Assembly (NCBI RefSeq): GCF_020010925.1
Contig: NZ_JAGJBZ010000001.1
Location: forward strand, 1,364,001 to 1,428,000
Direction of reading: 5' to 3'
Source of the DNA: Streptomyces griseiscabiei
GTDB taxonomy: Bacteria > Actinomycetota > Actinomycetes > Streptomycetales > Streptomycetaceae
DNA: 64,000 bases
The position numbers were made by a program, and so were the translations under genes. The notes below the pieces were generated by a model. That model searched no databases. It was not told the DNA's origin and was given only the letters and a program-made list of their open reading frames with translations. Positions 1 through 64,000 of this stretch are shown here, piece by piece (the first letter of the stretch is position 1; every line of letters begins with the position of its first letter).

Positions 1-1
1 G

Positions 2-142
2 GCGGCCCGGCACGGGGCGACCTGGACGGTCCTGACCCGCGACATCCTGCCCCGGTTCAGCCCTGCCCAGCGCGCCGCCGCGGCCCGCACCCGCCCGGTT
101 CTCCCGCTGGACCTGCTCGATGGCCCGAAGGAGCTTTCGTGA
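2..142 (+). CDS. C-terminal end of a protein upstream of the Tn554-like recombinase (partial)
   Basis: Only the last 46 residues are inside the window. The frame is open from base 2 and stops with the TGA at 140-142. That stop overlaps the GTG start of the next gene (GTGA), so the two are translationally coupled. The visible tail (Arg/Ala-rich, ending GPKELS) has no diagnostic motif. By position it should be the first recombinase of a three-gene Tn554-like set (TnpA, TnpB, TnpC order). That assignment is inference from gene order, not from the residues seen. Confidence 0.55.
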   Translation, partial: AARHGATWTVLTRDILPRFSPAQRAAAARTRPVLPLDLLDGPKELS

Positions 143-2214
143 CCAGTCCTGTCGAGGTCGCTCGACGGTCCGGGGCGGTGCCCGCCCGGGCGCTCGTGCT
201 GGCCGCACGACCGTTGCGCGCCGAATACCGACTGGAGGAGACGTCCCGGTTCGCCGACGACGCCTGGTGGCTGACGCCGGCGTGGCTGCGGGCCGACCGC
301 AAGTCGCTCAAGCTGGACTTCAGCACGGTTCCGCCGCCGTTCGTGACCACGGCCAAGAGCCTGTTCTACGCCCTGCTCGCCCAGGACACCCCGCCCGGCG
401 AACTGCCGCTCACCATTCCCAGCATCCGCACCTACTTCAGCTGCGTACGCCGTTTCCTCACCTGGGTCCACGACCGCGGACTCGCCCTCGCCCAGGTGAG
501 CGGAGAGGACCTTGACATCTTCCACCGCGAGCTCGCCGAGCAGCGGTTGTCCCTCGCCTCCACCTACCGCTACCGCCGTGCGATTCGGATGCTGTGGGCC
601 TACCGCAGCCGGGTCCCCGATGCCCTGGCGAGCGACCCGCTGCGGCGCTCGGCCTGGCAGGCGTGGGCGCGCGCGAACCCGCGGCGGTTCGGAGAGAACC
701 TCACCGAGCGGATCCCCGAGCAGATCCTGGGCCCCCTGCTCACGTGGGCGCTGCGCTGGGTCGATGACTTCGCCGAGGATGTCCTCGCCGCTCGTGACGA
801 GCGCGCCGCCCTCGATGCGCGTGTGCCGGCTGGCCCCGACGCGCTGTCGGCCCTGGCCGTGCTGCTGGACGGATACCGTCGCCGGGGCGAGCCCCTGCCA
901 GCTCTTCCCGTCGGCCAGCGGCGCCGAGGGCCGCAGCTGGCGCCGTGCCTGAGCCACCTGGCCCGGTTGCTGGGCCATGACCGCGACCGGCTGGAGCGGC
1001 TCGACGCCGAGCGGCTGATCGCCGAAGCCGCGCAAGAGGTCGGCGTCGACTCCGACTGCCCCCTCACCCACCGTGTCCAAGGACAGCTGGACGGCCGCCC
1101 GTGGCTGGCGGCGATCTCGTACTACGATGTGCCGCGGTACGAGCGGCTGCTCCAGGGGGCCTGCTGGATCGTGATCGCCTACCTCTCCGGGATGCGCGAC
1201 TCCGAGGCCAAACACCTCCAGCGCGGCTGCCTGAGCGTCCAACGCGACTCCGCCGGCCGCGTCTACCGCCACCGCCTGCACAGCCTCGCCTTCAAGGGCG
1301 AGAACGCCCACGGGGCGCAGGCCACCTGGATCGTCACCGCCCCGGTCGCCCGGGCCGTCGCCGTCCTCGAACGCTTCCAGTCGGCCGAACAGCCCTACCT
1401 GTTCGCTCCGCCGCCGACCTCCCGCAGCTACCGCCAACGCCGCAGCCCTTTCGGGGTGCTGGACAGCAACGCCACCAACACGGACATCACCGACCTGATC
1501 AAGTGGATCAACGCCTACTGCACCGCGCACCAGCGCGCGGACGGCATCCCGCCGGAGCGCGGGCGGGTTCCGCACCTGACCACGCGGCGCTTTCGGCGGA
1601 CCCTGGCCTGGTTCATCGCCCGCCGCCCTGGTGGCACCATCGCCGGCGCTCTGCAGTACCGCCATCAGGGGATTCAGATGTTCGAGGGCTACGCCGGCAC
1701 CAGCGACTCCGGGTTCCGCGACGAGGTCGAAGCCGAGGAGGCCCTCGCCCGGGGCCAGTTCCTCGCCGGGATGGGCGCCGCCGACCGTCCGGCGTTGGCC
1801 GGACCGGCCGGAGCCGAGGCCGAAGCCCGGCTCACCGAGTTCGCCCGCCACACCGTCTTCGACGGCCAGGTCGTCACCGACGAAGCCCGCCTGCGCCGCA
1901 TCGTGGCACGCCACGACCCGCACCTGTACCCGGGGACCTTCGTCACCTGCGTCTACAACCCCGACCGCGCTCTGTGCCGCGCCCCCGCCGACCCCGGCCA
2001 CCAACCGGTCCTCGCCGACTGTCAGCCCCTGGCCTGCCGCAACACCGCCCTCACCCCCGCCAACCAGCAGGCTCTGGTCGGTCACCTCACCCAGCTGGAG
2101 GACGCCCTGGATGACGGCGCCTGCCTGGCCCCCTACATCCGACACCGTCTTCAGGAACAGCACCGTGCCACGGCCGCGTTCCTGGCCCGCCACGATCCGG
2201 AGCCCGCAGCGTGA
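139..2214 (+). CDS. Large tyrosine recombinase, Tn554 TnpB-like
   Basis: A 691-residue site-specific recombinase that would cut and join DNA at the ends of a mobile element. The tyrosine-recombinase residues are readable: box I Arg in LSGMRDSE (about residue 353), the second Arg region TTRRFRRT (about 481-488), a downstream His in QYRHQ, and the nucleophile Tyr in FEGYAG (about 518). It is much longer than phage integrases and close to the size of TnpB of Tn554. The C-terminal part has a Cys cluster (TCVYNP, LCRAP, DCQPLACR) that could bind zinc. It starts by GTGA overlap with the upstream gene and ends with an ATGA-type overlap into the next gene, so the three genes form one operon. Confidence 0.85.
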   Translation: MTSPVEVARRSGAVPARALVLAARPLRAEYRLEETSRFADDAWWLTPAWLRADRKSLKLDFSTVPPPFVTTAKSLFYALLAQDTPPGELPLTIPSIRTYFSCVRRFLTWVHDRGLALAQVSGEDLDIFHRELAEQRLSLASTYRYRRAIRMLWAYRSRVPDALASDPLRRSAWQAWARANPRRFGENLTERIPEQILGPLLTWALRWVDDFAEDVLAARDERAALDARVPAGPDALSALAVLLDGYRRRGEPLPALPVGQRRRGPQLAPCLSHLARLLGHDRDRLERLDAERLIAEAAQEVGVDSDCPLTHRVQGQLDGRPWLAAISYYDVPRYERLLQGACWIVIAYLSGMRDSEAKHLQRGCLSVQRDSAGRVYRHRLHSLAFKGENAHGAQATWIVTAPVARAVAVLERFQSAEQPYLFAPPPTSRSYRQRRSPFGVLDSNATNTDITDLIKWINAYCTAHQRADGIPPERGRVPHLTTRRFRRTLAWFIARRPGGTIAGALQYRHQGIQMFEGYAGTSDSGFRDEVEAEEALARGQFLAGMGAADRPALAGPAGAEAEARLTEFARHTVFDGQVVTDEARLRRIVARHDPHLYPGTFVTCVYNPDRALCRAPADPGHQPVLADCQPLACRNTALTPANQQALVGHLTQLEDALDDGACLAPYIRHRLQEQHRATAAFLARHDPEPAA

Positions 2215-2618
2215 ATCGAGCCCTGCCCGACGTCGACACCGTCAAGGCCGCCATCGACACCGTCCTCGACGAGGCGTTCGCCAGCGGACGCAGACCGACC
2301 GTCACCGCTATCGAGCGCCGCCTCGGCATCCCCCACGCCACATTTCACCGCCACTACGCCGACCTGATCGACACCCATTTCCGGCCCCGGATCCCCGCGG
2401 CCCGCAGCCAGACACGCACGGACCGGCCGAAGACCGACGGGCCCAACGAGGAGAACCTGCGCCGGCTACGGCAGGAGAACACCGACCTACGCCGGACCCT
2501 CGCCCTCTACGAGGAGGCCATCCGCCAACTCGCCCTCGAAAACCACGCCATGCGCGGCGGCGCCGCCGTCATTCCCCTGCCCGCCCGCAGCCGCACCTCC
2601 GCACCATCACAGTCCTGA
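2211..2618 (+). CDS. TnpC-like small accessory protein (DUF6262 type)
   Basis: A 135-residue protein starting 4 nt inside the end of the large recombinase. The N-terminal half looks like a helix-turn-helix (RRPTVTAIERRLGIPHATFHRH, roughly residues 27-48). The middle (NEENLRRLRQENTDLRRTL, about 79-97) is a predicted coiled coil. This HTH plus coiled-coil layout, the size and the position after two recombinases fit the TnpC/DUF6262 family, which helps orient transposition in Tn554-type elements. It is the last gene of the element. The bases from 2619 to the TetR stop at 2748 should hold the right element end, but I see no terminal inverted repeat, as expected for this family. Confidence 0.75.
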   Translation: MNRALPDVDTVKAAIDTVLDEAFASGRRPTVTAIERRLGIPHATFHRHYADLIDTHFRPRIPAARSQTRTDRPKTDGPNEENLRRLRQENTDLRRTLALYEEAIRQLALENHAMRGGAAVIPLPARSRTSAPSQS

Positions 2619-2747
2619 CCTGGGCCCCGTCCGGGTCCGCCCAGCGCGCGAGGACCGGCGCCACCGCGTCGATGTGACTCAGGTGCGGGCCGCCACCCTG
2701 CGTCCGACGTCTCTGCGGTCAGCTGGCAGCATCCGCTGCGTCCAAGT

Positions 2748-3440
2748 TCAAGATCCGGTGCGATAGCGGGTGAGCATGAGGGCGACGGCTTCGTCGACGA
2801 TGCCGGTGTCGGTCGGGTCGGGCGGGACGAAGTCGGTCCGTACGAGTTGGGGCCACAGGAGCTGGCTGCAGATCATGCCGAGGAACTGTTCGGCGACCGC
2901 GGACGCCGAGTGCGGCTGTCCGTCGGCCGACCGGAAGTCGAGCGTGCCGGCCTGGGCCTCGGCGTCCAGGTAGTCACGGAGCCGGTCGAAGAAGGGGCCG
3001 CGGTCGATGGCGAAGCCGGTGCCGACGATGTCAGCGAGTTCCGGCATCTGGGGAAGCTCGGTGATGATGAGGCGGCACAGCGCCGCCGTACCCGGCCGCG
3101 CGACCAGGCAGGCGTAGTCGCGGCCGATGTGGTCCAGACCGTACTGGGGGTCACCGGGCGGCGGCGCTTCGGCGTACTCCACGTCCAGCTGCCACTGTTC
3201 GGAGGTGACGGCCGCGAACAGCGCGGCCTTGGAGGGGTAGCGCTTGAAGAGGGTGCCGGTGGAGACGCCGGCCTCTTTGGCGATCTGGGCGAGAGAGGTC
3301 TTGTCGTATCCCCGGGCGAGGAAGAGGTCGCGGGCGGCGCGGATGATGCGCGCGCGGTTCTCCGCTTTGATCTGCGCGTGATACCCGGCCTGGCGCGCAT
3401 CGCCACCGCATTCCGCTCGGTCACGGTCCGCCACCGACAT
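2748..3440 (-). CDS. TetR/AcrR-family transcriptional regulator
   Basis: A 230-residue regulator with an N-terminal TetR HTH: IKAENRARIIRAARDLF, then TSLAQIAKEAGVSTGTLFKRYPSKAALF (about residues 24-75). The C-terminal ligand-binding half is helical and unassigned. I chose the ATG at 3440, preceded by GAGGGG; a longer GTG start a few codons upstream is possible. It lies 40 nt downstream of an SDR gene in the same direction, so the pair is probably one operon. Two 20-bp inverted repeats in the SDR promoter (4269-4288 and 4319-4338) are likely its operators, implying autoregulation. Its 3' end abuts the transposon end, but the coding sequence looks complete. Confidence 0.88.
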   Translation of the reverse strand: MSVADRDRAECGGDARQAGYHAQIKAENRARIIRAARDLFLARGYDKTSLAQIAKEAGVSTGTLFKRYPSKAALFAAVTSEQWQLDVEYAEAPPPGDPQYGLDHIGRDYACLVARPGTAALCRLIITELPQMPELADIVGTGFAIDRGPFFDRLRDYLDAEAQAGTLDFRSADGQPHSASAVAEQFLGMICSQLLWPQLVRTDFVPPDPTDTGIVDEAVALMLTRYRTGS

Positions 3441-3480
3441 ACCCACGCCCCTCGCCCGACTCCCGGCCGCGTCCTCGCTC

Positions 3481-4242
3481 TCAGAGGACGGTCTGGCCGC
3501 CGTCCAGGATAAGGTCCTGGCCCACGGCGAAGGCGGAGACGTCGGAGGCCAGGTACACCACGGCTTCGGCGACTTCCTCCGGCATGCCCATGCGGCCCAG
3601 CGGAATGCCGGCGCTGATCCCCTCCACAACTGCCGCCTGCACCGCCGGGTCCTCGATCCCGAGCTTGGCGGCGGAGTACAGCGGGGTGTTCACCGGGCCG
3701 GGGCTGACCGCGTTGAACCGGATGCCGTGCGAGGTGAGCAGGTCCGCGTTCCACGACCGCATCAGGGAGGAGACGGCCGCCTTCGTCGCGGCGTAGGCGT
3801 TCGAATGCCCGTAGCCGCCGTGCGCGCTGTTGGACGCGTTGAGGATGACCGAGGACGGGTTGGCCAGCACGGGCACCAGGGCCTGGGTGAGGAAGAAGAC
3901 GCTCTTGACGTTGATGTCGAAGAGCCGGTCGAAGCTGTCCTCGGTGTGGTCCTCGAACGGCCGCCAGTCCGAGACGCCGGCGTTCAGGAACGCCACGTCC
4001 AGCTCCCCGAAGTGCTCACGCACCTGCTTGGCCAGACCGCGCTGCGCATCGAGATCGCGTGCGTCGGCCTGCACGACGGGCACCTTGTCCCCGAGGATCT
4101 GCCGCGCCCTGTCGATGCTGGCCGGGGTGACGCCTGTGACCAGCACGTCGGCGCCCTCCGCGAGGAAACGCTGCGCGGTCTCCAGGCCGATCCCGCTGGT
4201 GCCGCCGGTGATGAGGGCGCGCTTGCCCGCAAGACGATTCAT
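3481..4242 (-). CDS. Short-chain dehydrogenase/reductase (SDR)
   Basis: A classical SDR of 253 residues. The cofactor loop TGGTSGIG is at residues 12-19, NAG (LNAGVSD) marks the central strand, and a Ser precedes the catalytic YAATK, giving the Ser-Tyr-Lys set. The ending (GQDLILDGGQTVL) is typical of the family. It should oxidise or reduce an alcohol/ketone with NAD(P)(H); the substrate cannot be read. The ATG at 4242 is chosen because AAGGAA lies just upstream and the homology starts there. It heads a likely two-gene unit with the TetR gene, behind a double inverted repeat. Confidence 0.9.
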   Translation of the reverse strand: MNRLAGKRALITGGTSGIGLETAQRFLAEGADVLVTGVTPASIDRARQILGDKVPVVQADARDLDAQRGLAKQVREHFGELDVAFLNAGVSDWRPFEDHTEDSFDRLFDINVKSVFFLTQALVPVLANPSSVILNASNSAHGGYGHSNAYAATKAAVSSLMRSWNADLLTSHGIRFNAVSPGPVNTPLYSAAKLGIEDPAVQAAVVEGISAGIPLGRMGMPEEVAEAVVYLASDVSAFAVGQDLILDGGQTVL

Positions 4243-4268
4243 GGTGATTGTTCCTTGCCGAGTCGTTA

Positions 4269-4288
4269 GGTAAGTCGATGGACTCACC
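4269..4288. promoter_or_regulatory. Inverted repeat, probable TetR operator 1
   Basis: GGTAAGTC-GATG-GACTCACC: 8-bp arms with 7 of 8 matching and a 4-nt spacer, 27 nt before the SDR start codon. It is related to the second repeat centred exactly 50 bp away. Binding by the neighbouring TetR protein is inference. Confidence 0.65.
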
Positions 4289-4318
4289 ATTGGAAGATAG
4301 CCCCCGCGCCATCCATGA

Positions 4319-4338
4319 GGCAAGTCAATCCACTTACC
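4319..4338. promoter_or_regulatory. Inverted repeat, probable TetR operator 2
   Basis: GGCAAGTC-AATC-CACTTACC: 8-bp arms with 6 of 8 matching and the same 4-nt spacer as operator 1. Read on the minus strand it contains TTGACT, which could be a -35 element for the SDR-tetR unit, but no well-spaced -10 is obvious. Confidence 0.55.
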
Positions 4339-4454
4339 ATCGGCGCCTGGAGCGGTTCGGTTAAGGACGCGTCGCGTGGGAGTGGGCAAGGAGTGCCCTG
4401 GGACCGGTTCCCGCTCGGAGAGCTCGTCGGTCAGCTGCCCTCGGACCACTGGCA

Positions 4455-4578
4455 GGGGTCTCTTCCGACAGGGTCGGAAAAACAGCACCCAGCGCCTCCT
4501 CGACGGGCGTGAGCTCCTGGTCCAACGGCGGCCTGGCGGTCAGGGCACCGAAGAGTCTGCTGCTGCCCGGCCTGCCAT
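4455..4578 (-). pseudogene. Broken copy of the 5' end of the HSL-type hydrolase gene
   Basis: Read on the minus strand this stretch encodes FGALTARPPLDQELTPVEE followed by GAVFPTLSEET. This is nearly the same as the N-terminus of the intact hydrolase at 7913-8908 (FGALTTRPSLDPELAPVEE, then GAFFPALTDET). The similarity also covers the ribosome-binding region (CGAAGGAGAG versus CGAAGGAGAA). After the ATG at 4576-4578 there is a net insertion of 8 nt, so the original start is out of frame. Similarity is lost by about 4455, which leaves roughly 40 codons of a 331-codon gene. The surrounding 4343-4454 shows nothing I can assign. Confidence 0.75.
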
Positions 4579-4619
4579 CCGCTCTCTCCTTCGGAAAGGA
4601 CGTCGCGGCCGTCGGCCGG

Positions 4620-5924
4620 TCAGCCGCGTTGCCGGCGGGCGCGCAGATCGGCCCAGCGGCGTAGGCGCTCGGAGATCTGGGCTTCGTAGCCGTTGCGGGT
4701 GGGCTGGTAGTACGTCTGGCGGTCCATGTCGTCGGGGAAGTAGTCGTCACCGGAGAAGCCGTCGGTTGTGTCCGGGTCGTACTGGTAGTCCTTGCCGTAG
4801 CCGAGGTTCTTCATCAGCCGGGTCGGGGCGTTGAGGATGTGGGCCGGTGGCATGAGTGAGCCGGTGTGCCGGGCTGATCGGTGTGCGGCGTTGAAGCCGC
4901 GGTAGACGGCGATGGACTTGGGGGCGGTGGCGAGGTAGACGACGGCCTGGGCGATCGCCAACTCGCCCTCGGGGGAGCCGAGTCGCTCGTACACGTCCCA
5001 GGCGGCGAGGGCCTGCTGGACGGCGTGCGGGTCGGCCATGCCGATGTCCTCGTTCGCGAAGCGGACCAGGCGGCGGGCGACGAACAGTGGGTCCTCGCCG
5101 CCGTCGAGCATGCGGGCGAGCCAGTACAGGGCCGCGTCCGGGTCGGAGCCGCGCATCGACTTGTGCAGCGCGGAGATCAGGTTGTAGTGGCCCTCCTGCG
5201 CCTTGTCGTACAGCGGGGCGCGCTGCTGGATGTGATGGGCGAGGCCGGCGGTGTCCAGGGTGGTTTCGGTGTCCGGGAGGGCCTGGAGCTGTTCGGCCAT
5301 GTTGAGGAGGTAGCGGCCGTCGCCGTCGGCCATGGCGATCAGGGCGCGGCGGGCGTCGTCGTCCAGGGGCAGATGGTGGCCGGTGAGCTGTTCGGCGCGG
5401 TCGAGGAGTGTGGACAGGGCGGCTTCGTCGAGGCGTTTGAGGACGAGGACCTGGGTGCGGGAGAGGAGGGCGCCGTTGAGTTCGAAGCTGGGGTTCTCGG
5501 TGGTGGCGCCGATCAGGGTGACGGTGCCGTCCTCGACGTAGGGCAGGAAGCTGTCCTGCTGGGCGCGGTTGAAGCGGTGGATCTCGTCGACGAACAGCAG
5601 GGTGCCCTGGCCGATGCCGCGTCGGCTTCGTGCAGTGGCGAAGACCTTGCGCAGGTCGGCCACGCCGGTGAAGGTGGCCGACACCGGTTCGAAGGCCAGG
5701 TTGCCGGCGTCCGCGAGGAGCCGGGCGATGGTGGTCTTGCCGACGCCGGGCGGGCCCCACAGGATGGCGGAGCCGAGGCGCTGCTGGGCGACCATGCGGC
5801 CCAGCGGGGCGTCCGGGGCCAGGAGGTGGTCCTGCCCGACGACATCTTTCAGCTGGGTGGGGCGCAGGCGGTCGGCGAGCGGCCGGGAGGGCTCCTCGTC
5901 GAAGAGCGGCAGGGTCGGTTCCAT
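4620..5924 (-). CDS. rarA: Replication-associated recombination protein RarA (MgsA/WRNIP1 family AAA+ ATPase)
   Basis: A 434-residue AAA+ ATPase acting at stalled replication forks. The N-terminal FDEEPSRPLADRLRP leader is typical of RarA. Walker A GPPGVGKT is at residues 57-64 and Walker B FVDEIH at 111-116. The sensor region (IGATTENPSFELN), the MRGSDPDAALYWLARML helical lid and the C-terminal tetramerisation part (FNAAHRSARHTGSLMPPAHILNAP) are all present, so it appears complete. It starts at ATG 5924. Neighbours are unrelated, whereas Streptomyces genomes usually keep rarA near aspS, so this may be an extra copy. Confidence 0.92.
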   Translation of the reverse strand: MEPTLPLFDEEPSRPLADRLRPTQLKDVVGQDHLLAPDAPLGRMVAQQRLGSAILWGPPGVGKTTIARLLADAGNLAFEPVSATFTGVADLRKVFATARSRRGIGQGTLLFVDEIHRFNRAQQDSFLPYVEDGTVTLIGATTENPSFELNGALLSRTQVLVLKRLDEAALSTLLDRAEQLTGHHLPLDDDARRALIAMADGDGRYLLNMAEQLQALPDTETTLDTAGLAHHIQQRAPLYDKAQEGHYNLISALHKSMRGSDPDAALYWLARMLDGGEDPLFVARRLVRFANEDIGMADPHAVQQALAAWDVYERLGSPEGELAIAQAVVYLATAPKSIAVYRGFNAAHRSARHTGSLMPPAHILNAPTRLMKNLGYGKDYQYDPDTTDGFSGDDYFPDDMDRQTYYQPTRNGYEAQISERLRRWADLRARRQRG

Positions 5925-6017
5925 CAGTCTCTCGGGTCGCAGGCGGACGTGTGCGGACGCGGCCAGCCGTGCACGGGGCAGCGTCTGCTCAGCCGTTCGT
6001 GGGGAAGTTCGCGGCGT

Positions 6018-6386
6018 TCATCGGGCAGTGGGGCGGTCGCGTCGCGGCAGGCGCTCGGCGGCCAGGTCGTAGGAATCCTCGACCACGTCGTTGACCAGCC
6101 GCTCGGTGATGCCGGCACCGGGACCGAGGGAGATCCAATGGCGTTTGTCGAGGTAGCGGCCCGGTGTGATCGATGCGTGCTCGTGCATGTACGTGCGGGC
6201 GTGTTCGGGTTCGCACTTGACCGTGATGATCTGGTCGTCCGGGTCTTCGGTGACGATCAGGAACACCTTGCCCGCGACCTTGTACACGTCGAGCCCTGGG
6301 GTGAAGGGGTAGCCGTGGCTGACGTCGGGGAGGGCCAGGGCCACCTGTCGGGCGGTGTCCTGGAGCCGGTCGCCGGCCGCGCTCAC
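6018..6386 (-). CDS. MmcQ/YjbR family DNA-binding-like protein
   Basis: A 122-residue protein of the MmcQ/YjbR fold. The recognisable pattern is HGYPFTPGLDVYKVAGKVFLIV, a central ITVKCEPEHA strand, then ITPGRYLDKRHWISL and a C-terminal helix (ITERLVNDVVEDSYDLAAERLP). The GTG start overlaps the stop of the next upstream gene (GTGA at 6383-6386). The upstream gene encodes a paralogue. The family has a CyaY-like fold and unproven function; nucleic-acid binding has been suggested. Confidence 0.85.
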   Translation of the reverse strand: MSAAGDRLQDTARQVALALPDVSHGYPFTPGLDVYKVAGKVFLIVTEDPDDQIITVKCEPEHARTYMHEHASITPGRYLDKRHWISLGPGAGITERLVNDVVEDSYDLAAERLPRRDRPTAR

Positions 6387-6778
6387 CTGGCCGCCCGCGT
6401 GCCGGTGCCGTAGGTGTGCGGGTCGACAGGCCGCTCGGCCTTGGGCAAGTGAGCGACGACGAGCCGGTAGGAGTCGGTGACGAGCTCCCTGACGAGCTCC
6501 TCGTCGACGCCGTCTCCGCTCTCCAGCGTGATCCAGTGCTTCTTGTTCATGTGGTAGCCGGGGGTGATGTGGCTGTACTGCTCCCGCAGTGCGTGGGCAT
6601 CACCGGGGTCCGCCTTGAGGATCACGACGGGCCGCCCGGGGACTTCGGTCATCAGCATGAACACCTTGCCGCGTACCTTGAAGACCTCCCAGTCGGGGCC
6701 GAAGGGATGCTCCAGCTGGGATCCGGGGAGTTCCTCCGCGCAGTCGGCGGCGGTCTTGTGCAGGGCCGATCCGTTCAT
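6383..6778 (-). CDS. MmcQ/YjbR family protein, paralogue of the downstream gene
   Basis: A 131-residue protein with the same pattern as its neighbour: EHPFGPDWEVFKVRGKVFMLM, VILKADPGDA, ITPGYHMNKKHWITL and ELVRELVTDSYRLVVAHLPK. The two genes overlap by 4 nt and are probably co-translated. The tandem arrangement suggests duplication or a heteromer. The start ATG at 6778 has an AGGAGG just upstream (minus strand of 6791-6796). The promoter should lie in 6779-6907, shared divergently with the AraC gene. Confidence 0.85.
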   Translation of the reverse strand: MNGSALHKTAADCAEELPGSQLEHPFGPDWEVFKVRGKVFMLMTEVPGRPVVILKADPGDAHALREQYSHITPGYHMNKKHWITLESGDGVDEELVRELVTDSYRLVVAHLPKAERPVDPHTYGTGTRAAR

Positions 6779-6907
6779 GAGTGGTGTGCCTCCTGAGGTG
6801 GTGACGGGCTATGGCATCGAAGGAAGCGGAGGGCGCGCCGCGCGGGCGCGGGGGCAGGTCCCATCCTTACCTCGAAACCAACGAAGAGGGCGGTAGGCTA
6901 CGGACAC

Positions 6908-7837
6908 GTGATGGTCGATGAGCGACACTCCGGGCCGAGTTGGCAGGCCGGACCAGCCGCGGTTCCGCTGTACGGTTTCCAGCCCCCGGTCGGTACTCCG
7001 TACGGCCTTGAGGTGAGCACCGTCGAGGATTTCTTCGCCCAGCACGATGACTGGCCGTGGAATCCGCCCCGTCCGGGCCGTGCCACCTTCCACTACCTCA
7101 TCGCCGTCACCGAGGGTGAGCTGCTGCACGACGTCGACCACGTCACGCGGACCGTGACCCCCGGCCAGTGGCTGTGGGTGCGTCCCGGGCACGCACAGTG
7201 CTGGCATCCGCCCGGCGCAGCCCGCGGCGCCTTCATCCTGTTCGAACCCGACGTACTGCGGCCCGACCTCGCCCGCCTCCTGACCCCGCTCACCGCGCAC
7301 GATGCCCCCGCCGTGCTCACCCCGCACCCCGACGACACCGCCTGGCTCCAGCAGACGGCACTCCAACTCCTGGACGAACACCGCGCGCTGGGGCGCCGCC
7401 CCCTCGACGTGCACCATGCCCTTCGCCGCAGTCTGCTCGAATCGCTGCTGCTGCGCCTGGCTAACTCCCCGGGCATCGCCCCCGTCGCCACGGCCGGCAC
7501 GGGCCGCGCCGACCGGTACGGGCGCTTCCTGGACGCGCTGGAGCTGCATTTTCGCGAACTCCACCAGGCCGCGGACTACGCCGAGTTGCTCGGCTGTTCG
7601 GTCCGAACCCTGAGCCGCGCCGCCCGGGACGCCACCGGCAAGGGGGTACGCGAACTCATCGACGAGCGGCGCCTCCTCGAAGCCCGGCGCTTGCTGGGAG
7701 CCGCCCGGTGGGACGCCCGGACCGTGGCCGTCCACCTCGGCTTCACCGACCCCGCGAACTTCGGCCGCTTCTTCCGCGACCGCACCGGCCTCACCCCGGC
7801 CGCCTACGCGGCCCGCGAAGCGAGGACCGACGCTTGA
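6908..7837 (+). CDS. AraC-family transcriptional regulator
   Basis: About 309 residues. The N-terminal cupin-like sensor half contains TPGQWLWVRPGHAQCW. The C-terminal AraC DNA-binding domain shows both helix-turn-helix units: ADYAELLGCSVRTLSRAARDATG, then RTVAVHLGFTDPANFGRFFRDRTGLTPAAYA (about 213-300). The start is either GTG 6908 or ATG 6911. It is divergent from the YjbR pair and convergent with the downstream hydrolase. Its target is not evident; the effector is unknown. Confidence 0.85.
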   Translation: MMVDERHSGPSWQAGPAAVPLYGFQPPVGTPYGLEVSTVEDFFAQHDDWPWNPPRPGRATFHYLIAVTEGELLHDVDHVTRTVTPGQWLWVRPGHAQCWHPPGAARGAFILFEPDVLRPDLARLLTPLTAHDAPAVLTPHPDDTAWLQQTALQLLDEHRALGRRPLDVHHALRRSLLESLLLRLANSPGIAPVATAGTGRADRYGRFLDALELHFRELHQAADYAELLGCSVRTLSRAARDATGKGVRELIDERRLLEARRLLGAARWDARTVAVHLGFTDPANFGRFFRDRTGLTPAAYAAREARTDA

Positions 7838-7912
7838 CGGAAACGCGGCGAACGCCCCCTTGCCCGTCAGGAGGCAACGGCTGTCTTCGCCGTCTGCGCG
7901 TTGTCGCACTGC

Positions 7913-8908
7913 TCACGCGTCAAGGGCCCGCCGGATGAACTCCTCACGGGTCGCGTTGGAGGCACGCGACACAGCCGCGTCACCCACCGACATGTCGAAC
8001 CCGTGGAAACCTCCGCCCCACATGTGGAGATCGACGCTCACGCCCGCCTCGGACAGGCGGCCGGCGTAGCTCAGGATCTCGTCGCGGAACCCCTCGGCCG
8101 AGCCGGTGTCGATGTAGGTGCGGGGCAGCCGGCTGAGGTCCTCGGCGCGGGCCGGCGCGGCGTACGGCGACACGTCCGGGCTGCCGCGCCGCTCGCCCAG
8201 TACGGAGGTCCACGCGTACAGGTTGCTGTGGCGGTCCCATACGCCTTCGCGGTCCACCATGCGACTGCTGTGCGTCTGGAAGCGGTCGTCGAGCATGGGG
8301 CAGATCAGAATCTGGTGGCTGAGCCTGGGGAAGGCGCGGTCGCGGGCGAGCAGCGCGGTCCCCGCCGCGAGGCCGCCGCCGCCACTGACTCCGGTGATCA
8401 TGATCCGTTCGGGATCGATGCCGAGTTCGGCCGCGTTCTTCGCCGTCCACACCAGCCCCGCGTAGCAGTCCTCGACCGGTGCCGGGTCTGGGTGATCCGG
8501 CGCCAGCCGGTATTCGACCGACACGACGACCGCACTCCCGTCGATCACATGGGGGAGGAGATGACTCACGTGGTCCCGGCGGCCTCCCATGATCATTCCG
8601 CCGCCGTGGAGGCTGAGGATGCCTCCCTTGGGGCCTCGGTCCTCGGCGGGGCTGAGAATCAGCACGGTGATGTCCGGCTCGCCTTCCGGCCCGGCTACCT
8701 TGCGTTCCTCCACCCGCACCCTTCCGCCCACCGTCAGAGCCTCTGAATCCAACCCAGGCGAACCTGCAGCGATCTGCCGTCGGATCTCAAGCAGGGTCTC
8801 GTCCGTCAGTGCCGGGAAAAAAGCTCCCCGCGCTTCCTCGACGGGCGCGAGCTCCGGGTCCAACGAGGGCCGGGTGGTCAAGGCGCCAAAGGGGTCTGCC
8901 GCTGCCAT
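7913..8908 (-). CDS. Alpha/beta-hydrolase, hormone-sensitive-lipase (HSL) family esterase
   Basis: A 331-residue esterase/lipase. The oxyanion-hole motif is HGGG (LSLHGGGMIMGG). The nucleophile elbow reads GVSGGGG, where the family usually has GDSAGG. The terminal His is in GGGFHGFD, with an Asp candidate upstream. The start ATG at 8908 has AAGGAG upstream; longer readings run into non-homologous sequence. Its 5' end, including the ribosome-binding site, has been copied in broken form to 4455-4578. It lies 135 nt downstream of a quinone reductase in the same direction and may be read with it and the carboxylesterase. Confidence 0.88.
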   Translation of the reverse strand: MAAADPFGALTTRPSLDPELAPVEEARGAFFPALTDETLLEIRRQIAAGSPGLDSEALTVGGRVRVEERKVAGPEGEPDITVLILSPAEDRGPKGGILSLHGGGMIMGGRRDHVSHLLPHVIDGSAVVVSVEYRLAPDHPDPAPVEDCYAGLVWTAKNAAELGIDPERIMITGVSGGGGLAAGTALLARDRAFPRLSHQILICPMLDDRFQTHSSRMVDREGVWDRHSNLYAWTSVLGERRGSPDVSPYAAPARAEDLSRLPRTYIDTGSAEGFRDEILSYAGRLSEAGVSVDLHMWGGGFHGFDMSVGDAAVSRASNATREEFIRRALDA

Positions 8909-9043
8909 CTGTTCTCTCCTTCGGAAACGACGGGGAGCGGCGGCGCTCACCGCTGGGCTGAGGTACTCACTGCGCACAGTGCGTGGGTTTGAGCCGATGG
9001 ACTCGCTGTGCCCGATGACCTTGTCGCGTCCCACGATCCGTTT

Positions 9044-10066
9044 TCAGTCGTCGAGGACGACGACGTGCTTGCCCGGCGTGGCACCGGACTCGAGGTCGGC
9101 CTGGGCGTCACGGACCTGTTCCAGCCCGTGGTACGCCTTCGCGACCGGGACGTTGAGACGTCCGGCGGCGATGGCCTGGAGCTGGTGGGCGAAGACGTCT
9201 GCCGGGAGGTCGGCGGCCTCACCGCCGTAGGACGTCAGCCGTACCCCGCCCGGGATCATGAACGGGCTGAAGTCGGGGATCGTCCACTGGCCCGCCAGGG
9301 CTCCGGTGAAGCAGACCGTGCCGTGCCGGCGGACGGCGTTGAGGGTGTCGGGGAGGACCGAGCAGCCGACCAGTTCCAGGGCGGCGTCGACGCCGTCCGG
9401 GATCAGCTCGCGCACCTGGTCGGCGAGGGTGCCGTTGTCGACGAGGGGGTGGTCGACGCCCGCGGCCCGCAGTTCCCCTGACCTCGACTCGCTGCGGGTG
9501 GTGGACAGCACGGTGGCTCCGAGGTCCTTCGCGATCGTGGCCGCGCTCAGCCCGACCGTGGAGGTGCCGCCGCGAATCAGCAGCGTCTGCCCGGCCTTGA
9601 GGTCCAGACCCCGGGTCAGGGACCCGTAGGCGGTCTGGAACATCTCGGGCAGGGCGCCGACGACGTCCCACGTCAGGGTGGTCTCGAACGGGATGGCCTG
9701 TGCCGCGGGGACGGTCACGTACTGGGCGTACGCGCCGTCGTAGGCGCGGCCCATGCCGCCCATCATCGTGGCCACCTGCTGTCCCGGCCGCAGACCGCTG
9801 TCCTCGTCGGCCTCGTCGACCACGCCGACGCCCTCGATGCCGGGCACCCGCGGATAGGTGACCTCCGCGTCCGACTCACCCTTGCGGGTGGTGACCTCGG
9901 ATTCGTTGACGCCGAACGCCTTCACCTTGATCCGCACCCAGCCGGGCTTGCGGACGGGCACCGGGACGTCCTTGATCTCCAGTGCCTCCAGGCCGCCGGG
10001 CCGGGTGACGACGACGGCCCGCATCGTCGCCGGTGCGGCGTCGCCGGCTGCTGTCGGTTGACTCAT
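9044..10066 (-). CDS. NAD(P)H:quinone oxidoreductase-like MDR protein (zinc-free)
   Basis: A 340-residue medium-chain reductase. The GroES-like N-terminal half contains MRAVVVTRPGGLEALEIKDVP and PGIEGVGVVDE. The Rossmann half has a variant glycine motif in GGTSTVGLSAATIAK. The zinc-ligand Cys and His of alcohol dehydrogenases are absent, which fits quinone reductases. The ATG at 10066 has GGGAG and GAGG upstream. It is 55 nt downstream of the carboxylesterase on the same strand, so an esterase-reductase unit is likely. Confidence 0.87.
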   Translation of the reverse strand: MSQPTAAGDAAPATMRAVVVTRPGGLEALEIKDVPVPVRKPGWVRIKVKAFGVNESEVTTRKGESDAEVTYPRVPGIEGVGVVDEADEDSGLRPGQQVATMMGGMGRAYDGAYAQYVTVPAAQAIPFETTLTWDVVGALPEMFQTAYGSLTRGLDLKAGQTLLIRGGTSTVGLSAATIAKDLGATVLSTTRSESRSGELRAAGVDHPLVDNGTLADQVRELIPDGVDAALELVGCSVLPDTLNAVRRHGTVCFTGALAGQWTIPDFSPFMIPGGVRLTSYGGEAADLPADVFAHQLQAIAAGRLNVPVAKAYHGLEQVRDAQADLESGATPGKHVVVLDD

Positions 10067-10121
10067 GTCGAGTACCTCACTCCCTGTTGTCCCCTGCGTC
10101 GTCCGTATCGCCCGCCGGCTG

Positions 10122-11558
10122 TCAGGGGCGGTCGATGCCTTCCCACAGGTCGAGGACCTGCTGGTAGTGAGCGGTGCCCTCGAAGGGAGAGTTGCCGACG
10201 GTTTCCGAGGTGGGCTTGTCCGTGACGGCGGGCCACAGACGGGAGTGCTCACCGGTGGCGAAATCGAGGACGATGTCGCGAATACGGGTGTCACGCTCGG
10301 CCTGTTCTGCGCTGCGGCCCGGCTGTTCCTGACCGACCAGGGCGTACATCTCGGTGCCGTGCACGGCGGGCGCGCCCTCGCCGGGGCCGATCAGGAGGAG
10401 GTGGGCGTTGCCGCCGGCGGCGGCGTGGGCCAGGGCGCCGCGGGCGGCGGGGATCGCGAAGAGGTAGTCCGCCATGACCGTGGCGCGGACCTCGGCCGGG
10501 GTACGGCCGTCCCGGTCGTAGGCGTCGACGATCTTCTGCGCGCGGGAGCGGGAGATGCGCCACCCCGCGACCTCGTCGACGACGCGGTCGACGGTGCCCG
10601 GGTCGAACCGGTCCAGGTCGTTCGCCACCCACCAGCCCATGTCGTCGCTCGCCATGCTCAGCAGCACGTCGACATCGCGGTGCGCGCCCGAGGCGAGGAC
10701 ATCCATGGGGTGGGCGTGCACCACCGCGCCGGGCTGCCCGATGTCCAGGACGACGCCGGTGGCCTTGTTGTCCACCCCGCCACGGACTCCGAGGTCCGTC
10801 GGGAGGACCTTGCGCAGCGCGTCCCGCAGGGAGAGCGGGTCGAGGTCGAGCAGCTTCTCCGGGTTGTCCGCGACGCCGAGTTCGGTGACGAACCGGTGCC
10901 CGAGTTCCTCGGCCCACCAGGCCGGGATGGAGCGGGCGGGCCCTCCGGAGAACCCGGCCAGGCGCCGGTACAGGCCGTCGGCGGAAGAGGCGCCGAGCAG
11001 CCCGAAGGTGGAGTAGGCGCCGCCGCTGTGGCCGTAGACGGTGACGTTGTCGGGGTCGCCGCCGAAGTGGCCGATGTTCCGCTGGATCCAGGTGAGCGCG
11101 GCGATGATGTCCTGGAGGAAGAGGTTGCTGGCCTCGGCGAGCTTCCCGCCGTACTGCGAGAGCGAGAGCGGGCCCAGGGCGCCGAGCCGGTAGTTGATGG
11201 ACACGCCCACCACGCGCCCCGTCGCGGCGAGACCGGAGGCGTTCGAGGTGATCTGTGTGTTCGCGCCGTACTCGAATCCGCCGCCGTGGATGTACACGGT
11301 CACCGGGAGCGCTGTGTCGGCCGGTTGCTCGGGGGCCCACACGTTCAGGTTCAGGCAGTCCTCGCCCATCCCACTGTCCGCTTCGAGCCAGTCGCCGCTG
11401 TCCGGCTGGATCGAGACGACGCCCTTGCGGTCGTACGGGAGACTCGGATCGAAGTCCGCGACCACGGGGCGGCGATACCGCTCGGCGGTGGCGTAAGGGA
11501 TCCCCCACCAGGACCGCACCCCTGGTGCAGTCGGAGCCTTGGGCGCGGTCTCGGTCAT
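10122..11558 (-). CDS. Type-B carboxylesterase
   Basis: A 478-residue serine hydrolase. The family hallmarks are EDCLNLNVWAP (the EDCLxLNV motif), the oxyanion hole HGGGFEYG, the nucleophile elbow GHSGGA (Ser within VYGHSGGAYSTFGLL) and the His motif AVHGTEM near the C-terminus. There is no signal peptide, so it should be cytoplasmic. The N-terminus WWGIPYA matches the usual RGIPYA segment, supporting ATG 11558. The upstream region (11559-11993) contains gene debris rather than an obvious regulator. Confidence 0.9.
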   Translation of the reverse strand: MTETAPKAPTAPGVRSWWGIPYATAERYRRPVVADFDPSLPYDRKGVVSIQPDSGDWLEADSGMGEDCLNLNVWAPEQPADTALPVTVYIHGGGFEYGANTQITSNASGLAATGRVVGVSINYRLGALGPLSLSQYGGKLAEASNLFLQDIIAALTWIQRNIGHFGGDPDNVTVYGHSGGAYSTFGLLGASSADGLYRRLAGFSGGPARSIPAWWAEELGHRFVTELGVADNPEKLLDLDPLSLRDALRKVLPTDLGVRGGVDNKATGVVLDIGQPGAVVHAHPMDVLASGAHRDVDVLLSMASDDMGWWVANDLDRFDPGTVDRVVDEVAGWRISRSRAQKIVDAYDRDGRTPAEVRATVMADYLFAIPAARGALAHAAAGGNAHLLLIGPGEGAPAVHGTEMYALVGQEQPGRSAEQAERDTRIRDIVLDFATGEHSRLWPAVTDKPTSETVGNSPFEGTAHYQQVLDLWEGIDRP

Positions 11559-11993
11559 GGCGTGAGATTCCTTCCGGAGCGTTTCGGGTGTTTCGCGCGG
11601 CGTGGCGGCAGCTGATCGCTCGCGGTGGCGCTCTCCAAGCATTCCCTGGACTCCGGCAAATCGCCCGGCGGACAGCGGTCACCCGGTGGTCATCAGATGA
11701 CACTTCGGCCACAAGATCTCGGTGCGGGCCATGAACTCCCCCTACGTGGCCGACGGCCGGATCGCCGGCGAACGGCGCCAGCTCGACCTCCTCCCGGTGA
11801 AGCGGCAGATCGATGCCGTACCGGCGTTGTGAACCTCGCAATGCCGGGTGAGCCTTCTGCCGTGCGGGATAGCCGCTGCCGGAAAGGCTCCGTACGGCGC
11901 GGTGGCAGGGGACGAGGGCCCACACCGGAGCGCGGGCGCCGGCGCTGGTTCACCGCATGAGGTCGGTCTCTCCTTCTTGATCCGGCCACCGTC
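11559..11993. other. Gene-poor stretch with decayed coding fragments
   Basis: 435 bases without a convincing intact gene. On the plus strand 11734-11832 can be read as a short fragment with a stop (starting MNSPYVADGR). On the minus strand 11833-11949 reads ALVPCHRAVRS followed by GYPARQK. That resembles the PCHR active-site region of O6-methylguanine-DNA methyltransferases, but it is short and unsupported by the rest of the domain. The stretch ends in the MarR fragment. Recombination scars are the best explanation. Confidence 0.4.
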
Positions 11994-12221
11994 GTGATCG
12001 ACAAGCTGGAGAGCCTGCGGCTGATAGAACGCCGCCCCCACCCCACCGACCGCCGGGCCAAGCAGCTTGCCCTGACCCCGGAGGGCGTCGAGCTGCGGGA
12101 ACGGCTGCTGAAGGTCCTGGCCGAAGAACCCCTGTTCGCTGGCCTGACCCAGGACGAGCAGGACGCACTGGAGGGTCTGCTCAAGCGGGCCCTGTCCCGC
12201 AATGAAGCCCTCCAGGCCTGA
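11980..12221 (+). pseudogene. C-terminal half of a MarR-family regulator
   Basis: The reading begins ATVVIDKLESLRLIERRPHPTD and continues RRAKQLALTPEG, then a C-terminal helix (LTQDEQDALEGLLKRAL). This is the recognition helix, wing and dimerisation helix of a MarR protein. The first half (about 70 residues, including the N-terminal helices) is missing; upstream sequence is unrelated. An ATG-like GTG inside the fragment could allow a 75-residue product, but it would lack part of the HTH. The 3' end meets a truncated permease on the other strand, so both genes were probably cut by one rearrangement. Confidence 0.7.
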
Positions 12222-12315
12222 CGGCGTCCGTCAGTTGAGGCCCTTCCACCGCGGACATACCTCGACCCTGCTGCCGTCGCGGACAACGGACACGTTCAAG
12301 CCCTGTCCATAACGA

Positions 12316-12518
12316 GCGCTCCAACGGGCCGGTGAGCAGGGCCTCGTAGGCCGCGACCGGGTCCTTGCCGGTGGCGAGCATCACGAGGAAGCCGATGACG
12401 AGGGCGGCCAGGATCGTGGCCAGGGTCATGCTGAGGTCGACGGCGAGGCCCCGGCGCCGGGTGGCCCTGTACTCCCGGCGGTCCTCGCTCTCGATGAGCG
12501 TGGTCGGAGGGCTGGTGG

Positions 12519-12522
<4 letters not shown>
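12316..12522 (-). pseudogene. Truncated nucleoside ABC-transporter permease
   Basis: The first 68 or so codons look like a BmpB/PnrA-system permease: a basic N-terminus, one membrane segment (TLATILAALVIGFLVMLATG) and DPVAAYEALLTGPL, a typical start of this family. After residue 68 the frame runs into unrelated sequence up to a stop at 12181, so about 300 residues and most membrane helices are missing. The ATG overlaps the ATPase stop (ATGA, 12519-12522). Without a permease in this window the importer cannot work from this locus alone. Confidence 0.75.
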
Positions 12523-14123
<1,601 letters not shown>

Positions 14124-14162
14124 CTCAAGGCCGTTCGAGGTGGGGTCGAGAAGGGGCGGGGG

Positions 14163-15254
14163 TCAGAAGGCGCTGGGGACCGTGACGGACCCGGACTTCA
14201 CCTGGTCGGCCGCGTCCTGGAGTTCGGTGCGGATCTTCTCCGGCACCAGCTCGCGGAAGTGGTCGTCGTCCACATAGCCGACCGCGTCCTCGTCGAGTCC
14301 GACGCTCTGGACGGCGCCGTACTTCACCGCGTCCTTCTTGTCGTTCTCGGCGGCCTGGTACAGGGCGTTGCCGACGTTCTTGAGGATGGAGGTGACGACG
14401 GTGTTCTTCTGGGCGTTGTCGGTGAGCGTCTGGTACTGGTCGGAGTCGACGCCGAAGGTGTAGCGGCCGGCGCTCGCGGCCGATTCGAAGGTGCCGAGTC
14501 CGGAGAGCCCCGCGACCGGCCAGACGAGGGCCGCGCCCTGTCCGTACATCGCGGTGGAGATCTCCTTGCCCCTGGCGGGGTCGCCGAAGGGCTTGTCGCC
14601 GCCTACGTACTGCACGAGAACGTCGGAGTTCTTACCGCCGGCCGCCTTGAATCCGGCCTTGAATCCGACGACGAAGTCCTCGATCACGGGGATCTTCACA
14701 CCGCCGATCACGCCGACCTTGTTCAGGGATTCGGCTCCCTTGAGCGCCTTCTCGGCCACCAGCTTCTCGGCGAGGAATCCGGCCAGATATCCCCCCTCGT
14801 TCTGCTTGAAGGTCACCGAGTAGACGTTCTCGCACTTGTTGGAACAGCCGTTCTTTCCGCTGTAGTCGACGGCGGAGTCGAACACCCAGAACTTCTTGTC
14901 CGGATACTGCGGGGCGAGTTCACCGATGTAGTCGGTGACGTCGAAGGTGCCGGCCGCGAGGATGTCGTAGTCGTCGGCCGCCGCGGCGTCCTCGAAGCCC
15001 GGCTCCCACTTGGTGCGGTCCGAGCCCAGCTCGACGACCTTCAACTCGTAGCCGAGCTTGCCCTCGGCCCGCTTCAGGCCCTCGTAGGCGGAGTCGAAGA
15101 ACGACTTGTCGCCGAGTCCGCCGTTGACCACCAATTTGATCCGGGTCTTTCCGGAGGCGGCCGACCCGGAGTCACCGGAACCCGATCCCCCGCACGCGGT
15201 CAGTACCAGCATTCCCGCCACCGCGACGGCGGCGCCCGGTCCGTAACTTCTCAT
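14163..15254 (-). CDS. BMP-family (PnrA-like) nucleoside-binding lipoprotein
   Basis: A 363-residue substrate-binding lipoprotein. It has a basic start, a hydrophobic stretch and the lipobox LTAC (GMLVLTACGG), then a BMP domain (LGDKSFFDSAYEGLKRAE; NEGGYLAGFLA; GGVKIPVIEDFVVGFKAGFK). Such proteins capture purine nucleosides outside the membrane. Of three possible ATGs I prefer 15254 because AGGAGG sits 9 nt before it; ATG 15260 is only 3 nt from that site. A LacI-type palindrome lies 59 nt upstream of the start at 15314-15325. Confidence 0.9.
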   Translation of the reverse strand: MRSYGPGAAVAVAGMLVLTACGGSGSGDSGSAASGKTRIKLVVNGGLGDKSFFDSAYEGLKRAEGKLGYELKVVELGSDRTKWEPGFEDAAAADDYDILAAGTFDVTDYIGELAPQYPDKKFWVFDSAVDYSGKNGCSNKCENVYSVTFKQNEGGYLAGFLAEKLVAEKALKGAESLNKVGVIGGVKIPVIEDFVVGFKAGFKAAGGKNSDVLVQYVGGDKPFGDPARGKEISTAMYGQGAALVWPVAGLSGLGTFESAASAGRYTFGVDSDQYQTLTDNAQKNTVVTSILKNVGNALYQAAENDKKDAVKYGAVQSVGLDEDAVGYVDDDHFRELVPEKIRTELQDAADQVKSGSVTVPSAF

Positions 15255-15311
15255 CGTCATCGACCTCCTGATCATTTTCCCTGCTGATTCGCTGACAGCG
15301 ACAGTAAGAAG

Positions 15312-15327
15312 TGCAAAACGTTTTGGC
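15312..15327. promoter_or_regulatory. LacI-family operator before the nucleoside transporter
   Basis: Perfect 12-bp palindrome CAAAACGTTTTG with a central CG, typical of LacI-family sites, in the context TG-palindrome-GC. The same palindrome with near-identical flanks lies before the amidohydrolase gene (19451-19462). The LacI gene at 16959-18068 between them is the obvious candidate regulator. Confidence 0.85.
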
Positions 15328-15367
15328 TACGCCGACGGGTTTCTGTTTGATTTCTTCCGGGGGAAAT

Positions 15368-16114
15368 TCAGTCGTCGGCCAGCAGCGCCGTCGCGGCGAT
15401 GCGTACGGCCCGGTCGAAGCAGGTCTCCCGGTCGGCGGCCGACAGGGCCTCCCCGGTGCGCACATGGTCGGACACGGTGAGGACGGCGAGGGCCTCGCCG
15501 CCCTCGGCCTCGGCGACCGCGTACAGCCCCGCCGCCTCCATCTCGACCGCGAGGGTGCCCCGGCGTTCGAGGGCCTCGAAGAGGGCGGGCCGGTCGAGAT
15601 AGAAGTGGTCGCTGGAGAACACGGGGCCGATGTGCACGGGCGGCGCCCCGTCCGGCGACTCGCGTCCGGCGGCGTCCGCCGCGTCCGCTGCCGCGCGCAG
15701 CAGCCGGTAGGAGGGGGCGAGGGAGAGGGTCGCGCCGTCCACGAGGCGGCTGCCGATACCGGAGTCGGTGTGCGCGGCGGACGCGATGACGACGTCCCGG
15801 ACCCGGACCGTGGCGGGGAGCGCGCCCGCCGTGCCGACGCGGACGATCCGGCGGGCCCCGTAGTGCCGGAACAGTTCCGTCGCGTAGATCGACATCGAGG
15901 GGATGCCCATGCCGGAGGCGAGGACGGACATCGGGGTGCCCCGGTGGGTTCCGGTGTAGCCGAGGATGCCGCGTACGTCGGTGACGAGCCGGGCCCCTTC
16001 CAGAAACGTCTCGGCGATCCGGCGGGCGCGGCGCGGGTCGCCCGGCATCAGCACCAGCGGGGCGAGGTCGCCGGGTGCGGCGGAGATATGGGGAGTGCCC
16101 TGGGCGAGTGTCAC
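15368..16114 (-). CDS. deoD: DeoD-type purine-nucleoside phosphorylase
   Basis: A 248-residue phosphorylase that would split purine (deoxy)nucleosides with phosphate to base plus (deoxy)ribose-1-phosphate. DeoD signatures: VLMPGDPRRARRIAE near the N-terminus, GILGYTGTHRG, SGMGIPSMSIYATEL, VGTAGAL, VEMEAAGLY and the active-site Asp in TVSDH. The GTG start at 16114 overlaps the stop of the upstream gene (GTGA) and follows GGGGAGGAG. Its position between the transporter and a deaminase-like hydrolase supports purine salvage. Confidence 0.93.
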   Translation of the reverse strand: MTLAQGTPHISAAPGDLAPLVLMPGDPRRARRIAETFLEGARLVTDVRGILGYTGTHRGTPMSVLASGMGIPSMSIYATELFRHYGARRIVRVGTAGALPATVRVRDVVIASAAHTDSGIGSRLVDGATLSLAPSYRLLRAAADAADAAGRESPDGAPPVHIGPVFSSDHFYLDRPALFEALERRGTLAVEMEAAGLYAVAEAEGGEALAVLTVSDHVRTGEALSAADRETCFDRAVRIAATALLADD

Positions 16115-16860
16115 AGCTCCTCCCCGGCGAGCCAGCGCATCAGGCGGTCCCACAGCTTCGGGTAGCCGTCCCAGGCCAGGAAGGGGGGTGGCGCCCAGTG
16201 GGGTGCCACGTCGGAGGTGAAGGCGGCGGAGCGGCCCGTGCCGTGGTCGCCGACGGCGAGCAGTGGATGCCCGGCGCACTCCGCGAGCAGCTCGGCGTCC
16301 GGTCGTACGGTGACCTCGTTGAGGCCGAGCAGCGCGGGCCAGGTCCGGTCGAGGCCCGCGACCACCGGGTGCCGGCCGACGGCCTCGGGTACGGCGCCGG
16401 AGGGCAGTTCCACCCGGTCGTCGCGGTCGAGCAGGGTCACCGGCAGCGCGGCGGCCAGCGGTGTACGGCCCCAGCGGGCGCGGGCGTCGATACCGCTGAA
16501 GGTCAGATAGCCGCCGATCATCAGTACGCCTCCCCCGCGCTCGACGAAGTCCCGGACGAGTTCGGTGCGGTCGGGGGCGGGCTCGGAGCGGTTGAAGGTC
16601 TCCGGCGGCAGCTGGAAGCTGTTGGCCCCGACATCGCTGATGACCACGACGTCGTAGGCGTCGAAGCCGTCGGCGGTGTCCGGGACCCGGGTGGGTATCT
16701 CGTGGGCGGGCACGTACGTCACCTCGTGGCCGCGGGTGCGCAGCGCGTCGAGGAAGACGCCGCCGCCCTCGGTGTACTCGGCGGTGTGGAAGGCGTCGAA
16801 GCCCTTCTGGTGGACCGTGTACGTGAACCAGGACTCGCCGATGACGAGGATGCGGGGCAT
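16111..16860 (-). CDS. Class-I glutamine-amidotransferase-like protein (DUF1355 type)
   Basis: A 249-residue protein beginning PRILVIGESWFTYTVHQKGFD and containing VVISDVGANSF, ERGGGVLMIGGYLTFSG and GDHGTGRSAAFTSDVAPHW. This matches the putative glutamine-amidotransferase/ThuA-like fold. I do not see the GxCxG nucleophile elbow of true glutaminases, so catalysis is doubtful. It overlaps deoD by 4 nt and follows the LacI gene by 98 nt. The start ATG 16860 has AAAGGTGGT upstream. Its role in the nucleoside cluster is unknown. Confidence 0.8.
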   Translation of the reverse strand: MPRILVIGESWFTYTVHQKGFDAFHTAEYTEGGGVFLDALRTRGHEVTYVPAHEIPTRVPDTADGFDAYDVVVISDVGANSFQLPPETFNRSEPAPDRTELVRDFVERGGGVLMIGGYLTFSGIDARARWGRTPLAAALPVTLLDRDDRVELPSGAVPEAVGRHPVVAGLDRTWPALLGLNEVTVRPDAELLAECAGHPLLAVGDHGTGRSAAFTSDVAPHWAPPPFLAWDGYPKLWDRLMRWLAGEEL

Positions 16861-16958
16861 GGGTCAACCACCTTTCTTGTGGGGGCACTTGGCGGTGCCG
16901 GGGCACGGGGACATGGCCGCGCGGCGGCCGGGCGGGGAGAGAGGGAGCGAGGGAGGTG

Positions 16959-18068
16959 TCAGTGGGAGGCGGGCGGGGCCGTGCTCCCGCGCACCTTCAG
17001 TTCGACGGGGAGGGTGTGCCGGGAGGCGGGCGGGACCTCGCCCCGGGTGACGTACTGGAGGAGCTGCGCGGTGGCGGTGCGCCCGACGTCGTAGGCGGGC
17101 TGGTGGACGGTGGTGAGGGGCGGGTTGATCAGCGAGGCGGCGCGGATGTCGTCGAAGCCGACCACCGAGACGTCGTCGGGCACGGTGAGCCCGGCCTCGC
17201 GGAGCGCGGCGAGCGCGCCGAACGCCATCAGGTCGTTGGCCGCGAACACGGCCGTACGGTTCTCGAAGCGGCCCTGGTCGAGCAGTTCGGCGACCAGACG
17301 GTACCCGGACTCCTCCTTGAAGTCGCCGGTCCGCTCGACCACATCGCCGTGGAAGGCCTCGCGGAAGCCGTGCGCGCGGGCGGCGCCGCTGCGCAGGTCA
17401 CGGGGGCCGGTGAGCATCAGGGCCCGGCGGTGTCCGAGGGTCCGCAGGTGCTCACCGACCAGCCGGCCGCCCGCCTCGTGGTCGGCGCTGGCGATGAGCG
17501 CGCCGCTCAGCCCCTCGACCTCCTCGTCGGCGAGGGCGATCGGGAACTTGCCCATCAGCGCCTCCAGCCGCCGCCGGGAGGGCGGGGACCCGGAGGCGTA
17601 CACCATGCCGTCGATGAACCGGCTGCGGATCATGCCGAGGTAGCGGTCCTCGCGGTCGGCGTCGAACTCGGTGTTGCAGAGGATCAGGCCGTAGCCGAGG
17701 TCGTGGGCGGCGTCCTCGGCGCCCTTGGCCAGTTCGGCGAAGAAGGTGTTGGTGATGTCCGGGATCAGCAGCCCGATCACGGAGGTGGACCCGGCCTGGA
17801 GGCTGCGGGCCAGCGACGCGGGGACGTAGCCGAGCCGGTTGACGACACCGCGCACCCGGGCGGCGGTCTCCTCGTTGACGGGCCGGTTCCCGCTGAGCAC
17901 ATGGGAGACGGTGGTGGGGCTGACTCCGGCCGCCGCGGCCACGTCCTTGATGGAGGCGGCGCGGCGGACGGCGTGCCGGTCGTGGCCCAGTGGATCGCGG
18001 CCCGTTCTCAGCGGGTCGGGGCCCGGCCGGTCGGGGGCGGTGCCGGGGCCGTACAGGTCACGGGTCAT
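16959..18068 (-). CDS. LacI-family repressor of the nucleoside cluster
   Basis: 369 residues with the LacI HTH ([22 protein letters not shown], about 39-60), the hinge [11 protein letters not shown] and a periplasmic-binding-like sensor domain ending in [21 protein letters not shown]. The N-terminal 37 residues before the HTH are unusual in length; a start further in is possible but I see no better ATG. It overlaps the amidohydrolase stop by 11 nt, so the two are one transcript. Two CAAAACGTTTTG operators flank the gene set, consistent with local control by purine nucleoside or a product. Confidence 0.9.
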
Positions 18069-19431
18069 AGTGCTGCACCGCCCGTCCGTGCGAGGTGTCG
18101 AGGAGCCGCGCGACCCGGGCGTCCGCGTCGGCGAGCAGGGCGGGTTCGTCGACGGTGAGCAGCCGTCCGTCGCGCATCAGGACCCGCCCGTCGACGACGA
18201 CCGTGCGTACGTCGGCGGCGCGGGCGCTGTAGACGAGCGCGGCGCGCGGGTCGTGCAGCGGGCGGCAGTGCGGGCCGGACAGATCGGTGAGGACGATGTC
18301 GGCCCGCAGGCCCGGCTCCAGCGCACCGGTCCGGTCCTGGAGTCCCAGCGCCCTTGCGCCGCCGCGCACGGCCATCCGCAGGGTGTCGGAGACGGTCATC
18401 CAGGTCGCGTCCCGCACCGCCTGCTTCTGGGTGAGCGCGACCAGCCGCAGCGCCTCCCACACGTCCAGCGTGTTGTGCCCGGCGGCCCCGTCCGTGCCCA
18501 CGGCGACGGTGACCCCGGTGGCCAGCAGGTCGCGGACCGGGGTCAGCGGGGACAGCGCGTGCTTGAGGTACACCTTGGGGCAGCAGGCCACGGCGGTGGT
18601 GTCCGCGTGCTCCGCGAGCAGTGGCAGATCCCGCTGGACGATGCCGCAGCCGTGCGCGACGAGGGCGCCGGCGTCCAGGACCCCGGTGTCGTGCAGGACC
18701 CGGATCGGTGTGATGCCGCGCCGCCGCAGGCTCGACTCCGTCTGCTCCAGGTGCTCGGCGGCGTGGATGTGCATGCGCACGCCGAGCCGCCGGGCGTGGT
18801 CGGCGAGGGTCCGCAGGTCGTCGTCGTCGACGGTGTACGGGGCGTGCGGCCCGAGTGAGACGGTCACCCGACCGTCGGCCCCGCCGTGCCAGGTCTCGGC
18901 GAAGGCGACGCCGGCCTCCAGGGCCGCCGGGCCGCCGCTGCTGAAGTAGGTGGGCGCGATGTCGGCCCGCAGTCCCGTCTCCGCGACCGCCTCGGCGATC
19001 CGCTCGGGGAAGAAGTAGTGGTCCGCGAAGGTGGTGACGCCCGACCGGATCATCTCGGCACAGGCCAGCAGCGCCCCGGCGCGTACGTCTTCGGGGGTCA
19101 GGTTGGACTCCATCGGCCACACCCGGTCGTTGAACCAGCCCTCGACCGTCACGTCCTCGGCCGCGCCCCGCATCAGCACCATCGGGCTGTGCGTGTGGGC
19201 GTTCACCAGGCCGGGCAGGGCCAGCAGCCCGCGCCCGTCGATCACTTCGGTGCCGTGCTCCTCCGGCCGCTGCGCCCCCGTCGGCCGGACGTCCGCGATG
19301 ACACCGTCCTCGACCACGATGTCCTGCCCGGGCAGGATCTCGCACTCGCCCTCCACCGGGACGCGCAGCACGTCGCAGCCACGCACCAGGAGGTGGCGGG
19401 GGACGGCGGAAGGGGACGTTCTGTCGCTCAT
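18058..19431 (-). CDS. Amidohydrolase, adenosine/SAH/guanine-deaminase-like (TrzN/MtaD group)
   Basis: 457 residues of the metal-dependent amidohydrolase superfamily. The N-terminal metal pair is in GLVNAHTHSP, followed by MHIHAAEHLEQTE, VAHGCGI and the metal Asp in GTDGAAGHNTLDVWEALR. This set is typical of S-adenosylhomocysteine/methylthioadenosine and related deaminases. With DeoD and a nucleoside importer next door, deamination of a purine nucleoside or base is likely. The ATG at 19431 starts right after the homologous region begins; no Shine-Dalgarno is visible and the operator is 20 nt upstream, so the transcript may have a very short leader. Confidence 0.87.
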   Translation of the reverse strand: MSDRTSPSAVPRHLLVRGCDVLRVPVEGECEILPGQDIVVEDGVIADVRPTGAQRPEEHGTEVIDGRGLLALPGLVNAHTHSPMVLMRGAAEDVTVEGWFNDRVWPMESNLTPEDVRAGALLACAEMIRSGVTTFADHYFFPERIAEAVAETGLRADIAPTYFSSGGPAALEAGVAFAETWHGGADGRVTVSLGPHAPYTVDDDDLRTLADHARRLGVRMHIHAAEHLEQTESSLRRRGITPIRVLHDTGVLDAGALVAHGCGIVQRDLPLLAEHADTTAVACCPKVYLKHALSPLTPVRDLLATGVTVAVGTDGAAGHNTLDVWEALRLVALTQKQAVRDATWMTVSDTLRMAVRGGARALGLQDRTGALEPGLRADIVLTDLSGPHCRPLHDPRAALVYSARAADVRTVVVDGRVLMRDGRLLTVDEPALLADADARVARLLDTSHGRAVQHYDP

Positions 19432-19448
19432 GCGGCACAAGCTAGATA

Positions 19449-19464
19449 TCCAAAACGTTTTGCA
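19449..19464. promoter_or_regulatory. LacI-family operator before the amidohydrolase gene
   Basis: Second copy of the perfect palindrome CAAAACGTTTTG (19451-19462), flanked TC and CA, 20 nt upstream of the start at 19431. It is so near the start that bound repressor should block initiation. It pairs with the site at 15314-15325. Confidence 0.85.
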
Positions 19465-19554
19465 CAACAACCGACCGCCGTGGATCTCGGGCCGGGCCGA
19501 CACCGTCCCCGGGGCCCGGGGTCTCCGGGGCCCCGGGCCCCGATGGATGGGGCC

Positions 19555-19767
19555 TCAGGGCACCGCGGTGCGACGAGTGCCGCGGGGATGAGGGAGGCGG
19601 TGGGCCCGCCGGAGCCTGGGGCGGCGCCACCACGGCCGTGGGGCGTCCGGCTCCACCGGCGCGTCCGGCAGGGCCGAGAAGACGCCCGCCTGTGCGTGCC
19701 AGTCGCGGAACACGCCGGCGAACACCGGGTGGGGTTCGTGCGGGCGGGAGCCCCTCAAAGATGCCAC
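19555..19767 (-). CDS. Small Pro/Arg-rich protein of unknown function
   Basis: A possible 70-codon gene with GTG start at 19767 and a good AGGAGA 5 nt before it. The product begins ASLRGSRPHEPHPVFAGVFRDW and ends in a basic tail; no signal peptide or membrane segment is seen. It is divergent from the LacI gene at 19919 and shares with it an intergenic palindrome (19787-19816). I do not recognise the family; the amino-acid bias is partly what high GC alone would give. Confidence 0.45.
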   Translation of the reverse strand: MASLRGSRPHEPHPVFAGVFRDWHAQAGVFSALPDAPVEPDAPRPWWRRPRLRRAHRLPHPRGTRRTAVP

Positions 19768-19786
19768 TGCGTTCTCCTTCACTCAT

Positions 19787-19816
19787 CCCGTTACCGTTAA
19801 CGTGACCGGTAACGGG
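19787..19816. promoter_or_regulatory. Long inverted repeat in divergent promoter, probable LacI-type operator
   Basis: Arms CCCGTTACCG and CGGTAACGGG (10 of 10 matching) flank a 10-nt spacer (TTAACGTGAC) with a central CG, giving a 30-bp near-palindrome. It lies between the small minus-strand ORF and the plus-strand LacI gene, where a self-regulating LacI protein would bind. Confidence 0.65.
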
Positions 19817-19918
19817 ATTCTCGCCCAGGGGTGCGGATTCCGTCAACGGCCGCCGCCGGGCCGGCCGGCCGGTGGACCTGGTTGACTTGGGCGCAGGGCG
19901 GTACAGGAACAGAAGTGA

Positions 19919-20956
19919 GTGGGCGGCGTGGCCGGACAGCGGGAAACGGAAGACCAGCGGGCGCGGGGCACCGGAGCCGTCAAGCGCGTCACCCTTCGTG
20001 ATGTCGCGCTGGCGGCGGGCGTGTCCCATCAGACCGTCTCCCGGGCGATCAACGGCAAGGGCGAGATCGACCCGGCGACGCAGCGGCGCGTACTCGATGT
20101 CGCGAGGCAACTGCGGTACCGGCCCAGCCGGTTCGGCCGCGGGCTCGCCCGGCAGGACGTGGTGTCCGTCGGGCTGATCGTCCCCGACGTGGTCAACCCC
20201 TTCTTCCCGGAGTTCGTGGCCGGGGTGATCGCGGCAGCGGACGAACGCGGCTGGCAGGTGCTCGTGGCCAGCACCGAGAACGACCGGTCACGGGAGCTGG
20301 CCCTGGTCCGCTCGCTCGGCCAACAGGTCGACGCCCTCGTCGGCTACGTCAACCATCCCGACGCGCAGCTCGAACCGTACGTGGGCGGTGTGCCGCTGGT
20401 TCTCGTCGATCGCGGGCTGGACTCGACGACCCACGCGCTGGTGCACATCGACACCGCGGCCGGGATCCGGGCCGGGACGCGGCATCTCGTCGACCGGGGT
20501 CACCGCCGGATCGGCATGATCGACTGCGAGTGTCTGAGCGCCCCGATGGTCCGGCGCCGCACCTTCCTCGAACTCGTCGGCGAGCACGGGCTGCCCGTCG
20601 ACGAGGACTGGATCGTCATGGCCGAGCAGTCCCCGGACGGGGGCGCCGCCGCGTTCGAGGCGCTGCACGCCGCGCACCCGGATCTCACGGCCGTGGTCGC
20701 CTTCAACGACCTGGTGGCGATCGGCGCGCTCCGCGGCGCCCGCCGGCTCGGCGTCCGCGTACCGGACGACGTCGCGCTGGTCGGCTACGACGGGCTGAGC
20801 GTCGTCGATCTGGTCGACCCGCCGCTGACCACGCTCCATCTCGACAAGCGACGGCTGGGCGAACTGGCCATCCGTCAGGTCGACCTGCTTCTGGCGGGCG
20901 AGGTGCCGCCCCCCATCGTCCTGACACCGACCCTGCGTGTCCGGGGCACGACGTGA
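19919..20956 (+). CDS. LacI-family transcriptional regulator
   Basis: 345 residues. HTH: VTLRDVALAAGVSHQTVSRAINGKGEI (about 24-50), hinge YRPSRFGRGLARQ, then a sensor domain from VVSVGLIVPDVVNPFFPEF to LVGYDGLSVVDLVDPPLTTLHL. The GTG at 19919 is chosen; GTG 19928 is an alternative. Only a small unknown ORF is divergent to it, and the downstream gene is an unrelated kinase on the other strand, so the target metabolic genes are not in view. Confidence 0.88.
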   Translation: MGGVAGQRETEDQRARGTGAVKRVTLRDVALAAGVSHQTVSRAINGKGEIDPATQRRVLDVARQLRYRPSRFGRGLARQDVVSVGLIVPDVVNPFFPEFVAGVIAAADERGWQVLVASTENDRSRELALVRSLGQQVDALVGYVNHPDAQLEPYVGGVPLVLVDRGLDSTTHALVHIDTAAGIRAGTRHLVDRGHRRIGMIDCECLSAPMVRRRTFLELVGEHGLPVDEDWIVMAEQSPDGGAAAFEALHAAHPDLTAVVAFNDLVAIGALRGARRLGVRVPDDVALVGYDGLSVVDLVDPPLTTLHLDKRRLGELAIRQVDLLLAGEVPPPIVLTPTLRVRGTT

Positions 20957-21033
20957 CCCGCCTTCGGCCTCGTTCCGTCAGCGGGGTCCGGGCGCCGGCC
21001 GGCTCGCGGGTTCACCCGTGGCCTCCCCCGGCG

Positions 21034-21939
21034 TCACGCGAGAGGGCTGTCGGCCAGAATGCGTTCCAAGGTTCGCCGACCCGTCCGGCTCATGGCCGGG
21101 TTGCTGGTGACGTAGTACCAGACCAGCCCCATCGCCTGGACGAACGCCCACGCCTTGCCCCGCTCCCATGCGAGGTCGTCGCTCGCCAGGTGGTCCCGGA
21201 GCACCTGGCGCGGTCCGGCCTCCAGCAGATGCCACGCGCTCACCAGGTCCAGTGAGGGGTCGGCCGGCCCGAAGCCGCCGACGTCGAGGATTCCCGTGAG
21301 CCGGCCGGCGGACACGAGCACGTTGCCGGGGATCAGATCGCAGTGGGCCATGACGTCCTCGGCCGTGCCTCGCGGCAGGTCACGCAGAGCGGCCCAGACA
21401 CGGCGCAGCCGGGGGACGTCGAGGAGGTGCCCGCTGTGTCCGAAGCAGGTCTCCATCCAGGCGTCATGGGACCGCAGATCGCCTCCTCGGCCCGTGCCGG
21501 CGAACGTGCGGCCACGGGTGTCGATCGCGCGCAGCTCGCCGATGAGATCGGCCAGGTCGCGGGCGAACGCGCGTGATCGGCCCGGGTCCTCGTCGGCGGC
21601 GACGACGCCGGGCAGCCATGTCTGCACCGACCACGGGAGCGGGTAGCCCGCCCCGGGCTCCCCCAGTGCGACCGGCTCGGGCGTGGGGAACCGCGTGCGG
21701 CCCGCCAGTTCACGAGCCGCCGCCGCCTCGGCCTCCAGCAGACGCCGTGTCGGCTCCACGTCGGCGGCCTCCAGAGGGAATCGGGCCGCGAGCCGATCGC
21801 CGATACGGAAGACGGCGTTGACCGTGCCCTGCGACGCGATGCTCCTGACCGGCAGACCCCGCCACTTCGGAAACTGCCGCTCCACCAACTCGCGCGCCGT
21901 CTCAGGTGACACCGTCAGCTGGTTCGCGTGCATCGTCAT
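21034..21939 (-). CDS. Aminoglycoside-phosphotransferase-family kinase
   Basis: 301 residues of the APH/protein-kinase-like fold. The N-lobe has AVFRIGDRLAARFPLEAAD. The catalytic loop reads HCDLIPGNVLV where APHs usually have HGDLxxxN, and the metal-binding segment reads ILDVGGFGPADPSLDL. So the catalytic Asp and Asn and the DFG-like Asp are present. Many Streptomyces proteins of this kind have unknown substrates, and resistance cannot be inferred. It stands alone between a LacI gene and sigJ-like gene. Confidence 0.82.
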   Translation of the reverse strand: MTMHANQLTVSPETARELVERQFPKWRGLPVRSIASQGTVNAVFRIGDRLAARFPLEAADVEPTRRLLEAEAAAARELAGRTRFPTPEPVALGEPGAGYPLPWSVQTWLPGVVAADEDPGRSRAFARDLADLIGELRAIDTRGRTFAGTGRGGDLRSHDAWMETCFGHSGHLLDVPRLRRVWAALRDLPRGTAEDVMAHCDLIPGNVLVSAGRLTGILDVGGFGPADPSLDLVSAWHLLEAGPRQVLRDHLASDDLAWERGKAWAFVQAMGLVWYYVTSNPAMSRTGRRTLERILADSPLA

Positions 21940-21990
21940 GGCGGAAGCATCCGCGTCACGATCTACGGCCGCAACGCGTTTCCCGCACAG

Positions 21991-22962
21991 TCACCGCGTC
22001 CACGGGCGTAGTTTCTCCGGGTTGCGGACCGCCCAGACACGGGTGACGCGGCCGTCGGCGAGGTCGAACGCCGCCACGGTCACGACGCGGCCGTCACGCC
22101 GGGCCACCAGGCCCGGTGTGCCGTTGACCGAGTGCTCCAGGAGTTCGAGCCCCGGGGCCTTGTCGGCGATGGCGAGCAGATACCGGGCGATGCGCGCGCC
22201 GCCCTCGACCGGGTGCAGGACGGTACCCACCAGACCGCCGCCGTCGGCGGTCATCACGGCGGCCGGGTCGAGGAGGGCGACGAGGGCCGCGATGTCCTTG
22301 CTCTGCCAGGCCTCCTTGACCTGCCGCACCACCTCGGCGCGGCCGGTCGCCGTCACTGCGGCGCGTTCGCCGTTCAGCCGCCGCCGGGCGGAGGCCGCGA
22401 GCTGTTTGCAGGCCGCGGGGGTACGGCCGAGGACGGCGGCTATCTCGGCGAAGGGATACCGGAAGACGTCGTGCAGGACGAACGCCACCCGCTCGGCGGG
22501 CGTCATCGACTCCAGGACGACGAGGAAGGCCATGGTCACCGACTCGTCCAGCACGATCTGGTCGGCGGGGTCCGCACGCCCGACGGGGTCACCGCCGGCG
22601 GGCTCCCATTCGGTGCGGTCGGGCAGCGGTTCGGGCAGCCACGCGCCGACATAGCGTTCCCGGCGGGCTCGCGCCGAGCCGAGCAGGTCGAGGCAGATAC
22701 GGCCGGTCACCGTCGTCAGCCATGCGCCGGGGGACAGAATCTCCGCCTGCCGGTCGCCCGGCAGCGCGTACCAGCGGGCGTAGGCGTCCTGGACGGCGTC
22801 CTCGGCCTCGGTCGCCGAACCGAGCAACCGGTAGGCGACATTGACGAGTTGGCCACGCTCGCCCGCCACGTGGGCCGCTCCGCGCCAGCCGCCGAGGTCG
22901 TCCGTTCCATCCGCTCCGGCCCTTCCGTCCGTCGCCTCCGCGCCGGTCCCGGCAGTCTCCAT
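21991..22962 (-). CDS. sigJ: ECF41-family sigma factor (SigJ type) with SnoaL-like C-terminal domain
   Basis: 323 residues. Region 2 spans LVNVAYRLLGSATEAEDAVQDAYARWY, region 4 MTPAERVAFVLHDVFRYPFAEIAAVLGRTPAACKQLAASAR. The linker carries the ECF41 motif WLPEP. The C-terminal SnoaL-like domain contains DGGG (TADGGGLVGT) and NPEKL near the end, the two motifs known to control ECF41 activity. ECF41 factors have no separate anti-sigma gene. The divergent neighbour is a small membrane protein. The shared intergenic region has no TGTCACA-type promoter, unlike the later ECF41 gene. Confidence 0.9.
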   Translation of the reverse strand: METAGTGAEATDGRAGADGTDDLGGWRGAAHVAGERGQLVNVAYRLLGSATEAEDAVQDAYARWYALPGDRQAEILSPGAWLTTVTGRICLDLLGSARARRERYVGAWLPEPLPDRTEWEPAGGDPVGRADPADQIVLDESVTMAFLVVLESMTPAERVAFVLHDVFRYPFAEIAAVLGRTPAACKQLAASARRRLNGERAAVTATGRAEVVRQVKEAWQSKDIAALVALLDPAAVMTADGGGLVGTVLHPVEGGARIARYLLAIADKAPGLELLEHSVNGTPGLVARRDGRVVTVAAFDLADGRVTRVWAVRNPEKLRPWTR

Positions 22963-23006
22963 GTCCCCGGCCGCCCCCTCGCCTTACCTTTCACCGGCCC
23001 GCGTCG

Positions 23007-23047
23007 TCGGGCAGGTGAGACCGACTTTATCGATCTACTGCCCGACG
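23007..23047. promoter_or_regulatory. Inverted repeat between sigJ and membrane-protein gene
   Basis: GTCGGGCAG (23007-23015) and CTGCCCGAC (23039-23047) are perfect 9-bp inverted repeats separated by 23 nt including an AT-richer core (CTTTATCGAT). It lies in the divergent promoter region and could be an operator or a weak hairpin; the binding protein is unknown. Confidence 0.4.
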
Positions 23048-23069
23048 GGCGGAAACGGGGACGCGGGAC

Positions 23070-23477
23070 ATGGCCACACAGATGACGGTGACAGGTACGA
23101 CGCAGGCACGGCGCGGCTCCTCGTTCCTGCGGATCGCGATAGCGCTGCAGACCCTGACCATCTTCCTGCAGGCGGTCTCCGCCGGACTGCTGCTGACCTC
23201 GTCCTACGGGGAGGTCCTGCACAGCGTCGGAGCCAGGGTGATGTACGGGGCGACGATGCTGTACCTGCTCGCGGCGGTACTGGCGTGGAAGCCGGGCGGC
23301 GGCTCGCCCCGGCCGGTGCTGCACGCGTCCGGCTTCCTCGTCCTCGCCTCGGTCCAGGTCGTGCTCGGCATCGCGCACGTCCCGTCGGTCCATCTCCCCC
23401 TGGGCGTCCTGATGTTCGGGCTGAGCGTGCTGGCGCTGGCCCGCCCCGGGACCCGGGGTGGGGCTACGCGACCTTGA
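23070..23477 (+). CDS. Four-helix integral membrane protein, unknown function
   Basis: 135 residues with four probable membrane segments: IAIALQTLTIFLQAVSAGLL, MYGATMLYLLAAVLAW, LHASGFLVLASVQVVLGIA and LPLGVLMFGLSVLALA. No motif for a transporter or enzyme is visible. It is divergent from the ECF41 sigma gene and may be its target by position. Its last 14 nt overlap the 3' end of the convergent small gene. Confidence 0.75.
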   Translation: MATQMTVTGTTQARRGSSFLRIAIALQTLTIFLQAVSAGLLLTSSYGEVLHSVGARVMYGATMLYLLAAVLAWKPGGGSPRPVLHASGFLVLASVQVVLGIAHVPSVHLPLGVLMFGLSVLALARPGTRGGATRP

Positions 23478-23649
23478 ACTCGATCTGGGTGATGGACGGT
23501 CCGTCGCCGGTGACCTGACCGTCGCCGATGGACTCCGTCCAGGAACCGTCCTGCTGGAGCTTGTGCAGAACCGCCGGGGAGAGGCTGACCGTGATCTGGA
23601 TGCCGCCCCCGGCGGACGGGGCGCGGTCGATGCGGATGTCGTTGCTCAT
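23464..23649 (-). CDS. Small 61-residue protein, unknown function
   Basis: The product begins MSNDIRIDRAPSAGGG and has a beta-rich middle (IQITVSLSPAVLHKLQQ) and a hydrophilic end. Its composition is not that of a random GC-rich frame (Ile, Gln, Ser and Asp are common), which supports a real gene. A GGAGG lies 13 nt before the ATG. It is downstream of and convergent with the membrane protein; no family recognised. Confidence 0.6.
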   Translation of the reverse strand: MSNDIRIDRAPSAGGGIQITVSLSPAVLHKLQQDGSWTESIGDGQVTGDGPSITQIEFKVA

Positions 23650-23716
23650 GCCGAGGAAGCTACCTCCAACGCGGCGCCCGGCATGGGCCGTTGACGATTT
23701 ACCCGGGGACGTGGGG

Positions 23717-25264
23717 TTACGGGCCGATCGGTCCTCGGTTCTCCTGTGGCTCGTAGTCGAACCAGTCGAAGTGCACGGAGCCGGCGGTGGCGAACATGCC
23801 GAGGACCCGGCCGGTGAAGCCGCCGGCGACCTCCGTGGACAGGTAACGGCCGTCCAGTGAGGCGAGTTCGACGAAGGTGCCGTCCGGTTCCTCGAAGCCC
23901 AGTGAGATGAGGTCGGGGCCGGCCAGGGGGCTGTTCACGGTGTCGACGGGTGTCGTCCCGACGCGCAGGACGACCGGGCCGGGCGGCACCGGACGGGATG
24001 CCACGACCGTGCTCAGCGGGCCGATGCGGGCACGGACCCGCACCTGCCCGGCGGCGGTCTCGACGGAGTAGTGGTGGCTCTCGTCCAGGCGCACGGCCAG
24101 GCCGCCCTCCCCCTGCGCCGCGTCCACCAGGGTGCGTGCCCGGCACGACCGGTGCTGCTGGCGTCGGCCGACGAACGTCACCCCGGCATCGTCCAGCGAT
24201 CCGCCTCGCGCGCCCAGGGTGAGCGAGCCGGGCCGTTCCTTGGTGGTGCAGTCCTCGGCGGGGCGGTGACGCAACGAGAGCCAGTGCGGAGCCAGTTCGG
24301 CCGCGTCGAAGTCGTCCCGGTGGTCGGGCGCGGTGGCGGGCGGCCGGAGGGGCCACGGCGGGGCCGGCAGCTCGGGCGAGAGTGCGCCGACGACGGGCCA
24401 GCCGTCCACCCACTCCACCGGCGCCAGGTAGGTCTCCCGTCCGAGTACGTGCCAGCCGGGGGTGCCGCCGCCCGGCCGTACGCCGAGCAGGACCATCCAC
24501 CACGACCCGTCGGGTCCCCGCACCAGGTCGGCGTGGCCGGTGTTCTGGATGGGGTGGTCGGTGCCGCGGTGGGTCAGGATCGGGTTGTCCGGGCAGGGCT
24601 CGAACGGGCCCGTGGGGGTGGTGCCTCGGGCGATCGAGACGCCGTGGCCGCGCTCCGTGCCGCCTTCGGCGATGAGCAGGTACCAGTGGTCGCCGACGCG
24701 GTACAGGTGGGGTGCCTCGGGAGCCTTGGCGCCGGGGGCGCCGGACCACAGCTGCCGGCGCTCGCCGAACGTCTCCCCGGTGTGGGGGTCGAGACGGATC
24801 TGGCCGACCCCGGCGGTGGTGCACCAGCAGGTGCCGTCGTCGTCCCAGGCGATGTCGGGGTCGATGCCGTGCACCCCGGGCAGCCGGATCGGGTCGGACC
24901 AGGGGCCGGCCGGGTCGGTGGCCGTGAACAGCAGATTGCCGTCGCCGCTGACGTTGGTGACGATCAGCCAGAACCGGCCGTCGTGGTGGCGCAGGGTGGG
25001 CGCGTAGATCCCTCCGGAGGAGGGTGTGCCGGGCGGCAGTCGCAGTTGGCTCGGGCGGTCGAGCGCGTTGCCGATCTGCGTCCAGTGCACCAGGTCCCGG
25101 CTGTGCAGGATGGGGACACCGGGGAAGTACTCGAAGCTGGAGCACGCGAGGTAGTAGTCGTCGCCCGCCCGGCAGATGGACGGATCGGGGTAGAAGCCGG
25201 GGATCACCGGGTTGCTGACGGTGTTTCCCGTCTCGGACACGTCGGACACGCTCGTCACCCTCAT
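23717..25264 (-). CDS. Glycoside hydrolase family 43 (beta-xylosidase/arabinofuranosidase type)
   Basis: 515 residues without signal peptide, so a cytoplasmic enzyme acting on imported xylo- or arabino-oligosaccharides. The N-terminal five-blade propeller carries the catalytic set: Asp in GFYPDPSICR, Asp in HGIDPDIAWDDDG and Glu in APEAPHLYRVG. A C-terminal beta-sandwich (from about residue 315, DDFDAAELAPHWLSLR onward) matches the XynB-type GH43 C2 domain. ATG 25264 has AAAGGA 5 nt upstream. A GAAAGTTTC operator lies 20 nt before the start, and a LacI gene is directly upstream. Confidence 0.9.
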   Translation of the reverse strand: MRVTSVSDVSETGNTVSNPVIPGFYPDPSICRAGDDYYLACSSFEYFPGVPILHSRDLVHWTQIGNALDRPSQLRLPPGTPSSGGIYAPTLRHHDGRFWLIVTNVSGDGNLLFTATDPAGPWSDPIRLPGVHGIDPDIAWDDDGTCWCTTAGVGQIRLDPHTGETFGERRQLWSGAPGAKAPEAPHLYRVGDHWYLLIAEGGTERGHGVSIARGTTPTGPFEPCPDNPILTHRGTDHPIQNTGHADLVRGPDGSWWMVLLGVRPGGGTPGWHVLGRETYLAPVEWVDGWPVVGALSPELPAPPWPLRPPATAPDHRDDFDAAELAPHWLSLRHRPAEDCTTKERPGSLTLGARGGSLDDAGVTFVGRRQQHRSCRARTLVDAAQGEGGLAVRLDESHHYSVETAAGQVRVRARIGPLSTVVASRPVPPGPVVLRVGTTPVDTVNSPLAGPDLISLGFEEPDGTFVELASLDGRYLSTEVAGGFTGRVLGMFATAGSVHFDWFDYEPQENRGPIGP

Positions 25265-25282
25265 CGGGTCCTTTCGCAGCGA

Positions 25283-25293
25283 CGAAAGTTTCT
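25283..25293. promoter_or_regulatory. GAAAGTTTC-type operator before GH43
   Basis: CGAAAGTTTCT, a 9-bp palindrome GAAA-G-TTTC just upstream of the GH43 start. The same motif precedes both GH5 cellulase genes (26521-26531 and 57843-57857). CGAAA repeats are, as I recall, described in front of Streptomyces xylanase genes. Confidence 0.65.
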
Positions 25294-25361
25294 CTTCCAC
25301 CGACGGACAGTTTCCTCAGCAGGCTAGTGAGGGCCGTGTCACCGGTCAACGAGTGCGCGGG

Positions 25362-26450
25362 TCAGCCGCCGGGCGGAGCGGTGCTGGCCCGGACCGTCAG
25401 GGTCGTCGCGATCTCCAGGCGGGAGGCCTGCGGCGCCTCCTCGCCGCGGCCCAGCGTGAGCGCCAGCTCGGTCGCGGCCACGGCCATCTCGGTCAGGGGC
25501 TGGTGAACGGTCGTCAGGGGCGGGTCCACCCAGGCCACGACCGGGAGATCGTCGAATCCGACGACGCTGAGGTCCTCGGGGATGCGCAGCCCCGCCTCGC
25601 GGGCCGCCTGGTAGACGCCGAGCGCCTGAAGGTCGTTGGCGGTGAAGACCGCGGTCGGGCGCTCGGGCAGGGCCAGCAGGGTGCGTGCCGCCGCGTAGCC
25701 GTCCTCGCTGGTGAGCGGCGCGTGCACGACGAGTACGGGGTCGACGGGCAGACCGGCGGACCCCATCGCGGAGCGGTATCCGTCCAGCCGGGCGCAGCAG
25801 TAGAGCTGGTCCCGCGGGCCGCCGATCATGGCGATACGGCGGTGCCCCAGCTCCGTGAGATGGCGGGTCGCGGCCCGGCCGCCGGACCAGTTGGTGGCGC
25901 CCACGAAGGGGACGTCGTCCGGGAGTTCGGTGGCCGGGTCGAAGACGACGAACGGGATGCCCTTGGCCGTCAGCTGCTCCCGCTCGGCCGCGGAGAGCTG
26001 GGCCACGGACAGCACGCAGTGGGGACGCCGGGAGACGGTGTCGTCCCAGGTGGGCGGGTCGGTGTCGTGCAGCCCGAACTCGGAGACCATGACCCCCACC
26101 CGGTGCCGGCGGGCCACCTGTTCGACGCCTCGGATGATCTCGACGGCCCACATGTGCTTGAGCTCGCGGAACACCAGCTCCACCACGTTGTTGCGGTGGG
26201 CGCCGGTGGGTTTGCGGTAGCCGTAGCGGTTGACCAGCTCCTCGACGCGTGCGCGGGTGTCCGCGGAGACGCCGGACCTGCCATTGATCACCTTGGACAC
26301 GGTGGGGACCGAGACCCCCGCCGACTCGGCGATGAACGCGATGGTGACCGGCCTGGAGGTGTCGCCCCGCCCGTCGTGGCCGTCCGCCGGTCCGTCAGCC
26401 GCGTACTCCGCCAAGGTCGTCCGCCCGTCCGCTCGATGTGCCCGGCTCAT
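25362..26450 (-). CDS. LacI-family regulator of plant-polysaccharide genes
   Basis: About 362 residues from ATG 26450 (a GTG at 26489 would add 13). The HTH reads VTIAFIAESAGVSVPTVSKVINGRSGV, the hinge region RYGYRKPTGAHRNN, and the sensor domain ends in [23 protein letters not shown]. It sits between GH43 and the divergent GH5-CBM gene. Each of those has a GAAASTTTC site in its promoter, so this is the likely repressor of both, and perhaps of the GH5 gene at 57.9 kb. The region 25315-25361 between it and GH43 holds only the GH43 promoter. Confidence 0.88.
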   Translation of the reverse strand: MSRAHRADGRTTLAEYAADGPADGHDGRGDTSRPVTIAFIAESAGVSVPTVSKVINGRSGVSADTRARVEELVNRYGYRKPTGAHRNNVVELVFRELKHMWAVEIIRGVEQVARRHRVGVMVSEFGLHDTDPPTWDDTVSRRPHCVLSVAQLSAAEREQLTAKGIPFVVFDPATELPDDVPFVGATNWSGGRAATRHLTELGHRRIAMIGGPRDQLYCCARLDGYRSAMGSAGLPVDPVLVVHAPLTSEDGYAAARTLLALPERPTAVFTANDLQALGVYQAAREAGLRIPEDLSVVGFDDLPVVAWVDPPLTTVHQPLTEMAVAATELALTLGRGEEAPQASRLEIATTLTVRASTAPPGG

Positions 26451-26520
26451 TCTGGCACCCCGCCGCACCGCGCCTGTGGTCTCCGGCACCTCCGCATGTT
26501 AGTTTTCGCGCCGCGCAGAG

Positions 26521-26531
26521 CGAAACTTTCC
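26521..26531. promoter_or_regulatory. GAAACTTTC-type operator before the GH5-CBM gene
   Basis: CGAAACTTTCC: GAAA-C-TTTC palindrome located between the divergent lacI and GH5 starts. It is the same class as the sites at 25283 and 57843. Confidence 0.65.
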
Positions 26532-26606
26532 TTCATTGAGCTGTATCTCGGTCGGCCTTCGGCCTGCACCCCATGTCGCACTCCCCCCAACCAGAAGGTG
26601 CGCGTG

Positions 26607-28349
26607 ATGACGAGGAAACTCGCGAGGCTTCTTCCGCGGCGACGCCGGTCGCCGCACCCCCCACGGAGACTGTCGGCCCTGCTCCTGGCCTTCGTCCTGC
26701 TCCCGCTGCTGCCCACCGGCGCGCACGCCGCCGACGCCCCCGTCCCCCCGGCAGGTTCCCCGGCCGCCCGCAGCACGGTGGCGGCCATGCAGCCCGGATG
26801 GAACCTGGGCAACACCTACGACGCCATCCCCGACGAGACGTCCTGGGGCAACCCTCCGGTGACCCGGGCGCTCTTCCAGAAGGTCAGGTCGCAGGGGTTC
26901 AAGAGCATCCGCCTGCCCGTCACCTGGGGCGTCCACCAGGGCGGCGCCCCCGACCACCGGATCGACGCGGCGTGGATGGCGAAGGTGCGCCAGGTCGTCG
27001 ACCTGGCGCTGGACGAGAACCTGTACGTCCTGCTCAACATGCACCACGACTCCTGGATGTGGGTCAACACGCTCTCCACGGACCACGACGCCGTCCTCGC
27101 CCGCTACCGCGCCACCTGGACCCAGATAGCGGCGGAGTTCCGGGACCACTCGCCCAAGCTGCTGTTCGAGAGCATCAACGAGCCCACGTTCAGCGCCACT
27201 TCCGGTGACGACGAGAACTACCGGCTGCTGGCCGAGCTGAACAGCGCGACGCATCGGATCGTCCGCGCCTCGGGCGGCGGCAACACCGACCGGCTGCTGG
27301 TGCTGCCCACCCTGTACACCAACGCCGATCAGGGCCGCCTCGACGCGCTGGCGGCGGAGCTGGCGGAGCTGCGCGACCCCATGGTGGTCACCACGATCCA
27401 CTTCTACGGCTGGTGGCCGTTCAGCGTGAACATCGCCGGGTACACCCGGTTCGACGCCACCGCGGAGCAGGACCTCACCGCCACCTTCGACCGCGCGTAC
27501 GACACCTTCACCGCGCGCGGCATCCCGGTCGTCATCGGCGAGTACGCCCTGCTGGCCTACGACCACAACCGCCCCGGCATCATCCAGCGGGGCGAACAGC
27601 GCAAGTACTTCGAGTTCCTGGGCGACTACGCCCGCCGGCGGAACCTCACCACCATGCTGTGGGACGCCGGGCAGTTCCTGAACCGCACCACCCTGCAGTG
27701 GCGCGACGCGGAGCTGTTCGGACAGATCAGGTCGAGCTGGACGACCCGTTCCGGGACCGCCTCCAGCGACATGGTGTTCCTCCCGAAATCGGGAGCCATC
27801 AGCGGCCGGGACCTGACCCTGAATCCGAACGGCACCGACTTCCAGGGCCTGCGACACGGCTCCCGTGATCTGGTGCGGGGCAGGGACTACACGGTCTCGG
27901 GCAACCGGCTCACGCTGACGGCGTCCGCGCTGACCCAGCTGGCGGGCGACCGGGCGTACGGGGTGAACGCGACGCTGGAGGCCAGGTTCTCCCGTGGCGT
28001 TCCGTGGCGGATCGATGTGATCACCCACGACAGTCCGGTCCTGTCGAGCGCCTCCGGTACGTCCGGCGGTCTGACCGTCCCCACCCGGTTCCGGGGCGAC
28101 ATGCTCGCGACCATGGAGGCCAGATACGACGACGGAGGCAACGCGGGCCCGGCGAGCTGGACCTCCTACCAGCAGTGGGACACCGCGTTCACGGCCTACA
28201 CCGACGACTCCGTCAAACTGACCGCCGAGTTCTTCGCCTCCCTCCGCGACAACTCCCGCGTGACGCTCACCTTCCACTTCTGGAGCGGCGCCACGACGAC
28301 GTACCACGTGACCAGGTCGGGCACCACGACGACCGGTTCTCCCGCCTGA
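26607..28349 (+). CDS. Secreted GH5 endoglucanase with CBM_X2-type and C-terminal binding modules
   Basis: 580 residues. A basic signal peptide with RRLSALLLAFVLL ends near AHA (residue 41); the twin Arg could mean Tat export. The GH5 domain (about 55-385) shows GWNLGNTYDA, RLPVTWG, the acid/base Glu192 in INEP and the nucleophile Glu312 in VIGEYA. A module starting VFLPKSGAISGRDLTLNPNG (about 390-480) resembles CBM_X2. The end (MLATMEARYDDGGNAGPASW to TYHVTRSG) looks like another beta-sandwich binding module. It should cut cellulose or mixed-link glucan outside the cell. ATG 26607 follows AGAAGG. A strong terminator follows. Confidence 0.92.
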   Translation: MTRKLARLLPRRRRSPHPPRRLSALLLAFVLLPLLPTGAHAADAPVPPAGSPAARSTVAAMQPGWNLGNTYDAIPDETSWGNPPVTRALFQKVRSQGFKSIRLPVTWGVHQGGAPDHRIDAAWMAKVRQVVDLALDENLYVLLNMHHDSWMWVNTLSTDHDAVLARYRATWTQIAAEFRDHSPKLLFESINEPTFSATSGDDENYRLLAELNSATHRIVRASGGGNTDRLLVLPTLYTNADQGRLDALAAELAELRDPMVVTTIHFYGWWPFSVNIAGYTRFDATAEQDLTATFDRAYDTFTARGIPVVIGEYALLAYDHNRPGIIQRGEQRKYFEFLGDYARRRNLTTMLWDAGQFLNRTTLQWRDAELFGQIRSSWTTRSGTASSDMVFLPKSGAISGRDLTLNPNGTDFQGLRHGSRDLVRGRDYTVSGNRLTLTASALTQLAGDRAYGVNATLEARFSRGVPWRIDVITHDSPVLSSASGTSGGLTVPTRFRGDMLATMEARYDDGGNAGPASWTSYQQWDTAFTAYTDDSVKLTAEFFASLRDNSRVTLTFHFWSGATTTYHVTRSGTTTTGSPA

Positions 28350-28360
28350 CCCTCAGGGAC

Positions 28361-28390
28361 GGGGAGATCGCTCCCATGAGCGATCTCCCC
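28361..28390 (+). terminator. Rho-independent-like terminator after the GH5-CBM gene
   Basis: Perfect 12-bp stem GGGGAGATCGCT / AGCGATCTCCCC with a CCCATG loop, 11 nt after the stop codon. There is no T-run, as is common in Streptomyces. Confidence 0.85.
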
Positions 28391-28512
28391 GCCCGGTCGA
28401 GGGTGGGGGCGCCGGGGCCCCAGGGGTGTCACCCCGTCGACGGCACCCCGCGTCCCGGCCCCGATAGGCTGCGTCTCTCCCCCTCTCCCCCCGTGACGGA
28501 CAGGAGACCGAC

Positions 28513-29211
28513 ATGACCGGGACGACGACCGGAACCGCGCCGACCGGGACGACGGTCACCGAGCTGATGGCCGAGCTGGCCGCGCTGGAGGACCCCAGGG
28601 CACGCGAGGTGAACGAGCGGCACGGTGACGACCACGGGGTGAACCTGGGCAGGCTCCGCGCGATCGCCAAGCGGCTCAGGACCCAGCAGGAGCTCGCGCT
28701 CGGGCTCTGGGCGACGGACGACAGCGCGGCCAGGCTGCTGGCGCTCCTGATCTGCCGCCCGAAGGCCTTCGGGCGCACCGAGCTGGACGGCATGCTGCGC
28801 GGGGCGCGCACCCCGAAGGTGCACGACTGGCTGGTGAACTACGTGGTGAAGAAGAGCCCGCACGCGGAGGAGCTGCGCCTGTCCTGGTCCGCCGATCCGG
28901 ACCCGGTGGTCGCCGGCGCGGGCTGGGCGCTGACCACCGAGCGTGTGGCGAAGAAGCCCGAGGGTCTCGACCTCGCGGGGCTGCTCGACGTCATCGAGGC
29001 GGAGATGAAGGACGCCCCCGACCGCCTCCAGTGGCCGATGAACCACTGTCTGGCCCAGATCGGCATCTCCCACCCCGGGCACCGCGCCCGCGCGCTCGCC
29101 ATCGGTGAGCGTCTGGAGGTGCTCAAGGACTATCCGACCTCCCCGGGCTGCACGTCTCCGTTCGCCCCCGCCTGGATCACCGAGATGGTGCGCCGGCAGC
29201 AGGGCGCGTGA
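28513..29211 (+). CDS. DNA alkylation repair protein (AlkD-like HEAT repeats)
   Basis: 232 residues of the AlkC/AlkD-type family, which removes alkylated bases by holding DNA in a concave stack of HEAT-like helices. Recognisable stretches are GVNLGRLRAIAKRLRTQQELALGLW, HDWLVNYVVKKSPHAEELRLSW, AGWALTTERVAKKPEG and LQWPMNHCLAQIGISHPGHR. ATG 28513 is preceded by AGGAG at a good distance. It stands alone after a terminator; no adaptive-response regulator is nearby. Confidence 0.87.
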   Translation: MTGTTTGTAPTGTTVTELMAELAALEDPRAREVNERHGDDHGVNLGRLRAIAKRLRTQQELALGLWATDDSAARLLALLICRPKAFGRTELDGMLRGARTPKVHDWLVNYVVKKSPHAEELRLSWSADPDPVVAGAGWALTTERVAKKPEGLDLAGLLDVIEAEMKDAPDRLQWPMNHCLAQIGISHPGHRARALAIGERLEVLKDYPTSPGCTSPFAPAWITEMVRRQQGA

Positions 29212-29223
29212 CGACACACGCCA

Positions 29224-29616
29224 CTACCGCGGCTGTGTCGCGATCTGGATCAGGTTGCCGCAGGTGTCGTCGAAGACGGCGGTGGTGACCGGGCCCATCT
29301 CCACCGGGTCCTGGGTGAAGCGCACCCCGAGGCCGTGCAGGCGCGTGTACTCGGCCCGTACGTCGTCGACGGCGAACTGGGCGAGCGGGATGCCGTCCTC
29401 GACGAGCGCGTCGCGGTAGGTCCGGGCGGCCGGGTGCCCGGCGGGCTCCAGGAGGAGTTCGGTGCCGTCGGGCTCGTCGGGCGAGACGACGGTCAGCCAG
29501 CGGTCCTTCTCGCCCAACGGGACGTCGTGCTTCTTCACGAAGCCGAGAATCTCGGTGTAGAAGTGCTCGGCCTTGGCCTGGTCGTCGACGAAGACGCTGG
29601 TCAGATGGATCTTCAT
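29224..29616 (-). CDS. VOC-superfamily (glyoxalase/bleomycin-resistance-like) protein
   Basis: 130 residues with the VOC pattern: IHLTSVFVDDQAKAEHFYTEILGF, ELLLEPAGH, LAQFAVDDVRAEYTRL and FDDTCGNLIQIA. It may be a dioxygenase, isomerase or binding protein; the substrate is unknown. ATG 29616 overlaps the stop of the upstream ArsR gene (ATGA) and has GGAGAA before it. The pair is an operon under a perfect palindrome. Confidence 0.88.
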   Translation of the reverse strand: MKIHLTSVFVDDQAKAEHFYTEILGFVKKHDVPLGEKDRWLTVVSPDEPDGTELLLEPAGHPAARTYRDALVEDGIPLAQFAVDDVRAEYTRLHGLGVRFTQDPVEMGPVTTAVFDDTCGNLIQIATQPR

Positions 29617-29918
29617 GGGGTGTTCTCCTTCGGTCCGGAGGCGCCGGGCACGTGCCAGCGCTCGGCGATCCGCCGCAGCGGGGTGGTGTCGAGGTCGTGG
29701 AACTTGTAGCGGCCCTCCCGCCTCGTCCGGACGAGTCCGGCGCTCTCCAGCACGGCGAGGTGCTGGGAGACCGCCTGTCGCGAGATCCCGAGCCCGTGCC
29801 TCATGCTCAGCCGGGAACAGATCTCGAACAGTGTCTGTCCGGATTTCTCGGTCAGCTCGTCGAGGATGGTGCGGCGGGTGGGGTCGGCCAGGGCTTTGAA
29901 CAGGTCGTCGTCGGCCAC
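29613..29918 (-). CDS. ArsR-family transcriptional regulator
   Basis: About 101 residues: DDDLFKALADPTRRTILDELTE, then a winged HTH with MRHGLGISRQAVSQHLAVLESAGLVRTRREGRYKFH. The metal-site Cys of arsenic sensors are not obvious; one Cys (EICSR) lies in the HTH. This is the group often paired with VOC or SRPBCC proteins. GTG 29918 is chosen since homology begins there. There is no Shine-Dalgarno, and a palindrome ends 9 nt upstream, so a leaderless or near-leaderless transcript is likely. Confidence 0.88.
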   Translation of the reverse strand: MADDDLFKALADPTRRTILDELTEKSGQTLFEICSRLSMRHGLGISRQAVSQHLAVLESAGLVRTRREGRYKFHDLDTTPLRRIAERWHVPGASGPKENTP

Positions 29919-29926
29919 GACCCAGC

Positions 29927-29950
29927 ATAGGCAAGTAGCCACTTGCCTAT
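29927..29950. promoter_or_regulatory. Perfect palindrome, probable ArsR operator
   Basis: ATAGGCAAGT-AGCC-ACTTGCCTAT: 10-bp arms without mismatch, 4-nt spacer, 9 nt before the ArsR start codon. Autoregulation of the arsR-VOC operon is the natural reading. Confidence 0.8.
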
Positions 29951-30003
29951 CAAGTCGGGCGACCCCCGCACACGACACCCCACGGATCACCGAGGGACGG
30001 CTC

Positions 30004-30897
30004 TCACAGCCCGAACAGTTCCGCGCCGTTGTCGTGGCACACCGCCCGCAGCCACTCCTCCCCCAGGTCGAGCCGTTCGAGGGCGCGGAGCTGATGCAGG
30101 TACGGGTAGGGGATGTTGGGGAAGTCGGAGCCGAGGAGGACCCGGTCGCCGAGGGCGGTCAGCCGGGGCAGGGCCCGGCGGGGGAAGGGCGCCAACCGTT
30201 CGGTGAAGTCGGTGAACGCCATGGTCGTGTCCAGCCGCACCTCCCGGTACCGCTCGGCGAGGCCGAGGAACTCCTCGTACTCGGGCATCCCCATGTGCGC
30301 GAAAATCAGCCGCAGCCGGGGGTGGCGGGCCAGCACCCGCGCGATCGGCTCGGGGCCGGTGTGCTTGCCGGGCGCGGGGCCCGAACCGCAGTGGATCACC
30401 ACGGGAACACCGGCCTCGGCGATCGCTCCCCAGGCCCGGTCCAGGAGTTCGTCGGCCGGGTCGTACGCCCCCACCTGCACATGCGCCTTGAAGACGCGCG
30501 CGCCCGCCTCGATCGCCTCCCGGACGTACGTCTCGGCGTCCGGCTCGGGGAAGAGGGTGGCGGTGTGCAGACAGTCGGGGGTGCGGCGGGCGAAGTCGAC
30601 CGCCCAGCCGTTCAGCCACCGGGCCATGCCCGGCTTGTGCGGGTAGAGCATCGCGGTGAACGCCCGGACGCCGAACTCCCGGAGCAGGGCGGCCCGCCGA
30701 CCCTCCTCCTCGCGATAGGTGATCGGCCACTCCATCCCGCCGGTCAGCGGTCCGAGCCCGTCGAAGTACTCCCACACCTTGTGCAGCACCCGCTCGGGCA
30801 TGAAGTGCGTATGGACGTCGACCAGCCCGGGAAGGCCGAGCGACTCCCAGAACCGGCGGATCTCCCCGGCCTCGGTACCCGTGTACACGTCAGTCAT
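30004..30897 (-). CDS. TIM-barrel amidohydrolase (amidohydrolase-2 family)
   Basis: 297 residues. Metal-site features are the N-terminal VDVHTHFMPE, VVIHCGSGPAPGKHTGP, IFAHMGMPEYEEF and the late Asp in LLGSDFPNIPYPY. It belongs to the ACMS-decarboxylase/aminocarboxymuconate-like group of hydrolases and decarboxylases; the exact reaction cannot be read. ATG 30897 is chosen at the start of the conserved region. It is divergent from the SRPBCC gene. Confidence 0.87.
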   Translation of the reverse strand: MTDVYTGTEAGEIRRFWESLGLPGLVDVHTHFMPERVLHKVWEYFDGLGPLTGGMEWPITYREEEGRRAALLREFGVRAFTAMLYPHKPGMARWLNGWAVDFARRTPDCLHTATLFPEPDAETYVREAIEAGARVFKAHVQVGAYDPADELLDRAWGAIAEAGVPVVIHCGSGPAPGKHTGPEPIARVLARHPRLRLIFAHMGMPEYEEFLGLAERYREVRLDTTMAFTDFTERLAPFPRRALPRLTALGDRVLLGSDFPNIPYPYLHQLRALERLDLGEEWLRAVCHDNGAELFGL

Positions 30898-31038
30898 GGT
30901 CCTACGATCGGCTCCCGTGGAGCGGATGGTCCACACCCGGCCCCTGTGCCGTGCCTCTCCCGCCGCCCGCGAGCCGGTGTGGACCTCGCCGGTCCGGGCA
31001 CTCGGCCGTCGACCGAGGGGGCGAGCCGGAGGTGCGGC

Positions 31039-31569
31039 ATGGCAGTACGGCATCGGCTGATCAAGGCGAGCCCGCGGACGGTGTGGGCCGTCCTCGCGGA
31101 CGGCACCCGGTACGCCGAGTGGGTGGTGGGTACGTCGGCCTCCGAGCCGGTGCGGGGCCAGTGGCCACGGCTGGACTCCGCGATCGGCTACGAGATCCGC
31201 CTCGGCCCGCTGCGGCTGACCAACGAGACCGTGGTCCGGCATGTCGAGGAGGGCCGTGAACTCGGGCTGGAGGCGCGGGCGGGCGCGCTGGGCACGGCGC
31301 GCATCTCCATCGAGCTGCGGCCCTGGGGACCGTACTGCCTGGTGATCGCGGACGAACACCCGCTGCAGGGTGTGGGCGGAGCGCTCCACAACGTGGGCGT
31401 GGAGGCGCTGATCCAGCTGCGCCACTGCGCGATGCTGGCCCGCCTCGCCCACCTGTGCGAGGAGCGGCCCGAGGCCCCGGCGGAGCCGGAGACCGGCTCC
31501 GAGGCCGGACGGCCGCCGCGCGCCCGGCGGCGCGGGGCGACGGCGCGCGGCAGCGGCGGCCATGCCTGA
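31039..31569 (+). CDS. SRPBCC (START/Bet v1-like) family protein
   Basis: 176 residues beginning MAVRHRLIKASPRTVWAVLADGTRYAEWV, the classic start of polyketide-cyclase-like lipid-binding domains. A variable Ala/Arg-rich tail follows about residue 140. GGAGG sits 8 nt before ATG 31039. Its stop overlaps the start of a decayed FAD oxidoreductase gene, an association often seen in Streptomyces. With that partner dead, its present role is unclear. Confidence 0.83.
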   Translation: MAVRHRLIKASPRTVWAVLADGTRYAEWVVGTSASEPVRGQWPRLDSAIGYEIRLGPLRLTNETVVRHVEEGRELGLEARAGALGTARISIELRPWGPYCLVIADEHPLQGVGGALHNVGVEALIQLRHCAMLARLAHLCEERPEAPAEPETGSEAGRPPRARRRGATARGSGGHA

Positions 31570-32005
31570 CGCGGTGGTGATCGGCGCGGGCCCCGACGGG
31601 CTGGTCGCCGCGAATCTGCCGGCCGGCGCGGGATGGAGCGTCGAGGTCCCGGAGGAGCAGCCCGAGCCCGGCGGCGCGGTGCGCCACGACACCGGGGTCG
31701 ACCCCTAATTCGTCAGCGACCTCGTCAACTCCTTCCACCCCCTTGCCGCCGCGTCCCCGATGCCGGCCCGGCTCCGTCTCGACGGGCGGTGCGCGGTCCT
31801 CTCCCGTGAGATCGACACCACCGCCGACTCCCTCGACGCCTTCCACCCGGGCGACGGGGACGCCCGGCGACGCCTGCACGGAACCTGGAAGCCGCTGGGC
31901 ACCGACATCGTGGACACCCCGGAGGCCGCGGGCAGCGGCGGCTACGGCCGGCCGGTGTCCATGCTCGGACCGCCGGGGTGCTCACCGACGACGGCTAGAC
32001 GGTGA
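31562..32005 (+). pseudogene. Decayed FAD-dependent oxidoreductase (phytoene-dehydrogenase-like)
   Basis: The reading starts DAVVIGAGPDGLVAANLPAGAG, a clear FAD-binding GxGxxG motif, and continues EEQPEPGGAVRHDTGVDP. An in-frame TAA follows at 31706-31708. Beyond it the same frame carries on with FVSDLVNSFHPLAAASP and DGRCAVLSREI, sequence expected in the full enzyme but with a segment missing between. Nothing of the remaining 350 or so residues is present. Bases 32006-32277 hold only further debris (RFPWDFASPTG in one frame) and the promoter of the next gene. Confidence 0.8.
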
Positions 32006-32277
32006 CGGGGCGGACCAGCTGCCGACCCAGCTGACGGCCGACCTGCAGCGCTTCCCGTGGGACTTCGCGTCTCCCACCGGCTGCGCCTGGCCCAGCCGAC
32101 CCGGGCCGCGATCCCGCTCCTCGTCCTCCGGGCGGCCAGGCCTGGTCCTGGTGCGACAGTGGCGTCGTCGACCGATTCCGGCGTGGCGCATGATTCCGGG
32201 GCGACATGGGGACTGTCCGTGATGATCCGGTCACTTTGTGGCACCTTCGATGCCGGACATCGGGCGAGGAGAAGCGT

Positions 32278-32877
32278 ATGGATGCGGGCAGGCGGCGGTT
32301 TCTCGGGGGGTGGGGAGCCGTGGCGGCGGGGGTCGCGGCGCCACTCGCCCTCCCTCTGGAGACGGCGACGGCTTTTCGGGGCTCCACCCCGCACGAGCGG
32401 TTCATGTGGCTGGCCGTCGAGGAGGCCCGCAAGAACCCGGAGTGGCCGTTCGGCGCGGTGATCGTGGACTCCCGTACCGGTGCGGTCCTGGGGAGCGGGG
32501 TGAACTCCGGGGCGGACAGTCCGCTGCTGCACGGCGAGGTGGTCGCGATGAACGACTATGTGCGGCGGCAGGGCAACCAGGGCTGGGCCGGGACGACGCT
32601 CTACACCACGGGTGAGCCCTGTTCGATGTGCATGAGCGCGCTGGCGTGGGCGGATGTGCGGCGCGTCGTCTGGGCCAGCTCGATCGACGAGATCCGCCGC
32701 ACCGACATCATCCAGATCGCCCTGTCCGCACGGGAGGTGGCCGCCGCCGCGCGGTCCTTCTACACCCCGGACCTCCTCCTCGGCGGTGTACTGGCGGACC
32801 ACACGAACCAGCTCTTCCGGGAGGCCAGGCGGCTGCGCGAGGGCCGGACCCTCCCCGACGCCCTCAGACGGCCTTGA
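32278..32877 (+). CDS. Tat-exported nucleoside deaminase (cytidine/guanine deaminase fold)
   Basis: 199 residues. The zinc site is complete: HGEV (His and catalytic Glu) and PCSMC (two Cys), as in guanine deaminase and tRNA adenosine deaminases. The N-terminus MDAGRRRFLGGWGAVAAGVAAPLALPL is a twin-arginine signal peptide (RRRFLGG then a hydrophobic stretch), so the enzyme would be exported folded with its zinc. ATG 32278 has GAGGAG at 7 nt. The last 14 nt overlap the 3' end of the convergent Lrp gene. Substrate not assignable. Confidence 0.87.
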   Translation: MDAGRRRFLGGWGAVAAGVAAPLALPLETATAFRGSTPHERFMWLAVEEARKNPEWPFGAVIVDSRTGAVLGSGVNSGADSPLLHGEVVAMNDYVRRQGNQGWAGTTLYTTGEPCSMCMSALAWADVRRVVWASSIDEIRRTDIIQIALSAREVAAAARSFYTPDLLLGGVLADHTNQLFREARRLREGRTLPDALRRP

Positions 32878-33319
32878 TCTTCTTCATGGTCAGGTGGGAC
32901 TCGGTGCGCAGGACGCCGGGCAGCCCGGTGAGCCTGTCGGTCAGGAAGGCCTCGTACGCGGCGTGGTCGGCGACGGCGACGCGGAGGAAGTAGTCGGGAC
33001 GGCCGAAGAGACGCCGGAACTCGATGACCTCGTCGTACGAGGCGACGGTCTCCTCGAACGTCTGCACGGTCGCGCGGTCGGTGGCGGAGACCTCGATGTC
33101 GACGAGAACCTCCAGACCGCGCCCGACCGCCGCCGGGTCGACGACGGCGCGATAGCCGGCGATGACCCCCGCCTCCTCCAGGCGCTTGACGCGGCGCAGA
33201 CAGGGCGGCGGGGTCAGGCCGACCCGTTTCGCCAGCTCGACGTTGGTCAGCCGACCGTCCTGGAGCAGGTGAAACAAAATATCGTGATCGATGGGGTCCA
33301 TATGCATTTCATTGCTCAT
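32864..33319 (-). CDS. Lrp/AsnC-family regulator
   Basis: 151 residues: HTH MDPIDHDILFHLLQDGRLTNVELAKRVGLTPPPCLRRVKRLEEAGVI, then the RAM ligand-binding domain (LEVLVDIEVSA; EFRRLFGRPDYFLRVAVAD; LPGVLRTESHLTMKKIK). Such proteins sense amino acids as octamers. It is divergent from azlC with only 62 nt between starts, the usual position of a regulator of a branched-chain amino-acid exporter. Confidence 0.92.
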   Translation of the reverse strand: MSNEMHMDPIDHDILFHLLQDGRLTNVELAKRVGLTPPPCLRRVKRLEEAGVIAGYRAVVDPAAVGRGLEVLVDIEVSATDRATVQTFEETVASYDEVIEFRRLFGRPDYFLRVAVADHAAYEAFLTDRLTGLPGVLRTESHLTMKKIKAV

Positions 33320-33381
33320 GAGGGAAGTCTAGAGCCATAATCAGCAACCATAGAACGCTCCATTGCTTCTAATATTTCCCC

Positions 33382-34101
33382 ATGGGAATACCTACGGTCG
33401 TCACCGAAGCCCCCGCCCGGCCCACCCGGTCCGCCGCCTTCAAGGACTCCGCCGCAGTGGGCCTCGGCCTCGTCCCGCTGGGCCTCGCCTTCGGTCTGCT
33501 CGTGACGCAGTCGGGGCTGGACTGGTGGTGGGCCACGGCGTTCACCACCCTGATCTACGCGGGGTCGTTCGAGTTCCTGCTCATCGGTCTGGTCGTCTCC
33601 GTAGCCCCCTTGGCGACCGTCGCGGTGACCGCGTTCCTGGTGAACATCCGGCATGTCTTCTACGCGCTGTCCTTCCCGCTGGACCAGGTGAAGGGCCGCC
33701 CGGGCAGGGCCTACAGCACGTTCGCCCTCACCGACGAGGCGTACGCGCTGGCCACCGGCGAAAGGGCCCGCCACTGGCCGGGGCGGCGGATCGTATGGCT
33801 CCAGGTGTTCCTGCACGTGTACTGGGCGGGCGGGGCCACCGCCGGAGCGCTTCTCGGCATGGTTCTCCCCGGCAGCGTGACCGGACTGGACTTCGCCCTG
33901 ACCGCACTGTTCGCCGTCCTCGCGCTCGACGCGCTGCGTGACCGTCGCGGCGACGTGCCGACACCCGTCCTGGCGCTGCTCGCGGCCGTGGTGGCCAGGC
34001 TCGTGTTCCCCGGACAGTTGCTCCTGGCCGCCTTCGCCCTGTTCACGGCCGGGCTGCTGGCCCGCCGCTTCGCCACCGGCCGGGAGCCGCGCCATGCCTG
34101 A
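33382..34101 (+). CDS. azlC: AzlC-family branched-chain amino-acid exporter, large subunit
   Basis: 239 residues with multiple membrane segments. Family features are FKDSAAVGLGLVPLGLAFGLLVTQSG, IYAGSFEFLLIGLVV and FLVNIRHVFYALSFP, then FALTDEAYAL. It forms an exporter for branched-chain or related amino acids with the AzlD subunit encoded by the next, overlapping gene. The upstream Lrp gene is its likely regulator. Confidence 0.92.
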   Translation: MGIPTVVTEAPARPTRSAAFKDSAAVGLGLVPLGLAFGLLVTQSGLDWWWATAFTTLIYAGSFEFLLIGLVVSVAPLATVAVTAFLVNIRHVFYALSFPLDQVKGRPGRAYSTFALTDEAYALATGERARHWPGRRIVWLQVFLHVYWAGGATAGALLGMVLPGSVTGLDFALTALFAVLALDALRDRRGDVPTPVLALLAAVVARLVFPGQLLLAAFALFTAGLLARRFATGREPRHA

Positions 34102-34423
34102 CACGCCCTACCTCATCGCCGCGGTCACCGTCTCCGCCGTCGTCACCTGGGGCCTGCGCGCCCTGCCGTTCGCCGCTCTCGCCCCGCTGCGATCCAGCGG
34201 AACCGTCCAGTACCTCAGCACCCGGATGCCTGCCGGCGTCATGCTGATCCTCCTCGTCCACTGCCTGCGCGACCTCCCCCTGACCGAACCGCGCGCACTG
34301 GCCCCCGCGGCGGCCCTCACCGTCACGGCCGCACTGCACCTCTGGCGCCGCAACGCCCTGCTGAGCATCCTCGCCGGGACCGCCACCCACGTCGCCCTGA
34401 TGAGCACGGTATTCGCGCACTGA
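34094..34423 (+). CDS. azlD: AzlD-family small subunit
   Basis: 109 residues, starting at ATG 34094, 8 nt inside azlC. Hydrophobic throughout, with the AzlD pattern VTWGLRALPFAALAPLR, YLSTRMPAGVMLILLVHCLRD and a C-terminal helix pair. It completes the AzlCD exporter. Confidence 0.9.
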   Translation: MPDTPYLIAAVTVSAVVTWGLRALPFAALAPLRSSGTVQYLSTRMPAGVMLILLVHCLRDLPLTEPRALAPAAALTVTAALHLWRRNALLSILAGTATHVALMSTVFAH

Positions 34424-34435
34424 GCCCGGTACGGC

Positions 34436-34463
34436 TGTCACAGATCAGCACGCCGCCTTGTCC
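34436..34463 (+). promoter_or_regulatory. ECF41-type promoter A
   Basis: TGTCACA, 17 nt, GTCC. It lies 59 nt before the start at 34522 and directly after azlD. It matches nine other sites in 34-58 kb. Confidence 0.7.
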
Positions 34464-34521
34464 CCTGCACAGGGAGCCCGCACGCACGCGGGACGAGAAC
34501 GCGGAAGGTGAAGTCCTCATC

Positions 34522-34815
34522 ATGAGCGCCGAGTCGACACCCCAGGAGCCCGATACCGTCCACCGACCCCGGCGCGAACCCCGCCCCCGGCGCCGCAGGA
34601 CGCTCGGCCTCGTCGGTGTCGCCCTGCTGGTCGTGGCCGTCCATCTCGGCGCGGGCGGACTCCTGTTGGCGTCGCCAGGTCCATGGAGGCACTGGGCCGC
34701 AGGAATCCTCCTGGTGGTGGCGGCGACCCACGCCGCCGGTGTCGTCCACCGCCGCACCGCCCACCGCAGGGCGACGACGAAACCCGTCGACCGTAGGGCC
34801 GTCGACGAGACGTAG
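34522..34815 (+). CDS. Small membrane protein, two helices, unknown function
   Basis: 97 residues: a basic Pro/Arg-rich cytoplasmic start (RPRREPRPRRRRTLG), two membrane segments (LVGVALLVVAVHLGAGGLLLA and WAAGILLVVAATHAAGVV) and a charged tail. No family recognised. A TGTCACA-N17-GTCC promoter points at it, so it may belong to the ECF41 regulon. AAGG is present before ATG 34522 but 10-13 nt away. Confidence 0.65.
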   Translation: MSAESTPQEPDTVHRPRREPRPRRRRTLGLVGVALLVVAVHLGAGGLLLASPGPWRHWAAGILLVVAATHAAGVVHRRTAHRRATTKPVDRRAVDET

Positions 34816-34828
34816 ACCACCCGCCTTG

Positions 34829-34851
34829 AATACGCATCTCCGATGCAACAT
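34829..34851. promoter_or_regulatory. NsrR-type box before nsrR
   Basis: 11-1-11 imperfect repeat beginning AATACGCATCTC with an inner perfect palindrome GCATC-TCC-GATGC, 15 nt before the nsrR start. Its first 12 nt are identical to the box before hmp. Confidence 0.75.
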
Positions 34852-34866
34852 TGATAGTCTGCCCGC

Positions 34867-35307
34867 GTGAGGCTGACCAGATACACGGATCTCGCGCTCC
34901 GGGCAGTGATGCGTCTGGCCGTCGTGGACGGCGAGGAGTTGCTGACGACGCGGCAGATCGCCGACTCGATGAACGTCCCCTACACGCACATGGCGAAGGC
35001 CATCGCGCAGTTGCAGCACCTCGGGGTGATCGAGGCGCGGCGGGGGCGCGGCGGCGGGCTGACGCTCACCGGCGCGGGCCGGAGCACGCCGGTGGGGGAT
35101 CTGGTCAGGACGCTGGAAGGGGACCGGGAGGCCGTGGTGTGCGAGGGTGACGCCCCGTGCCCCCTCTCGGGCGCCTGCCGGCTGCGGCGGGCCCTGCGGG
35201 AGGCGCAGGAGGCGTTCCACTCCTCGCTGAACGGGGTGACGGTCGCCGATCTGGTGAAGTCCCCGACGGGCCCCGTCCTGCTGGCGCTGGGCGCTCCCCC
35301 GGGCTGA
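34867..35307 (+). CDS. nsrR: NsrR, Rrf2-family iron-sulfur nitric-oxide sensor
   Basis: 146 residues: Rrf2 start MRLTRYTDLALRAVMRLAV, winged HTH (TTRQIADSMNVPYTHMAKAIAQLQHLGVIEARRGRGGG) and the cluster Cys in VCEGDAPCPLSGACRL, which hold a [4Fe-4S] cluster in Streptomyces NsrR. NO destroys the cluster and releases repression. It starts at GTG 34867 without Shine-Dalgarno and with a possible -10 (GATAGT) about 9 nt upstream, so it is probably leaderless. The hmp gene follows with a matching box. Confidence 0.93.
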   Translation: MRLTRYTDLALRAVMRLAVVDGEELLTTRQIADSMNVPYTHMAKAIAQLQHLGVIEARRGRGGGLTLTGAGRSTPVGDLVRTLEGDREAVVCEGDAPCPLSGACRLRRALREAQEAFHSSLNGVTVADLVKSPTGPVLLALGAPPG

Positions 35308-35378
35308 CCGCCCGGGCCTTTCCGTGGCACCCCTGACACCGCCCCCGCACGGCCGGGACCGTCACAGCCATGACCAAA

Positions 35379-35401
35379 AATACGCATCTCACATACCAAT
35401 T
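35379..35401. promoter_or_regulatory. NsrR-type box before hmp
   Basis: 11-1-11 element: AATACGCATCT, C, ACATACCAATT, 29 nt before the hmp ATG. It shares AATACGCATCTC exactly with the nsrR box, and its second half resembles the published hmpA site as I recall it. Confidence 0.8.
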
Positions 35402-35430
35402 CAATCGAACTCGATCCAGGAGTGTGTCCC

Positions 35431-36636
35431 ATGCTGTCTGCGCAGTCGGCCCCCGTCGTACGAGCGACGCTTCCCGTGGTGGGAGCCTCACTGACCACGA
35501 TCACGGAGGTGTTCTACCGGCGGCTGTTCGAGGAGCGCCCGGAGCTGCTGCGTGATCTGTTCAACCGGACCAACCAGGCCACCGGCGCGCAGCGCGAGGC
35601 ACTGGCCGGCTCGGTGGCCGCCTTCGCCACCCTGCTGGTCGAACGGCCCGGCATACGCCCCGACGCCGTCCTCGCGCGGATCGCCCACAAGCACGTCTCG
35701 CTCGGCATCACCGCCGACCAGTACCCCCTGGTCGGACGGCACCTGCTCGGCGCGGTCGCCGAGGTGCTCGGTGACGCCGTGACACCCGAGGTCGGGGCCG
35801 CCTGGGACGAGGTGTACTGGCTGATGGCCAACGCCCTGATCGCCATCGAGTCCCGGCTGTACGCCGAGGCCGGCATCGGGGACGGGGACGTGTGGCGGCG
35901 TATGGAGATCGCCGAACGCCGTCAGGAGTCGGCCGACGCCGTGTCCCTGGTCCTGCGCCGCACCGACGGCCACCCCACCGCCGCCTTCCGGCCCGGGCAG
36001 TACGTCGGTGTCCGCGTCGAACTGCCGGACGGCGCGCACCAGATCCGCCAGTACAGCCTGTCCACCGCGCCCGACCACAAGACCTGGCGCATCACGGTCA
36101 AGCGCGAGAAGGCCGCCGACGGCACGGTCCCCGACGGTGAGGTCTCGTCCTGGCTGCACGCCCACGCCGAGGAGGGTGACCTCCTCGATGTGTCGCTGCC
36201 CTCCGGTGACCTCGCCCTGCCCGAGGGCGACACTCCCCTCCTCCTCGCCTCCGCCGGCATCGGCATCACCCCGATGCTGTCGATGCTCGACCATCTCGCC
36301 CTCACCTCCTCCTCGCGCCCCGTCACCGTCCTGCACGCCGACCGCTCCCCCCTCGACCATGTCCACCGGGACGAACAGGCGGAGCTCGTCGACCGTCTCA
36401 CCGGTGCCGACCTTCACCTGTGGTACGAGAACGACGCCCACCGCTCCCCCGCCGCCCAGGTCTTCGCCGGGCGCGCCACCCTCGACCACCTCACCCCGGC
36501 CGCCGACACCACCGCCTACCTCTGCGGGCCACTGCCCTTCATGCGCCTGGTGCGCGGCGAACTGCTGGCCAAGGGACTGCACCCGTCCGCCATCCACTAC
36601 GAGGTCTTCGGCCCCGACCTCTGGCTCACCGAGTAG
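35431..36636 (+). CDS. hmp: Flavohaemoglobin, nitric-oxide dioxygenase
   Basis: 401 residues. Globin domain (about 1-135) with the proximal His in ARIAHKHVSLGI and FYRRLFEERPEL; FAD domain with FRPGQYVGVRVELPDG and RQYSLSTAPD; NAD domain with LLLASAGIGITPMLSML and AYLCGPLPFM, ending VFGPDLW. It converts NO and oxygen to nitrate with NAD(P)H. ATG 35431 is preceded by AGGAG. It is controlled, by motif and by family knowledge, by NsrR encoded just upstream. Confidence 0.94.
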   Translation: MLSAQSAPVVRATLPVVGASLTTITEVFYRRLFEERPELLRDLFNRTNQATGAQREALAGSVAAFATLLVERPGIRPDAVLARIAHKHVSLGITADQYPLVGRHLLGAVAEVLGDAVTPEVGAAWDEVYWLMANALIAIESRLYAEAGIGDGDVWRRMEIAERRQESADAVSLVLRRTDGHPTAAFRPGQYVGVRVELPDGAHQIRQYSLSTAPDHKTWRITVKREKAADGTVPDGEVSSWLHAHAEEGDLLDVSLPSGDLALPEGDTPLLLASAGIGITPMLSMLDHLALTSSSRPVTVLHADRSPLDHVHRDEQAELVDRLTGADLHLWYENDAHRSPAAQVFAGRATLDHLTPAADTTAYLCGPLPFMRLVRGELLAKGLHPSAIHYEVFGPDLWLTE

Positions 36637-36725
36637 GCGGCACGGGAACGGCGCGGGAACGGGGCGGAAGCGGGGCGGGTCAGGGACCCGGACAGCCCAT
36701 GAGACGCACGTCACACCCGGCTCCC

Positions 36726-36753
36726 TGTCACGGATCGCCCCGGCTGCCCGGTC
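36726..36753 (+). promoter_or_regulatory. ECF41-type promoter B (variant)
   Basis: TGTCACG, 18 nt, GTC: one base different in the -35 and one base longer than the other sites. It is 37 nt upstream of the AhpD-like gene. Confidence 0.5.
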
Positions 36754-36789
36754 AGAGGGGTGTATCCGCCACACGGCAAGGAGATCACC

Positions 36790-37263
36790 GTGGAATCGCG
36801 TCTCAACTACTTCGGCCACCCTCTCGCGGGCAAGGTGCTGAAGCACATCAACTCGGCCGGCAAGGTGGTGTCGGACTCGACGCTGCCGGCCACCGTTCAG
36901 GAGCTGGTGAAGATCCGCGCGAGCCAGATCAACGGCTGTGGCTTCTGCACCGACATGCACACCAAGGACGCCGCCCACGCGGGAGAGACCCCGCAGCGCC
37001 TGCACCTGATCGCCGCCTGGCGCGAGGCCAAGGTCTTCACCGAGGCCGAGCGCGCCGCGCTCGAACTCACGGAGCAGGGCACCCGTATCGCCGACGCGGC
37101 CGGGGGCGTCACCGACGAGGCCTGGGCGAACGCCGCGAAGCACTACGACGAGGAGCAGCTGATCGCCCTGATCTCGCTCATCGCCGTCATCAACGCCTAC
37201 AACCGCATCAATGTCATCAACCAGCAGCCCGCCGGGGACTACCAGCCGGGCCAGTTCGGCTAG
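36790..37263 (+). CDS. Carboxymuconolactone decarboxylase/AhpD-like protein
   Basis: 157 residues. The AhpD-type redox motif is NGCGFCTDMHTKDA (CxxC plus His), followed by RLHLIAAWREAKVFTEAERAALELTE and the helix LIALISLIAVINAYNRINV. This is the peroxidase-like group regularly found as the target of ECF41 sigma factors. GTG 36790 is chosen because AAGGAG lies 6 nt before it. A near-consensus ECF41 promoter is upstream. Confidence 0.92.
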   Translation: MESRLNYFGHPLAGKVLKHINSAGKVVSDSTLPATVQELVKIRASQINGCGFCTDMHTKDAAHAGETPQRLHLIAAWREAKVFTEAERAALELTEQGTRIADAAGGVTDEAWANAAKHYDEEQLIALISLIAVINAYNRINVINQQPAGDYQPGQFG

Positions 37264-37381
37264 ACACCTCCCCGACCAGGCACCCACGGTCCGTCTCCAC
37301 GCCGCCCCGACCCACGGCGAGGAGGCGGACTTCGCGGTTTCACCGCACCGACCTCGGCACTCGGGGCTCGTCGACCGGGGA

Positions 37382-37409
37382 TGTCACAGATCGCGGGCCG
37401 GTCTGGTCG
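37382..37409 (+). promoter_or_regulatory. ECF41-type promoter C
   Basis: TGTCACA, 17 nt, GTCG; 33 nt before the flavoprotein start. Confidence 0.75.
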
Positions 37410-37442
37410 TAGTGGTGACAACACCGGCGATCGGAGTAGACC

Positions 37443-39173
37443 GTGGCACTCACCGAACAACGTCTTTCCACCATGGTGCTGGTGATCGGCACCGGAGGGG
37501 CCGGTCTGCGCGCGGCGATCGAACTGGCCGAGGCGGGCGTGGACGTCCTCGCGGTCGGCAAGCGGGCCAAGGAGGACGCGCACACGGCCCTCGCCGCCGG
37601 AGGGATCAACGCGGCGCTGGCCACCATGGACCCCGAGGACAGCTGGCAGCAGCACGCGGCGGACACCCTCAAGGAGAGCTATCTGCTCGCCGATCCCCGT
37701 ACCGCCGAGATCGTCACCCGGGGCGCCGCCCGGGGCATCGACGACCTGGAGCGCTTCGGCATGGCGTTCGCGCGGGAGGAGGACGGCCGGATCTCCCAGC
37801 GGTTCTTCGGCGCGCACACGTTCCGGCGCACCGCCTTCGCGGGCGACTACACCGGCCTGGAGATCCAGCGGACGCTGATCAGGCGTGCGGAGCAGCTGAA
37901 GGTCCCCGTCCTCGACGGGGTGTACATCACGCGCCTCCTGACCCACGACGGGGCCGTCTTCGGCGCCTACGGCTTCGACCTGGCGAGCGGGACGCGGTAT
38001 CTGATCCACGCCGACGCCGTGATCCTCGCGGCCGGCGGGCACACCCGGATCTGGCGGCGTACGTCCTCGCGACGCGACGAGAACACCGGCGACTCCTTCC
38101 GGCTGGCCGTGGACGCCGGGGCCCGGCTGCGCGACCCGGAGCTGGTGCAGTTCCACCCGTCCGGGATCATCGAGCCGGAGAACGCGGCCGGGACCCTGGT
38201 CAGCGAGGCCGCCCGGGGCGAGGGCGGCATCCTGCGCAACGCGCTCGGGGAACGCTTCATGGCCCGCTACGACCCCGAGCGGATGGAGCTGTCCACCCGC
38301 GACCGCGTGGCGCTGGCCTCCTACACGGAGATCAAGGAGGGGCGCGGCACCCCCAAGGGCGGGGTGTGGCTCGACGTGTCCCATCTGCCCCGGCAGACGA
38401 TCATGACGCGGCTGCCCCGCGTGTACCAGACACTGCTGGACCTGCAGATGCTGGACATCACCCGGGAACCGATCGAGATCGCGCCCACCGCGCACTACTC
38501 GATGGGCGGGGTGTGGGTGCGCCCCGAGGACCACAGCACCGACGTACGCGGGCTGTACGCCATCGGGGAGGCGTCGAGCGGACTGCACGGCGCCAACCGG
38601 CTCGGCGGGAACAGTCTCATCGAGCTGCTGGTCTTCGGCCGGATCACCGGCCGGGCGGCCGCCGCCTACTCCGAGTCCCTCACCGCCCACCCACGCTCGG
38701 CGGCCGCCGTCGCGCGGGCCCGGGCGGAGGTCGACGAACTGCTCACGGCCGACGGGCCGGAGAACGTCCGTGCCCTGCAGCGGGCCATCCGCGACACGAT
38801 GACCGAGCACGCGGGCGTCGTACGCGACGAGGAGGGCCTGCGGGCGGGGCTGGCGGAACTCTCCGTGATCGAGAAGCGGATGGAGGACGTCGGGGTCCAC
38901 CCGGACATCGCCGGCTATCAGGACCTCGCCCACGCCTTCGACCTCAAGTCCGCCGCGCTGGCGGCGCGGGCCACGCTCGAAGCGGCCCTGGAGCGCCGTG
39001 AGACCCGCGGCTGCCACAACCGCAGCGACCATCCCGACCTGGATCCCGCAATGCGGGTGAATCTCGTGTGGTCACCGACGACCGGTATCACCCGCGAGAG
39101 CATTCCGGAGATCCCGGACGAGATTTCCGCGCTGATGCAGGAGGTCACGACAGAGGGCAAGCTCGTCGAATGA
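37443..39173 (+). CDS. Orphan succinate dehydrogenase/fumarate reductase-like flavoprotein
   Basis: 576 residues of the SdhA/FrdA/L-aspartate-oxidase group. FAD site: VLVIGTGGAGLRAAIELAEAG. Also seen are LAAGGINAAL, the active-site regions VQFHPSGI and STRDRVALA, and APTAHYSMGGVWV with GANRLGGNSLIELLVFGR near the end of the FAD domain; a C-terminal helical domain follows. No iron-sulfur or membrane-anchor genes adjoin it, so it may act alone or with subunits encoded elsewhere. GTG 37443 follows GGAG. An ECF41-type promoter points at it. Confidence 0.9.
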   Translation: MALTEQRLSTMVLVIGTGGAGLRAAIELAEAGVDVLAVGKRAKEDAHTALAAGGINAALATMDPEDSWQQHAADTLKESYLLADPRTAEIVTRGAARGIDDLERFGMAFAREEDGRISQRFFGAHTFRRTAFAGDYTGLEIQRTLIRRAEQLKVPVLDGVYITRLLTHDGAVFGAYGFDLASGTRYLIHADAVILAAGGHTRIWRRTSSRRDENTGDSFRLAVDAGARLRDPELVQFHPSGIIEPENAAGTLVSEAARGEGGILRNALGERFMARYDPERMELSTRDRVALASYTEIKEGRGTPKGGVWLDVSHLPRQTIMTRLPRVYQTLLDLQMLDITREPIEIAPTAHYSMGGVWVRPEDHSTDVRGLYAIGEASSGLHGANRLGGNSLIELLVFGRITGRAAAAYSESLTAHPRSAAAVARARAEVDELLTADGPENVRALQRAIRDTMTEHAGVVRDEEGLRAGLAELSVIEKRMEDVGVHPDIAGYQDLAHAFDLKSAALAARATLEAALERRETRGCHNRSDHPDLDPAMRVNLVWSPTTGITRESIPEIPDEISALMQEVTTEGKLVE

Positions 39174-39202
39174 CGGGAATTCTCCGCATTCCCGCGAACC
39201 CC

Positions 39203-39230
39203 TGTCACAAGTCGCGCCCCTGTCTTGTCT
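39203..39230 (+). promoter_or_regulatory. ECF41-type promoter D
   Basis: TGTCACA, 17 nt, GTCT; 39 nt before the NmrA-like gene start. Confidence 0.75.
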
Positions 39231-39269
39231 CCTCTGGTACCGAGAAAGAACTTCCGAAAGGATTCCGTC

Positions 39270-40016
39270 ATGAAGGTCGTAGTGATCGGTGGAACCGGTC
39301 TCATCGGTTCGAAGCTCGTCGGCAAGCTCGGCGAGCACGGGCACGAGGCCGTCGCCGCCGCGCCCAACACCGGCGTCAACACCCTGACGGGCGAGGGCCT
39401 CGCCGAGGTCCTGGAGGGCGCGGCGGTCGTGGTCGACGTGTCGAACTCGCCCTCCTTCGCGGACGACGCCGCCATGGACTTCTTCCGCACCTCCACGACC
39501 AACCTCCTCAAGGCCGAGTCCGAGGCCGGTGTGCGGCACCATGTGGCGCTCTCCGTGGTCGGCACCGACCGCCTCCAGGAGAGCGGCTACTTCCGTGCCA
39601 AGCAGGCCCAGGAGGAGCTGATCCAGTCGTCCGGGATTCCGTACTCGATCGTCCACGCCACCCAGTTCTTCGAGTTCATGAAGGGGATCGCGGACATGTC
39701 GACCGAGGGCGACACGGTGCGGCTGGCCCCCGTGAAGATCCAGCCGATCCTCTCCGACGACGTGGCCGCCGCCGTCGGCCGCACCGCGGTCGGCTCCCCG
39801 GTCGACGGTGTGGTCGAGATCGCGGGCCCCGACGTCTTCCGGCTCGACGAGCTGATCCGTGAGGGGCTCGCCGCCAAGGGCGACCCCCGCAAGGTCGTCA
39901 CCGACCCGAAGGCGCCCTACTCCGGCGCCCAGGTGCAGGAGGACACGCTCGTCCCGGGCCCGGGCGCGCACATCGCCGAGACCCGGTTCGCCGACTGGCT
40001 CGCGCGGCAGAAGTAG
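39270..40016 (+). CDS. NmrA-type atypical SDR (NAD(P)-binding epimerase-like protein)
   Basis: 248 residues. NAD(P) motif GGTGLIG at 7-13; conserved VVDVSNSPSF, HHVALSVVGTDRLQESGYFRAKQAQEELI and IVHATQFFEFM. This is the epimerase-like family regularly associated with ECF41 factors. ATG 39270 follows GAAAGGA at a good distance. A TGTCACA-type promoter lies upstream and a terminator-like hairpin downstream. Confidence 0.92.
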   Translation: MKVVVIGGTGLIGSKLVGKLGEHGHEAVAAAPNTGVNTLTGEGLAEVLEGAAVVVDVSNSPSFADDAAMDFFRTSTTNLLKAESEAGVRHHVALSVVGTDRLQESGYFRAKQAQEELIQSSGIPYSIVHATQFFEFMKGIADMSTEGDTVRLAPVKIQPILSDDVAAAVGRTAVGSPVDGVVEIAGPDVFRLDELIREGLAAKGDPRKVVTDPKAPYSGAQVQEDTLVPGPGAHIAETRFADWLARQK

Positions 40017-40033
40017 GCGGCGGCACTCTCCGC

Positions 40034-40059
40034 GGTCCCCTGCCGATCGGCAGGGGACC
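40034..40059 (+). terminator. Hairpin terminator after the NmrA-like gene
   Basis: GGTCCCCTGCCG-AT-CGGCAGGGGACC: 12-bp perfect stem in the 79-nt gap before the YceI gene. Confidence 0.75.
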
Positions 40060-40095
40060 CCTCGCTCCGGCACTTTCACGAAGGGACGCTTCGCC

Positions 40096-40683
40096 ATGTC
40101 CAATCGCACGGAAACCGTGATATCCGATTCCGCTCGCCATCACGATCTGACGGGCACCTACGCCATCGATCCGGACCACAGCACCATAGGGTTCTCCGTC
40201 CGCCACGCCATGATCAGCAACGTCCGGGGGAAATTCACCGCTTTCGAGGGACTGCTGAAACTCGACGGGGAACGGCCGGCCCGGTCCGAGGCCCATGTCA
40301 GTGTCCAGACCGGCAGTCTCGACACGGGCATCGCCCAGCGGGACGCCCATGTCACCGGTGCGGACTTCCTGGACTCGGCGACCTTCCCCCTCATGACCTT
40401 CCGCTCCACCGGGATCGCCGAGGACGGGGAGGGCCGGTTCCGGATGGCCGGCCTTCTGCGGATCAAGGACGTCGAACTGCCCCTCGACATCGACCTCGAG
40501 TTCGGCGGCGCGGGCCAGGACGCCGGCGGGCTGAACCGGGTCGGCTTCGAGGGCACGGCCACCCTGCGGCGCTCCGACTGGGGCATCGACTGGAACTCCG
40601 CGCTGGCCACGGGCGGAGTGCTGGTCGGCGACAAGGTGAAGCTGGTCCTCGACATCTCCGCCGTGGAGCTGGACCCCCGGTGA
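40096..40683 (+). CDS. YceI-family protein
   Basis: 195 residues with the YceI lipocalin-like pattern: LTGTYAIDPDHSTIGFSVRHAMISNVRGKF, SEAHVSVQTGSLDTGIAQRDAHV, DFLDSATFPLMTFRST and RSDWGIDWN. No signal peptide, so probably cytoplasmic, binding an isoprenoid-type lipid as YceI proteins do. AAGGGA precedes ATG 40096. Isoprenoid quinone binding would fit the respiratory neighbours, but that is speculation. Confidence 0.92.
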   Translation: MSNRTETVISDSARHHDLTGTYAIDPDHSTIGFSVRHAMISNVRGKFTAFEGLLKLDGERPARSEAHVSVQTGSLDTGIAQRDAHVTGADFLDSATFPLMTFRSTGIAEDGEGRFRMAGLLRIKDVELPLDIDLEFGGAGQDAGGLNRVGFEGTATLRRSDWGIDWNSALATGGVLVGDKVKLVLDISAVELDPR

Positions 40684-40880
40684 CCCGGCCGTCCGAGGAC
40701 CGACTCGCCATGGCGGCCACCGTGGTGTCGCTGACCGCCGAGGCCACCGCGCTGGAGGCCCGGGTCGACACCCTGCGCCGGGAGCTGGCCGACCTCGACG
40801 AGCGGACGCGGGCCGTCCTGCACGCCCTGCGCCGGCTCGACCGGGGACGGCCCCGCGGCGCCCGCGGCGCCCCTGGGTAG
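40680..40880 (+). CDS. Small coiled-coil protein
   Basis: A 66-codon reading with GTG start overlapping the YceI stop (GTGA). The core (ATALEARVDTLRRELADLDERTRAVL) is a clear heptad pattern, with a basic Gly/Arg tail. Translational coupling and the heptads support a real gene, but it is short and unknown. Confidence 0.5.
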   Translation: MTRPSEDRLAMAATVVSLTAEATALEARVDTLRRELADLDERTRAVLHALRRLDRGRPRGARGAPG

Positions 40881-40970
40881 GCTCTCTCCCGAAGCCGCGC
40901 GACCCTGCGCGTGTGCGCCCGGGTCGCCGTGCCAACCGGTACGGCGTGCCGTTCGACCAGGAGAAATGTG

Positions 40971-41873
40971 ATGCCCCCGACGATCCGCCGGGCTGTGATC
41001 CCCGCCGCCGGCCTCGGTTCCCGTCTGCTGCCCCTGACGAAGGCGACTCCGAAGGAGATGCTGCCGGTCGGTGACAAGCCGGTCATCGAGCACACCGTGC
41101 GCGAGCTGGTGGACTCCGGCATCACCGACATCACCATCGTCGTCTCCGGCGGCAAGAGCCTCATCCAGGACCACTTCCGCCCCAACCCCGCCCTCGTGGA
41201 GCAGCTCCGCGAGGACGGCAAGACGGCCTACGCGGACGCCGTCGAGGAGGTCGCGGAGCTGGCCCGCCGGGGCCACATCACCTACCTCGACCAGTACGGG
41301 CCGTACGGCAACGGCACCCCGGTGCTCAACGCCGCCCGTGCCTTCGGCGACGAACCCGTCCTGGTGCTCTGGCCCGACGACGTCTTCGTGGCCGAGGTCC
41401 CCCGCGCCCAGCAGCTGATCCGCGCCTACGAGCAGACCGGCTGCCCGGTACTGGCCCTGCTGCCGATGGACCCCACCGAGTCCCAGCGCTACGGCGTGCC
41501 CATCGTCAAGGAGGACCTCGGCGACGGCCAGCTGCGCATCACCGGTCTGGTCGAGAAGCCCGAGCCTTCCGCCGCGCCCTCGTCGTACGCGGCGATCGGC
41601 GGCTATGTCGTCACCCCCGGCATCATCGACGAACTGCGTGAGCAGACCCGCCGCTGGTACGAGCACCGGACCGGCGAGGTCTATCTGACCGACGCCATCA
41701 ACGCCTACGCCGCCACCCGCGCGGTGTACGGGCAGGTCATCAAGGGCCGCTGGTACGACACCGGCAACCCGGCCGACTACCTGGTCGCCCAGATGGCCTT
41801 CGCGCTGGCCCACCCCGAGTACGGCCCCGTCGTACGCGGTCTGGTCGAGGGGCTCGACACGCCCGGACAGTAG
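40971..41873 (+). CDS. galU: UTP-glucose-1-phosphate uridylyltransferase
   Basis: 300 residues. The nucleotide-binding start is IPAAGLGSRLLPLTKATPKEMLPVGDKPVIEH, followed by VVSGGKSLIQDHF, VLWPDDVF, GLVEKPEP and the C-terminal KGRWYDTGNPADYL. It makes UDP-glucose from UTP and glucose-1-phosphate, a possible donor for the glycosyltransferase encoded at 46.2-47.4 kb. ATG 40971 has AGGAG upstream. Confidence 0.94.
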   Translation: MPPTIRRAVIPAAGLGSRLLPLTKATPKEMLPVGDKPVIEHTVRELVDSGITDITIVVSGGKSLIQDHFRPNPALVEQLREDGKTAYADAVEEVAELARRGHITYLDQYGPYGNGTPVLNAARAFGDEPVLVLWPDDVFVAEVPRAQQLIRAYEQTGCPVLALLPMDPTESQRYGVPIVKEDLGDGQLRITGLVEKPEPSAAPSSYAAIGGYVVTPGIIDELREQTRRWYEHRTGEVYLTDAINAYAATRAVYGQVIKGRWYDTGNPADYLVAQMAFALAHPEYGPVVRGLVEGLDTPGQ

Positions 41874-41891
41874 GCACCGGGCCGTCCCGGT

Positions 41892-44660
41892 CTAGGCCGA
41901 GGTGGCCTCGCCCTCGAGGCGCAGGGTGCGGATCTCCTTGCGGGAGGAGATGCCGAGCTTGGAGAACACCTTGCGCAGATGCCATTCCACGGTGTGGGGG
42001 CTGAGGAACAGCTGTGTGCCGATCTCGGGGTTGGTGAGGCCCTCGCCGGCGAGCCGGGCGATCTGGGCCTCCTGCGAGGTGAGGGCCGTGGGCTCCGAGA
42101 TGGTGTGTCTGCGGACCTTCGCCCCGGTGGCCTGCAGTTCACCGCGGGCGCGTTCGGCGAAGGCCTCGGCCCCGATCCGGCTGAACGTGTCGTGGGCGAC
42201 GCCGAGTTGGGCGCGGGCGTCGACCCGGCGGTTCTCCCGGCGGAGCCATTCGCCGTACAGGAGCTGGGCGCGGGCCAGTTCCACGCGGACCCGGGTCCGG
42301 CTGAGCCGGTCGATCGCCTCGCGGTAGAGGTGTTCCGCGGTGTCGCCTTCGCTCAGGAGCGCCCGTGAGCGTGCTTCCACGCCCAGCGCCCAGTCCGTAC
42401 CGCTGGCCCGGGTCGTCTCCGCGAGCCGCTCCAGTGCGTCGGTGGCCGCCTGCGGCAGTCCGCTGCGTACGGCCGCCTCGATCAGCTCGATCAGGCCCCA
42501 GCGCGGGGAGGTGAACTCGTACGGGTGGGCGGCGGCCTCCCGGGCGGCGGCGAGTGCCTCCGTGTAGCGGCCGAGGCCGTTGCAGAGCACCGCGTGGTAG
42601 CAGTGCGCGACGGTGACGGTGGCACCCTGGCCGCGTGGCACGGCCTCGCCCAGGATCGCGTCGAGCAGGGTGCGGGCCTCGTCCTCGCGGCCGCGCCAGG
42701 CGGCCAGGCCGAGCGGCAGTACCCGCGCCGGGGTGCTGCCGATCGCCGCGCAGACCGTGCCGACCTCCTCCACCAGCGCGGCGGCGGCCGTCAGTTCACC
42801 GGCGAGGAGGTGCGTGTGCGCGCGGGACTCCAGCACGTCGGGGAGCACACTGAGCGCGCCGGCCCGGCGGACGAGCGTCAGCTGGCGGGTGGCGACCAGG
42901 TGCCAGCGTTCGTCGTCCCACAGGTCCGAGGCGATGACCCCGGCGAGCCAGAGCCGGTGCAGCGCCTCCTGGACGGGGATGTCCTCGTCGCAGCACGCCG
43001 CGAGGACGTCCCGCATCCTCGGCACCGCCGCCGCGTAACCGTCGGTGAGCCGCACGGCGACGGCCTCCAGCAGCCGGTCGGACAGGCGTGCCGGCCGCTC
43101 CGGCACCGCTGCGCGGGCGGCCGCGCACACCTCCCGCAGCCCCGGTCCCTGGGCCAGACGGCCGGCGAAGATGGCCGCCGCGACGGCGTCCAGATAGGTG
43201 TCGCGGGCCAGTGCGGCATCGAGCGGCCCGAACCGCCGGGCGGCGCTGAGCAGCAGCGAGGGAGCCTCTCTGCCACGGTTCTGGGCGAACGCGATCTCGG
43301 CGCGCAGGACGTCGATCCGCGCGCGCCCGAGCTCGTCGAGGGGGCCGGCCTCCGCCGTGGCGAGCAGGGTGGCGGCAGGTTCGAACGCGCCCGCGTGGAG
43401 CGTCGCCCGCGCGGCGTCCACCGCGCGCTGGGCGCGCCGGGCGGGATCGCCGGTCAGCTCGGTCGCGCGCCGGAGGAACGCGGCCGTCGCCGCGATGCCG
43501 CCGCGGGCCTGTGCCCGGTCGGCGGACCGCTCCAGTTCCGCCGCCACCGTCTCGTCGGGTCCCGGGGTCGCCCCGGCCAGGTGCCAGGCCCGGCGGTCGG
43601 GGTCGAGACGGGCGTCGGTCGCCCTCGCCAGGGCCCGGTGCGCCTCGCGGCGCTCGTCCTGGCTCGCCGCGCGATAGGCGGCCGAGCGCACCAGGGGGTG
43701 CCGGAAGCGGACCCGGGTGCCGAGGGTGATCAGCTCGGCGGTGTCGCCGTGCGCCAGGGCGGAGTCGACGTCGATGCCGAGCGACTCGGCCGCGCGCCGC
43801 AGCAGGGTCACGTCCCCGACGGGCTCGGCGGCGGCGGTGAGCAGCAGACGCCGGGACTTCGCGGGCAGCGACCGGACCCGATCGACGAATCCCTGTTCGA
43901 TCTGGCTCGGCAGTGGACCGGCGTCCGGGCGGCCGAAGCCGCCGGCCAGTTCTCCGACGGCCAGTCGGCGGGGCAGTTCCAGCAGGGCCAGCGGATTGCC
44001 GCCGGACTCGGCGACGATGCGTTCGCGCACCCGCTGGTCGAGGGGACCGGTGACGGCCGAGTCGAGGAGTGCGCGGGAGTCGCTCTCGGCGAGTCCCGTC
44101 ACGGGCAGCTCCGGGAGGCCGCCGAGGGCTTCGCCGGGGCCGGGCTCGCGGACGGCGAAGACCAGGACGACCGATTCCGCGAGCAGCCGACGGCCGACGA
44201 AGGCCAGGGTCTGGGCCGAGACGTGGTCCAGCCACTGGGCGTCGTCGACGAGGCAGACCAGCGGCTGGTCGCCGCCGGCGTCCGCGAGGAGGCTCAGGGT
44301 GGCCAGACCGACCAGGAACCGGTCCGGCGCGGCACCGGCCCGCAGTCCGAAGGCCGTGCCGAGCGCGTCGCGCTGTGGGCCGGGCAGCCGGTCGAGGCCG
44401 CCCAGCAGCGGGGCGCAGAGCTGGTGCAGTCCGGCGTAGGAGAGTTCCATCTCGGACTGGACTCCGGCGAGGCGGAGCGTGCGGCAGCCGTCGGTGCGGT
44501 CGAGGAGGAACCGCAGCAGTTCGGTCTTGCCGATGCCCGCCTCACCGCGCAGGACCAGGACCCCGCTGCGGCCGGACCTGGCGCCGGCCAGCAGGTCGTC
44601 GAGTGCCCGGCACTCGTGTTGTCTGCCGAGGAGTCCGGCTCGTGAACCGCTCCTCGCCAT
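41892..44660 (-). CDS. LAL-type LuxR-family regulator (large ATP-binding)
   Basis: 922 residues. N-terminal AAA/NB-ARC-like ATPase with Walker A GEAGIGKT (39-46) and Walker B CLVDDAQW; a long helical TPR-like middle; C-terminal LuxR HTH (LTSQEAQIARLAGEGLTNPEIGTQLFLSPHTVEWHLRKVFSKLGISSR). Such proteins switch on secondary-metabolite or catabolic genes. It lies 78 nt downstream of the hydrolase in the same direction, so partial read-through from the lipid operon is possible. Confidence 0.92.
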   Translation of the reverse strand: MARSGSRAGLLGRQHECRALDDLLAGARSGRSGVLVLRGEAGIGKTELLRFLLDRTDGCRTLRLAGVQSEMELSYAGLHQLCAPLLGGLDRLPGPQRDALGTAFGLRAGAAPDRFLVGLATLSLLADAGGDQPLVCLVDDAQWLDHVSAQTLAFVGRRLLAESVVLVFAVREPGPGEALGGLPELPVTGLAESDSRALLDSAVTGPLDQRVRERIVAESGGNPLALLELPRRLAVGELAGGFGRPDAGPLPSQIEQGFVDRVRSLPAKSRRLLLTAAAEPVGDVTLLRRAAESLGIDVDSALAHGDTAELITLGTRVRFRHPLVRSAAYRAASQDERREAHRALARATDARLDPDRRAWHLAGATPGPDETVAAELERSADRAQARGGIAATAAFLRRATELTGDPARRAQRAVDAARATLHAGAFEPAATLLATAEAGPLDELGRARIDVLRAEIAFAQNRGREAPSLLLSAARRFGPLDAALARDTYLDAVAAAIFAGRLAQGPGLREVCAAARAAVPERPARLSDRLLEAVAVRLTDGYAAAVPRMRDVLAACCDEDIPVQEALHRLWLAGVIASDLWDDERWHLVATRQLTLVRRAGALSVLPDVLESRAHTHLLAGELTAAAALVEEVGTVCAAIGSTPARVLPLGLAAWRGREDEARTLLDAILGEAVPRGQGATVTVAHCYHAVLCNGLGRYTEALAAAREAAAHPYEFTSPRWGLIELIEAAVRSGLPQAATDALERLAETTRASGTDWALGVEARSRALLSEGDTAEHLYREAIDRLSRTRVRVELARAQLLYGEWLRRENRRVDARAQLGVAHDTFSRIGAEAFAERARGELQATGAKVRRHTISEPTALTSQEAQIARLAGEGLTNPEIGTQLFLSPHTVEWHLRKVFSKLGISSRKEIRTLRLEGEATSA

Positions 44661-44738
44661 GGCCGCTCCCCGGTCCGAACGCTTCGACCGGTATGGTAAT
44701 ACGCCTTTCGATCGTGACGCCCGAGTACGGGTGGGCGG

Positions 44739-45698
44739 TCAGGGACTCGGGTGGTCCGTGGCCGGTCGTAGGTGGTCGTCGGCCGCGGGTGCGGCGAGAT
44801 GGGTGCGGACGATACCGATCACGGTGTCGGTGGTGCGGTCGAGGTACGTGCGGCCGTCGGGCAGCCGGGTGTCCGGGCTGATGTAGCTGCGCGGGCCGAG
44901 ATGGGTGGCCGGGTCGAGCCGGTGCACGGTGATCCGGCCCGCGCGGCGGGCGCGGTTCCAGCCGCTGCGGCGGAACAGGGGCATGCGCTGCGGGAAGATC
45001 CAGGTGCCGACCCGCTCGATCCGGTCGTTCGCGCTGGTCAGCTGGTGCAGGTGCACGGCGTGGGTGAGGTCGTTGGCACCGTTGTGGAACCCGCCGAGGG
45101 TGATGACGACGAGCGGTGCGCGCAGCCGGGTGTGGAGTTCGTCGATCGCGCCGGTGGCGACCTGCGCGCCCCCGCTGTAGCTCAGCAGCACCACGGGGAT
45201 GCCGCTGTCGGGCGGATACCCGGCGAGCCGGAGCTGGGTGGCGATCTGGGAGCCGACGGCCCGGTTGTAGAGCGGGCGGTAGCGGTGGTCGGCGGCGACG
45301 AAGACCTGCATGACGTTGTGCAGGAACAGCAGCAGACCGGCGTGCCTGCGCAGCCACGCCCACACGGGCCGGTCGGCGAGCGGGTCGGCCAGCGGCGAGT
45401 ACGGCTGCACCTGCCCCAGCACCCGCAGCTCCGGCGCCCCGGCGAGCACGGCCTTGACCAGCTGACCACCGTCCCGGGTGTCCCGGAAGCGCCGCTTGCC
45501 GATGCCGTCCAGATAGACCAGGTACGCGGCCGGAGGTCTGTCGGGGGCGGCGCCCCGGGCGTAGGGGACGCCGTCGGGGAGTTCGGTGACGGGGTCGCGC
45601 CAGCCCGCGCTGTAGGCGAGCACCTCGTAGCGGGCGAGCAGGCCCTCGGCGATCAGGACCGGTCCCAGCGCGCAGATCCAGAGCACGAGGTCGTTCAT
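44739..45698 (-). CDS. Alpha/beta-hydrolase-like protein, N-terminal membrane anchor
   Basis: 319 residues. It begins with a hydrophobic segment (LVLWICALGPVLIAEGLLARY) that may anchor it. A nucleophile-elbow-like LLSYSGGAQVATGA (SYSGG) and VVITLGGFHNGANDLTHAVHLHQLTS follow, the latter offering a possible Asp/His. A lipase or esterase role is likely but not certain. ATG 45698 overlaps the stop of the upstream membrane-protein gene (ATGA). Last gene of the patatin-glycosyltransferase operon. Confidence 0.75.
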   Translation of the reverse strand: MNDLVLWICALGPVLIAEGLLARYEVLAYSAGWRDPVTELPDGVPYARGAAPDRPPAAYLVYLDGIGKRRFRDTRDGGQLVKAVLAGAPELRVLGQVQPYSPLADPLADRPVWAWLRRHAGLLLFLHNVMQVFVAADHRYRPLYNRAVGSQIATQLRLAGYPPDSGIPVVLLSYSGGAQVATGAIDELHTRLRAPLVVITLGGFHNGANDLTHAVHLHQLTSANDRIERVGTWIFPQRMPLFRRSGWNRARRAGRITVHRLDPATHLGPRSYISPDTRLPDGRTYLDRTTDTVIGIVRTHLAAPAADDHLRPATDHPSP

Positions 45699-46183
45699 AC
45701 GGTCACCTCCGGCGTCCGGGTCGCGCTGACCCGTACGACCAGCCGGCGTACGGCCTCCACGGTGACGCCGAGGCCGGTCCCGGCGACGGCGACGCATCCG
45801 GCGGCGGTCCACCAACCGAGCCCGGACGCCGTCGCCAGCGCGCCCGCGAGCCCGGCGCCGACGCCCACGAAGAGGACCATGTGCAGCAGGGGCCCGAGCA
45901 GCGGGAACGCGAGGACGGCGGAGAGCAGCAGCGGGACGAGCAGGCTCGGCGTCCACGACAGTCCGCTCTCCGGCGGCGGGGCGGACCCGAGCAGTTCGGC
46001 GAGGGTCCAGGCGGTCAGCGGCCACAGCGCGAGGACGGCGCCCTCGACGAGACCGGCGGCCACCAGCAGCCCGGCCACGAAGGTCCGCGACATGCCGGGG
46101 CGGCGCGACACCAGGGGCACGATGCGCCCGGCGGCCTCCGAGAGCCCGGCGAACACCAGCAGCAGGACGACGGCGGTGGTCAT
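45695..46183 (-). CDS. Integral membrane protein, unknown function
   Basis: 162 residues, mostly hydrophobic, with four or five segments (AVVLLLVFAGLSEAAG, FVAGLLVAAGLVEGAVLALW, LLVPLLLSAVLAFPLLGPLLHMVLFVGVGAGL, AAGCVAVAGTGLGVTV). No motif recognised. It sits between the glycosyltransferase (3-nt gap) and the hydrolase (4-nt overlap), so it works with them. Confidence 0.75.
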   Translation of the reverse strand: MTTAVVLLLVFAGLSEAAGRIVPLVSRRPGMSRTFVAGLLVAAGLVEGAVLALWPLTAWTLAELLGSAPPPESGLSWTPSLLVPLLLSAVLAFPLLGPLLHMVLFVGVGAGLAGALATASGLGWWTAAGCVAVAGTGLGVTVEAVRRLVVRVSATRTPEVTV

Positions 46184-46186
46184 CGC

Positions 46187-47410
46187 TCAGCCTCGCCGTG
46201 ACGGGTCGACGGGCGCCTTCCGCCGGGCCGGGCCGGGCGCGCGCAGACACCTCTCCAGTTCGTCGGCGGCCCTCAGGTGGCCGCCCGCCTCGTGCTGCGC
46301 GGTCCGCAGCCCGGCCGCCGCCGTCCGGAAACCGGGCTCGTGGAGCAGCCGCCGGGCCAGAGCGCGCACGGTTCCCTTGGCGACGTCCTCGGTACGCATC
46401 GACAGACCCGCGCCGAGTTCGACGACCCGCCGGGCCACCAGCGGCTGGTCGGCGCCCTGCGGCACCACCAGCAGCGGCACACCGGCGTACAGGGCCTCGT
46501 TGACGCTGTTCATGCCGCCGTGGGTGACGAACAGCGCGGCACGGGCCAGCACCTCCGGCTGCGGGACGAAGCGGTACGGCAGGACGTTGGCCGGCAGCGG
46601 TCCCAGCGCGTCGGGGTCGGTCTGGCCGGTGGACACGAGCACGGTGCCGCCGAGCGGGGCGAGCGCGGTGGCGAAGGTCCGCAGCAGCTGGGGATCCGCG
46701 TTGAACACCGTGCCCAGCGAGGCGTACAGCACCGGGTCCTGGAGCCGGTCGAGGGGGAACGACGGGTCGGCCGGGCGGGCGCCGATGCTCGGGCCGACGA
46801 AACGGTAGGAGGCGTCGAACTCCTCCGCCGCGGGCTGGAACTCCCGTGCGGTGTAGACCAGGTTGAGCGGCTGACGGATGTTCGCCACGTCCAGCAGGGG
46901 CAGCCCGCCCGCGGCGAACCGCCGGTGCAGCTCCCAGCGGGCCCGCAGATAACCCCGGAGGCTGCGGGGCCGGGCCCGCGCCGCCGCCAGCAGCTCCCAG
47001 GAGCCATGGGTGGGGCTGGGCACCTGCCGGCCGAAGGCGAACGTGGTGAACGACGAGACCGCCGGGACCCCCAGCTCACGGGCGGCGATCGCGCCCCACA
47101 GACAGGCACTGTCGTGCACGATCAGGTCGGGCGGGTCACGACGGAGGTCGGCGAGCACGCCGGGCAGCCAGCGGACGGCGGTCTCCGCGAGCGCCTCCAT
47201 CCACGTCAGCGGCGTCGGCGGGTCGGGGAACGGCGGGTTTCCCCCGGGGTAGTCCAGCACGGTCGCGCCGACGGCCTCGATCTCCGCGCGGAACGCGGGC
47301 GCGGCGTGGTACGTGACGGTGTGACCGCGCCGCACCAGCTCGGCCACCAGCGGCAACGTCGGATTGATGTGCCCGTGCATGCTGATGTTGAGGAACGCGA
47401 TGGTGCTCAC
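46187..47410 (-). CDS. MGT/UGT-family glycosyltransferase
   Basis: 407 residues of GT1. N-terminal acceptor domain starts TIAFLNISMHGHINPTLPLVAELVRRGH; the C-terminal donor domain has LYASLGTVF, VPQPEVLARAALFVTHGGMNSVNEAL and GVPLLVVPQGADQPLVA. It transfers a sugar from a nucleotide sugar to a small hydrophobic acceptor (macrolide, sterol or lipid). ATG 47410 overlaps the patatin stop. With patatin and lipase neighbours a glycolipid or sterol substrate is plausible. Confidence 0.92.
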   Translation of the reverse strand: MSTIAFLNISMHGHINPTLPLVAELVRRGHTVTYHAAPAFRAEIEAVGATVLDYPGGNPPFPDPPTPLTWMEALAETAVRWLPGVLADLRRDPPDLIVHDSACLWGAIAARELGVPAVSSFTTFAFGRQVPSPTHGSWELLAAARARPRSLRGYLRARWELHRRFAAGGLPLLDVANIRQPLNLVYTAREFQPAAEEFDASYRFVGPSIGARPADPSFPLDRLQDPVLYASLGTVFNADPQLLRTFATALAPLGGTVLVSTGQTDPDALGPLPANVLPYRFVPQPEVLARAALFVTHGGMNSVNEALYAGVPLLVVPQGADQPLVARRVVELGAGLSMRTEDVAKGTVRALARRLLHEPGFRTAAAGLRTAQHEAGGHLRAADELERCLRAPGPARRKAPVDPSRRG

Positions 47411-48561
47411 AGCCCTGCCTCCACGGTCGGGGTAGAAGTCGATCTCGATGTCGGTGCCGGTGCCGATGTCGGTGCCGATGTCGGTGCCGATGTCCCGCCC
47501 GGGCGGGAGGGTGCGGTCGGAACGGCCGGGGCGGGGGAAGCGGCACCAGCGCCGGGCGGGGCCGGGGCGGGTCCGGCGGGTCCGGCGGGAGAGCCCTGCG
47601 TGACTCGGCCGGCGGACGGGCCCGGACCGGCGGCGGCACGCCGACCGGCGGACGCGCGCCGACCGGGACCGGTGGGCCTTCCCCGGTCGGCCGGGGCTGT
47701 CGTGATGTTGTCGACCCGGTACAGGCCGGGTCCGTTGACGCGCAGTTCGTCGAGGAAGCGGCCCGCCGTGCGGGCGGCGGTGCCGATCAGCCGCTGGGTG
47801 TGGCCGAAGTCCCAGGGGGCGGGCCAGGTCTCGATGCCGGTGGGCAGTACGACGGTCGGGATGTGCCGGGACACCTCGTGCAGATCGCGCTCGATCTGGT
47901 GGCGCAACAGCAGCAGCCCGGCCCGGGAGGCGATCGCGCCGGCCCGCGCACGCGGTTCGACGGGGCGCAGCGGCGAGCTCTCCGGGCCGGTCGACAGGAC
48001 GACCACACTGGCCGCGCCCGCCTGCAGCGCGGCCAGCACCGGCACATAGGCGACCACCCCGCCGTCGACCAGCGTCCGGCCGTCGCGGGCCACCGGCGGC
48101 AGCACCCCGGGGATGGCGGCACTCGCCAGCAGCGCCGACTCCAGGTCGCCGCGGTCGAGCGCCACCGGGGCGCCGGTGACCAGGTCCATCGCCACGGCGG
48201 TGAACGGAATGGCCAACTCCTCGATCCGTGACGGCAGTTCGGCCCGCGCGATCAGCCGGCGCAGGCCGCGGTCGGTGAAGAGGCTGGTCCGGGAGGACAG
48301 ATAGCCGAGCGGATACACCTCACGGCGGCGCAGCCGGGTCCACACATGGTCCAGCCAGGGCGCGGCCCGGTCGGGATGGGCGGCGGCGATGGCCCCGTTG
48401 AGGGCTCCCACCGAGGTACCGATGATCATGTCCGGGGTGAACGCGCGCTGTTCCAGCGCGTACCCGACGCCCACATGGGCCGCGCCGAGCACGCCACCGG
48501 CACCCACCACCGCGGCCACGGGGCGGGGCAGGGCCCGCAGGCCCACCGAGGAGTCGCTCAT
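47407..48561 (-). CDS. Patatin-like phospholipase with Pro/Ala/Thr-rich tail
   Basis: 384 residues. The catalytic dyad is readable: oxyanion loop GAGGVLGAAHVG, nucleophile GTSVG and Asp in LVDGGVVAYVPV. After about residue 290 the protein becomes a low-complexity Pro/Ala/Gly/Thr tail with APTS repeats, encoded by 12-bp DNA repeats. It would release fatty acids from phospholipids. It lies 15 nt after the small gene and overlaps the glycosyltransferase start, inside one operon. Confidence 0.92.
   Translation of the reverse strand: MSDSSVGLRALPRPVAAVVGAGGVLGAAHVGVGYALEQRAFTPDMIIGTSVGALNGAIAAAHPDRAAPWLDHVWTRLRRREVYPLGYLSSRTSLFTDRGLRRLIARAELPSRIEELAIPFTAVAMDLVTGAPVALDRGDLESALLASAAIPGVLPPVARDGRTLVDGGVVAYVPVLAALQAGAASVVVLSTGPESSPLRPVEPRARAGAIASRAGLLLLRHQIERDLHEVSRHIPTVVLPTGIETWPAPWDFGHTQRLIGTAARTAGRFLDELRVNGPGLYRVDNITTAPADRGRPTGPGRRASAGRRAAAGPGPSAGRVTQGSPAGPAGPAPAPPGAGAASPAPAVPTAPSRPGGTSAPTSAPTSAPAPTSRSTSTPTVEAGL
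47445..47494. repeat. 12-bp tandem repeats in the patatin tail
   Basis: GATGTCGGTGCC repeated three times plus partial units. In the patatin frame it codes APTS repeats. Copy number may vary by slippage. Confidence 0.8.
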
Positions 48562-48576
48562 GTCGACCTGCCTTTC

Positions 48577-48792
48577 TCAGTCGCCGTGAGGTACCTGAGA
48601 CACGTGAGGTACCTGAGCCAGGGGCCGTCCTAGGGACCGTCTGCGGACTCCCGGTGGCTCCGGGCGCAAGGTGATCCACCGTTCGTCGAGGAACTTCCGG
48701 GCACCCTCCGGACCCGGCCCGTACAGGAAGGGCGGCACGGGCGCCGTGTCCGCCGGTTCCTGAGCCGCGGTCTCAAGAACGTGCTTCGTCAT
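48577..48792 (-). CDS. Short protein resembling the N-terminus of an alpha/beta-hydrolase
   Basis: 71 residues starting MTKHVLETAAQEPADTAPV, then PPFLYGPGPEGARKFLDE. This resembles the lead-in of fold-3 alpha/beta-hydrolases (pattern PPFL..LGPEGAR..LD), but no catalytic part follows, and the second half (RPEPPGVRRRSLGRPLAQV) is unrelated. It is either a truncated gene or a short product in its own right. AGGAG lies 7 nt before ATG 48792. It is the first gene behind an ECF41-type promoter and heads the patatin operon. Confidence 0.6.
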   Translation of the reverse strand: MTKHVLETAAQEPADTAPVPPFLYGPGPEGARKFLDERWITLRPEPPGVRRRSLGRPLAQVPHVSQVPHGD

Positions 48793-48838
48793 CGCCGCAC
48801 TCCTCGGATCGGCGGGCCACCGCCCGCTGTCACCTCTA

Positions 48839-48866
48839 TGACCGGACACCCGCCGAAGGTGTGACA
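48839..48866 (-). promoter_or_regulatory. ECF41-type promoter E
   Basis: On the minus strand: TGTCACA, 17 nt, GTCA; 46 nt before the start at 48792. It would drive the five-gene lipid/glycosyltransferase operon. Confidence 0.75.
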
Positions 48867-49038
48867 CGCACGGAAGGCAACGTGCGGCGGCGGTGGCCCG
48901 GCGCCCGGCCACGCGGCGGGCCGGGCACGACCACGGAGGTGCCCACGGGGTCCCAAGGGCGCGGCCGGGCGCTCGCGGGCGCGAGGTTGGTGGGCGACAG
49001 CCTTCCCCGCCCCTGGGCGCCGAGCAGAGGAGCCGGTC

Positions 49039-49755
49039 GTGGACACCCATCTGGCCCGAGCCGGGCATGACCGCACGCGAGCCGTGACGACGGCCGAGGT
49101 GACGACCAAGGCGACGACCGAGGCGACGATCGGTGAGCCGGACCCGGCGGTGTCGGTGTTCGTGCTGGCCAGACCAGGACTGCTCAGGATCGCCCGGCGG
49201 ATCCTGGGGGACGCGAACGACGCCGAGGACGTCATCCAGGAGGCATGGCTGCGCTGGCAGGGCACCGACCGCGCGCTCGTCGTGAATCCGACGGCACTGC
49301 TGCGCACGACGACCGTCCGGCTCGCGATCAATGTCGTCCAGTCGGCCCGGCGGCGCCGGGAGTCCTGCGCCAGCCCCTGGCTCCCGGAGTTCACGGACGG
49401 CCACGCGACCCCGGAGGCCCTGGCCGAGCGGCGGGACGCCGCCGAGCGGGCGGTCCTGCTGCTGATGGAGACGCTGACGCCGAGGCAGCGGGCGGTCTAT
49501 GTCCTGCGCGAGGGCTTCGGCTGCTCCTACGGCCGGATCGCCGAGCTCCTGTGTCTCACCGTCGCCAACACCAGACAGCAGGTCGTTCGAGCCCAGCGGC
49601 GTCTCGCGGCGGGCGGTCGCGGGCAGCCGGTGGACTCCGTCGCGCACCGGCGGCTGGTCGAGGCGTTCCTCACGGCAGCTCACTCCGGTGACCTGGACCG
49701 TCTGGAGCGGGTTCTGTGTGCGGACGCCGGCTGTACTCCTGCTCGGTCGGCTTGA
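49039..49755 (+). CDS. ECF41-like sigma factor lacking the C-terminal regulatory domain
   Basis: 238 residues. Region 2 reads LLRIARRILGDANDAEDVIQEAWLRWQ; region 4 reads LTPRQRAVYVLREGFGCSYGRIAELLCLTVANTRQQVVRAQRR. The linker has the ECF41-like WLPEF. Only the first helix of the SnoaL-like domain remains (HRRLVEAFLTAAHSGDLDRLERVL) before an unrelated end and a stop, so both ECF41 control motifs (DGGG and NPDKL) are gone. GTG 49039 has GAGGAG 7 nt upstream. The last 86 nt overlap the 3' end of the cytochrome b gene on the other strand. Confidence 0.87.
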   Translation: MDTHLARAGHDRTRAVTTAEVTTKATTEATIGEPDPAVSVFVLARPGLLRIARRILGDANDAEDVIQEAWLRWQGTDRALVVNPTALLRTTTVRLAINVVQSARRRRESCASPWLPEFTDGHATPEALAERRDAAERAVLLLMETLTPRQRAVYVLREGFGCSYGRIAELLCLTVANTRQQVVRAQRRLAAGGRGQPVDSVAHRRLVEAFLTAAHSGDLDRLERVLCADAGCTPARSA

Positions 49756-51430
49756 TGATCTGGGCGCCCTCGCCGTAGAGGGCTCGGCTGAGCCGGGCCC
49801 GCAGGCGCTCTGTGGGACGGGGTGCGGCGTCCGGGCCGCCGCCGTTCACGGACGGGCGGGCGTCGATCGGTGTGTACTGCTCGTGCCGGGTGAGCCTGTG
49901 CAGTTCCGCCCGGCCGAGCGGCTCGTGCACCTCGACGTACTCACCGTGCGGCAGGCGTTTGACGATTCCGGTCTCCCGGCCGTGCAGCACCTTGTCCCGG
50001 TCCCGGCGTTGCAGCCCGAGCGCCCACCGCTTCGTCACGGCGTAGACCGCGACGGGTACGACGAACAAGCCGACGCGCACCGCCCACGTCACCGCGTTGA
50101 CCGAGACATGAAAGCGGATGGCGATGATGTCGTTCGCCGCGCCGACCAGGGACACCGCGTAGAAGCTGAGCCATGCGACGCCGAGCGCCGTGCGCACCGG
50201 GCGGTTGCGCGGGCGGTCCAGGAGGTGTTGCTCCCGGTCGTCGCCGGTCACCCACGCCTCGACGAACGGGTAGGCGGCCAGGGCGAGGAAGAAGCCGACG
50301 CCGGCCAGCAGCGGGACGAGATTGTCCAGGGCGAGGGTGTGGCCCCCGAACGCGATCTCCCAACCGGGCATGACCCGCAGCAGTCCGTCGGCGATGCCCA
50401 TGTACCAGTCCGGCTGCGAGCCGGCCGAGACCTGGTCGGCGCGGTAGGGGCCGTAGAGCCACACGGGATTGATCTGCGCGACGGCGGCCATGACGAAGAC
50501 GACACCGGAGACCAGGAAGAGGAGTCCGGCGGATTTCACGGCCTTCACCTTGAACGGCAGACCCGTGCCACTCCCACCGCCCCTGCCACCCACGCCACTC
50601 CTGCCGATCCGCTCCGGGCCCGGATGCCGGGTGTGCCGGTGGCGCAGGACGAGCAGCAGATGGAGAACGATCAGCGCCACCATCAGGGCCGGAATGAGCA
50701 GGACATGGATCGCGTGGAAACGCGCCACCAGGTCATGACCCGGGAATTCGCCGCCGAAGAGGAACATCGAGAGATAGGTGCCGACGATCGGGACGGAGAG
50801 AATCGTCCCGTTCACCACCGCCAGTCCGGTTCCGGAGAGCAGATCGTCCGGCAGGTCGTATCCCGTCAGGCCACCGAACATGCCGAGGACCAACAGCGAG
50901 AATCCGAACAGCCAGTTGAGTTCGCGGGGCTTGCGGAAGGCTCCCGTGAAGAACACCCGCATCATGTGGGCGAGCGCGGCGGCGACGAAGACCAGCGCCG
51001 CCCAGTGGTGGGCCTGGCGGATCAGCAGACCGCCCCGGACCTCGAACGAGATGCGCATCGTCGAATCGAAGGCCGCCGACACCGGCTGCCCCCGCAGCGG
51101 CGCGTAGCTGCCCCGGTATTCCACCGTCTCCATCGAGGGGTGGAAGTAGAACGTCAGGAACGCCCCCGTGATGACGATGACGACGAAGCTGTAGAGACAT
51201 ATCTCCCCCAGCAGGAAGGACCAGTGGTCCGGGAAGGCCCGCCGGGTTCTCTCCTTGGCCGACCGGTGGACCCCACCCAGGCGTCCGTCGGCCCACGCGG
51301 CGAACCTTTCACCCCTTCCGCCCTTTCCTCCTTCTCCCCCTCCTCCGCCCTCTCCGCCTTTTCCTCTCTCTCCGCCTTCTCCGCCTTCTCCGTCTTTCCG
51401 CGCTTCCTCTTCGACCGGCCCGTCATCCAT
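49670..51430 (-). CDS. Cytochrome b subunit, QcrB-like, orphan copy with low-complexity N-terminus
   Basis: 586 residues resembling QcrB of the actinobacterial bc1 complex. The haem His pairs are seen in RQAHHWAALVF / LAHMMRVF and ARFHAIHV / VLHLLLV; other core parts are LNWLFGFSLLVLGMFGGLTGYDLP and SQPDWYMGIADGLLRVMP. The first 40 residues are a Glu/Gly/Lys repeat (GEGGEGGERGKGG) encoded by a pyrimidine tract. No qcrA or qcrC adjoins it. It starts 8 nt inside the WhiB gene end, so both are one operon under an ECF41-type promoter. It may replace or modify the normal bc1 subunit. Confidence 0.92.
   Translation of the reverse strand: MDDGPVEEEARKDGEGGEGGERGKGGEGGGGGEGGKGGRGERFAAWADGRLGGVHRSAKERTRRAFPDHWSFLLGEICLYSFVVIVITGAFLTFYFHPSMETVEYRGSYAPLRGQPVSAAFDSTMRISFEVRGGLLIRQAHHWAALVFVAAALAHMMRVFFTGAFRKPRELNWLFGFSLLVLGMFGGLTGYDLPDDLLSGTGLAVVNGTILSVPIVGTYLSMFLFGGEFPGHDLVARFHAIHVLLIPALMVALIVLHLLLVLRHRHTRHPGPERIGRSGVGGRGGGSGTGLPFKVKAVKSAGLLFLVSGVVFVMAAVAQINPVWLYGPYRADQVSAGSQPDWYMGIADGLLRVMPGWEIAFGGHTLALDNLVPLLAGVGFFLALAAYPFVEAWVTGDDREQHLLDRPRNRPVRTALGVAWLSFYAVSLVGAANDIIAIRFHVSVNAVTWAVRVGLFVVPVAVYAVTKRWALGLQRRDRDKVLHGRETGIVKRLPHGEYVEVHEPLGRAELHRLTRHEQYTPIDARPSVNGGGPDAAPRPTERLRARLSRALYGEGAQIIKPTEQEYSRRPHTEPAPDGPGHRSELP
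51312..51415. repeat. Pyrimidine-rich low-complexity tract in the cytochrome b gene
   Basis: About 100 bases almost only C and T on the plus strand (repeated TCCGCCTTC-like units). It encodes the acidic/basic Gly repeat of the cytochrome b N-terminus. Such tracts slip and can form triplex structures. Confidence 0.75.
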
Positions 51431-51716
51431 GTCCCCGCCGCCGTTCGTGAACCGTTCCGAGAGGCACGCGGCGTGTCAGCGCGCGGCGTTCGCTCTCCGT
51501 CGTGCCGCCCCAGACGCCTTCCACCCCGCCCGCCCGCAGGGCCCAGTCGAGGCAGCGCCGCGCGACGGGGCAGTGGCCGCAGACCGCCTTGGCCTCGTCG
51601 ACCTGGACGAGCGTCGGACCGCTCACGCCGATGGGGAAGAAGAGATCGGGATCGACGCGCAGGCAGGCCGCCCGTTCGCGCCAGTGCAGGGCTTGGTCTC
51701 CGTGTTCTGCAGCCAT
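51423..51716 (-). CDS. WhiB-family (Wbl) iron-sulfur protein
   Basis: 97 residues. The four cluster Cys are at AACL (about 18), then AVCGHC and RRCLDW, followed by the family turn GVEGVWGGTTESERR and a basic tail. Wbl proteins bind [4Fe-4S] clusters, sense oxygen or NO, and act with sigma factors. ATG 51716 has GGAGGTTCGC upstream. The gene overlaps the cytochrome b start and lies behind an ECF41-type promoter. Confidence 0.93.
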   Translation of the reverse strand: MAAEHGDQALHWRERAACLRVDPDLFFPIGVSGPTLVQVDEAKAVCGHCPVARRCLDWALRAGGVEGVWGGTTESERRALTRRVPLGTVHERRRGHG

Positions 51717-51749
51717 GAGAGCGAACCTCCAGAGTCCGGCTGCCAGCTC

Positions 51750-51777
51750 AGACCGGGCAGCCGGCGCGGGTGTGACA
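51750..51777 (-). promoter_or_regulatory. ECF41-type promoter F
   Basis: Minus strand: TGTCACA, 17 nt, GTCT; 33 nt before the whiB start. It is divergent from promoter G, whose motif begins 55 nt away. Confidence 0.78.
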
Positions 51778-51831
51778 CCGGGCCGCGCTCCGGGCGGTTC
51801 ACCTGGTCTGCGGGGCGCCCGTGAGCGGCCT

Positions 51832-51859
51832 TGTCACAGGCTCCGGGTGTGCCTGGTCC
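51832..51859 (+). promoter_or_regulatory. ECF41-type promoter G
   Basis: TGTCACA, 17 nt, GTCC; 25 nt before the ATG at 51885. Confidence 0.75.
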
Positions 51860-51884
51860 TACCGGAGAGAGGAAGGACCGCTGC

Positions 51885-52025
51885 ATGGATCACGCCGAGG
51901 CGGTGCCGATCACGGAGCTGGTCGAGAGCGTCGGTATCCGCTGGATGCCGCCGACCGACGCGGTTGGCCAACACGGTTGGGACAGTGTGGCCTCTATACA
52001 CACCGCGTATACACAGTGTGTATAG
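51885..52025 (+). CDS. Short ORF (46 codons) behind ECF41 promoter
   Basis: A short reading beginning MDHAEAVPITELVESVGIRW with AGGAAGGA upstream and a promoter in the right place. It ends with a TAG that is the last 3 nt of the operator palindrome before the FtsX gene. The second half (HGWDSVASIHTAYTQCV) is partly operator sequence. It may be a remnant of a longer gene or a leader ORF for the permease. No family recognised. Confidence 0.45.
   Translation: MDHAEAVPITELVESVGIRWMPPTDAVGQHGWDSVASIHTAYTQCV
51994..52025. promoter_or_regulatory. Long palindromic operator before the FtsX-type permease
   Basis: CTATACACAC, 12 nt, GTGTGTATAG: perfect 10-bp arms. A second repeat, TATACACA-G-TGTGTATA, overlaps it. 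Three TATACAC half-sites are thus packed into 32 bp ending 8 nt before the ATG. The style fits GntR/YtrA or PadR regulators, none of which is encoded nearby. Confidence 0.75.
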
Positions 52026-52033
52026 TCACGCCC

Positions 52034-54391
52034 ATGCCACTCAGTAACACCTTTCTCGCGTGGATCCGTGACCTCGGTCTGGGCATACGTTTCGCCGCGG
52101 CCGGGGGCCGCGGCGGCTGGGCCAGGACTGCCCTCACCGCCACCGGGGTGGCGCTCGGCGTCGCACTGCTGCTGCTCGCCGCGTCCACACCGAACGTTCT
52201 GTCCGCCCGCGCCGAACGCGGCAACGCCCGTCAGCCGTCCAACGTCGCGTCGGGGACCTCGGTGCCGCGCTCGGACTCCTCCTTCGTGTGGGACTCGGGT
52301 GACACCGACTTCCGGTCCGACCGGGTCGGCGGCCTGCTGCTGCGGGCCGAAGGCTCCCGCGCCCCGGCCCCGCCCGGCGTCGCGGGCATCCCGGCACCGG
52401 GCGAGATGGTCGTCTCCCCGGCACTGCGGGAGCTGCTGGACTCGTCGGAGGGCGCGCTGCTCAAGGAGCGTCTGGACTACCGCGTCGTGGGCACCATCGC
52501 CCCCTCCGGTCTCCTCGACGCGAAGGAGCTGCGCTACTACGCGGGCACCGATCGCATCAGTGTCGCCGGCGGGTCCGTACGCGCCGAGCGCTTCGGGTAC
52601 GTCCCCCGCCACGATTCCCTCGACGCCCTGCTGTACGTACTGGTGGTGACGGTGTGTGTGGTGCTGCTGGTGCCCGTCGGCATCTTCATCGCCACGGCGG
52701 TGCGCTTCGGGGGCGACCGCAGGGACCGGCGGCTGGCCGCGCTGCGGCTGATCGGCGCGGACCGGCGGACGGTGGCCAGGATCGCCGCCGGTGAGGCCCT
52801 CTTCGGCTCGGTCCTCGGGGTCGTCCTCGGCGCCGGGTTCTTCCTGGTGGCGCGTCAGGCGGCGGCGTATGTGCGGCTGTGGGACGTCGGTGCCCACCCC
52901 GGCGACATCGTCCCGCGCCCCGCTCTGGCCGTGCTCGTGGCCGTCGCCGTGCCGCTGGCCTCGGTGGTGGTGACGCTCTCCGCGATGCGCTCGGTGTCCG
53001 TGGAGCCGCTCGGGGTGGTCCGCAGCGCCCGCCCGCGCCGCAGGCGCCTGGGGTGGCGGCTGGTGCCGCCGGTGCTGGGCCTGGCGATCCTGCTGCTCTC
53101 CGAGCGAGTCACCTCGAAGTCCCAGGAGATCGGTACGATCCCCGTCGCCGCCGGGGTGACCCTGGTCCTGGTGGGCCTGGCGGGGCTGCTGCCCTGGCTG
53201 GTCGAGGCGGCCGTGGCCGGGCTGCGGGGCGGTCCCGTGCCGTGGCAACTGGCCGTGCGCCGACTGCAGTTGTCGAGCGGGGCGGCCTCCCGTGCGGTCA
53301 GCGGCATCATGGTGGCCACGGCGGGCGCGATCGTGCTGCAGCTGATGTTCGGCGCGATGCAGCAGAGCTTCATGAACCCCTCCGGCGGCGGATCCGGCGG
53401 CGCGGGCACCGGTGCCGCCCGGACGCCGGACGTGACCCTCGTGTCGGCGAACGGGGTCGCCGCCACCACCGCGCGGCTGGAGGAGGGGCTGCGCCGTACG
53501 CCCGGTGTGACGGCGGCGTTCGCGTACACCGAGGCGTACGCGACGGCCGCCGCGCGGGCGGTGACGTCGCTGACCGTCGGCGACTGCGCCCAGCTGCGGA
53601 AGATGGCCCGCCTGCCCTCGTGCCGCGACGGTGACACCTTCGTCGCGCACAACCCCGGTGACACCGTGGGCAGTCGACGGGTCGACGAGGCGGCCAGGCC
53701 CGGCCGGGCGGTCACCCTCGACGACCACGGCTCCGGAGCGGCGCGCACCGTCCGCTGGACGCTGCCGCAGGACAGTCCCGTCGTCCCCACCGTGCCCGAC
53801 CCACTGGGTGAGCGGCACGACGGGATTCTCGCCACCCCGGGCGCGCTGCCGGACGGTCCCCTGCCGGGGGCCTTCACCTGGGCCGGTGTGTTCACGGATC
53901 CCCGTGTCACCGACGGGGCGGACGAGATCCGCAACACGGCCGCCGAGGTCGACCCGACGCTGACGGTGCGGGAGCGGCAGAACCGGCAGCGCGACAAGGA
54001 CTACGAGTCCGTCCAGACCGGTCCGCTGGTCGGCGGCACGCTGATGCTGGTCCTCGTCGCGGCGAGCATGCTGGTCTCGCAGATCGAGCAACTCCGGGAA
54101 CGCAGAAACCTGTTGTCGGTCCTGGTGGCGTTCGGCACCCGGCGCTCCACGCTGGCCTGGTCGGTGCTCTGGCAGACGGCCGTCCCCGTCGTCCTCAGCA
54201 CGCTGCTCGCCTCCGCCGGCGGCCTGGCGCTGGGCCAGGTGATGCTCGGCATGCTGGGGAAGGAGACCGGGGACCGGTGGGTCTTCCTGCCCTACGCGGG
54301 GGTCGGCGGCGTACTGGTCCTGCTCGTCACCCTGCTGAGCCTGCCGGCGCTGTGGCGGATGATGCGCCCGGAGGGCCTGCGCACCGAGTGA
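52034..54391 (+). CDS. FtsX-like ABC permease, no ATPase partner nearby
   Basis: 785 residues with an FtsX/MacB-type layout: first membrane segment ALTATGVALGVALLLLAAS, a long extracellular loop, a core of segments (LLYVLVVTVCVVLLVPVGIFIATAV; LFGSVLGVVLGAGFFLVA; ALAVLVAVAVPLASVVVTLSAM), a second extracellular part and C-terminal segments (GGTLMLVLVAASMLVSQI; VVLSTLLASAGGLALG; GGVLVLLVTLLSLPAL). ATG 52034 has no Shine-Dalgarno and follows an operator by 8 nt, suggesting a leaderless message. The usual adjacent ATP-binding protein is absent. Confidence 0.88.
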   Translation: MPLSNTFLAWIRDLGLGIRFAAAGGRGGWARTALTATGVALGVALLLLAASTPNVLSARAERGNARQPSNVASGTSVPRSDSSFVWDSGDTDFRSDRVGGLLLRAEGSRAPAPPGVAGIPAPGEMVVSPALRELLDSSEGALLKERLDYRVVGTIAPSGLLDAKELRYYAGTDRISVAGGSVRAERFGYVPRHDSLDALLYVLVVTVCVVLLVPVGIFIATAVRFGGDRRDRRLAALRLIGADRRTVARIAAGEALFGSVLGVVLGAGFFLVARQAAAYVRLWDVGAHPGDIVPRPALAVLVAVAVPLASVVVTLSAMRSVSVEPLGVVRSARPRRRRLGWRLVPPVLGLAILLLSERVTSKSQEIGTIPVAAGVTLVLVGLAGLLPWLVEAAVAGLRGGPVPWQLAVRRLQLSSGAASRAVSGIMVATAGAIVLQLMFGAMQQSFMNPSGGGSGGAGTGAARTPDVTLVSANGVAATTARLEEGLRRTPGVTAAFAYTEAYATAAARAVTSLTVGDCAQLRKMARLPSCRDGDTFVAHNPGDTVGSRRVDEAARPGRAVTLDDHGSGAARTVRWTLPQDSPVVPTVPDPLGERHDGILATPGALPDGPLPGAFTWAGVFTDPRVTDGADEIRNTAAEVDPTLTVRERQNRQRDKDYESVQTGPLVGGTLMLVLVAASMLVSQIEQLRERRNLLSVLVAFGTRRSTLAWSVLWQTAVPVVLSTLLASAGGLALGQVMLGMLGKETGDRWVFLPYAGVGGVLVLLVTLLSLPALWRMMRPEGLRTE

Positions 54392-54478
54392 CGACGAGCC
54401 CTCCCGACACACCGTGTGTCCATCGAGGCCCTCTTCGGGCCGTCCCGGGGCGCCAGATGGTTCCCACTGTGCCACCAC

Positions 54479-54506
54479 TGTCACAAAAGCTCTTTCCGCT
54501 CGGTCC
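54479..54506 (+). promoter_or_regulatory. ECF41-type promoter H (sigma gene autoregulation)
   Basis: TGTCACA, 17 nt, GTCC; 27 nt before the GTG start of the ECF41 sigma gene. Confidence 0.8.
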
Positions 54507-54533
54507 TGTGGGGCAGACGCGAGGGGAGCATCC

Positions 54534-55493
54534 GTGACTTTCAGCGAGGACCGGGGGCCGACGGTTCCCGGGCCGTCCCCCACGACGGCAGATCTCGACG
54601 ACGCGTTGTCCGTCTTCGTCCGGCACCGCAGGCGTCTGTTCGGCATCGCCTACCGCGTCCTCGGCAGTGTGGTCGAGGCCGAGGACGTGGTCCAGGAGGT
54701 GTGGCTGCGCTGGCAGCGGACCGACCGCTCCGTGGTGATCAGCCCCGTCGCCTTCCTCTCCAGCACGACGACCCGGCTGGCCATCAATGTCGCGCAGTCC
54801 GCGCGGGTGCGCCGGGAGACCTACATCGGGCCGTGGCTGCCCGAGCCCGTCGACACCGGCTCCGACCCGGAGTTGGGCGCCCAGCGCGCGGAGGCCCTCG
54901 AGATGGCCGTGCTGCTGGTGCTGGAGAGACTCAACCCCACGGAACGCGCCGCCTATGTACTGCGTGAGGCGTTCGACTACGCCTATCCGGAGATCGCCGA
55001 GATCCTGCGCCTCAGCCTGGTCAACGTACGGAAGATCGTCAGCCGTGCGCGCAGACATCTGTCGCAGGGGCGGCGCGCGAGCGTGGACACGGCCGAACAC
55101 CGCCGTCTGCTCAGTGTGTTTGTCGCGGCGGCGCGGACCGGGGACGTGGCGTCGCTGGAGGCCCTGCTCACCCCAGACACCGTCAGCCTGTCCGACGGCA
55201 ACGGTATGCGGGGGTGCGCCCGCATCGCCGTACGGGGCCGGGCGCGGGTGGCCAGGATGGTGACCTACACCAGACTCTGGCGGGACGCGGAGCCACGGTT
55301 CGTCGACGCCAACGGCGGTACGGGCGTGCTGATCAGCCGGGCCGGGGCACCCGTCGCGTTCCTGACGCTCGCCGCGTCGGCCGAGGGCGTCCACCAGCTG
55401 ATGTGGGTGTTCAGCCCGGACAAGATCGCCGCGTTCCTCGGTTCCGGTACCCGCTCCTCGGGCCCCCACCATGTGTCCGACGGCTGCCTATGA
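54534..55493 (+). CDS. ECF41-family sigma factor with C-terminal SnoaL-like domain
   Basis: 319 residues. Region 2: RLFGIAYRVLGSVVEAEDVVQEVWLRWQ; WLPEP linker; region 4: LNPTERAAYVLREAFDYAYPEIAEILRLSLVNVRKIVSRARRHL. The C-terminal SnoaL-like domain carries a variant DGNG (family DGGG) and SPDKI (family NPDKL). GTG 54534 follows GGGGAG. A TGTCACA-N17-GTCC promoter immediately upstream implies it drives itself, and it is the best candidate driver of promoters A-J. A winged-helix protein is encoded directly after it. Confidence 0.92.
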   Translation: MTFSEDRGPTVPGPSPTTADLDDALSVFVRHRRRLFGIAYRVLGSVVEAEDVVQEVWLRWQRTDRSVVISPVAFLSSTTTRLAINVAQSARVRRETYIGPWLPEPVDTGSDPELGAQRAEALEMAVLLVLERLNPTERAAYVLREAFDYAYPEIAEILRLSLVNVRKIVSRARRHLSQGRRASVDTAEHRRLLSVFVAAARTGDVASLEALLTPDTVSLSDGNGMRGCARIAVRGRARVARMVTYTRLWRDAEPRFVDANGGTGVLISRAGAPVAFLTLAASAEGVHQLMWVFSPDKIAAFLGSGTRSSGPHHVSDGCL

Positions 55494-55949
55494 TTGGGGG
55501 GAGTCGCGGATCTCGGCTCGGTGCAGCGGGCCCTCGGCGTCCTCCAGCCCCTCCTGCTCGACCACCCGGCCCCGGCCGCCGCACCGCGGACCGACCACAC
55601 GACCGCCGACCACACGACCACCGAGCCCGCGTCAACGCCCGCGCCAGCGCCAGCGCCCGCGGACGACGACATCGACACCGGCCCCAGCGGCGGGGCGGGC
55701 ACCGGCACCGACGACACCGGGACCGCCGCCCAGGGGCAGAAGTCGTACGGCAGGCTCACCGAGCAGATCATGGAGTACTTCGCGGGTGTCGGCGACGCCG
55801 AGGTCCGGGCCCGTGATGTCGCCGCGGCTCTGGGCCGTGACACCGACAGCGGCAGCATCAACGGGGTGCGCAGCACCCTCGACCGGCTGGTCGGCACCGC
55901 GCGGGTGCGACGGGCCGGCCGGGGTCTGTACCGCGCCGGGCGTCCGTGA
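55494..55949 (+). CDS. Winged-helix protein with Pro/Ala/Thr linker, after the sigma gene
   Basis: About 151 residues if started at TTG 55494 directly after the sigma stop; GTG 55521 is an alternative. The N-terminal half has a helix and a Pro/Ala/Thr/Asp-rich linker. The C-terminal half (YGRLTEQIMEYFAGVGDAEVRARDVAAALG then INGVRSTLDRLVGTARVRRAGRGLYR) is a clear winged helix. The tight spacing suggests coupling to the sigma factor. It may modify the sigma output; no known family assigned. Confidence 0.7.
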   Translation: MGGVADLGSVQRALGVLQPLLLDHPAPAAAPRTDHTTADHTTTEPASTPAPAPAPADDDIDTGPSGGAGTGTDDTGTAAQGQKSYGRLTEQIMEYFAGVGDAEVRARDVAAALGRDTDSGSINGVRSTLDRLVGTARVRRAGRGLYRAGRP

Positions 55950-55961
55950 CCGCACACGGTG

Positions 55962-56303
55962 TCAGTGCACCGACGCCACGATCACCACGCACAGTCCGGC
56001 CATGGCGACGGTGATCAGCGTCATGGCGATCATGGTGCCCCTCAGCCAGCGCCCGAGACGGACGCGGTGCTGTGCGTGCGCCGCGGCGACGCTGTCGGTG
56101 ATGTGGTCCGTCACCATCCGGGCCACATAGGTCTGTTCGTCGAGGTACCAGCGCTCGATGTCGTTCCTCTGCTCCGGTGTCAGACCGGGTTCCCGGGCGA
56201 CGAAGGCCGCCACCCGCTGCTGGGCCGCGTGCAGATGACCCTCCCGGTAGAGCAGTGCCTCGATGTCGGTCAGGCCGCGCGCGGCCTCTTCACTCGCGTC
56301 CAT
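55962..56303 (-). CDS. Tail-anchored membrane protein, unknown function
   Basis: 113 residues: a helical soluble part (LTDIEALLYREGHLHAAQQRVAAF, PEQRNDIERWYLDEQTYVARMVTDHITDSV) and one C-terminal membrane segment (GTMIAMTLITVAMAGLCVVIVA). It overlaps the NADH dehydrogenase gene end by 14 nt and is read from the same promoters. It may anchor or assist that enzyme; this is inference from position. Confidence 0.75.
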   Translation of the reverse strand: MDASEEAARGLTDIEALLYREGHLHAAQQRVAAFVAREPGLTPEQRNDIERWYLDEQTYVARMVTDHITDSVAAAHAQHRVRLGRWLRGTMIAMTLITVAMAGLCVVIVASVH

Positions 56304-57642
56304 GGCGGGCTCCTGAGACGGGGGCGGTGCGCGGACCGGCGCTCGTGACGAAGGCGTCCCGCGGGTGCTGGACGGAGGCGAGGGAGACGAGGTCCCGGCC
56401 GAACAGGGCCGCGGTGAGCCAGACGGTGAGCACCCGGATCTTGCGCTCCCAGGTGGGCACGGCCAGGACGTGGTAGCCGCGGTGCATCAGCCAGGCCGGG
56501 AAGCCCTTGACGACCAGGTTCCGGTACTGGAAGATGCCGCGCCCCAGCCCGAGTGTCGCGACCACCCCCAGGCTGCCGTGGCGGTAGTCGCGGAGCTCGC
56601 GCCCGCGCAGCCCGGCGACGATGTTCTTGGCGAGGCGCCTGCCCTGGCGTACGGCGTGCTGGGCGTTCGGCACCGTCCGTGCCCCGGGGATCGGCAGCGC
56701 CAGGTCGGGGACGGCCGCGTCGTCCCCGGCCGCCCAGGCGTCGGCCACCGGCTCGCTCGCGGTGCCCACACGGAGGTCGGGCCGGACCACCAGCAGGCCC
56801 CGCTCGTCCACCGGGAGGTCCGTGTGGTTGTGCACGACCGGGTTGGAGGCGTTGCCGGCGGTCCAGACGATCAGTTCGGAGTCGAACTCCTCTCCGGTGG
56901 AGAGCACGACGTGTCCGTCCACGGCGGAGACGAGCTGGGTGCCGAGGTGCACCCGCGCGCCCCGGCGTTCCAGGGAGCGGACCACCCACGCCCCCGGTCC
57001 GTCGCCCACCTCGGGCAGGATGCGGTCCCGGGCCTCGACCAGATGGAACGACAGGTCCTGCGGGCCGAGTTCGGGGTAGTACCTGAGCATCGCGGTCGCC
57101 AGCGACAGCAGTTCACCGAAGCCCTCGACCCCGGAGAACCCGCCGCCGACGAAGGTGACGGTGAGCAGCTTCCGCCGGGCGGCGCCGGGCGGCAGGGACG
57201 CCGCCTGGTCGAACGCGGTCAGCAGCCGGTCGCGGATGGCGACGGCCTCCTCCACGTGCTTCAGACCGATGGCCCGCTCCGCGACCCCGGGGACGGAGAA
57301 GGTGCGGGTCACGGCGCCGGCGGTGACGACGAGGATGTCGTAGCGCAGTTCGTGGTCGTCTCCGTCCGCCGGGCGGACCGTGACCGTCCGGTCCCGGTGC
57401 CGGATCTCCGTCACGCTTCCCGCGACCAGCCGGGTCCTTCGCAGATGACGGCGCAGCGACACGGCGGCGTGGCGGGCCTCGACCGAACCGGCCGTGACCT
57501 CCGGCAGGAAGGGCTGGTACGTCATGTACGGGCGCGGGTCGACGACCGTCACCCTGGCCTCGTCCGGCCGCAGCGACTTCTCCAGGCCCCACGCGGTGTA
57601 GAAGCCCGCGTAGCCACCGCCGACGATCAGGATCTCGCGCAT
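56290..57642 (-). CDS. ndh: Type II NADH dehydrogenase (NDH-2)
   Basis: 450 residues. FAD-binding start EILIVGGGYAGFYTAWGLEK; NADH site TVTFVGGGFSGVEGFGEL; second FAD contact AWAAGDDAAVPD; C-terminal part with GRELRDYRHGSLGVVATLG and FQYRNLVVKGFPAWLMHRGYH typical of membrane-bound NDH-2. It passes electrons from NADH to quinone without pumping protons. ATG 57642 has GAGGG upstream. Two ECF41-type promoters lie in tandem before it. Confidence 0.93.
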   Translation of the reverse strand: MREILIVGGGYAGFYTAWGLEKSLRPDEARVTVVDPRPYMTYQPFLPEVTAGSVEARHAAVSLRRHLRRTRLVAGSVTEIRHRDRTVTVRPADGDDHELRYDILVVTAGAVTRTFSVPGVAERAIGLKHVEEAVAIRDRLLTAFDQAASLPPGAARRKLLTVTFVGGGFSGVEGFGELLSLATAMLRYYPELGPQDLSFHLVEARDRILPEVGDGPGAWVVRSLERRGARVHLGTQLVSAVDGHVVLSTGEEFDSELIVWTAGNASNPVVHNHTDLPVDERGLLVVRPDLRVGTASEPVADAWAAGDDAAVPDLALPIPGARTVPNAQHAVRQGRRLAKNIVAGLRGRELRDYRHGSLGVVATLGLGRGIFQYRNLVVKGFPAWLMHRGYHVLAVPTWERKIRVLTVWLTAALFGRDLVSLASVQHPRDAFVTSAGPRTAPVSGARHGRE

Positions 57643-57672
57643 GATTCCCTCTGCTTCTCGTCCCGTTCAGCT

Positions 57673-57700
57673 GGACAGGTCGGTGTGTGACGGTGTGACA
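57673..57700 (-). promoter_or_regulatory. ECF41-type promoter I
   Basis: Minus strand: TGTCACA, 17 nt, GTCC; 30 nt before the ndh start. Confidence 0.78.
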
Positions 57701-57723
57701 ACGGTGTTTCTGTCTCGCTCCTA

Positions 57724-57751
57724 AGACCGTTCCGGCGGCGCGGATGTGACA
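57724..57751 (-). promoter_or_regulatory. ECF41-type promoter J (tandem)
   Basis: Minus strand: TGTCACA, 17 nt, GTCT; 51 bp upstream of promoter I, both directed at ndh. Confidence 0.75.
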
Positions 57752-57842
57752 TGTGGTCGGCAGCGGGGCCGGACGTGGCGATGTTGTCGTGGTCTTGTCA
57801 GATCTCTTGTAAAGGTCCGGACCAATTGCTATTCCCTTCTGT

Positions 57843-57857
57843 TAGGAAAGTTTCCTA
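57843..57857. promoter_or_regulatory. GAAAGTTTC-type operator before the second GH5 gene
   Basis: TAGGAAAGTTTCCTA, a perfect 15-nt palindrome around a central G, 21 nt before the ATG. Same core as the sites at 25283 and 26521. Confidence 0.75.
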
Positions 57858-57878
57858 CCAGTTAGCGAGGAGTCCCCC

Positions 57879-58913
57879 ATGAGACCGGCACGATCCGTTC
57901 CGCTCGTCGCCGTGCTGCTCCTTCTCGGCCTCGTCCTGATCCCGGGCACCGCACAGGCCGGACCCACGGCCCCCGCGGCGGTCACCCCCGTCGCCGCCAA
58001 CGGCCAGCTCAAGGTCTGCGGCACCAAGCTCTGCAACCAGCAAGGAAAAACGATCCAGCTCCGTGGGATGAGCACCCACGGCCTCCAGTGGTACAGCCAG
58101 TGCGTCACGGGCGGCTCGCTCAACGCCCTGGCCACCGACTGGAAGGCCGACGTCCTGCGCGTCTCCATGTACATCCAGGAAGGGGGCTACGAGACCGATC
58201 CGCGCCGCTTCACCGACCTGGTGCACTCCGCCATCGAGCAGGCCACGGCGCGCGGCATGTACGCCATCGTCGACTGGCACATGCTCGACCCCGGCGACCC
58301 GCACCAGAACCTCGCCCGCGCCAAGACCTTCTTCTCCGAGATCGCCCAGCGCCACCGCGACAAGAACAACCTGCTGTACGAGATCGCCAACGAGCCCAGC
58401 GGGGTGAGCTGGTCCCGTATCAAGAGCTACGCCGAGCAGCTCATCCCCGTCATCCGGGCCAAGGACCCCGACACTCCGATCCTGGTCGGCACCCGCGCCT
58501 GGTCCTCGCTCGGTGTGTCGGAGGGCGCGAACGAGTCCGAGGTGGTCAACAACCCGGTGAACGCGGCGAACATCATGTACACCTTCCACTTCTACGCCTC
58601 CTCGCACCGGGACGAGTACCTGCGGACCCTCTCCCGCGCGGCCGACCGCATCCCCGTCTTCGTCACCGAGTTCGGCACCCAGAACTACGCGGGTGAGGGC
58701 GCGAACGACTTCGCCATGTCGCAGCGCTATCTCGATCTGCTCGCCGCCAAGAAGATCAGCTGGGTCAACTGGAACTTCTCCGACGACGAACGCAGCGGCG
58801 CCGTCTTCAAGCAGGGGACCTGCGACGGCAACGGCCCCTGGACCGGTACCTCCTCCCTCAAGCCCGCGGGTGTCTGGATCCGCGACCGCATCCGCACACC
58901 GGACGACTTCTGA
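57879..58913 (+). CDS. Secreted GH5 endoglucanase
   Basis: 344 residues. Sec signal peptide cleaved near AQA (residue 27). GH5 catalytic domain: GKTIQLRGMSTHGLQWY, DVLRVSMYI, IVDWHMLDPGDP, acid/base Glu172 in IANEPSG, HFYASSHRD, nucleophile Glu264 in VTEFGT and VNWNFSDDE. There is no binding module, unlike the GH5 gene at 26.6 kb. ATG 57879 follows GAGGAG. The GAAAGTTTC operator suggests control by the LacI protein at 25.4 kb or a relative. A strong terminator follows. Confidence 0.94.
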   Translation: MRPARSVPLVAVLLLLGLVLIPGTAQAGPTAPAAVTPVAANGQLKVCGTKLCNQQGKTIQLRGMSTHGLQWYSQCVTGGSLNALATDWKADVLRVSMYIQEGGYETDPRRFTDLVHSAIEQATARGMYAIVDWHMLDPGDPHQNLARAKTFFSEIAQRHRDKNNLLYEIANEPSGVSWSRIKSYAEQLIPVIRAKDPDTPILVGTRAWSSLGVSEGANESEVVNNPVNAANIMYTFHFYASSHRDEYLRTLSRAADRIPVFVTEFGTQNYAGEGANDFAMSQRYLDLLAAKKISWVNWNFSDDERSGAVFKQGTCDGNGPWTGTSSLKPAGVWIRDRIRTPDDF

Positions 58914-58932
58914 CCGGTGACGATCCATGTGA

Positions 58933-58970
58933 CGGGAATCGGCCCCCGGTGCGCCGGGGGCCGATTCCCG
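58933..58970 (+). terminator. Strong hairpin terminator after the GH5 gene
   Basis: 17-bp perfect stem (58933-58949 with 58954-58970; arm starts CGGGAATCGGCC) and a TGCG loop, 20 nt after the stop. Confidence 0.9.
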
Positions 58971-59201
58971 TTCGTGCCGAGGCGGGCGCGGGTCGCGGAC
59001 GCGGGGCACTTCGCGGCGATGCGCCCCTCCCCACGCGATGGTCCGCACGGCCATGGAATCGTCACGAAGGCCCTCCCCTGGGCGGTATTCACGGCCGGGG
59101 GCGCTCCTCGCGGCCCGATTGCTTGGTGAACTCACTTCAAGTGCTATCCACTGAAGGGGTTCCATGCCAGTCACAGCAAGCATGGACGCGCTGGAATCAG
59201 C

Positions 59202-60338
<1,137 letters not shown>

Positions 60339-60365
60339 CCACACTCGCCGCAACCGCACCATCAC

Positions 60366-60383
60366 TGAACTGAAATGAGTTCA
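60366..60383. promoter_or_regulatory. Inverted repeat TGAACT-N6-AGTTCA
   Basis: Perfect 6-bp arms with GAAATG spacer, in the gap between the MDR gene and the ABC importer. Related AGTTCAGTT words occur at 59210-59218 and 60472-60480. Possible operator; regulator unknown. Confidence 0.4.
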
Positions 60384-60530
60384 ATCAAGAGCACCGGTCA
60401 CTGTATGACCAGGGCTCCCACCCCAACGAACCCCACCTCCCCCCATGCGTGCGCAATCTATTGCCTAACCTAGTTCAGTTTGGTAATTTCCCTGAAATCT
60501 TGGAGCCGGTTTCAGGCAAGGGAGCCGAGA

Positions 60531-61595
60531 ATGAGACCAGATCCGCGACGGCGTGGCGCTTTGCTCGTCCTGCTATCGATCACCGCCCTGCTGGCCACCG
60601 CGTGCGGCGGCGGCAGCGACACCAACGCCGAGTCCAAGGTCGTGCCCGCGTCGGCGAGCATGGACGAACTGGTCGCCGCGGCGAAGAAGGAAGGCCAGGT
60701 CACCGTCTACTCGGCGCAGGACCTGACCTCGCTCAACAACCTCGCGAAGGCGTTCGAGGCCAAGTACCCGGGGATCGACGTCAAGACCGTGCGGGGCGTC
60801 GACGGCGACCTCGGGGTGAAGGTCGAGACGGAGTTCAACTCCGGCAAGGGCATCGCCGACATGTATGTCAGTGCCAGCCTGTCCTGGGTGAAACCGCAGG
60901 CCGAGGCCGGACGGTTCCTCGCTCCCGTCGGCCCCGAGCTGACCGGCAAGGGCGCCTACGACACCAAGAGTTACGTCCACAAGGGCAATTACTTCGAGAC
61001 CAACTCCGCCGTCCTCACCTTCGGCTGGAACACCAAGCTCCATCCCGAGGGACTCACCGACTACACCGGCCTGCTGGACCCGTCGCTGGCGGGCGGCAAG
61101 ATCGGTGTCGTCGAGCCGAGCGCACCCTCGCTCGTCGACTTCTATCTGTGGCTGGAGGAGACGTACGGCGCCGACTTCGTGAAGAAGCTGGCCGCCCAGA
61201 AACCGCGTATCTACCCCAGCTCCCTCCCGATGGGCGAGGCGCTGCAGTCCGGCGAGATCGCCGCCGGCAGCTTCGTCGCGCCGATCGCGCTCGATCCCGC
61301 CAAGGCGAAGGGCGCTCCGGTCGACTACCGCATGCCGCCCGAGGGCGCGTGGGGCGCCCGCTACTACGGCATGGTGCTGAGCACCGCCCCGCACCCCAAC
61401 GCCGGTCAGCTCTTCGCCAACTTCATGGTCACCGCCAAGGGACAGGAGCTGATCACCCCGTCGGCCGGCTCGGTCCTGCCCGACGTCCCCGGCACCGTGA
61501 TCACCAACGACAAGGTGCGCATCCAGGACCCGGCGAAGCTCACGCCGGACGCCGTGGCCGCGTACCAGAAGAAGTGGAAGTCCCTGTTCCAGTAG
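60531..61595 (+). CDS. ABC importer substrate-binding lipoprotein (iron/thiamine-type extracellular solute-binding)
   Basis: 354 residues with lipobox LATAC (LLATACGGG). The body (MDELVAAAKKEGQVTVYSAQDLTSLNNLAKAFEAKYPGIDVKTVRG; FGWNTKLHPEGLTDYTGLLDP; ILSTAPHPNAGQLFANFMV-like end) is typical of Fe3+- and thiamine/phosphonate-type binding proteins. The ligand cannot be told apart by eye; Tyr residues for iron are not clearly placed. ATG 60531 follows AGGGAG. First gene of an importer operon. Confidence 0.9.
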   Translation: MRPDPRRRGALLVLLSITALLATACGGGSDTNAESKVVPASASMDELVAAAKKEGQVTVYSAQDLTSLNNLAKAFEAKYPGIDVKTVRGVDGDLGVKVETEFNSGKGIADMYVSASLSWVKPQAEAGRFLAPVGPELTGKGAYDTKSYVHKGNYFETNSAVLTFGWNTKLHPEGLTDYTGLLDPSLAGGKIGVVEPSAPSLVDFYLWLEETYGADFVKKLAAQKPRIYPSSLPMGEALQSGEIAAGSFVAPIALDPAKAKGAPVDYRMPPEGAWGARYYGMVLSTAPHPNAGQLFANFMVTAKGQELITPSAGSVLPDVPGTVITNDKVRIQDPAKLTPDAVAAYQKKWKSLFQ

Positions 61596-61694
61596 GGGCG
61601 GTGGACCGCGTCCGCCAGGACGTGTGCGGAGCAGTGTGGGCACCCGCGCCGGCGGGTGCCCACTCACCCGATCTTTGGACGTGAGGAGTCCCCC

Positions 61695-62888
61695 GTGTCC
61701 CATGTGCGCATCGAGGGTCTGACGAAGAGGTTCGCCGGCAAGCCACCGGCGGTGGCGGTCGACGATCTGTCGCTGGAGATCGAACCGGGCGAGTTCGTCG
61801 TCCTGCTCGGTCCGAGCGGCTGTGGGAAGACCACGACCCTGCGCTGTCTGGCCGGACTGGAGACACCCGACGAGGGCCGGATCTCGCTGGGCGACCGGTC
61901 GGTGCTGGACGTACACGGGAAGGTGAACCTCCCTCCGAACAAACGCCGGATCGGGATGGTGTTCCAGTCGTACGCGCTGTGGCCGCACATGACGGTGCGC
62001 CGCAACATCGGCTATCCGCTCAGGACCCGGCGGGTGCCCCGTGACCAGGCGCGTGAACGGATCGAGGAGGCGGCCGGACTCGTCGACTGCGCCGCCCTCC
62101 TCGACCGCTATCCGGCCCAGCTCAGCGGCGGCCAGCAGCAGCGGGTGGCGCTGGCCCGCGGCCTGGCCGCCCGGCCCGACCTGGTGCTCTTCGACGAGCC
62201 CCTGAGCAACCTCGACGCCCGGCTGCGCGACCAGGTCCGCGCCCAGCTGCACGAGCTGCACGCACGGCTGGGGTTCACCGCCGTGTTCGTCACCCACGAC
62301 CAGAGCGAGGCCCTGGCGCTCGGCGACCGGCTCGCGATCATGAAGGCGGGCCGGATCGAGCAACTCGACACCCCGCAGCGGGTGTTCGAGGAGCCGGCCA
62401 CCGAGTACGTCGCCGGGTTCATCGGCATGTCCGACCGGCTGTCGCTCCGGCGCTCCGGCGAGGGCTGGACGGTGGTGGGCCCGCCGGACACCGACGGCCG
62501 GGCGGGCACGGCAGACGCGGCGGGTACGGCGGCCGGGGACGTGGTCGGCGAACTGCCCGTGCCCCGCTCGCACGACGAGGTCTCCGTTCGGCTGCGCCCC
62601 GACGACCTGCTGCTCCGTCCGGTCGAGGAGAAACCGCCGGGCCACGGCGTCGGCCTCGCCGCGGAGGTCGTCGACGCGCAGTTCGGCGGGCGCCACATGG
62701 ACGTGGTCGTCACCGTCGCGGGCAACCGGCTGCACGCGCGGGCGCCGCTGACCGGCGCACCGTGGGCCCGTGGTCTGTCACGCGGTCAGCGGGTCACCGC
62801 GTGGTTCGCCAGGGACGCGGCGATCTACTACGACGCCGACGGGGTGCGCACGCCCGCGCACGCCCCCGCCGCCCCGGTGGGGGCGTGA
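61695..62888 (+). CDS. ABC importer ATP-binding protein with TOBE domain
   Basis: 397 residues. Walker A GPSGCGKTT, Q-loop MVFQSYALWPHMTV, signature LSGGQQQRVALARGL, Walker B LVLFDEPLSNLD and the His of VTHDQSEAL are all present. The last third is an OB-fold/TOBE regulatory domain (VSVRLRPDDLLLRP onward). It belongs to the PotA/FbpC type. GTG 61695 follows GAGGAG. Energises the importer with the flanking genes. Confidence 0.93.
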   Translation: MSHVRIEGLTKRFAGKPPAVAVDDLSLEIEPGEFVVLLGPSGCGKTTTLRCLAGLETPDEGRISLGDRSVLDVHGKVNLPPNKRRIGMVFQSYALWPHMTVRRNIGYPLRTRRVPRDQARERIEEAAGLVDCAALLDRYPAQLSGGQQQRVALARGLAARPDLVLFDEPLSNLDARLRDQVRAQLHELHARLGFTAVFVTHDQSEALALGDRLAIMKAGRIEQLDTPQRVFEEPATEYVAGFIGMSDRLSLRRSGEGWTVVGPPDTDGRAGTADAAGTAAGDVVGELPVPRSHDEVSVRLRPDDLLLRPVEEKPPGHGVGLAAEVVDAQFGGRHMDVVVTVAGNRLHARAPLTGAPWARGLSRGQRVTAWFARDAAIYYDADGVRTPAHAPAAPVGA

Positions 62889-62892
62889 CGTC

Positions 62893-64000
62893 ATGGCCGC
62901 ACCCGCCGTCTCCGCTCCCGCCCCCACGGCCGCGCCGCCGCCCCCTGTTCCGTCACGGGCGACGGCGTTGAGCCGGGCCCGGCGCCATCTGCCGCGGCTC
63001 GGCGCGCTCGTGTTCCTGGCCGCCATCGGCTATCTGGTGATCGCCCCGCTGGTGGGCCTGCAACGGCTGGCCTTCGAGAACGACGCCCGGGGCTACCGGG
63101 CCGCCTTCGACGCCCCGGACATCGGGGAGACACTGCGCAGGACGGCCGGGCTGGCTCTGGGCTCGCTGGCCATCGCTCTCGTCCTCGGCACGTTCCTGGC
63201 CTGGGCCGCCACCCGGCTGCCCCCTCGGCTGCGGCTGCTGCGCGTGCTGCCCATCCTGCCCATCGTCGTCCCGGCCGTGGCCGCGGTGACCGGCTGGGCG
63301 TTCCTGTTCTCGCCCCGCCCGGGCTACCTCAACGCGGCCCTGCGCACCCTGCCCTGGTGGAACCACCTCGACGAGGGGCCCGTCGACATCTACACCCTGC
63401 CGTGGATCGTGATCATCACCGGCTTCGGGCTGACCGCCTTCGTCTACCTGTTCGTCAGCGCGGGCTTCGGCAACATCAACGCGGAACTGATCGAGGCGGC
63501 CCAGGTCAGCGGATCGTCGGCCGCCGGGGTGTTCTTCCGGGTGACGCTGCCGCTGCTGCGCCCGGTGCTGGTGTACGGCGGCTTCGTGGCGCTGCTCCTC
63601 GGGCTCGGCCAGTTCACGGGGCCGCTGCTGCTCGGCCGGAACAACGGCATCGACGTCCTCACCACCGACATGTACGCCGCCGTGTCGCAGAGCCCCGTCG
63701 ACTACGGCCGGGCGGCCGCGATCGGTTCACCGCTGCTGCTGTTCGGTATCGCCGTCGTCTTCTTCCAGAAGGTGATCCTCGGCGACCACAGCCGCTTCGT
63801 CACCCACGGCGGCAAGGCGTTCCGCTCCGGTGGCAGGCCGTCCTGGGTCGCGGTGACCGGCATCCTCCTCTACGCCCTGGTGGCCCTCGCCCTGCCGCTG
63901 GGCGCGCTCCTGGTGGTGTCGCTCTCGTCCTTCTGGAGCGGGAAGATCGAGCCGAGCGGATTCACCCTGGACAACTTCCGGCGGGTGTTCCAGGAGTCGG
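62893..64000 (+). CDS. ABC importer permease, FbpB-like (partial, runs off the window)
   Basis: The open frame from ATG 62893 (4 nt after the ATPase stop) continues to the window end, about 369 codons so far. It shows several membrane segments and the permease EAA-type loop ELIEAAQVSGSSAAGVFFRVTLPLLRP. A second permease half begins (WVAVTGILLYALVALALPLGALLVV), the fused two-half layout typical of iron importers. It completes a lipoprotein-ATPase-permease operon. Confidence 0.9.
   Translation, partial: MAAPAVSAPAPTAAPPPPVPSRATALSRARRHLPRLGALVFLAAIGYLVIAPLVGLQRLAFENDARGYRAAFDAPDIGETLRRTAGLALGSLAIALVLGTFLAWAATRLPPRLRLLRVLPILPIVVPAVAAVTGWAFLFSPRPGYLNAALRTLPWWNHLDEGPVDIYTLPWIVIITGFGLTAFVYLFVSAGFGNINAELIEAAQVSGSSAAGVFFRVTLPLLRPVLVYGGFVALLLGLGQFTGPLLLGRNNGIDVLTTDMYAAVSQSPVDYGRAAAIGSPLLLFGIAVVFFQKVILGDHSRFVTHGGKAFRSGGRPSWVAVTGILLYALVALALPLGALLVVSLSSFWSGKIEPSGFTLDNFRRVFQES

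Follow-up and report, generated by a model that had tools for sequence, protein, structure and literature searches.

The window analysed here, a 64,000-nt stretch from the genome of the soil bacterium Streptomyces griseiscabiei (GCF_020010925.1; NZ_JAGJBZ010000001.1, positions 1,364,001 to 1,428,000 of the forward strand), contains at positions 34436..57751 a series of redox, respiratory and regulatory genes interspersed with copies of a promoter-like motif (Table 1). An initial annotation had proposed that these constitute a dispersed ECF41 sigma factor regulon. All nine of the exact TGTCACA-N17-GTC sites that it listed were recovered within the 23.3 kb, together with its near match at 36726, a TGTCACG variant. 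With start codons judged by reading, the ten sites lie 26 to 82 nt from the -10 element to the likely start codon (25 to 81 nt had been claimed). Most of the sites face genes as proposed, but those at 48866 and 51832 are followed by no more than short ORF remnants (48577-48792 and 51885-52025). Judged by protein family, the expected ECF41-type target classes are indeed present, joined by respiratory and redox genes. A lipid operon had been included in the regulon: the patatin gene and those beyond it do follow the site at 48866, but can be reached only through a hydrolase remnant. The sigma factor gene at 54534-55493 is itself preceded by a site (54479), as had been noted, but a second ECF41-type sigma factor gene (49039-49755) had been overlooked.

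Table 1. Predicted promoters, genes and gene remnants of the motif-bearing part of the window (window coordinates).
Feature	Position	Strand	Remarks
Promoter TGTCACA-N17-GTC, -10 TGTC	34436..34462	+	Small membrane-type ORF begins 59 nt downstream
97-aa ORF, likely membrane protein	34522..34815	+	First ORF after site 34436
Variant promoter TGTCACG-N17-GTC, before CMD gene	36726..36752	+	
CMD (carboxymuconolactone decarboxylase/AhpD-like) gene	36790..37263	+	Pfam PF02627, 8e-21; start codon GTG 36790 judged from relatives
Promoter of FrdA-like flavoprotein gene	37382..37408	+	34 nt to GTG 37443
FrdA/SdhA/TfrA-like FAD protein, 576 aa	37443..39173	+	
Promoter of NmrA-like gene	39203..39229	+	
NmrA/NAD(P)-binding (epimerase-like) protein	39270..40016	+	PF13460
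YceI protein	40096..40683	+	PF04264; probable operon member directly after NmrA
Patatin, glycosyltransferase, two hypothetical genes	44739..48561	-	Possible read-through operon from 48866
71-aa remnant resembling N-terminus of alpha/beta-hydrolase	48577..48792	-	Compared by eye
Promoter, intact, before hydrolase remnant	48840..48866	-	
Sigma B (type B), second ECF41-type sigma factor, 238 aa	49039..49755	+	Pfam regions 2 and 4
QcrB-like cytochrome b, 586 aa	49670..51430	-	After WhiB; NF050120, 691 bits (cut-off 500)
WhiB-like protein	51423..51716	-	PF02467, 4.5e-24
Promoter of WhiB-cytochrome b	51751..51777	-	
Promoter, intact, before type C remnant	51832..51858	+	
46-aa ORF, type C remnant	51885..52025	+	Compared by eye
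Promoter of sigma A	54479..54505	+	Predicted autoregulation
Sigma A, ECF41-like, 319 aa	54534..55493	+	Sigma2-sigma4-SnoaL/NTF2 fold
Small membrane-type protein	55962..56303	-	In 55962..57642 unit with NDH-2
NDH-2-like oxidoreductase	56290..57642	-	PF07992, 2e-35
Proximal promoter of NDH-2	57674..57700	-	
Distal promoter of NDH-2	57725..57751	-	

The first 34 kb of the window contain no exact N17 match, as had been stated; TGTCACA occurs once more, at 16109, but is not followed by GTC after 17 nt. Dinucleotide shuffles of the window gave a mean of 0.29 matches and a maximum of two, with nine or more in none of 100. A scan of the whole 10.6-Mb genome for TGTCACA-N16-18-GTC, which had been suggested as a check, returned 29 matches. 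Sixteen of these have N17 spacing, nine of them in the window cluster, and three of the seven outside it are at classical ECF41 loci; against the density of those seven, the probability of nine sites in 23.3 kb is ~1e-22. The regulon proposed as dispersed is multi-operon, but forms an island rather than being spread over the genome, and is partly decayed in this strain.

Similar sites recur at orthologous genes of relatives, before recurrent redox-type families and sigma factor genes. A core set of 42 regions (the window and relatives), part of which were picked once motif counts had been seen, contains 281 motif occurrences at spacing 17, against 0 to 7 at each other spacing from 13 to 21. 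The first base of the -10 element is G at 228 of these sites, T at 49 and A at four; GGTC and TGTC together account for 277, whereas classical-like loci have C (six) or T (five). The motif, described in the initial annotation as that known for ECF41, matches the classical TGTCACA-N16-CGTC promoter in its -35 element and spacing but not in its -10 element, where T or G precedes GTC and C is found in that place at none of the 281 core sites. A called gene start within 250 nt is faced by 244 of the 281 sites, the other 37 having none in that range, compared with 107 when the sites are flipped and 11% of random positions; the flipped figure is this high because many of the promoters are divergent. 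Chance repeats as the source of the motif are ruled out by the shuffle, spacing and orientation controls. NmrA family genes are preceded by a site in 37 of 50 cases (27 regions), CMD genes by an exact site in 12 regions of relatives, versus the variant in the window, alpha/beta-hydrolase genes in eight regions and patatin genes in three, and four of 11 YceI genes have a site of their own. The largest count is 22 sites in one region of a relative.

Among 121 genomes of the genus, a sigma factor of this type was detected in 30 (E<=1e-70), and GGTC-type sites average 8.3 per genome in these versus 1.5 in the 91 sigma-negative genomes (p 6e-11), with a reversed-pattern control giving 0.9 and 0.5, respectively. 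The FrdA-like gene is present in 20 of the 121 genomes, 18 of them sigma-positive, and is preceded by an exact site in 18; the exceptions are G070, with one -35 mismatch, and G050, which has no sigma factor at this cut-off and an altered -35 element. Six of the 30 sigma-positive genomes possess just zero to two GGTC-type sites, so the sigma factor is not always accompanied by a large regulon. One sigma-negative genome (G105), of which 40 kb were read, has an eight-site cluster in which the only ECF41-type gene called is short and more distant. In another (G075, seven GGTC-type matches), a tandem repeat makes up four of the 12 N17 matches.

Sigma A contains sigma regions 2 and 4 (PF04542, 2e-11; PF08281, 1e-12), as do type B proteins, and its best curated families are TIGR02957 (SigX4, 314 bits, cut-off 323) and PRK09636 (SigJ, 251 bits, cut-off 271), with scores just under the cut-offs. 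The linker characteristic of ECF41 reads YIGPWLPEP in all of 11 type A proteins, and WLPEP is found in 22 of 24 core type A proteins but strictly in only one of seven type B proteins, sigma B of the window having WLPEF. The SnoaL/NTF2 extension of about 100 aa by which ECF41 proteins are recognized is present in the AlphaFold model of sigma A (residues 191-300, ten of 11 ten-residue blocks with pLDDT 86-97 and one with 74), although Pfam SnoaL_2 scores below its cut-off (E 0.003); the regulatory domain of sigma B (type B) stops 49 aa past region 4, short of a full extension. Strict DGGGK and strict NPDKL each occur in none of the 24 core type A proteins (DGNGM and SPDKI in the window), and a PxK(I/L) ending related to NPDKL is retained in 15 of 18 listed pairs. 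In relatives, a further ECF41-like protein, type C, lacks the WLPEP linker, has DGGGK/NPDKL and adjoins the sigma factor in 18 of 26 cases; an alignment of type C also included canonical and type A/A2 rows. The naturally cut sigma B and the type C partner of relatives are new here. The pN/pS ratios, a rough guide only because synonymous sites are probably near saturation, are 0.15, 0.27 and 0.38 for sigma2, sigma4 and SnoaL of sigma A and ~0.54, ~0.56 and ~0.51 for those of type C. A special constraint on the sensing half of type C was rejected because its values are similar across domains.

In the window, type C and one target, the alpha/beta-hydrolase (316 aa in relatives), appear to survive as short remnants under intact promoters. 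Residues 1-12 of the 46-aa ORF match by eye the N-terminus of relatives' type C and the remainder has no match; in G079 and G068, the corresponding site stands before type C. The best type C match in the genome beyond the window has 39% identity.

Together, these features indicate with high probability that the accessory island is a multi-operon regulon read by a divergent ECF41-type sigma factor encoded within it, and that the redox-type genes over 23 kb very probably share one ECF41-like switch. The fixed spacing, the orientation towards gene starts, the recurrence at orthologues and the site counts that follow the sigma factor bear out the regulon reading of the initial annotation. The motif, its spacing, position and recurrence, its co-occurrence with the sigma factor and the protein families are observed directly; that the sites depend on the sigma factor is deduced from sequence. 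Most transcription units of the island would carry TGTCACA-N15-C(G/T)GTC(T/A), presumably recognized by RNA polymerase with the island's sigma factor. Since sigma A lies under such a promoter itself, it may amplify its own expression; by analogy with ECF41 work, its SnoaL/NTF2 domain may restrain the sigma core until a small molecule binds. Sigma B, without most of this domain, should be signal-independent, like published truncated alleles. A cluster can hold as many as five or six genes of ECF41 type, and that of the window has at least two sigma factors, so that a given promoter may be driven by any one of several. The likely output is a remodelling of redox and respiratory functions through NDH-2, cytochrome b, the FrdA-like flavoprotein, CMD, NmrA, YceI and WhiB.

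Six further ECF41 paralogues (38-44% identity) are encoded by the same genome, and TGTCACA is the common ECF41 -35 element (PMC3426412), so one of these might read the sites in place of the island sigma factors. This is improbable, because the classical loci of the genome keep their own sites beside their own sigma factors (one divergent pair having CGTC and another TGTC), counts of GGTC-type sites track the island sigma factor over 121 genomes, and the island sigma factor gene has a site before itself. Still less credible is an operator bound by a repressor or activator rather than a promoter: at two window sites GTGACA follows TGTCAC by 26 nt to form an inverted repeat, and GTGA is also common at about the same place before relatives' FrdA-like genes, but the repeat is found at only two of nine window sites, the GTGA seems to be part of the start region, and the motif is asymmetric, faces starts at fixed spacing and has a -35 identical to a mapped ECF41 promoter element (PMC3426412). 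The island might instead be real but dying, having ceased to respond in this genome through truncation of the type C partner and of one target; the remnants at 51885 and 48577 beneath intact promoters, and the absence of a close type C from the rest of the genome, would fit. Seven target genes and both sigma factor genes retain full-length frames, however, and nine exact promoters persist, in contrast to the altered -35 in the genome without a detected sigma factor; this makes the reading unlikely, though less so than the other two.

Within the preferred regulon reading, a more tentative and rather doubtful proposal is that an ECF41 protein has been divided over two neighbouring genes, sigma A and type C, the window genome representing a natural loss of the regulator. 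Sigma A would retain a working sigma half and the WLPEP linker; type C, ECF41-derived, would no longer have the linker and would have an altered DNA-reading helix, while keeping a sensing domain with DGGGK and NPDKL, the NPDKL end docking on sigma A at its WLPEP linker. Such regulation in trans would turn a one-protein switch into a pair of sigma factor and regulator, alongside which truncated paralogues would serve as drivers that need no signal.

Wecke 2012 (PMC3426412), the founding study of ECF41, concluded, partly from genome-wide footprinting, that this common group drives one gene or operon, and reported no inducing condition. The nine exact sites of the window, in place of a single adjacent COE target, run against this conclusion, and the arrangement is as unusual as had been suggested. 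With what looks like control of as many as about twenty promoters within a single island, this clade could allow the function of ECF41 to be deduced from a complete set of genes, here for quinone-linked respiration, ferredoxin, and peroxide- and electrophile-type enzymes. The GGTC -10 element could supply an orthogonal promoter set. Like Ecf41Bli and Ecf41Rsp (PMC3426412), the island sigma factor has sigma2-sigma4, the WLPEP linker, a C-terminal extension and a TGTCACA -35 element, with CMD, oxidoreductase and epimerase-like targets and, as is often the case, a site before the sigma factor gene. Unlike them, it has many predicted targets, GGTC/TGTC rather than the CGTC (or TGTT in B. licheniformis) reported in the same paper, altered DGGGK and NPDKL, and loci with several paralogues, among them naturally truncated ones that resemble laboratory-made hyperactive ECF41 forms. 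The best solved relative by sequence is SigJ of M. tuberculosis (PDB 5xe7, 2e-42). RIViT-seq likewise yielded multi-target regulons for Streptomyces sigma factors (PMC9205884, the text of which has ECF41 once, in a reference title). The ECF56 system SigG1-RsfG of Streptomyces tsukubaensis (PMC7730460) also pairs a SnoaL-bearing ECF that has several targets with a regulatory protein encoded next to it; RsfG is an anti-sigma factor of ~17 kDa, whereas type C, a candidate route from a self-contained sigma switch to a two-protein switch, is a complete ECF41-like protein that includes a SnoaL domain.

Comparative evidence indicates that the window holds a predicted regulon, conserved and clustered, of a divergent clade of ECF41-type sigma factors. 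The nine exact TGTCACA-N17-GTC promoter-like sites of the initial annotation are all present where it placed them (shuffle mean 0.29), and the scan of the 10.6-Mb genome that it had proposed (TGTCACA-N16-18-GTC) gave 29 matches, of which 16 have N17 and nine of those 16 lie inside the window; with the density outside the window as background, the chance of nine sites in 23.3 kb is ~1e-22. Three of the seven N17 sites elsewhere in this genome are at classical ECF41 loci: two form a divergent CGTC pair flanked by an ECF41 gene and a 130-aa gene; the third, with TGTC, is upstream of an oxidoreductase-like gene that an ECF41 gene follows. For the remaining four, there is no ECF41 gene among the called genes in the surrounding 3 kb. 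Within the window, sites front a 97-aa membrane-type ORF, a FrdA/SdhA-like FAD protein, an NmrA-like gene followed by YceI, WhiB with a QcrB-like cytochrome b, and the sigma factor gene itself (sigma A); an NDH-2-like oxidoreductase has two sites upstream, a CMD gene is fronted by the variant site, and remnant ORFs lie downstream of two sites.

Coordinates and properties of features in the window
Feature	Position	Strand	Remarks
Third ECF41-like protein	21991-22962	-	Groups with type C in the tree; 39% identical to type C
Rrf2/NsrR-like regulator and flavohaemoglobin	34867-36636		Between target genes, without exact site; TGTCACG-N17-GTC variant upstream of the flavohaemoglobin of G070
Putative LuxR-type protein, 922 aa	41892-44660	-	Relatives adjoin many such islands
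Hydrolase remnant, 71-aa ORF	48577-48792		Resembles, by eye, the start of an alpha/beta-hydrolase (316 aa in relatives)
Second ECF41-type gene (sigma B)	49039-49755		Cut extension
Type C remnant, 46-aa ORF	51885-52025		By eye, only its own first 12 residues agree with type C proteins
Palindrome-like CTATACACACCGCGTATACACAGTGTGTATAG	51994-52025		Just upstream of the FtsX permease gene; by eye, resembles an operator for some different regulator
FtsX permease	52034-54391		Between type C remnant and sigma A
Sigma A, 319 aa	54534-55493		Full extension
Protein of 142 aa, no Pfam match	55521-55949		Recurs in islands of several relatives; 84-86% identity in C-terminal part in two relatives

A match to sigma A at E<=1e-70 was found in 30 of 121 Streptomyces genomes, the window's own included. 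Sites of the form TGTCACA-N16-GGTC average 8.3 per genome in these 30 versus 1.5 in the 91 others (p 6e-11), and a reversed-pattern control averages 0.9 versus 0.5. Counting against the link, the number of sites in sigma-positive genomes varies between 0 and 24, with six genomes at 0-2. The top two of the 91 were inspected together with four others: in G105 eight sites form a true cluster, accompanied by a short ECF41-type gene, whereas G075 holds a tandem repeat.

Regions surrounding the sigma gene were taken from 26 of the 29 other sigma-positive genomes (G001, G102 and G112 were left out), and many of these, not all, have a dispersed architecture like that of the window; several have 0-2 sites across the 20-40 kb inspected around sigma. 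The 42 core regions, comprising the window, the sigma-chosen regions, loci L111-L118 and motif-count additions (G105, a second G084 contig, L124, L138, L158, L177 and extensions of large clusters), contain 281 exact sites at spacing 17, a total enriched by choice because some regions were added on motif counts. Counted in the identical regions, spacings of 13, 14, 15, 16, 18, 19, 20 and 21 give 7, 0, 1, 3, 1, 3, 1 and 6 sites. A called start lies -15 to 250 nt from 244 of the 281 sites, versus 107 when the sites are flipped, a number that reflects the many divergent promoters, and 11% for random places. The largest number in any one region is 22 sites, spread along 66 kb, and in Streptomyces sp. 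NBC_01450 the island, with six sites near sigma, is on a 2.35-Mb linear replicon. One genome has a second island with five further sites (L210; G068:C1, 7.94-7.96 Mb).

Single-linkage clustering gave 23 protein families that carry a site in two or more regions; ten family representatives were named by Pfam. The most widespread are NmrA-like genes (37 of 50 with a site, 27 regions), ECF41-type genes with sigmas and type C pooled (33 of 97, 24 regions) and a mixed family that includes FrdA-like FAD proteins (26 of 60, 24 regions). The others include CMD (12/19), two cupin families (13/19 and 5/10), NDH-2 (12/16), ferredoxin reductase (10/13), ferredoxin (9/9), WhiB (9/13), alpha/beta-hydrolase (8/13), a small coiled ORF (8/9), cytochrome b (6/15), methyltransferase (6/11), two OsmC families (5/10 and 3/13), YceI (4/11) and patatin (3/7). 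Of the 121 genomes, 20 carry the FrdA-like gene (18 of these genomes are sigma-positive), with an exact site in 18 of the 20. That of G070 has a single -35 mismatch, and that of G050 (L211; G050:C865, about 4700-4793) has TGTGACA at -35; G050, an 82% complete genome, lacks a sigma match at E<=1e-70, and this one case from an incomplete genome is possibly promoter decay following sigma loss.

In a FastTree tree of 167 ECF41-like proteins, typed according to which of five reference proteins they match best, the 106 of types A, A2, T and B are separated from 29 canonical and 32 type C proteins with two label changes. The extension is cut 42-76 residues past region 4 in 20 of the 106 (one of them, from G011, in a doubtful 401-aa frame), which takes a minimum of five state changes on the tree, and in none of the 29 canonical or 32 type C proteins. 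In Wecke 2012 (PMC3426412), truncation of Ecf41Bli at 204 and of Ecf41Rsp at 206 increased activity by factors of about 20 and 120, respectively, and removal of the whole extension abolished it; if positions are equivalent, the latter fits the finding that no natural cut here leaves fewer than 42 residues.

Type C, an ECF41-like candidate partner, is present in 16 of the 121 genomes, all sigma-positive, and in two of 296 genomes of a class-wide sample, both Streptomyces. In core regions, type C proteins lack WLPEP (29/29) and have NPDKL (28/29) and DGGGK (25/29); type A proteins have WLPEP (22/24), and none of the 24 has NPDKL or DGGGK. PMC7730460 describes a contact, in ECF41, between NPDKL and the WLPEP linker. 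In 18 of 26 cases the type A/T gene has a type C neighbour no more than 400 bp away and without an intervening called gene, and 17 of these 18 pairs have the reciprocal motif pattern; of the other eight genes, four have type C farther away and four, the window's included, have no type C of at least 180 aa in the inspected region. A simple split of one ECF41 protein between sigma A and type C is nevertheless rather doubtful, because strict NPDKL (5) and DGGGK (2) are also uncommon among the 39 non-core A2 proteins, no more than three non-core proteins were assigned to type C (34-41% identity), sigma A retains a folded SnoaL domain and, for the most part, a PxK(I/L) ending, and constraint is even across the type C domains. 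The AlphaFold model of a type C protein is confident for the NTF2-like domain but weak in how the domains are arranged (pTM 0.56, 20 sequences), versus pTM 0.78 for sigma A (44 sequences), and alignment depth may account for this gap between the models.

In the promoter motif of the predicted regulon, TGTCACA and the -10 element C-(G/T)-G-T-C are the informative parts, the T/A that follows is weakly so, and the spacer is nearly free. The first -10 base is G in 228, T in 49, A in 4 and C in 0 core sites, G in 31 and T in 17 at less related loci of the island clade, and C in 6 and T in 5 at classical-like loci; therefore, the island clade is unlike classical ECF41 at -10. A partial literature survey yielded no recognised description of a clustered multi-operon ECF41 regulon or of a sigma-like partner, and Wecke 2012 (PMC3426412) concludes that an ECF41 protein as a rule governs just one gene or operon. 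ECF41 factors with wider effects may exist elsewhere, since a title cited in PMC8999054 credits RpoE10 of Azospirillum with controlling motility and lateral flagella.
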